Assembly: GCA_018813805.1 (NCBI GenBank)
Contig: JAHJAP010000015.1
Location: forward strand, 1 to 15,023
Length of the DNA: 15,023 bases
Direction of reading: 5' to 3'
Source: Patescibacteria group bacterium
GTDB taxonomy: Bacteria; Patescibacteriota; Patescibacteriia; Patescibacteriales; GWC2-42-12
Every line of letters begins with the position of its first letter. Position 1 is the stretch's first letter. The position numbers and the translations under genes were made by a program. The notes below the pieces were generated by a model. The model was not told the DNA's origin. It saw only the letters and a list, made by a program, of their open reading frames with translations, and made no database searches. Positions 1-15,023 of this stretch are shown one piece after another.

Positions 1-105
1 ATGCAAAATCCCAAAGTGGTAGAGCTTCGCTGGATAGAAAAATGGGACGGAAAAACACCAACTTATTGGGGGGGAGCCAGTCCGTTTATTGGAATAAGTA
101 AATAG
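1..105 (+). CDS. 3' end of a gene, possibly SPFH/prohibitin-like (partial)
   Basis: An open frame runs from the first base to a TAG at 103-105, giving 34 residues. The ATG at base 1 is probably an internal methionine, because the window edge cuts the gene. The tail, with WIEKWDGKTPTYWGG followed by SPFIGI, resembles from memory the C-terminus of bacterial prohibitin-family (SPFH) membrane-scaffold proteins, which often end in a KWDGKLP-type motif and PFI. That resemblance is the only basis for the name; no membrane segment or SPFH domain is inside the window. It could instead be another protein with a similar tail. No clear terminator follows. Confidence 0.4.
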   Translation: MQNPKVVELRWIEKWDGKTPTYWGGASPFIGISK

Positions 106-173
106 AACAACTTTTCTCTGAATCTGCTGTTAAGAGTATGCTGTCAAAGAAAAACTTGAAATTGTCAAAGAAC

Positions 174-239
174 GCGGCGAGCCCGCTTGCGGGCGAGCCG
201 CAAATTACGGGGGCTTCTTCTCGCCGCCGAAGGCGGCGA
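174..239. repeat. Pair of GC-rich hairpins in the spacer before the methyltransferase
   Basis: The 106-312 spacer has no supported gene. It holds two strikingly GC-rich inverted repeats in an otherwise AT-rich window. The first (174-201) has outer arms GCGGC/GCCGC, a GA on each side, and a perfect inner stem GCCCGC-TT-GCGGGC. The second (221-239) is a perfect 8-bp stem TCGCCGCC-GAA-GGCGGCGA. Neither is followed by a T-tract on either strand, so they are not typical intrinsic terminators. They look like a dispersed palindromic repeat, possibly marking the 3' region of the upstream gene. Function is unknown. Confidence 0.6.
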
Positions 240-312
240 AAAATGTTCAAACTAATTTCAATATACGCAGCCAATATTGAAAAGTTAAAAATAAAAAATT
301 ATCAAAAAAATT

Positions 313-825
313 ATGGTCACAATGCTTGCTATTTTTATTTTTATATTTTTACTCACTTTTGTATATGCTGGTATAAGAGGCGCGCCGTGGGTGCCAACAA
401 AAAAGAAAGATATTGAACGTTTTTTAAAATTAGCTAAAATTATTCCTAATCAAAAAATATATGATCTTGGCTGTGGTGATGGAAGGCTTATTTGCGCTGC
501 TGCAAAAGTTGGCGCAGAAGCGCAAGGCTTTGAGATTTCATTATTTCCATACCTTCTTGCGAATATTTACCGTATATTTCAAAAAAATAAATCAAAAATT
601 AAAATTTCATACAAAGACTTTTGGTATGCAAACTTAAACAATGCTGATATTGTTTATTTTTTTCTAATGCCAAAAATTTATCCAAAATTAAAACAAAAAC
701 TAGAAAAAGAACTAAAACATGGAGCAAAAGTAATTACATATGTATGGCCAATTAAAGAATGGACTCCGATCAAGGTTGATGTAGTAAAAGGCTATCCAAA
801 CCTTTATCTTTATCAACGATATTGA
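313..825 (+). CDS. Membrane-anchored class I SAM-dependent methyltransferase, FAM173-like
   Basis: This 170-residue protein begins with a hydrophobic segment (about residues 4-20), then GAPWVPT (23-29) and the SAM-binding motif I DLGCGDGR at 51-58. An N-terminal membrane anchor, a short 'P-x-x-P/T' stretch and a D-x-G-x-G-DGR motif resemble the FAM173/ATPSCKMT type of small methyltransferases, whose studied eukaryotic members methylate lysines. The substrate here cannot be read from the sequence. The acidic end of the second strand (GFEIS, about 72-76) would hold the SAM ribose. The start at 313 is followed by another ATG at 322, and neither has a Shine-Dalgarno site. The stop is TGA, evidence for the standard code. 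It stands alone between repeat-rich spacers. Confidence 0.75.
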   Translation: MVTMLAIFIFIFLLTFVYAGIRGAPWVPTKKKDIERFLKLAKIIPNQKIYDLGCGDGRLICAAAKVGAEAQGFEISLFPYLLANIYRIFQKNKSKIKISYKDFWYANLNNADIVYFFLMPKIYPKLKQKLEKELKHGAKVITYVWPIKEWTPIKVDVVKGYPNLYLYQRY

Positions 826-826
826 G

Positions 827-842
827 CGTGTCGCCAAATAAT
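827..842 (+). repeat. Degenerate tip of the GGGTCTGTCGCC element
   Basis: Two bases after the methyltransferase stop, TGTCGCCAAATA (829-840) repeats exactly the left tip of the adjacent 161-bp element (905-916), including its A variant where the other copies have G. The outer GGGTC is degraded to GAGCG. No matching right end is visible, so this is probably a broken or partial copy. Between it and the next element (843-899) I see only a weak inverted repeat, CCTAACT with AATTAGG. Confidence 0.5.
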
Positions 843-899
843 CCAACCTAACTAACAAAAAAACGATCGCCAGGTCGTGAATTAGGAAATATGCTTGAC

Positions 900-1060
900 G
901 GGTCTGTCGCCAAATACCATATTCGGTATAAAATTCCAAATTTTTGTAAATTTTTTTAAAAACTTTTTCGCTAATATAACCATATTCCCTCAAAACTTTT
1001 TAAAAAAATTTCCTAAAAATTTGGAATTTTCTACTCAAAAGAGTATTCGGCGACAGACCC
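900..1060 (+). mobile_element. 161-bp MITE-like inverted-repeat element, copy 1
   Basis: The element starts GGGTCTGTCGCC and ends GGCGACAGACCC, an inverted terminal repeat. It is flanked on both sides by TTGAC (895-899 and 1061-1065), a candidate 5-bp target duplication. The interior is also an imperfect palindrome. AAAATTCCAAATTTTT on the left is mirrored by the complement of AAAAATTTGGAATTTT on the right, and the centre is AATAT-AACC-ATATT at 973-986, the exact midpoint. It has no coding capacity. The same 161-bp unit, with about eight mismatches by eye, recurs in opposite orientation at 14846-15006. It fills most of the 317-bp gap between the methyltransferase and secE. It may be mobilised in trans by a transposase that is not in this window. 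Confidence 0.85.
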
Positions 1061-1087
1061 TTGACAGTTATTTGTATATTGTATAAT
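1061..1087 (+). promoter_or_regulatory. Likely sigma70-type promoter of secE-nusG-rplK-rplA
   Basis: A consensus -35 TTGACA (1061-1066) is followed by TATAAT at 1082-1087 with a 15-bp spacer; TAATAT at 1084-1089 would give 17 bp. Both hexamers are near perfect, and the first gene of the operon begins at 1143. The first five bases of the -35 box are also the right-hand target duplication of the upstream 161-bp element. Confidence 0.65.
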
Positions 1088-1103
1088 ATATAAGTATAAA
1101 ATC

Positions 1104-1129
1104 AAAACGCCAAACAAGGCTGTTTTTTT
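1104..1129 (+). promoter_or_regulatory. Terminator-like hairpin in the secE leader (possible attenuator)
   Basis: Between the promoter and secE, AAAACGCC (1104-1111) can pair with GGC-T-GTTTT (1118-1126, one bulged T) around an AAACAA loop. The run of seven T ends at 1129. The shape is that of a weak intrinsic terminator inside the leader, which could act as an attenuator. Only three G-C pairs plus one more C-G support the stem, so it may be chance in AT-rich sequence. Confidence 0.3.
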
Positions 1130-1142
1130 AATAGAACTAATT

Positions 1143-1328
1143 ATGAATAAACTTACGAATTACATTAAAGCATCAATGGAAGAAATGAAAAAAGTTACTT
1201 GGCCAAGCAAAAAAGAAACTTATAGTTATACTACATTGGTTATTGGCATTAGTTTGAGTGTTGCTGCTTTTTTAGGTATATTGGATTTTATTTTTAACAC
1301 AAGCATAAAATTTATTATCAATAAATAA
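1143..1328 (+). CDS. secE: Preprotein translocase subunit SecE
   Basis: This 61-residue protein has the short single-membrane-span form of SecE found in most bacteria. It forms the SecYEG protein-export channel in the cytoplasmic membrane. The amphipathic cytoplasmic helix carries the family motif MEEMKKVTWPSKKE (12-25), followed by one membrane span (about 30-53). The start has no Shine-Dalgarno site but is the only ATG that keeps the family length. nusG follows after 12 bp, the classic secE-nusG-rplK-rplA order. Expression is probably driven by the TTGACA/TATAAT promoter at 1061-1087. Confidence 0.95.
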   Translation: MNKLTNYIKASMEEMKKVTWPSKKETYSYTTLVIGISLSVAAFLGILDFIFNTSIKFIINK

Positions 1329-1340
1329 TTTTGACTTAAT

Positions 1341-1886
1341 ATGGCAAAACAAATATTAAATCAAGGGCGCCGTTGGTATGTTCTTCACACCTATTCTGGT
1401 TATGAGGAAAATGTTGCGCAAAATTTAAAACAAAGAATTGAATCAATGGACATGGAGAATAAAATCTATAATATTCTTATTCCAACGGAAAAAAAAATTA
1501 AAATAAAAAATGGCAAAAGAAAAGTTTTTGAAGAAAAAATATTTCCTGGTTATGTGTTAGTAGAAATGGTTGTTACTGATGACTCTTGGTATGTTGTAAG
1601 AAATACGCCAAATGTTACAGGTTTTATTGGTACTGGCACTATTCCTACGCCAATTAGCGAACAAGAAATAAAAAATTTACAAAAACGCATAGGCGTAAAA
1701 GAACCAAAATTCAAAATTGATGTTTCTGTTAATTCTCCTATTAGAATTATTGATGGTCCATTTAAAAACCTTGAAGGAAAAGTTATTGACATAGACGAAG
1801 CTAAGGGTAAAATAAAAATTGCTGTTTTCATGTTTGGTCGTGAAACTTTAGTAGAGTTAGACTTTTTACAAATTAAAAAAATATAA
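1341..1886 (+). CDS. nusG: Transcription elongation/antitermination factor NusG
   Basis: This 181-residue protein has the normal NusG length. The N-terminal NGN domain (about 10-118) binds RNA polymerase. It opens with [17 protein letters not shown] and contains [13 protein letters not shown], both hallmarks of the family. A C-terminal KOW domain (about 126-160, [14 protein letters not shown]) contacts Rho or ribosomal protein S10. It lies 12 bp after secE and just ahead of rplK in the usual transcription-translation cluster. Nothing looks altered. Confidence 0.96.
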
Positions 1887-1909
1887 TCTTGCAAATTAAA
1901 TTAATTTTT

Positions 1910-2335
1910 ATGGCTAAAAAAATACAGGCTAAAATTAAACTACAAATACCAGCTGGGCAAGCTACGCCTGCCCCTCCTGTTGGACCTGCCTTAGGTCAAC
2001 GTGGCTTGAGTGTTCAAGAATTTTGCATGAAATTTAATGAAATGACTCGCGACAAGATGGGTGATATTATTCCAGTAGAAATTTTTGTTTACGCTGATAG
2101 AACTTACACATTTATTACTAAAACCTCGCCTGCCTCAGAGTTAATTAAAAAATACGCTAAAATATCCAAAGGATCTAGCAAGGCTGCCGTGGAAAAAGTT
2201 GGTTCAATTACTGAAAGTCAATTAAAAGAAATCGCTCAAATAAAAATGCCTGATTTAAATGCTAATGATATAGAAGCTGCTATGAAAATAATTGCTGGCA
2301 CAGCCAGGCAAATGGGGGTGGAAATTACAAAGTAA
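1910..2335 (+). CDS. rplK: Large ribosomal subunit protein L11
   Basis: This protein has 141 residues, the standard L11 length, starting at the ATG of MAKKIQ. The signature [19 protein letters not shown] lies near residues 15-34, in the N-terminal domain that binds factors and thiostrepton-type antibiotics. The C-terminal RNA-binding domain ends in [12 protein letters not shown]11 binds the GTPase-associated centre of 23S rRNA. An upstream in-frame TTG at 1889 would add seven residues foreign to the family, so I use 1910. rplA follows after 83 bp of repeat-rich spacer. Confidence 0.96.
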
Positions 2336-2414
2336 AAAGTCCATAAAGTCCATAAAGTCAAAAGTAAAAAATTAAAATAAAAAAATCTAACAGCTAAAAC
2401 CTAACAGCTATTTA
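2336..2414 (+). repeat. Short tandem repeats in the rplK-rplA spacer
   Basis: The 83-bp spacer is built of small repeats. The 9-bp unit AAAGTCCAT occurs twice (2336-2353), followed by AAAGTCAAAAGT. A 14-bp unit CTAACAGCTAAAAC (2387-2400) is followed by CTAACAGCTATTTA (2401-2414). The 21 bases at 2345-2365 recur exactly on the opposite strand inside miaB (9875-9895). No hairpin or terminator is evident. Confidence 0.7.
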
Positions 2415-2418
2415 ATTT

Positions 2419-3093
2419 ATGACAAAAAAAATTGAATCAACAATAGGTCTTGATAAAACAAAAGTCTATCCAATTGAAGAAGCTATTGAATTAACTAAAA
2501 AATTAGCTAAAACTAAATTTGACGCTTCAGTAGAAGTTCATTTTCGGTTAGGCATTGATAGCAAAAAAGGCGAACAACAAATTAGAGCAACCGTTGTTCT
2601 TCCTTATGGTACAGGCAAAACAATTAAAATCGCCGCCTTTGTTACTCCTGAGCACGAAAAAGAAGTTAAGCAAGCTGGAGCTGATTATGTTGGCGGAGAT
2701 GAGTTAATTGCAGAAATTAAAAAAACAGAAAAAACTGATTTTCAAGTAGCTATTGCTGAACCATCTTTAATGAAAAATTTATCACAAATTGCTAAAATTT
2801 TAGGTACTCGCGGTTTAATGCCTTCCCCAAAAAACGATACTATTACCAATAATCCAGTAAAAACCGTTAATGAACTTAAAAAAGGTAAAGTAAGTTTTAA
2901 AAATGATGACACTGGCAATATTCATGTGGCTATTGGCAAAGTTTCTTTTGACAAACAACAATTAATAGAAAATTTTCAATCCCTACTTGCAGCAATAAAA
3001 AAAGCTAAACCAATTAGTTCCAAAGGAATTTATTTAAAAAATATTTCTTTAAGCTCATCAATGGGTCCTGGCATAAAAATTCAATTAAATTAA
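2419..3093 (+). CDS. rplA: Large ribosomal subunit protein L1
   Basis: This 224-residue protein matches bacterial L1 in length and order. Domain I begins with YPIEEAIELTKKLAKTKFDASVEVHFRLGID, and the RNA-binding signature GTRGLMPSPKN lies near residues 129-140. Domain II lies between the two halves of domain I, and the C-terminal strand ends SSSMGPGIKI. L1 forms the mobile stalk next to the ribosomal E site and in many bacteria represses its own operon by binding the mRNA. No L1 mRNA site could be recognised by eye here. The gene ends the secE operon, and the next gene starts 59 bp on. Confidence 0.96.
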   Translation: MTKKIESTIGLDKTKVYPIEEAIELTKKLAKTKFDASVEVHFRLGIDSKKGEQQIRATVVLPYGTGKTIKIAAFVTPEHEKEVKQAGADYVGGDELIAEIKKTEKTDFQVAIAEPSLMKNLSQIAKILGTRGLMPSPKNDTITNNPVKTVNELKKGKVSFKNDDTGNIHVAIGKVSFDKQQLIENFQSLLAAIKKAKPISSKGIYLKNISLSSSMGPGIKIQLN

Positions 3094-3152
3094 CAAATTT
3101 TTTTAATTTTGATAGAATAAAAAAACCAATTAATTTCTATTATTAAAATTAT

Positions 3153-3659
3153 ATGTCTGATAATACTACTTATACTCGCCCTTCATGGGATGAATATTTT
3201 TTAAAAATTATGGAAATAGTGGGTTCACGCAGTAGTTGTGATCGTGGTCGTTCTGGTTGTGTTATTGTTAAAGATAAAAGAATAATTTCCACAGGCTATG
3301 TTGGTTCTCCCATTAACACGCCTCATTGCGACGAAGTTGGTCATGAAATGCATACAATTATCAATCTTGACGGCACTAAATCAAAACATTGCATTAGAAC
3401 TACGCATGCCGAACAAAATGCCATTTGTCAAGCCGCGCGCTTTGGTATTGCGTTTGAAAATAGTACATTATATTGTAAAATGACTCCATGTTATGCTTGT
3501 GCCAAAATGATAATTAATGCTGGCATAAAACGCGTAGTTGCTGCTCAAGATTATCATACCGGAAAACGTAGCAAAGAAATTTTTGCTCAAGCTAACGTAC
3601 AATTTAACTTAATTAGTGATACAATGACAATTTATTCCGATCAAGACTTAATAAAATAA
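3153..3659 (+). CDS. Deoxycytidylate (dCMP) deaminase
   Basis: This 168-residue zinc enzyme of the cytidine deaminase superfamily converts dCMP to dUMP in the cytoplasm. The zinc site is visible as HAEQNAI (84-90; His and catalytic Glu) and PCYAC (112-116; two Cys ligands). The N-terminal SWDEYFLKIMEIVGSRSSCDR, with an additional Cys- and His-containing insert (TPHCDEVGHEMH), is typical of dCMP deaminases of the ComEB type. It begins a cluster in which the next three genes use or make dUMP/dTMP, and its stop is 1 bp from the next start. A weak promoter candidate (TTGATA near 3109, TAATTT near 3131) lies upstream. The specificity for dCMP rather than other cytosine nucleotides rests on family resemblance and context. 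Confidence 0.88.
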   Translation: MSDNTTYTRPSWDEYFLKIMEIVGSRSSCDRGRSGCVIVKDKRIISTGYVGSPINTPHCDEVGHEMHTIINLDGTKSKHCIRTTHAEQNAICQAARFGIAFENSTLYCKMTPCYACAKMIINAGIKRVVAAQDYHTGKRSKEIFAQANVQFNLISDTMTIYSDQDLIK

Positions 3660-3660
3660 A

Positions 3661-4995
3661 ATGGAAAATCAAAATTCAAATAAAATTTTAACTGACATTT
3701 TTTTATTTGACGAATTCAGCCCCGAAGACAATGCTATGTTGCAAGCGCTTTATTCTAGAAGTCCAAAAAGCGTAACTGAACATGTTGAAAAAGTTAAACA
3801 AAATGGTTCTGGAAAATTTATGGAACAATATTATGTTGGCTATGGTCATGCTTCTATTGCTGATTGTGGTTCTTCTACTTTTTTTATAGAAAAACTAAGC
3901 ATTATTGCCGATAAAGCCATTCAAGATTGGCCTCTTTATTCTGGTCAAGAAACTAGCACTCGCTATGTTGATATGTCCAAACAACCAATTATTGATCCAC
4001 TTAATACTGCTGATTCAAAAACAATACTTCAATCATGGATGGATTTTTATATAAATTCACAAAATAGTGTAAAAGAACATCTAAGCAAAAAATACCCTCG
4101 TTGCCAAGATGAAGATGAAAAAATGTATTTAAAAGCCATTACCGCTAGAACTTTTGACATTATGCGTGGCTTTTTACCAGCAGGTATTACAACACAGTTA
4201 AGTTGGCATACTAATTTACGCCAAGCTCATGACAAATTAATTTTAATGAAACACAATCCCCTGCCAGAAATAAAAAACATTGCCGAAACAATGCTAATTA
4301 AATTAAAAGAAAAATATCAACACAGTTTTAGCCATGAAATTATTACAGAACAAGAAGATTATCGTGAATCAATTTGTCAAAAATATAATTTTTATAATCC
4401 AACAAAGCCATTACTAAAATTCTCCATGCGCACTAATATTTCTTTGAACGAACTTGAACAATATAATAATATTATTGCTAATCGTCCACTTAAAACTGGT
4501 TTACCTTATTTTTTAACAGAACTTGGAAATATTACTTTTGAATTTTTGCTTGATTATGGTTCTTTTCGCGACATTCAAAGACATCGCAACGGAGTTTGTC
4601 GCATACCACTTTTAACAACTAAACTTGGTTTTAATCAATGGTATTTGGATCAATTACCAGAAGATATTAAAAATAAAGCGCTAATTCTGATTGAACAACA
4701 AAAACAAGCGATAAAAAATTTAAATGCTACACAAGAAATTAGCCAATATTATATTTCACTTGGCTTTAATGTCGCTTGCAAAGCTTCATATGGTTTACCG
4801 GCGACAGTTTATGTTTTAGAACTTCGTTCAATGAAGTCAGTTCATCCAACATTACGTCAAATCGCGCATAAAATGTATCACGCTATGAAAGAAAAATTTC
4901 CAAATTTAAAAATGCACGCTGACTTAGAAAAAGATGATTGGGATGTACGCCGCGGTTTGCAGGATATTGAGATAGTTTCAAAAAATAATTTATGA
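3661..4995 (+). CDS. Tandem two-domain ThyX-like protein (flavin-dependent thymidylate synthase family)
   Basis: This 444-residue protein is about twice the usual ThyX length and appears to hold two Thy1-type domains. In the first, YGHASIAD (61-68), SGQETSTRY (94-102), RGFLPAG (169-175) and NLRQAHDKL (185-193) match successive ThyX blocks. In the second, QRHRNG (306-311), YGLPATVYV (377-385) and ELRSMKS (387-393) do so. The classic RHR-x-x-S-x-N-x-x-S-x-R-Y motif is split: domain 1 keeps the S-x-R-Y half without RHR, and domain 2 keeps RHR without S-x-R-Y. ThyX methylates dUMP to dTMP with FAD and methylenetetrahydrofolate. The neighbours (dCMP deaminase, kinases, dUTPase) support that role here. 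It overlaps the next gene by ATGA. Whether it is catalytically a ThyX is inferred. Confidence 0.75.
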   Translation: MENQNSNKILTDIFLFDEFSPEDNAMLQALYSRSPKSVTEHVEKVKQNGSGKFMEQYYVGYGHASIADCGSSTFFIEKLSIIADKAIQDWPLYSGQETSTRYVDMSKQPIIDPLNTADSKTILQSWMDFYINSQNSVKEHLSKKYPRCQDEDEKMYLKAITARTFDIMRGFLPAGITTQLSWHTNLRQAHDKLILMKHNPLPEIKNIAETMLIKLKEKYQHSFSHEIITEQEDYRESICQKYNFYNPTKPLLKFSMRTNISLNELEQYNNIIANRPLKTGLPYFLTELGNITFEFLLDYGSFRDIQRHRNGVCRIPLLTTKLGFNQWYLDQLPEDIKNKALILIEQQKQAIKNLNATQEISQYYISLGFNVACKASYGLPATVYVLELRSMKSVHPTLRQIAHKMYHAMKEKFPNLKMHADLEKDDWDVRRGLQDIEIVSKNNL

Positions 4996-5549
4996 AAACC
5001 AATAAAAAAATTATAATCGGTTTAACAGGAGAAATTTGCTCTGGCAAGGGCATAATTGCCAAATATTTAACAGATAGATATAATGCTAGTTCTTATCGTT
5101 TTTCAAGTATGTTAAGAGATGTATTGGCTCGCTTGCACTTACCTATTTCTAGAAAAAATATGCAATTAATTTCCACTGTTATTCGACAATATTTTAGCCA
5201 AGACATAATGGCTAAGGTAATTACTAAAGATGTTAAAAATAGTAAAGAAAATATTATTGTTGTTGACGGGATACGACGCATGTCTGATATTAAATATCTT
5301 AAAACAATAAATAATTTTAAATTAATTCGCATTATAGCTGATCCAAAGACAAGATATAAAAGATTAATTATTAGAAAAGAAAATAAAGGAGATGAAAATA
5401 AAACTTATGAAGAATTTTTAGAAGATCATAAAAAAGAAGCTGAAGCTGAGGTATTAATAATTATGTCAAAAGCTAACTTGGAAATAAATAATAATAGTAG
5501 TTTAGAAAATTTATATAAACAAGTTGACCAAATTATATTAAACAGTTAA
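4992..5549 (+). CDS. P-loop (deoxy)nucleotide kinase-like protein
   Basis: This 185-residue protein has a Walker A loop GLTGEICSGKG (10-20), a second acidic/arginine block VVDGIRRMSD (90-99) and an arginine/lysine-rich lid RYKRLIIRKE (121-130). This is the layout of the nucleoside-monophosphate kinase / dephospho-CoA kinase-like group. It overlaps the ThyX-like gene by 4 bp (ATGA), implying translational coupling. The gene context suggests a deoxynucleoside monophosphate as substrate, but dephospho-CoA kinase-like activity cannot be excluded from the sequence. A separate thymidylate kinase lies just downstream, so dTMP itself is a less likely substrate. Confidence 0.65.
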   Translation: MKTNKKIIIGLTGEICSGKGIIAKYLTDRYNASSYRFSSMLRDVLARLHLPISRKNMQLISTVIRQYFSQDIMAKVITKDVKNSKENIIVVDGIRRMSDIKYLKTINNFKLIRIIADPKTRYKRLIIRKENKGDENKTYEEFLEDHKKEAEAEVLIIMSKANLEINNNSSLENLYKQVDQIILNS

Positions 5550-5570
5550 ATTATAAATAGGTTCAAATAA

Positions 5571-5607
5571 GGGTCTGTCGCCGAATACCGTATTCGGCGA
5601 CAGACCC
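5571..5607. mobile_element. 37-bp perfect palindrome, deletion form of the 161-bp element
   Basis: GGGTCTGTCGCCGAATAC, a single central C, and the exact complement in reverse give 18-bp arms with no mismatch. It is flanked by AATAA on both sides (5566-5570, 5608-5612). The sequence equals the left end of the 161-bp element up to GTATTCGG joined to the last ten bases of its right end (CGACAGACCC). It is the product expected from deletion between the two internal GTATTCGG copies. As RNA it would form a strong hairpin, but no T-tract follows. Confidence 0.8.
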
Positions 5608-5684
5608 AATAAAGGAGGGATGCTAAAATAGTATTCTTTTTTTATACAAATTTTATACTCGAAAGAGTATCCGGCGACAGACCC
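5608..5684 (+). repeat. Truncated right half of the GGGTCTGTCGCC element
   Basis: The right end ATACTC-GAAA-GAGTAT followed by CCGGCGACAGACCC (5655-5684) corresponds to the right end of copies 1 and 3, which also carry an ACTC-xxAA-GAG hairpin before the terminal repeat. No matching left half is present apart from the adjacent palindrome, so this is a truncated copy. Orientation is the same as copy 1. It ends 16 bp before the start of the kinase-dUTPase gene. GGAGGG at 5614-5619 directly precedes an ATG that runs only three codons, so I do not call a gene there. Confidence 0.65.
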
Positions 5685-5700
5685 ATAAACGCCAAAAAAT

Positions 5701-6876
5701 ATGGAAAATCAAAAAGGAAAATTTATTGTAATTGATGGCACTGATGGTTCGGGCAAAGCCACTCAAACCGAAATTCTTGCAAAAAGATTAAGGCAGGCTG
5801 GTTTTGATGTGACAGTTGCTGATTTTCCTCAATATAACACAAAATCAGCAGGATTAGTTGAAGAATATTTAAGCGGCAAATATGGAAAAGCTGAAGAAGT
5901 TGGGCCATATCGAGCTTCTATTTTTTATGCTTGCGATCGCTATGACGCTAGTTTTAAAATAAAAAAATGGCTAGCTGAAGGTAAGATAATTATTTCAAAT
6001 AGATATGTTACTGCTAACATGGGGCACCAAGGAGGAAAAATTGAAAATCCATCAGAAAGAAAGTATTATTTTGACTGGCTTTACAAACTTGAATATAAAA
6101 TTTTTGATATTCCGCAACCTGATTTAAATATTATTCTTCATGTTGACGCGGAAATTTCCCAACTCTTAGCCAAGCAAAGACAAAAACAAGATTGGATTGG
6201 TAAAACCAACGACATTCATCAAGATAATTTAGAGCATCTTAAAAAAGCTGAAAAAACTTATTTACAAATTGCAAAAAATTTTCCAAAATTTAGATTAATT
6301 GAATGTACAGCTAATGAACAAATATTAAGCAGAGAAGAAATTAGTGATTTAATCTGGAAAGAAATTATTAAACTTTTTAAACCTGCGCCCTCTTTAATTA
6401 ATTTTAAAGAATTGCGCAATCAAATATCATCAACCAATATTGAAAACAATGACTCAAAATTAAAAATTGAAAAAATATCGTCTTGTGCAAAATTACCTAC
6501 GCGCGCTTATGACAATGATGCTGGCTTGGATTTATATTCTTCTGATTATTATTCTTTATTCTCTAATGATTGCTTTACAATTAAAACAGGATTAAAGTTA
6601 GCAATACCTGTTGGTTGCGTTGGTTTAATTTGGGATAAAAGTGGCTTAGCAAGAAATGGCATTCATTGTTTGGCAGGAGTAATTGACGCTGGTTTTAGAG
6701 GAGAAGTTACGATTCAATTAATTAATTTAAGCCAAGATGTTTATCATATTGCTCCTGGCCAAAAAATTGCTCAACTATTAATTCAAAAAGTTGAATTTCC
6801 AGAAATAATTGAAGAACAAGTTGACAATGAAACTGACAGAAAAGATGGACATTTTGGATCATCGGGATTGTTTTAA
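5701..6876 (+). CDS. Fused thymidylate kinase - dUTPase (Tmk-Dut)
   Basis: One frame of 391 residues joins two enzymes. Residues 1 to about 225 are thymidylate kinase (dTMP to dTDP): P-loop GTDGSGKA (13-20), CDRYDAS (78-84), and NRYVTANMGHQGG (100-112). After a linker (about 226-252), residues 253-391 form a trimeric-type dUTPase (dUTP to dUMP and pyrophosphate). Its five motifs are in order: DAGLDLYS (273-280), KSGLARNG (313-320), GVIDAGFRGEV (326-336), GQKIAQLL (353-360) and the C-terminal RKDGHFGSSG (380-389). Motif 3 has Phe where many dUTPases have Tyr, and motif 2 has Lys-Ser rather than Arg-Ser. Thus one polypeptide makes dUMP and handles the dTMP produced from it. The start at 5701 is the only ATG before the P-loop. 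Confidence 0.92.
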   Translation: MENQKGKFIVIDGTDGSGKATQTEILAKRLRQAGFDVTVADFPQYNTKSAGLVEEYLSGKYGKAEEVGPYRASIFYACDRYDASFKIKKWLAEGKIIISNRYVTANMGHQGGKIENPSERKYYFDWLYKLEYKIFDIPQPDLNIILHVDAEISQLLAKQRQKQDWIGKTNDIHQDNLEHLKKAEKTYLQIAKNFPKFRLIECTANEQILSREEISDLIWKEIIKLFKPAPSLINFKELRNQISSTNIENNDSKLKIEKISSCAKLPTRAYDNDAGLDLYSSDYYSLFSNDCFTIKTGLKLAIPVGCVGLIWDKSGLARNGIHCLAGVIDAGFRGEVTIQLINLSQDVYHIAPGQKIAQLLIQKVEFPEIIEEQVDNETDRKDGHFGSSGLF

Positions 6877-6902
6877 AATTTACTTTAGGTTAAAATGATA
6901 TT

Positions 6903-8423
6903 ATGAAATATGATATTATTATTGGCATGGAAATCCATGCTGAACTAAAAACAAAATCAAAGATGTTCTGTGAATGTGATAATGATTCAACAAACAAACA
7001 GCCCAACACTACTGTCTGTCCTATTTGTTTTGGCCATCCTGGAACACTACCTATTCCAAATAAACAAGCCATTGAATGGACAATGTTGCTTGGTATGAGC
7101 TTACATTGTCAAATTAATAAATCATCAAAATTTGACCGTAAAAATTATTTTTATCCTGACTTACCTAAAGGCTATCAAATTTCTCAATACGACTTACCAA
7201 TTGCTTATGGTGGTTATTTAGAAATAAATAATGAACAAATAAAAATTACCAGAATCCATTTAGAAGAAGATACTGGTAAATTAATTCACCCTAATAAAAA
7301 AACTTACTCCTTGGTAGATTATAATCGCGCAGGAACGCCATTAATTGAGCTTGTTACCGATCCTGTTATTCATGACAGCAACACCGCAAAAGAATTTTGT
7401 CAAATCTATCAACAAATTTTACGTTATTTAGAAATTTCTAATGCTGATATGGAAAAAGGTGAAATGCGTTGTGAAGCAAATATTAGCGTACAAGAAAAAA
7501 ACAAATGGAAATATTTTAATAAAGAAATAAAACCAGTTGATAACTATGAATTAAATCCTAAAATTGAATTAAAAAATATTAATTCTTTTAGATATATGGA
7601 AAAGGCTATTAATTATGAAATTGATCGTCAAATTAAAGCTATTGAAAATAATGAAAAATTAATTCAAGAAACGCGAGGATGGGATGATAATAAAGGGACA
7701 ACCTTTAGCCAGCGAATTAAAGAAACATCAGCTGATTATCGATATTTTCCTGAACCCGACATCCCAATGCTTTGCCTCAACAACAAATGGCAAAAAATTA
7801 TTGAAAAAAAAATAATTGAATTACCACCAGAAAAAATTAAACGATTTAAGGAAGAATATTTTTTTACTGATTATGAAGCAAAAATTTTAGTTAGTGATAA
7901 AAAATTGGCTGATTATACAGAAAAAATAATTTCCGAATTACGCGAATGGATTGATACGACCAATGACAATTGGGAAAGGCAAAGAAAAAAATTAACCAAA
8001 ATTACAGCTAATTGGTTGATTAATGAATTATTTAAACATTTAAAAACCGATAATAAAATAATTAAAAGCGATCAATTTAATAAAATAAAAATTACTCCTG
8101 AAAATTTTGCTGAATTTATTTGTTTAGTTTATCAAGACAAAATTAATTCTTCTGCCGCTCAAACAATTTTAACTAAAATGTATCAAGATGGTGGCGATCC
8201 TTCACAAATAATGGTTGATTTAGGTTTAGAACAATTAGATAATGAAGCTGAATTAGAAAAAATTATTAAAAATATTCTTTTACTAAATAAAGAACAAGTA
8301 GCGCAGTATAAGGCTGGCAAAGAAAATGTTTTACAATTTTTGGTTGGAAAAACAATGGCAACAACCAATGGCAAAGCTAATCCTAAATTAGTAATTGAGA
8401 TATTAAAAAAAGAATTAAAATAA
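6903..8423 (+). CDS. gatB: Asp/Glu-tRNA amidotransferase subunit B
   Basis: This 506-residue GatB is the subunit that activates misacylated Glu-tRNAGln or Asp-tRNAAsn for amidation in GatCAB. Hallmarks are IIGMEIHAELKTKSKMFC (6-23), the cysteine pairs CEC (23-25) and CPIC (39-42) that bind zinc in some GatB proteins, HLEEDTGKL, GTPLIELVTDPVI and YFPEPDIP. The middle carries a small insert (KWKYFNKEIKPVDNYEL) before the KIELKNINSF block. The C-terminal YqeY-like tail domain ends KANPKLVIEILKKELK. gatA and gatC are not in this window. It starts 26 bp after the kinase-dUTPase and overlaps the convergent miaA by 9 bp at its 3' end. Confidence 0.95.
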   Translation: MKYDIIIGMEIHAELKTKSKMFCECDNDSTNKQPNTTVCPICFGHPGTLPIPNKQAIEWTMLLGMSLHCQINKSSKFDRKNYFYPDLPKGYQISQYDLPIAYGGYLEINNEQIKITRIHLEEDTGKLIHPNKKTYSLVDYNRAGTPLIELVTDPVIHDSNTAKEFCQIYQQILRYLEISNADMEKGEMRCEANISVQEKNKWKYFNKEIKPVDNYELNPKIELKNINSFRYMEKAINYEIDRQIKAIENNEKLIQETRGWDDNKGTTFSQRIKETSADYRYFPEPDIPMLCLNNKWQKIIEKKIIELPPEKIKRFKEEYFFTDYEAKILVSDKKLADYTEKIISELREWIDTTNDNWERQRKKLTKITANWLINELFKHLKTDNKIIKSDQFNKIKITPENFAEFICLVYQDKINSSAAQTILTKMYQDGGDPSQIMVDLGLEQLDNEAELEKIIKNILLLNKEQVAQYKAGKENVLQFLVGKTMATTNGKANPKLVIEILKKELK

Positions 8424-9380
8424 GGTGGATAAAAACATTTTAATTAATTTTTTAGCTTTTGCCGTATTCGGCAACAGACTTTTTGTAACATTTTCTATCC
8501 AATTAATTTTTTTACCTTGTTGTTCCCAGCGTCTAAACCAAGACATCTGACGGTTAGCAAATTGATTGCTTGCAATATTTAATTTTTCAACCATTTCATC
8601 ATATGTTAATTTTTTCTGCAAATATAACGAAATAAATTTATATTCCAAACCAAACTCTTCTAATTTACGCCAACTTAATCCTTGTTGGTGAAATTGTTTA
8701 ATTTCATCTATCATTTTTTCTTTTTCCAGTCTATAAATTAATCGGTCATAAATTCTTTTTCTTAATATTTGCTTAGAACAAGTCAATCCGATAATCAATG
8801 TCTGATATTTTTCTTTTAATTTTGTTGAACATAATAAATTATTTTTAAAATTTTTATCAAATAATAAAATTTCTGCATAGCGAATTAAACGACGTTTATT
8901 ATTTTTATCGCTATTATTTATTTTTATCGCCATTTCAGGCGATAATTTTTTTATTTTAGTAAAAAGCTGATTGATAGTTAATTTTTCTAATTTTTTTCTC
9001 AAACTTAAATCAGGCTTACTGTCAAATAACTGAAAATTATCAACAACTGCTTGCAAATACAAACCACTGCCTCCAACTAAAATCGGTAATTTCCCGCGCT
9101 GTAAAATATCATCAATTGCCTTAAACGCTAATTTTTGATATTTAGCTAAATTAAATCGCGTTTTAGGGCTAACTACATCTATTAAATAATAAGGAATTAC
9201 TTTTGACTTAATGCAATATTGTTTTAAATCCTTTCCTGTTCCAATGTCCATGCCGCGATAAACTTGTCTTGAATCAGCGCTTACAATTTCGCCATTAAAT
9301 TCCATTGCCAATTGCACTGCTAATTTTGTTTTACCGCTAGAAGTTGGCCCTAATATTGCTAAAATTTTATTTTTTTTCAT
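8415..9380 (-). CDS. miaA: tRNA dimethylallyltransferase MiaA
   Basis: MiaA adds the isopentenyl group to A37 of tRNAs reading UNN codons. The start MKKNKILAILGPTSSGKT gives the P-loop at residues 11-18, as in most homologues. An upstream in-frame ATG at 9398 would add MNLLIK. Further hallmarks are SADSRQVYRGMDIGTGK, VGGSGLYLQAVV, RRLIRYAEIL and RQMSWFRRW. After the conserved end (about ...INWIENVTK) comes a tail of about 21 residues, of which SLLPNTA is encoded by a degenerate copy of the GGGTCTGTCGCC repeat (8461-8480). The gene overlaps the end of miaB by 14 bp (32 bp with the longer start), and its stop lies inside the 3' end of convergent gatB. Confidence 0.94.
   Translation of the reverse strand: MKKNKILAILGPTSSGKTKLAVQLAMEFNGEIVSADSRQVYRGMDIGTGKDLKQYCIKSKVIPYYLIDVVSPKTRFNLAKYQKLAFKAIDDILQRGKLPILVGGSGLYLQAVVDNFQLFDSKPDLSLRKKLEKLTINQLFTKIKKLSPEMAIKINNSDKNNKRRLIRYAEILLFDKNFKNNLLCSTKLKEKYQTLIIGLTCSKQILRKRIYDRLIYRLEKEKMIDEIKQFHQQGLSWRKLEEFGLEYKFISLYLQKKLTYDEMVEKLNIASNQFANRQMSWFRRWEQQGKKINWIENVTKSLLPNTAKAKKLIKMFLSTLF
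8461..8480 (-). repeat. Degenerate element tip inside the miaA 3' coding region
   Basis: Read on the minus strand, AGTCTGTTGCCGAATACGGC closely matches the element tip GGTCTGTCGCCGAATACCG, and TTGCCG-AATA-CGGCAA forms a 6-bp stem. Compared with the element palindrome, the stem change C to T is balanced by G to A on the other arm. It lies within the miaA reading frame, coding for part of the C-terminal tail. Confidence 0.55.
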
Positions 9381-10500
9381 TTTTATTAATAAGTTCATTT
9401 AAAATTTTCCAACGTTGTTTTTTTTCTAAAATTGGAATGCTATCTTTAAGTTTTGCCGCCGCTGTTCCTGGTCTAGGTGAATAAACAGAAATATATGCTT
9501 TATTAAAATTAATTTTTTTGCAAATATTAACTGTATTTTGAAATTGCTTTTTTGTTTCACCAGGAAAACCAACAATAATATCTGTAGTAATATTAGAATC
9601 AGGCATGGCTTTTCTAATTTTTTTTATTAAATTAATATAATATTCAACTGTATATTTTCTATTCATTTTTTTTAATATCTCATTATCTCCGGCTTGAATA
9701 GGCAAATGAATATAATGACAAACTTTTTTACTTTTAGCAATAGTTTTGATTAATTTATCAGACATATCCTTGGGATGACTGGTTAAAAATTGAATTTGAA
9801 AATCCCCCTTGATATCATTAATCATCTTCAATAGATCATGAAATTTTATAATTTCCTCAGGCTTTTGACTTTTGACTTTTGACTTTATGGACTTTCGGCT
9901 TACTTCATAACTATTTACATTCTGCGCAATTAAAATAATTTCTTTATACTTTTTTTTAATTAAACCTTTTATTTCTTTTAATATATCTTCTGCTGGCCGA
10001 TAAACCTCTCTGCCGCGCGCATAAGGTACTACGCAATAAGAACAAAAATTATTACACCCGTTACCAATTGGCACAAAAGCGCTAAATTTTGATTCGTATT
10101 TTGGAATTATTTTTAGATAATCATTTGTACATTTTACATTTATTTGAAAATCTGAATTTAAAAATTTATTAAAAATTGAAAATCTGAATTTAAAAATTTG
10201 ATTAATTGGAATCCATGCATCAACCCACTTTTTTAATCTTTTTTGAACATCTTTTCTATAAACCAAGCACCCTGTTACAATAATTTTTACATTAAAATTT
10301 TTCTTTTTTATTTCTGGTATAAATCCATAAATTCTATCTTCAGCTGTTTGTCTAACGCCACAAGTATTAATCACAACTAAATCGGCCTGATATTTATTAT
10401 CAGACCGTTTATAGCCAAGCTCTTCTAGTTTTCCAGCTATTCTTTCGCTGTCACTTTTATTCATCTGACAGCCAATTGTGATAATATAATATTTTTTCAT
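9367..10500 (-). CDS. miaB: tRNA-2-methylthio-N6-dimethylallyladenosine synthase MiaB, without TRAM domain
   Basis: MiaB adds the methylthio group to the i6A37 made by MiaA, using two iron-sulfur clusters. Cys11 (GCQMN), Cys47 (TCGVR) and Cys78 (TGCL) bind the auxiliary cluster. Cys149, Cys153 and Cys156 (CNNFCSYC) form the radical-SAM motif, followed by VPYARGRE. Other hallmarks are IAQNVNSY, LTSHP, HLPIQAG and TDIIVGFPGET. At 377 residues it stops soon after SPRPGTAA and a short helix, where most MiaB proteins (about 430-460) continue into a TRAM RNA-binding domain. Two repeat-derived stretches are read in frame at residues about 102-121 and 201-213. It overlaps dnaJ by one base (TAATG) and miaA at the 3' end. 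A different methylthiotransferase is possible but the miaA partner favours MiaB. Confidence 0.9.
   Translation of the reverse strand: MKKYYIITIGCQMNKSDSERIAGKLEELGYKRSDNKYQADLVVINTCGVRQTAEDRIYGFIPEIKKKNFNVKIIVTGCLVYRKDVQKRLKKWVDAWIPINQIFKFRFSIFNKFLNSDFQINVKCTNDYLKIIPKYESKFSAFVPIGNGCNNFCSYCVVPYARGREVYRPAEDILKEIKGLIKKKYKEIILIAQNVNSYEVSRKSIKSKVKSQKPEEIIKFHDLLKMINDIKGDFQIQFLTSHPKDMSDKLIKTIAKSKKVCHYIHLPIQAGDNEILKKMNRKYTVEYYINLIKKIRKAMPDSNITTDIIVGFPGETKKQFQNTVNICKKINFNKAYISVYSPRPGTAAAKLKDSIPILEKKQRWKILNELINKNEKK
9861..9895 (-). repeat. AAAGTC-type repeat read within miaB
   Basis: On the minus strand AAAGTCCAT is followed by AAAGTC and repeated AAAAGTC units. Bases 9875-9895 equal, in reverse complement, the 21 bases at 2345-2365 of the rplK-rplA spacer. 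Here the repeat is translated as KSIKSKVKSQK (residues 203-213), just after the conserved NVNSY block, in a loop that varies among MiaB proteins. Confidence 0.65.
10144..10199 (-). repeat. 24-bp direct repeat within miaB
   Basis: The same 24 bases (TTGAAAATCTG, then AATTTAAAAATTT, on the + strand) occur at 10144-10167 and 10176-10199, 32 bp apart. Because 32 is not a multiple of three, the copies are read in different frames: on the minus strand one gives IFKFRFS and the other KFLNSDFQ (MiaB residues about 102-119). This lies between the N-terminal domain and the radical-SAM core. Confidence 0.75.
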
Positions 10501-11585
10501 TATATTCCCAATTCTTTAAATAATTCTTTTTGTCTTCGATTTAAGCTGGTTGGTGTTTTAACAATAATTTCAACCAAATGATCGCCACGACCACGACCAT
10601 GCAAATGCGGCACTCCTTTATTTCGTAAAATAAAAATTTTGCCTGATTGTGTACCTTCAGGAATTTTTAAACTAACAGCTCCATCAACAGTAATAATTTC
10701 AATTTTATCACCTAAGGCTGCTTGAGAAAAATTAATTTTCGCTTGAGATTTTATATTAACACCATCACGTTCAAAACGATGATCAGAGTTTATTCTAATT
10801 TTTAAATACAAATCCCCTGCTTGCCCGCTTTTATATCCAGCTTCACCTTGGCCAGATAATCTAATTACTTCATTATTATTAATACCAGCCGGAATTTTAA
10901 TTTTAAAATTAACTGTTTCATTAACAATACCAACTCCACGACAAACTGAACATTTTTCTTTAAAAGTTTTTCCTTCACCATTGCAATCACTGCAAGCTAT
11001 TTGTACTTGCATATTACCAAAAATTGTTCGCTGAACTTTAACAACATGCCCTTTGCCATTGCAAGTTTTACAAGTAATAACAGTTGCGCCAGGCTCTATG
11101 CCTTCGCCTTTGCATTTAACGCACTTAATTGTTTTTTTCAAACTGATTTCTTTTTCAATACCAAAAATCGCTTCATTAAAATTAATAGTTAAAATCATTT
11201 GAATATCCTGACCGCGCCTAGCTTGTTGACTACGTTTTTCTCTTCCGCTAGAAAAACCAAAAATATCGCTTATATTACCAAAAATATCGCTTATGTCGTC
11301 TATATTCACATTAAACCCATTACTAAAACCTGAAAAACCTTCAAAGCCCGAGAAACCGCTCTGACCTTTTACTTGATCAAAATTTGAACCAAATTGATCA
11401 TATTGAACACGTTTTTCAGGGTTGCTTAAAACTTGATAAGCTTCATTTATTTCTTTAAATTTAGCTTCATTGCCACTTTTTTTATCAGGATGATGTTGAT
11501 GAGCTAATTCACGAAAAGCTTTTTTAATTTCATCTTGACTAGTGTTTTTCTCAACACCAAGTATTTTATAATAATCTTTAGACAT
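10500..11585 (-). CDS. dnaJ: Chaperone protein DnaJ
   Basis: This 361-residue type I DnaJ stimulates DnaK ATPase activity and delivers unfolded clients. Domains in order: J domain (5-66) with HPD at 32-34; Gly/Phe-rich region (about 74-113); four CxxCxGxG zinc-finger repeats beginning at Cys155, Cys172, Cys198 and Cys212; then the client-binding C-terminal domains. The Gly/Phe region contains ISDIFG twice, encoded by an 18-bp perfect direct repeat at 11256-11273 and 11277-11294. The start MSKDYYKILGV is standard. It lies 153 bp downstream of dnaK and touches miaB with TAATG. Confidence 0.97.
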   Translation of the reverse strand: MSKDYYKILGVEKNTSQDEIKKAFRELAHQHHPDKKSGNEAKFKEINEAYQVLSNPEKRVQYDQFGSNFDQVKGQSGFSGFEGFSGFSNGFNVNIDDISDIFGNISDIFGFSSGREKRSQQARRGQDIQMILTINFNEAIFGIEKEISLKKTIKCVKCKGEGIEPGATVITCKTCNGKGHVVKVQRTIFGNMQVQIACSDCNGEGKTFKEKCSVCRGVGIVNETVNFKIKIPAGINNNEVIRLSGQGEAGYKSGQAGDLYLKIRINSDHRFERDGVNIKSQAKINFSQAALGDKIEIITVDGAVSLKIPEGTQSGKIFILRNKGVPHLHGRGRGDHLVEIIVKTPTSLNRRQKELFKELGI

Positions 11586-11653
11586 AAAAAAATTAATAAA
11601 GTTTATCCTTCTCTGTTAATTATAAATTAAGTTGATTGTAGCTTTTTCCATTA

Positions 11654-11721
11654 AGCCCTCCCAACCCTCCCTTGTCAGGGGGGGGGCTCAAACTCACACG
11701 TAACCATCCCTTGTCATGGAA
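11654..11721. repeat. GC-rich inverted repeats between dnaK and dnaJ
   Basis: The 153-bp spacer (11586-11738) contains AGCCCTCCC (11654-11662), able to pair (one wobble) with GGGGGGGCT (11680-11688). An alternative inner stem is CCCTCCC-TTGTCA-GGGGGGG. A second, weaker unit AACCATCCCTTGTCATGGAA (11702-11721) repeats AACCCTCCCTTGTCAGGGGG (11663-11682) in degenerate form. Reading in the operon direction (minus strand) no T-tract follows the strong hairpin, so it may be an mRNA-processing or stability element, or simply a dispersed palindromic repeat. It could lower dnaJ expression relative to dnaK. Confidence 0.5.
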
Positions 11722-11738
11722 GAAATAATTAAAATATT

Positions 11739-13652
11739 CTACTTTTTTTCAGTAAATTCTCCTTCAATTGGATTCTCTTCTTTTTTCTTTTCTCCAGATC
11801 CAGCATCGTTATTTGGTTGTGCATTGCCAACCCCAGCGCCAGGTTGCGCCTGAGACTGCTGATACATTGCCACGCCTATTTTTTGCACAATAACATTTAA
11901 TTCTTCTAATTTCTTTTTTATCTCATCAGACTGATCGCTGTCTTTCACTTTTTTCAAAGCCTCAATTTTTTCTTCTAACTCTTTTTTATCTTCTTCCTTT
12001 ATCTTATCACCCATATCTTTAATTAATTTTTCACTTTGAAAAATAACTGCCTCAGCTTGGTTTTTAATTTCTATTTGTTCTCTTTTTTTCTTGTCTTCTT
12101 CAGCGTGTAGTTCAGCTTCTTTTTTCATTTTTTCAATTTCCTCTTTACTTAAACCAGATGAAGCTGTAATAGTAATATTTTGCTCTCTGTTGGTTGCTTT
12201 ATCTTTAGCCTTAACATTAAGAATACCGTTAGCATCAATATCAAAACTTACTTCAATCTGCGGAATACCGCGAGGCGCTGAAGGAAAACCATCCAAAATA
12301 AATCTACCTAAAGTTTTATTATCAGAAGCCATTGGTCGCTCGCCTTGCAAAACATGAATCTCCACGCTAGTTTGACCATCAGCTGCTGTAGAAAAAATTT
12401 GTGATTTAGAAGTTGGAATAGTTGTATTTTTTTCAATTAACGGTGTAGCTACTCCACCCAAGGTTTCAATTCCTAAAGTTAATGGAGTAACATCAAGAAG
12501 TAAAACATCTTTAACATCGCCCTGCAATACGCCAGCCTGAACAGCAGCGCCTAAAGCTACTACTTCGTCAGGATTAACTGTTAAATTTGGCTCTCTGTTA
12601 AAAAACTCTTTTACTTTTTTTTGCACTAAAGGCATACGTGTCATACCGCCAACTAAAATAACTTCCTGAATATCTTTAATAGTAAAACCAGCGTCTTTTA
12701 AGGCTGCCTGGCAAGGACCAATGGTTTTCTCAACCAAATCTCCAACTAATTCTTCTAATTTAGCGCGCAATAATTTCATTACTAAATGTTTTGGTCCATT
12801 AACATCAGTAGTTATAAAAGGTTGATTAATTTCTGTTTCCATTGTTGTTGATAATTCAATTTTTGCTTTTTCAGCAGCTTCTTTAATTCTTTGCAAGGCC
12901 AAAGTATCTTTAGATAAATCAATACCCTGATCTTTTTTAAATTCATTAATTATCCAATTAATCAAACGTTGATCAAAATCTTCACCACCTAAATGCGTAT
13001 CGCCATTAGTGGATTTTACTTCTACTGTATCTGAGCTTACATCAAGGATTGAAACATCAAAAGTTCCACCGCCTAAATCATAAACAGCTATTTGTTGGCC
13101 TTTTTTCTTTTCAAATCCATAAGCTAGTGCTGCTGCTGTTGGTTCATTAATAATACGTTTAACTTCTAAACCAGCAATTTTGCCAGCGTCTTTGGTTGCT
13201 TGACGCTGAGAATCATTAAAATAAGCTGGTACAGTAATAATTGCCTCAGTTATTTTTTCGCCTAATTTTGCTTCAGCATCAGCTTTTAATTTAGACAAAA
13301 TCATAGCTGATACTTCTTGCGGAGTGTAGTCTTTGTCAGACATTTTTATTTTAACTCCATCATTAGCCTTAATAATTTTATAAGGCGATATTTTAATATC
13401 GCGCTGAACTTCATCATCTTCAAAACGTCTACCTATTAAACGTTTAACGGCATAAACAGTATTTTCTGGATTAGTTACGGCCTGTCTTTTAGCAGTTAAG
13501 CCAACTAATCTTTCATTATTTTTAGAAATTGCCACAATAGAAGGCGTAGTTCTATTGCCTTCAGTGTTTTCTAAAATCTTTGGCTGACCGCCTTCGATAA
13601 TGGCTACAGCGCAATTTGTTGTGCCCAAATCAATACCTAAAATTTTTGACAT
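11739..13652 (-). CDS. dnaK: Molecular chaperone DnaK (Hsp70)
   Basis: This 637-residue Hsp70 has the standard length. The nucleotide-binding domain (1 to about 380) has [13 protein letters not shown] phosphate loop [12 protein letters not shown] (6-17), [29 protein letters not shown] and [11 protein letters not shown]. The substrate-binding domain (about 385-500) starts at the [11 protein letters not shown] block and is followed by a charged helical lid. A Gln/Gly/Asn-rich linker leads to a tail ending [12 protein letters not shown], in place of the acidic EEVKD-like ends of proteobacterial DnaK. It works with the GrpE fusion, DnaJ and Hsp20 encoded beside it. The gap to hsp20 is 56 bp. No CIRCE operator was found. 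Confidence 0.98.
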
Positions 13653-13708
13653 ATTATTTTATTTCATAACTTGTAACGCAAAAATACGTAACTAGAAATG
13701 ATATTTAA

Positions 13709-14134
13709 TTATTTAATATTTTTAATTTTAATCATTTTTGGTTTAGTTTCCAAAGCTTTTGGAATTACTATTTTCAAAACACCATTTCGCGTTTCAGCGC
13801 TAGTTTTTTCGCCAATAACATGAGAAGGTAATGGCAAACTTCTATAAAAACTACCGCGTTTAATTTCTTTTCGATAATAATTTTTATCTTCAACTTCGCT
13901 TTTTTTCTCACTTTCACCTTTAATAATTAAAACATCATTCTCAATGGAAATATCAACTTTAGCTGGATCAATACCTGCTAGTTGAGTTTCAACAATAACA
14001 TTGTCTTTGTCTTGATAAACATCTACTGCTGGCACAAAACCAGCTGTGTCGTAATTAGCAAGTGTTAAATCTTGAAAAATTTTATCCATGTCATCAAATG
14101 ATTCAAGAAATGGCGCCCATTTAATAATTGGCAT
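13709..14134 (-). CDS. Small heat shock protein (Hsp20/alpha-crystallin)
   Basis: This 141-residue holdase binds unfolding proteins and passes them to DnaK. A short N-terminal arm (MPIIKWAPFLESFDDMDKIF) precedes the alpha-crystallin domain (about 35-130), which has VPAVDVYQDKDNVIVE, AGIDPAKVDISIEND and the signature RNGVLKIVIPK. The tail contains an I-x-I type motif (IKIK) used for oligomer assembly. The start at 14134 is set by a GGAGG site ten bases upstream (14149-14145), the clearest Shine-Dalgarno in this window. It sits between the GrpE fusion and dnaK; chaperone operons more often lack an Hsp20 gene in this place. Confidence 0.95.
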   Translation of the reverse strand: MPIIKWAPFLESFDDMDKIFQDLTLANYDTAGFVPAVDVYQDKDNVIVETQLAGIDPAKVDISIENDVLIIKGESEKKSEVEDKNYYRKEIKRGSFYRSLPLPSHVIGEKTSAETRNGVLKIVIPKALETKPKMIKIKNIK

Positions 14135-14144
14135 ATGTTTTTTT

Positions 14145-14149
14145 CCTCC
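14145..14149 (-). promoter_or_regulatory. Strong ribosome binding site of hsp20
   Basis: On the minus strand GGAGG stands ten bases before the hsp20 ATG. Most other genes in the window have only A-rich leaders, so this gene may be translated independently and strongly. Confidence 0.7.
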
Positions 14150-14197
14150 GCGTTGATTCTATGCGCTAGAATTAATCGCGAAAATTAAAATTAATTA

Positions 14198-14830
14198 TTA
14201 TTTAAACTTATAAATTATTACCTTAGCCGCTGCTATCATCCTGCCATTAAGCAAATAGCCTGCTTTCACCTGTTCAACCACTTGTCCATCTAAATTTTTA
14301 TCTTCAGTTTCTTTACTGCTAATTGCTTCCATTAAATTATGATCAAATTTTTTATCTTTAATTTTTATTTCTTCAATGCCTAATTTTTTCAAAACCTCAC
14401 TAAATTGCTTAATAATATATTCAATGCCAATGGCCCAACTATTCTTTTTAGCAGATTCATCAACATGCTGAATTGAAATTTTTAAATTATCATAAATTGG
14501 CAAAATTTCATGAAGCAATTGTCTGTTGGCGAATTCAATAAATTCAATTTTTTCTTTTGCTGTTTGCTTTAACAAATTTTGATAATCAGCTAAAGCGCGT
14601 TTATATTTTGCTTCTAAGTCATCAGAATTATTATTAATGTATTCAAATCTATTTATTTTTTTACCGTCTACTTCAACTTGATTTAAAAACATTTTTTTTG
14701 GCCTAACCCAAATTTTATTATCAATAATTGATTGATAAATTACAACTTCTTCTTTGTTTTCGCTATTATAACCTGAAAATAAAACACGATATTCTGCTCC
14801 TTTATAATGTTTATAAATTCCTATTTTCAT
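14198..14830 (-). CDS. grpE: DUF1653-GrpE fusion, nucleotide exchange factor
   Basis: This single 210-residue frame carries two modules. Residues 2-64 match DUF1653: GIYKHYKGAEYRVL, EEVVIYQ, WVRPKKMFL and DGKKINRFEYI. The function of DUF1653 is not known. Residues about 68-210 are GrpE: a coiled coil with RALADYQNLLKQTAKEK (78-94) and LLHEILPIYDNL (105-116), then FDHNLMEAI (162-170) and the beta-domain signature AGYLLNGRMIAAAKVIIYK (190-208). GrpE releases ADP from DnaK, encoded two genes downstream. In usual GrpE proteins the N-terminus is a disordered tail, so DUF1653 replaces it. The ATG at 14830 has no clear Shine-Dalgarno and lies 15 bp from a 161-bp element. Confidence 0.88.
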   Translation of the reverse strand: MKIGIYKHYKGAEYRVLFSGYNSENKEEVVIYQSIIDNKIWVRPKKMFLNQVEVDGKKINRFEYINNNSDDLEAKYKRALADYQNLLKQTAKEKIEFIEFANRQLLHEILPIYDNLKISIQHVDESAKKNSWAIGIEYIIKQFSEVLKKLGIEEIKIKDKKFDHNLMEAISSKETEDKNLDGQVVEQVKAGYLLNGRMIAAAKVIIYKFK

Positions 14831-14845
14831 AGTAGATTTCTAAAT

Positions 14846-15006
14846 GGGTCTGTCGCCGAATGCTCTTCCGAGTAGAAAATTTCAAATTTTTAGGAAATTT
14901 TTTTAAAAAGTTTTGAGGGAATATGGTTATATTAGCGAAAAAGTTTTTGACAAAATTTACAAAAATTTGGAATTTTATACCGAATACGGTATTCGGCGAC
15001 AGACCC
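14846..15006 (-). mobile_element. 161-bp MITE-like inverted-repeat element, copy 3
   Basis: This is the reverse complement of the element at 900-1060, the same length and about 95% identical by eye, with the terminal repeats GGGTCTGTCGCC/GGCGACAGACCC intact. TAAAT flanks it on both sides (14841-14845 and 15007-15011), a candidate 5-bp target duplication. It codes for nothing. Relative to the gene downstream of it (grpE, minus strand) it has the same orientation as copy 1 relative to secE. Its near edge is 15 bp from the grpE start, so the chaperone operon's leader, and probably its promoter, lie within it. Confidence 0.85.
14926..14953 (-). promoter_or_regulatory. Candidate grpE promoter inside the 161-bp element
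   Basis: On the minus strand TTGTCA (14953-14948) and TATAAC (14931-14926) are separated by 16 bp, each one base from the sigma70 consensus. They point toward grpE with a leader of about 90 bases. In copy 1 the aligned -35 is TTTTTA, so this promoter is specific to the present copy. Confidence 0.4.
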
Positions 15007-15023
15007 TAAATTAATTAATTTTA

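Follow-up and report, generated by a model that had tools for sequence, protein, structure and literature searches.

The window analysed here, a stretch of 15,023 nt from contig JAHJAP010000015.1 (assembly GCA_018813805.1, Patescibacteria group bacterium), contains two copies of a 161-bp palindromic sequence, which raises the question of what this sequence is, how it moves and what becomes of it after insertion. The reading favoured here, at a probability of about 75%, is a non-autonomous MITE family, an imperfect hairpin of about 160 bp throughout, which would be moved in trans by a DDE-type transposase and would often collapse later to palindromic scars. The following features were located in the window.

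895..899, no strand: TTGAC, 5-bp target duplication, left copy
900..1060, plus strand: full-length 161-bp hairpin element
1061..1065, no strand: TTGAC, 5-bp target duplication, right copy
5566..5570, no strand: AATAA, left 5-bp target duplication of the 37-bp element
5571..5607, plus strand: 37-bp element, two 18-bp ends flanking one base
5608..5612, no strand: AATAA, right 5-bp target duplication of the 37-bp element
about 5651..5684, plus strand: remnant of an older copy's right end, with its exact 12-bp terminus at 5673-5684, outer boundary by eye
8464..8481, plus strand: possible decayed right end GTATTCGGCAACAGACTT, the 12-mer with 3 mismatches, weak evidence by itself
14841..14845, no strand: TAAAT, 5-bp target duplication, left copy
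14846..15006, minus strand: full-length 161-bp hairpin element
15007..15011, no strand: TAAAT, 5-bp target duplication, right copy

The initial annotation had described the elements at 900-1060 and 14846-15006 as about 95% alike, on opposite strands, centred on AATAT-AACC-ATATT and flanked by perfect 5-bp repeats. All of this was confirmed: 153 of 161 positions are identical, the centre is as claimed and the flanks are TTGAC/TTGAC and TAAAT/TAAAT. The inverted ends of both elements are perfect over 12 bp (GGGTCTGTCGCC). Folded as single-stranded DNA, 900-1060 reaches -43.2 kcal/mol against a shuffled mean of -11.4 (z -11.7; 0 of 200 shuffles equal). Among open reading frames (ORFs) of at least 80 aa, a single 93-aa frame begins in an element and continues into adjacent sequence. 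The element at 14846-15006 lies 15 bp upstream of the grpE start (14830, minus strand), and the TTGAC at 1061..1065 doubles as the first five bases of a promoter-like TTGACA (17-nt spacer, TAATAT). The copy at 5571-5607 and the fragment at about 5651-5684, for which no clear left end was found, were absent from the initial annotation, as were the discrete short lengths and the cross-genus conservation of structure described below. The candidate end at 8464..8481 falls within the 3' end of an ORF at 8415-9398 that is miaA-like by eye.

The element is abundant in its own genome (G000, 688,760 bp). The 12-base end, at no more than one mismatch, occurs 204 times and the same pattern written backwards 0 times, so the ends are not due to chance. 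A search for the 161-bp consensus, proposed earlier as a check, returned at least 24 near-full-length copies, 24 places with 85-100% identity across 157 or more of the 161 bases. Exact 5-bp duplications flank 45 of 69 tabulated pairs of ends (shuffled mean 1.4, maximum 5 in 200 shuffles); at other lengths, exact matches number 3 at length 3, 1 at 4, 1 at 6 and 0 at 7-9. In the relative G001 the count is 9 of 27 pairs (control mean 0.4). Among 38 places in 16 other genomes, 14 have exact duplications and 11 have one mismatch; one of these genomes, G473, belongs to another class and has the duplication GATCT. The earlier proposal of a MITE-like family with 5-bp target duplications is thus upheld. 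It had named copies without such repeats as a refutation; most full-length copies of the own genome have them (19/24 exact in the 161-162-bp class). Counting against the reading, exact repeats are missing from 24 of the 69 own-genome pairs, 18 of the 27 in G001 and 24 of the 38 elsewhere.

The targets are A+T-rich, roughly N-T-W-A-N. Among the 45 exact duplications, T stands at position 2 in 32 (binomial p 0.007) and A at position 4 in 34 (binomial p 0.0004). Of the 69 pairs, the 57 in loci of at least 1600 bp were compared with ORFs of at least 150 codons, and 9 of these lie more than 80% inside such an ORF, which together make up 55% of bases. The copies lie between 5-bp target duplications in A+T-rich targets, mostly outside genes. 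The DDE-type label is an inference from the target duplications together with the inverted ends. Comparison with relatives, also proposed earlier, showed that their grpE loci are not uniformly element-bearing (11 of 12 scanned, paired ends in none). It yielded no base-exact empty site, at the grpE copy because the window contig stops 17 bp past the element. No clean empty site was found at L016/L089, L025/L128, L245/L156, L208/L105 or L032/L130, and no interrupted copies were found that could serve as such evidence.

Elements mostly of 152-164 bp, with similar ends and different interiors, were found in 16 other genomes, apparently all Patescibacteria, in a patchy distribution. About 18 terminal bases are conserved across genera. 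Viral contigs, phages and plasmids gave no element match. Single matches outside the CPR, among the matches listed, are taken as chance because 257 billion bases should contain dozens of occurrences of a 17-mer with one ambiguous base. Seventeen elements from 14 genomes were aligned as hairpins; six of the 23 lined-up elements were left out, five with unalignable interiors (L100, L188, L204, L093_7484 and L064) and L024 as a further own-genome copy. In this alignment 95.3% of cells are paired, against 30-46% when the arms are slid, and 73 cells are changed on both arms, against 5-11 when slid. The hairpin itself is conserved, since its arms co-vary, with a double change in 20 of 44 pairs. Some positions remain unpaired by Watson-Crick rules, namely columns 19.150 (16/17), 20.149 (15/17) and 73.92 (16/17). 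Across genera the interior letters change, while the ends and the hairpin persist, some mismatched positions among them. G.U pairs are not above A.C mismatches (7 vs 15 of 748 cells), which gives no indication that a one-strand RNA is under selection.

The complementarity of the arms might instead be due solely to template switching that homogenises palindromes, with no usefulness of the hairpin. Palindromes are self-corrected during replication, and the low count of G.U pairs agrees with such a process. Homogenisation should, however, erase the fixed-position mismatches that are kept across genera, and the length stays near 160 in most places. This explanation is possible, although we lean against it. 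In the favoured MITE reading the folded or paired form, or its length, would matter for transposition or persistence.

Discrete short forms of 37, 44, 51 and 75 bp are present in the own genome, many with 5-bp duplications. The 37-bp class is the commonest (26 of the 69 tabulated pairs). Removing a single block from the 161-bp consensus gives, with 0 mismatches, the 37-bp form, of which 5571-5607 in the window is an example, and two 44-bp forms; the direct repeats at their junctions measure 8 bp in the former and 4 and 4 bp in the latter. The 8-bp repeat, GTATTCGG, is the longest direct repeat with a spacing of at least 60 bp, and deletion between its copies predicts exactly 37 bp. The 75-bp forms have a 6-bp junction repeat with 2 mismatches, the 51-bp forms fit the deletion model only with 2-3 mismatches, and a 49-bp form of the own genome has no microhomology at its junction. 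In relatives, a 50-mer of G001 corresponds, but for 1 mismatch, to a 264-bp form cut at a 9-10-bp repeat, a 74-mer of G103 has a 5-bp repeat in 4 of 6 comparisons, and a 43-bp form in a Kerfeldbacteria genome has a repeat of 0-4 bp with 3-5 mismatches. These repeats are to be read against a control that is not negligible, random positions giving at least 5 bp in 15% of cases. The relation between the sequences is observed; as a process, the long palindrome would collapse after insertion when short direct repeats within its arms slip against each other. Such a collapse would leave palindromes of 37, 44, 50 or 75 bp in which the ends and, in many cases, the target duplications are preserved.

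An alternative is that the short palindromes, those of 37 bp included, move and spread in their own right. Exact 5-bp duplications flank 14 of the 26 37-bp copies, whose numbers match those of full-length copies in the sample, and the G001 sample has 15 pairs of 37 bp among its 27 and a single one of 161 bp. Against this stand the exact junction relation to the 161-bp form and one relative's own short form, which matches its own long form. Duplications are also less often intact than in full-length copies (14/26 vs 19/24), a difference that is not significant (Fisher p 0.08). At the site L247/L137, the own genome has a 37-bp copy where G001 has a differently truncated remnant. Independent mobility of the short forms is accordingly held to be unlikely. 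At L248/L275 a 49-bp and a 37-bp copy occupy the same interval, which is suggestive only because the junction bases differ. L019/L095 and L238/L116 were rejected as single shared insertions with different deletions, as their flanks do not fit on both sides.

Under the MITE reading, the 18-bp terminal inverted repeats would be the sites of a DDE-type transposase that is encoded elsewhere, is now rare, lost or missing from draft assemblies, and would insert the element by a 5-bp staggered cut. A transposase gene with the same ends, which the initial annotation had recommended looking for, was not found among five Pfam families in 8-9 element-bearing genomes, mostly drafts, or among long end pairs in the loci examined. 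Matches were obtained for PF01609 in 6/8 genomes, PF12762 in 2/8, PF00872 in 1/8, PF01797 in 4/8 and PF01526 in 0/9. Around 14 PF01609 and PF12762 loci, no element ends (at most 3 mismatches) bound a transposase gene; end-like sites with 1-2 mismatches lie close to some loci (L176/L180, L182 and L183), and none pair around the gene. End pairs 300-6000 bp apart with a 5-bp duplication and a transposase inside were not found in the loci examined. The sole long-pair candidate, 1602 bp in L012, is read as an artefact that links a 161-bp copy with a 37-bp copy having a separate duplication; the 498-aa ORF in between is not transposase-like by eye. No transposase was recognised by eye among 52 ORFs of at least 200 aa around 30 G103 sites.

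Several transposase copies have ends of their own, all assigned by eye. The G103 copy at L182 has the ends AGACCTGTTGC and a 3-bp repeat, and a transposase relic in the own genome has the ends CCTAACGAGATTCGGGTTA. The G103 copy at L173 has the ends TAACTGTCTAAATT and an exact 5-bp repeat, CTTAG; it has only CTGTC and the repeat length in common with the element and is a lead, not a match. Two G103 genes that are IS1182-like by eye also have ends different from those of the element.

The family might alternatively be its own lineage of structure-recognised transposon and not a shrunken insertion sequence, which we consider quite unlikely. The transposase would then bind a folded DNA hairpin, whose body measures about 160 nt and which has an 18-bp base, a conserved apex and mismatches at fixed positions, and would insert it with a 5-bp stagger. 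If true, structure recognition would account for the persistence of shape and length across Patescibacteria in spite of changing sequence, and for the lack of a transposase gene in every copy seen. IS1182/IS1272 likewise involves palindromes and inverted ends, but PMC5678879 describes new IS1272 insertions as taking the place of stem-loops without any duplication, whereas the element has 5-bp duplications.

Prokaryotic MITEs, as characterised in the review PMC10969869, are geneless, shorter than 500 bp and stem-forming, with short inverted ends, A+T-rich intergenic targets and direct repeats in younger copies. The element resembles them in size, lack of genes, inverted ends (12-18 bp), direct repeats in dispersed copies, intergenic targets and stem. 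It differs in that no parent insertion sequence was found for it and in its near-constant length and covarying hairpin across genera despite sequence change. The same review reports size gradients down to 39 bp for Coxiella QMITE1. It also names the Rickettsia palindromic elements. These are repeats of about 150 bp in a reduced genome, noted for inserting in frame in genes, whereas the present element lies mostly outside long ORFs and has 5-bp duplications. In the literature searched, no paper joins Patescibacteria with 'miniature inverted-repeat', and a herpesvirus glycoprotein paper is the only one with the 12-base end.

Ends of the Tn3 family start with GGGG and measure about 38 bp. If the element were a Tn3-derived miniature element (TIME), which arises by deletion from a Tn3-family transposon and is mobilised by the Tn3 transposase, this would account for the 5-bp duplications, the A+T-rich targets and the G-rich ends. 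However, a Tn3 transposase match was found in 0 of 9 element-bearing genomes (the control was positive in 2 of 14 known genomes), and the end conserved across genera is only about 18 bp, set against the length of Tn3 ends; this origin is very unlikely. TIMEs make 5-bp, sometimes 6-bp, direct repeats, as stated in PMC13367494.

A host-encoded functional RNA or terminator hairpin, dispersed by host needs, is highly improbable. The conserved, covarying hairpin, its position mostly outside long ORFs and an excess of G.T over A.C (81 vs 45) on one RNA-folded reference would suit it, but this last count is biased, as the structure was chosen by RNA fold. The target duplications, the patchy distribution, both orientations within the window, the lack of any Rfam match in the window and the cross-genus G.U count all speak against it.

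It is barely credible that the element belongs to the REP or REPIN repeats, which a Y1 (RAYT) transposase moves without target duplication: high copy number and short intergenic palindromes, some of 37 bp, recall them, but the family has 5-bp duplications, a full form of about 160 bp and ends GGGT/ACCC, not GTAG or CGTC, and no Y1_Tnp match was found in 4 of 8 carriers (G000, G001, G006 and the 100%-complete G103; the other 4 match), so that the earlier argument against REP/RAYT stands. REP/REPIN with RAYT and the GTAG and CGTC repeats (PMC3733652) are likewise short, intergenic, high-copy palindromes, and CGTC repeats have no dedicated transposase, just as none was found for the element.

With about 200 element ends in 0.69 Mb, non-coding mobile DNA can form a noticeable part of a reduced genome, and dense copies may break short-read assemblies. 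Short palindromes in such genomes can be transposon scars, and the relation of the 161-bp to the 37-bp form offers a recurrent record from nature of how palindromes are deleted at direct repeats. As hairpin shape and not sequence is kept across genera, DNA structure as a transposition signal becomes testable.

Two 161-bp elements with common ends are present in the window (contig C63 of the own genome, G000, which comprises 688,760 bp in 121 contigs). As the initial annotation had described, the two are nearly identical (153 of 161 bases), and each is flanked by a perfect 5-bp repeat, the repeat pair being different for each. As single-stranded DNA, the element at 900-1060 folds far better than its shuffles (z -11.7). 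The window contains the following copies and remnants:

900-1060 (+): 161-bp element
5571-5607: 37-bp element, flanks AATAA/AATAA
~5651-5684: right-end fragment of the element
14846-15006 (-): 161-bp element

At 1061-1089, a TTGACA hexamer is completed by the duplicated TTGAC, 17 nt before TAATAT, with a nusG-like open reading frame (by eye) downstream. Judged from these motifs, the insertion hit a promoter-like site, the putative -35 box of which was regenerated by the target duplication TTGAC. At 8464-8481, an old element end seemingly supplies some C-terminal codons of a miaA-like open reading frame (by eye). Other genes of the window include a 391-aa open reading frame (5701-6876, +) that unites thymidylate kinase and dUTPase domains, preceded upstream by a deaminase and a Thy1-like gene, and an N-terminal DUF1653 domain fused to GrpE (14198-14830, -), which has near full-length relatives in the near-relative genomes G001 and G006.

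A search of the own genome with the 161-bp element identified 24 places (at least 157 bases matched, 85-100% identity), and the 12-base end with up to one mismatch was found at 204 sites, the reversed control giving 0. End pairs were tabulated from a sample consisting of the loci returned and 40 stretches around sites among the first 100 of the 204. Insertion is accompanied by a 5-bp target duplication, as had been claimed from the two window copies: exact 5-bp duplications flank 45 of the 69 pairs, which retain three likely mispairings (88, 91 and 237 bp), each with an end common to a better pair, versus a mean of 1.4 and a maximum of 5 in 200 shuffles. Exact flank matches of other lengths were few (3 bp, n = 3; 4 bp, n = 1; 6 bp, n = 1; 7-9 bp, n = 0). 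N-T-W-A-N is favoured among the duplicated bases. Gene interiors are avoided in this genome; among the 57 pairs with loci of at least 1600 bp, nine lie inside open reading frames of at least 150 codons, though such frames make up 55% of bases.

Element lengths in the 69 pairs are discrete: 37 (n = 26), 44 (n = 9), 51 (n = 2), 75 (n = 4), 161 (n = 22) and 162 bp (n = 2), with 88, 91, 197 and 237 bp represented once each.

Exact 5-bp duplications by size class (69 sampled end pairs)
161-162 bp: 19/24
44-51 bp: 9/11
37 bp: 14/26
75 bp: 2/4
other: 1/4

The short forms were compared with a majority consensus built from 22 full-length copies. Removal of a single block from this consensus yields, without mismatch, the 37-bp form and each of the two 44-bp forms, the direct repeats at the junctions being 8, 4 and 4 bp, respectively. 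The longest direct repeat in the element at a spacing of at least 60 bp is GTATTCGG, the deletion product of which is 37 bp. The 75-bp forms have a 6-bp junction repeat with 2 mismatches to the consensus, and the 51-bp forms a 3-bp repeat with 2-3 mismatches. The 264-bp form of G001 differs in its arm bases, and cutting it at the corresponding 9-10-bp repeat reproduces the 50-bp short form of that genome with 1 mismatch. In the Kerfeldbacteria genome G103, a 74-bp form showed 5-bp microhomology in 4/6 comparisons. Two results speak against an origin by such deletions: little or no microhomology was found at the junctions of a 43-bp G103 form and a 49-bp G000 form, and random placement gave at least 5 bp in 15%. 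An orthologous site (L247/L137) is occupied by a 37-bp form in G000 and by a remnant of another kind in G001. The short forms are likely to have arisen by collapse of the long element in place, through slippage. Alternatively, the 37-bp forms may be mobile separately, in their own right; intact duplications are rarer in this class, not significantly so (p 0.08).

The predicted hairpin is conserved as a shape across genomes. In an alignment of 17 elements from 14 genomes (from 23 lined up), 95.3% of cells in 44 predicted pairs are paired, versus 30-46% when slid, and 73 cells are changed on both sides, versus 5-11; at least one double change occurs in 20 of the 44 pairs. Shuffles scored as high as the real alignment in 0/500 cases on four measures and 1/500 on a fifth; covariation scores are inflated by relatedness and fitting, and the gap to the controls is large. 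Adjacent to the 18-bp base, and again close to the apex, mismatches are retained in 15-16 of the 17 sequences, which argues against plain arm homogenisation, expected to erase such positions. The aligned pairs contain 7 G.U pairs against 15 A.C mismatches, so selection acting on an RNA strand is not indicated there; when the count was repeated on a single RNA-folded reference, a choice of structure that biases the result, the figures were 81 versus 45.

The family is patchily distributed among relatives. A 17-base end with one mismatch was found in 11 of 61 genomes, which makes 10 of 60 relatives once the own genome is set aside; the control read backwards matched twice, and G026 and G035 are single matches not confirmed as pairs. 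Exact paired ends at the 161-class spacing occur in 5/380 genomes of the class, own included, and relaxed paired ends in 2/379 genomes of the phylum, the own and one from another class. Records bearing such elements include Falkow-, Kerfeld-, Uhr- and Vogelbacteria and two MAGs. Judged from matching coordinates, G001, G006, G011, G103 and G135 probably belong to this set, which would place the own genome in the phylum Patescibacteria. The cross-genome table contains 38 places in 16 genomes (148-195 bp); 35 of them fall within 152-164 bp, and the remaining three, at 172-190 bp, include a probable mispairing of 183 bp. Interiors vary from genome to genome; 5-bp duplications are exact at 14/38 places and have one mismatch at 11/38.

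Empty sites in relatives, a comparison proposed by the initial annotation, were looked for at grpE: none of 11 scanned grpE loci (12 relatives with a grpE match) has paired ends, but no base-exact empty site was obtained, since the window contig ends 17 bp past the element. At the position occupied by the window element, immediately upstream of grpE, the genomes G001 and G006 (nearest genus) carry what by eye looks like the end of hrcA.

Several variants were observed. In G001 (L137:614-877, L150:180-403), the element arms contain another small palindromic family (TCCCGC...GCGGGA); the resulting 264- and 224-bp forms still fold into a single hairpin. Ends of the GGGACTGTCGCC type mark a second subfamily (L093:7484-7645, L188:1501-1663, L204:1501-1664, L171:1248-1419 (G103)); its interior is unrelated, yet it measures 162-172 bp and forms a strong hairpin where folded. 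At G001 L128:3200-4050, two right ends, both followed by ATAAT, enclose an open reading frame that by eye resembles a phage-type BRO or antirepressor protein. Elements also occur at G000/G001 synteny breaks (L021/L006 versus L134; L238 versus L116), which suggests recombination between copies.

A DDE-type transposase would act on the element in trans. Five transposase families were sought in carriers, and no examined locus was bounded by the element ends, the end check covering the PF01609 and PF12762 loci. A DDE_Tnp_1 insertion sequence in G103 (L173:1479-2352; ends TAACTGTCTAAATT) has an exact 5-bp flanking repeat, CTTAG, the same length as that of the element, whereas its ends differ. Elements lie at the starts of own-genome contigs C98 and C78, so this draft may be broken at repeats. 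If an autonomous element is present in several copies, the G000 assembly could lack it, the 100%-complete G103 less easily.

Tn3 transposase matches were absent from 9/9 carrier genomes, and Y1 transposase matches from G000, G001, G006 and G103. TIME, REP/RAYT and IS1272-type identities are unlikely, as the element failed tests set for each of them; known systems for comparison are described in PMC10969869, PMC13367494, PMC3733652 and PMC5678879. In the open-licence literature, Patescibacteria with 'miniature inverted-repeat' gave no match, and the element was undescribed among the matches listed (titles, abstract starts) for CPR palindromes/transposase, CPR MITEs/insertion sequences, Parcubacteria repeats, bacterial hairpin MITEs and Falkow-/Kerfeldbacteria repeats. 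The element fits the general MITE definition, its parent element not being found among the loci examined, and is classed here as a new MITE family of variant kind.
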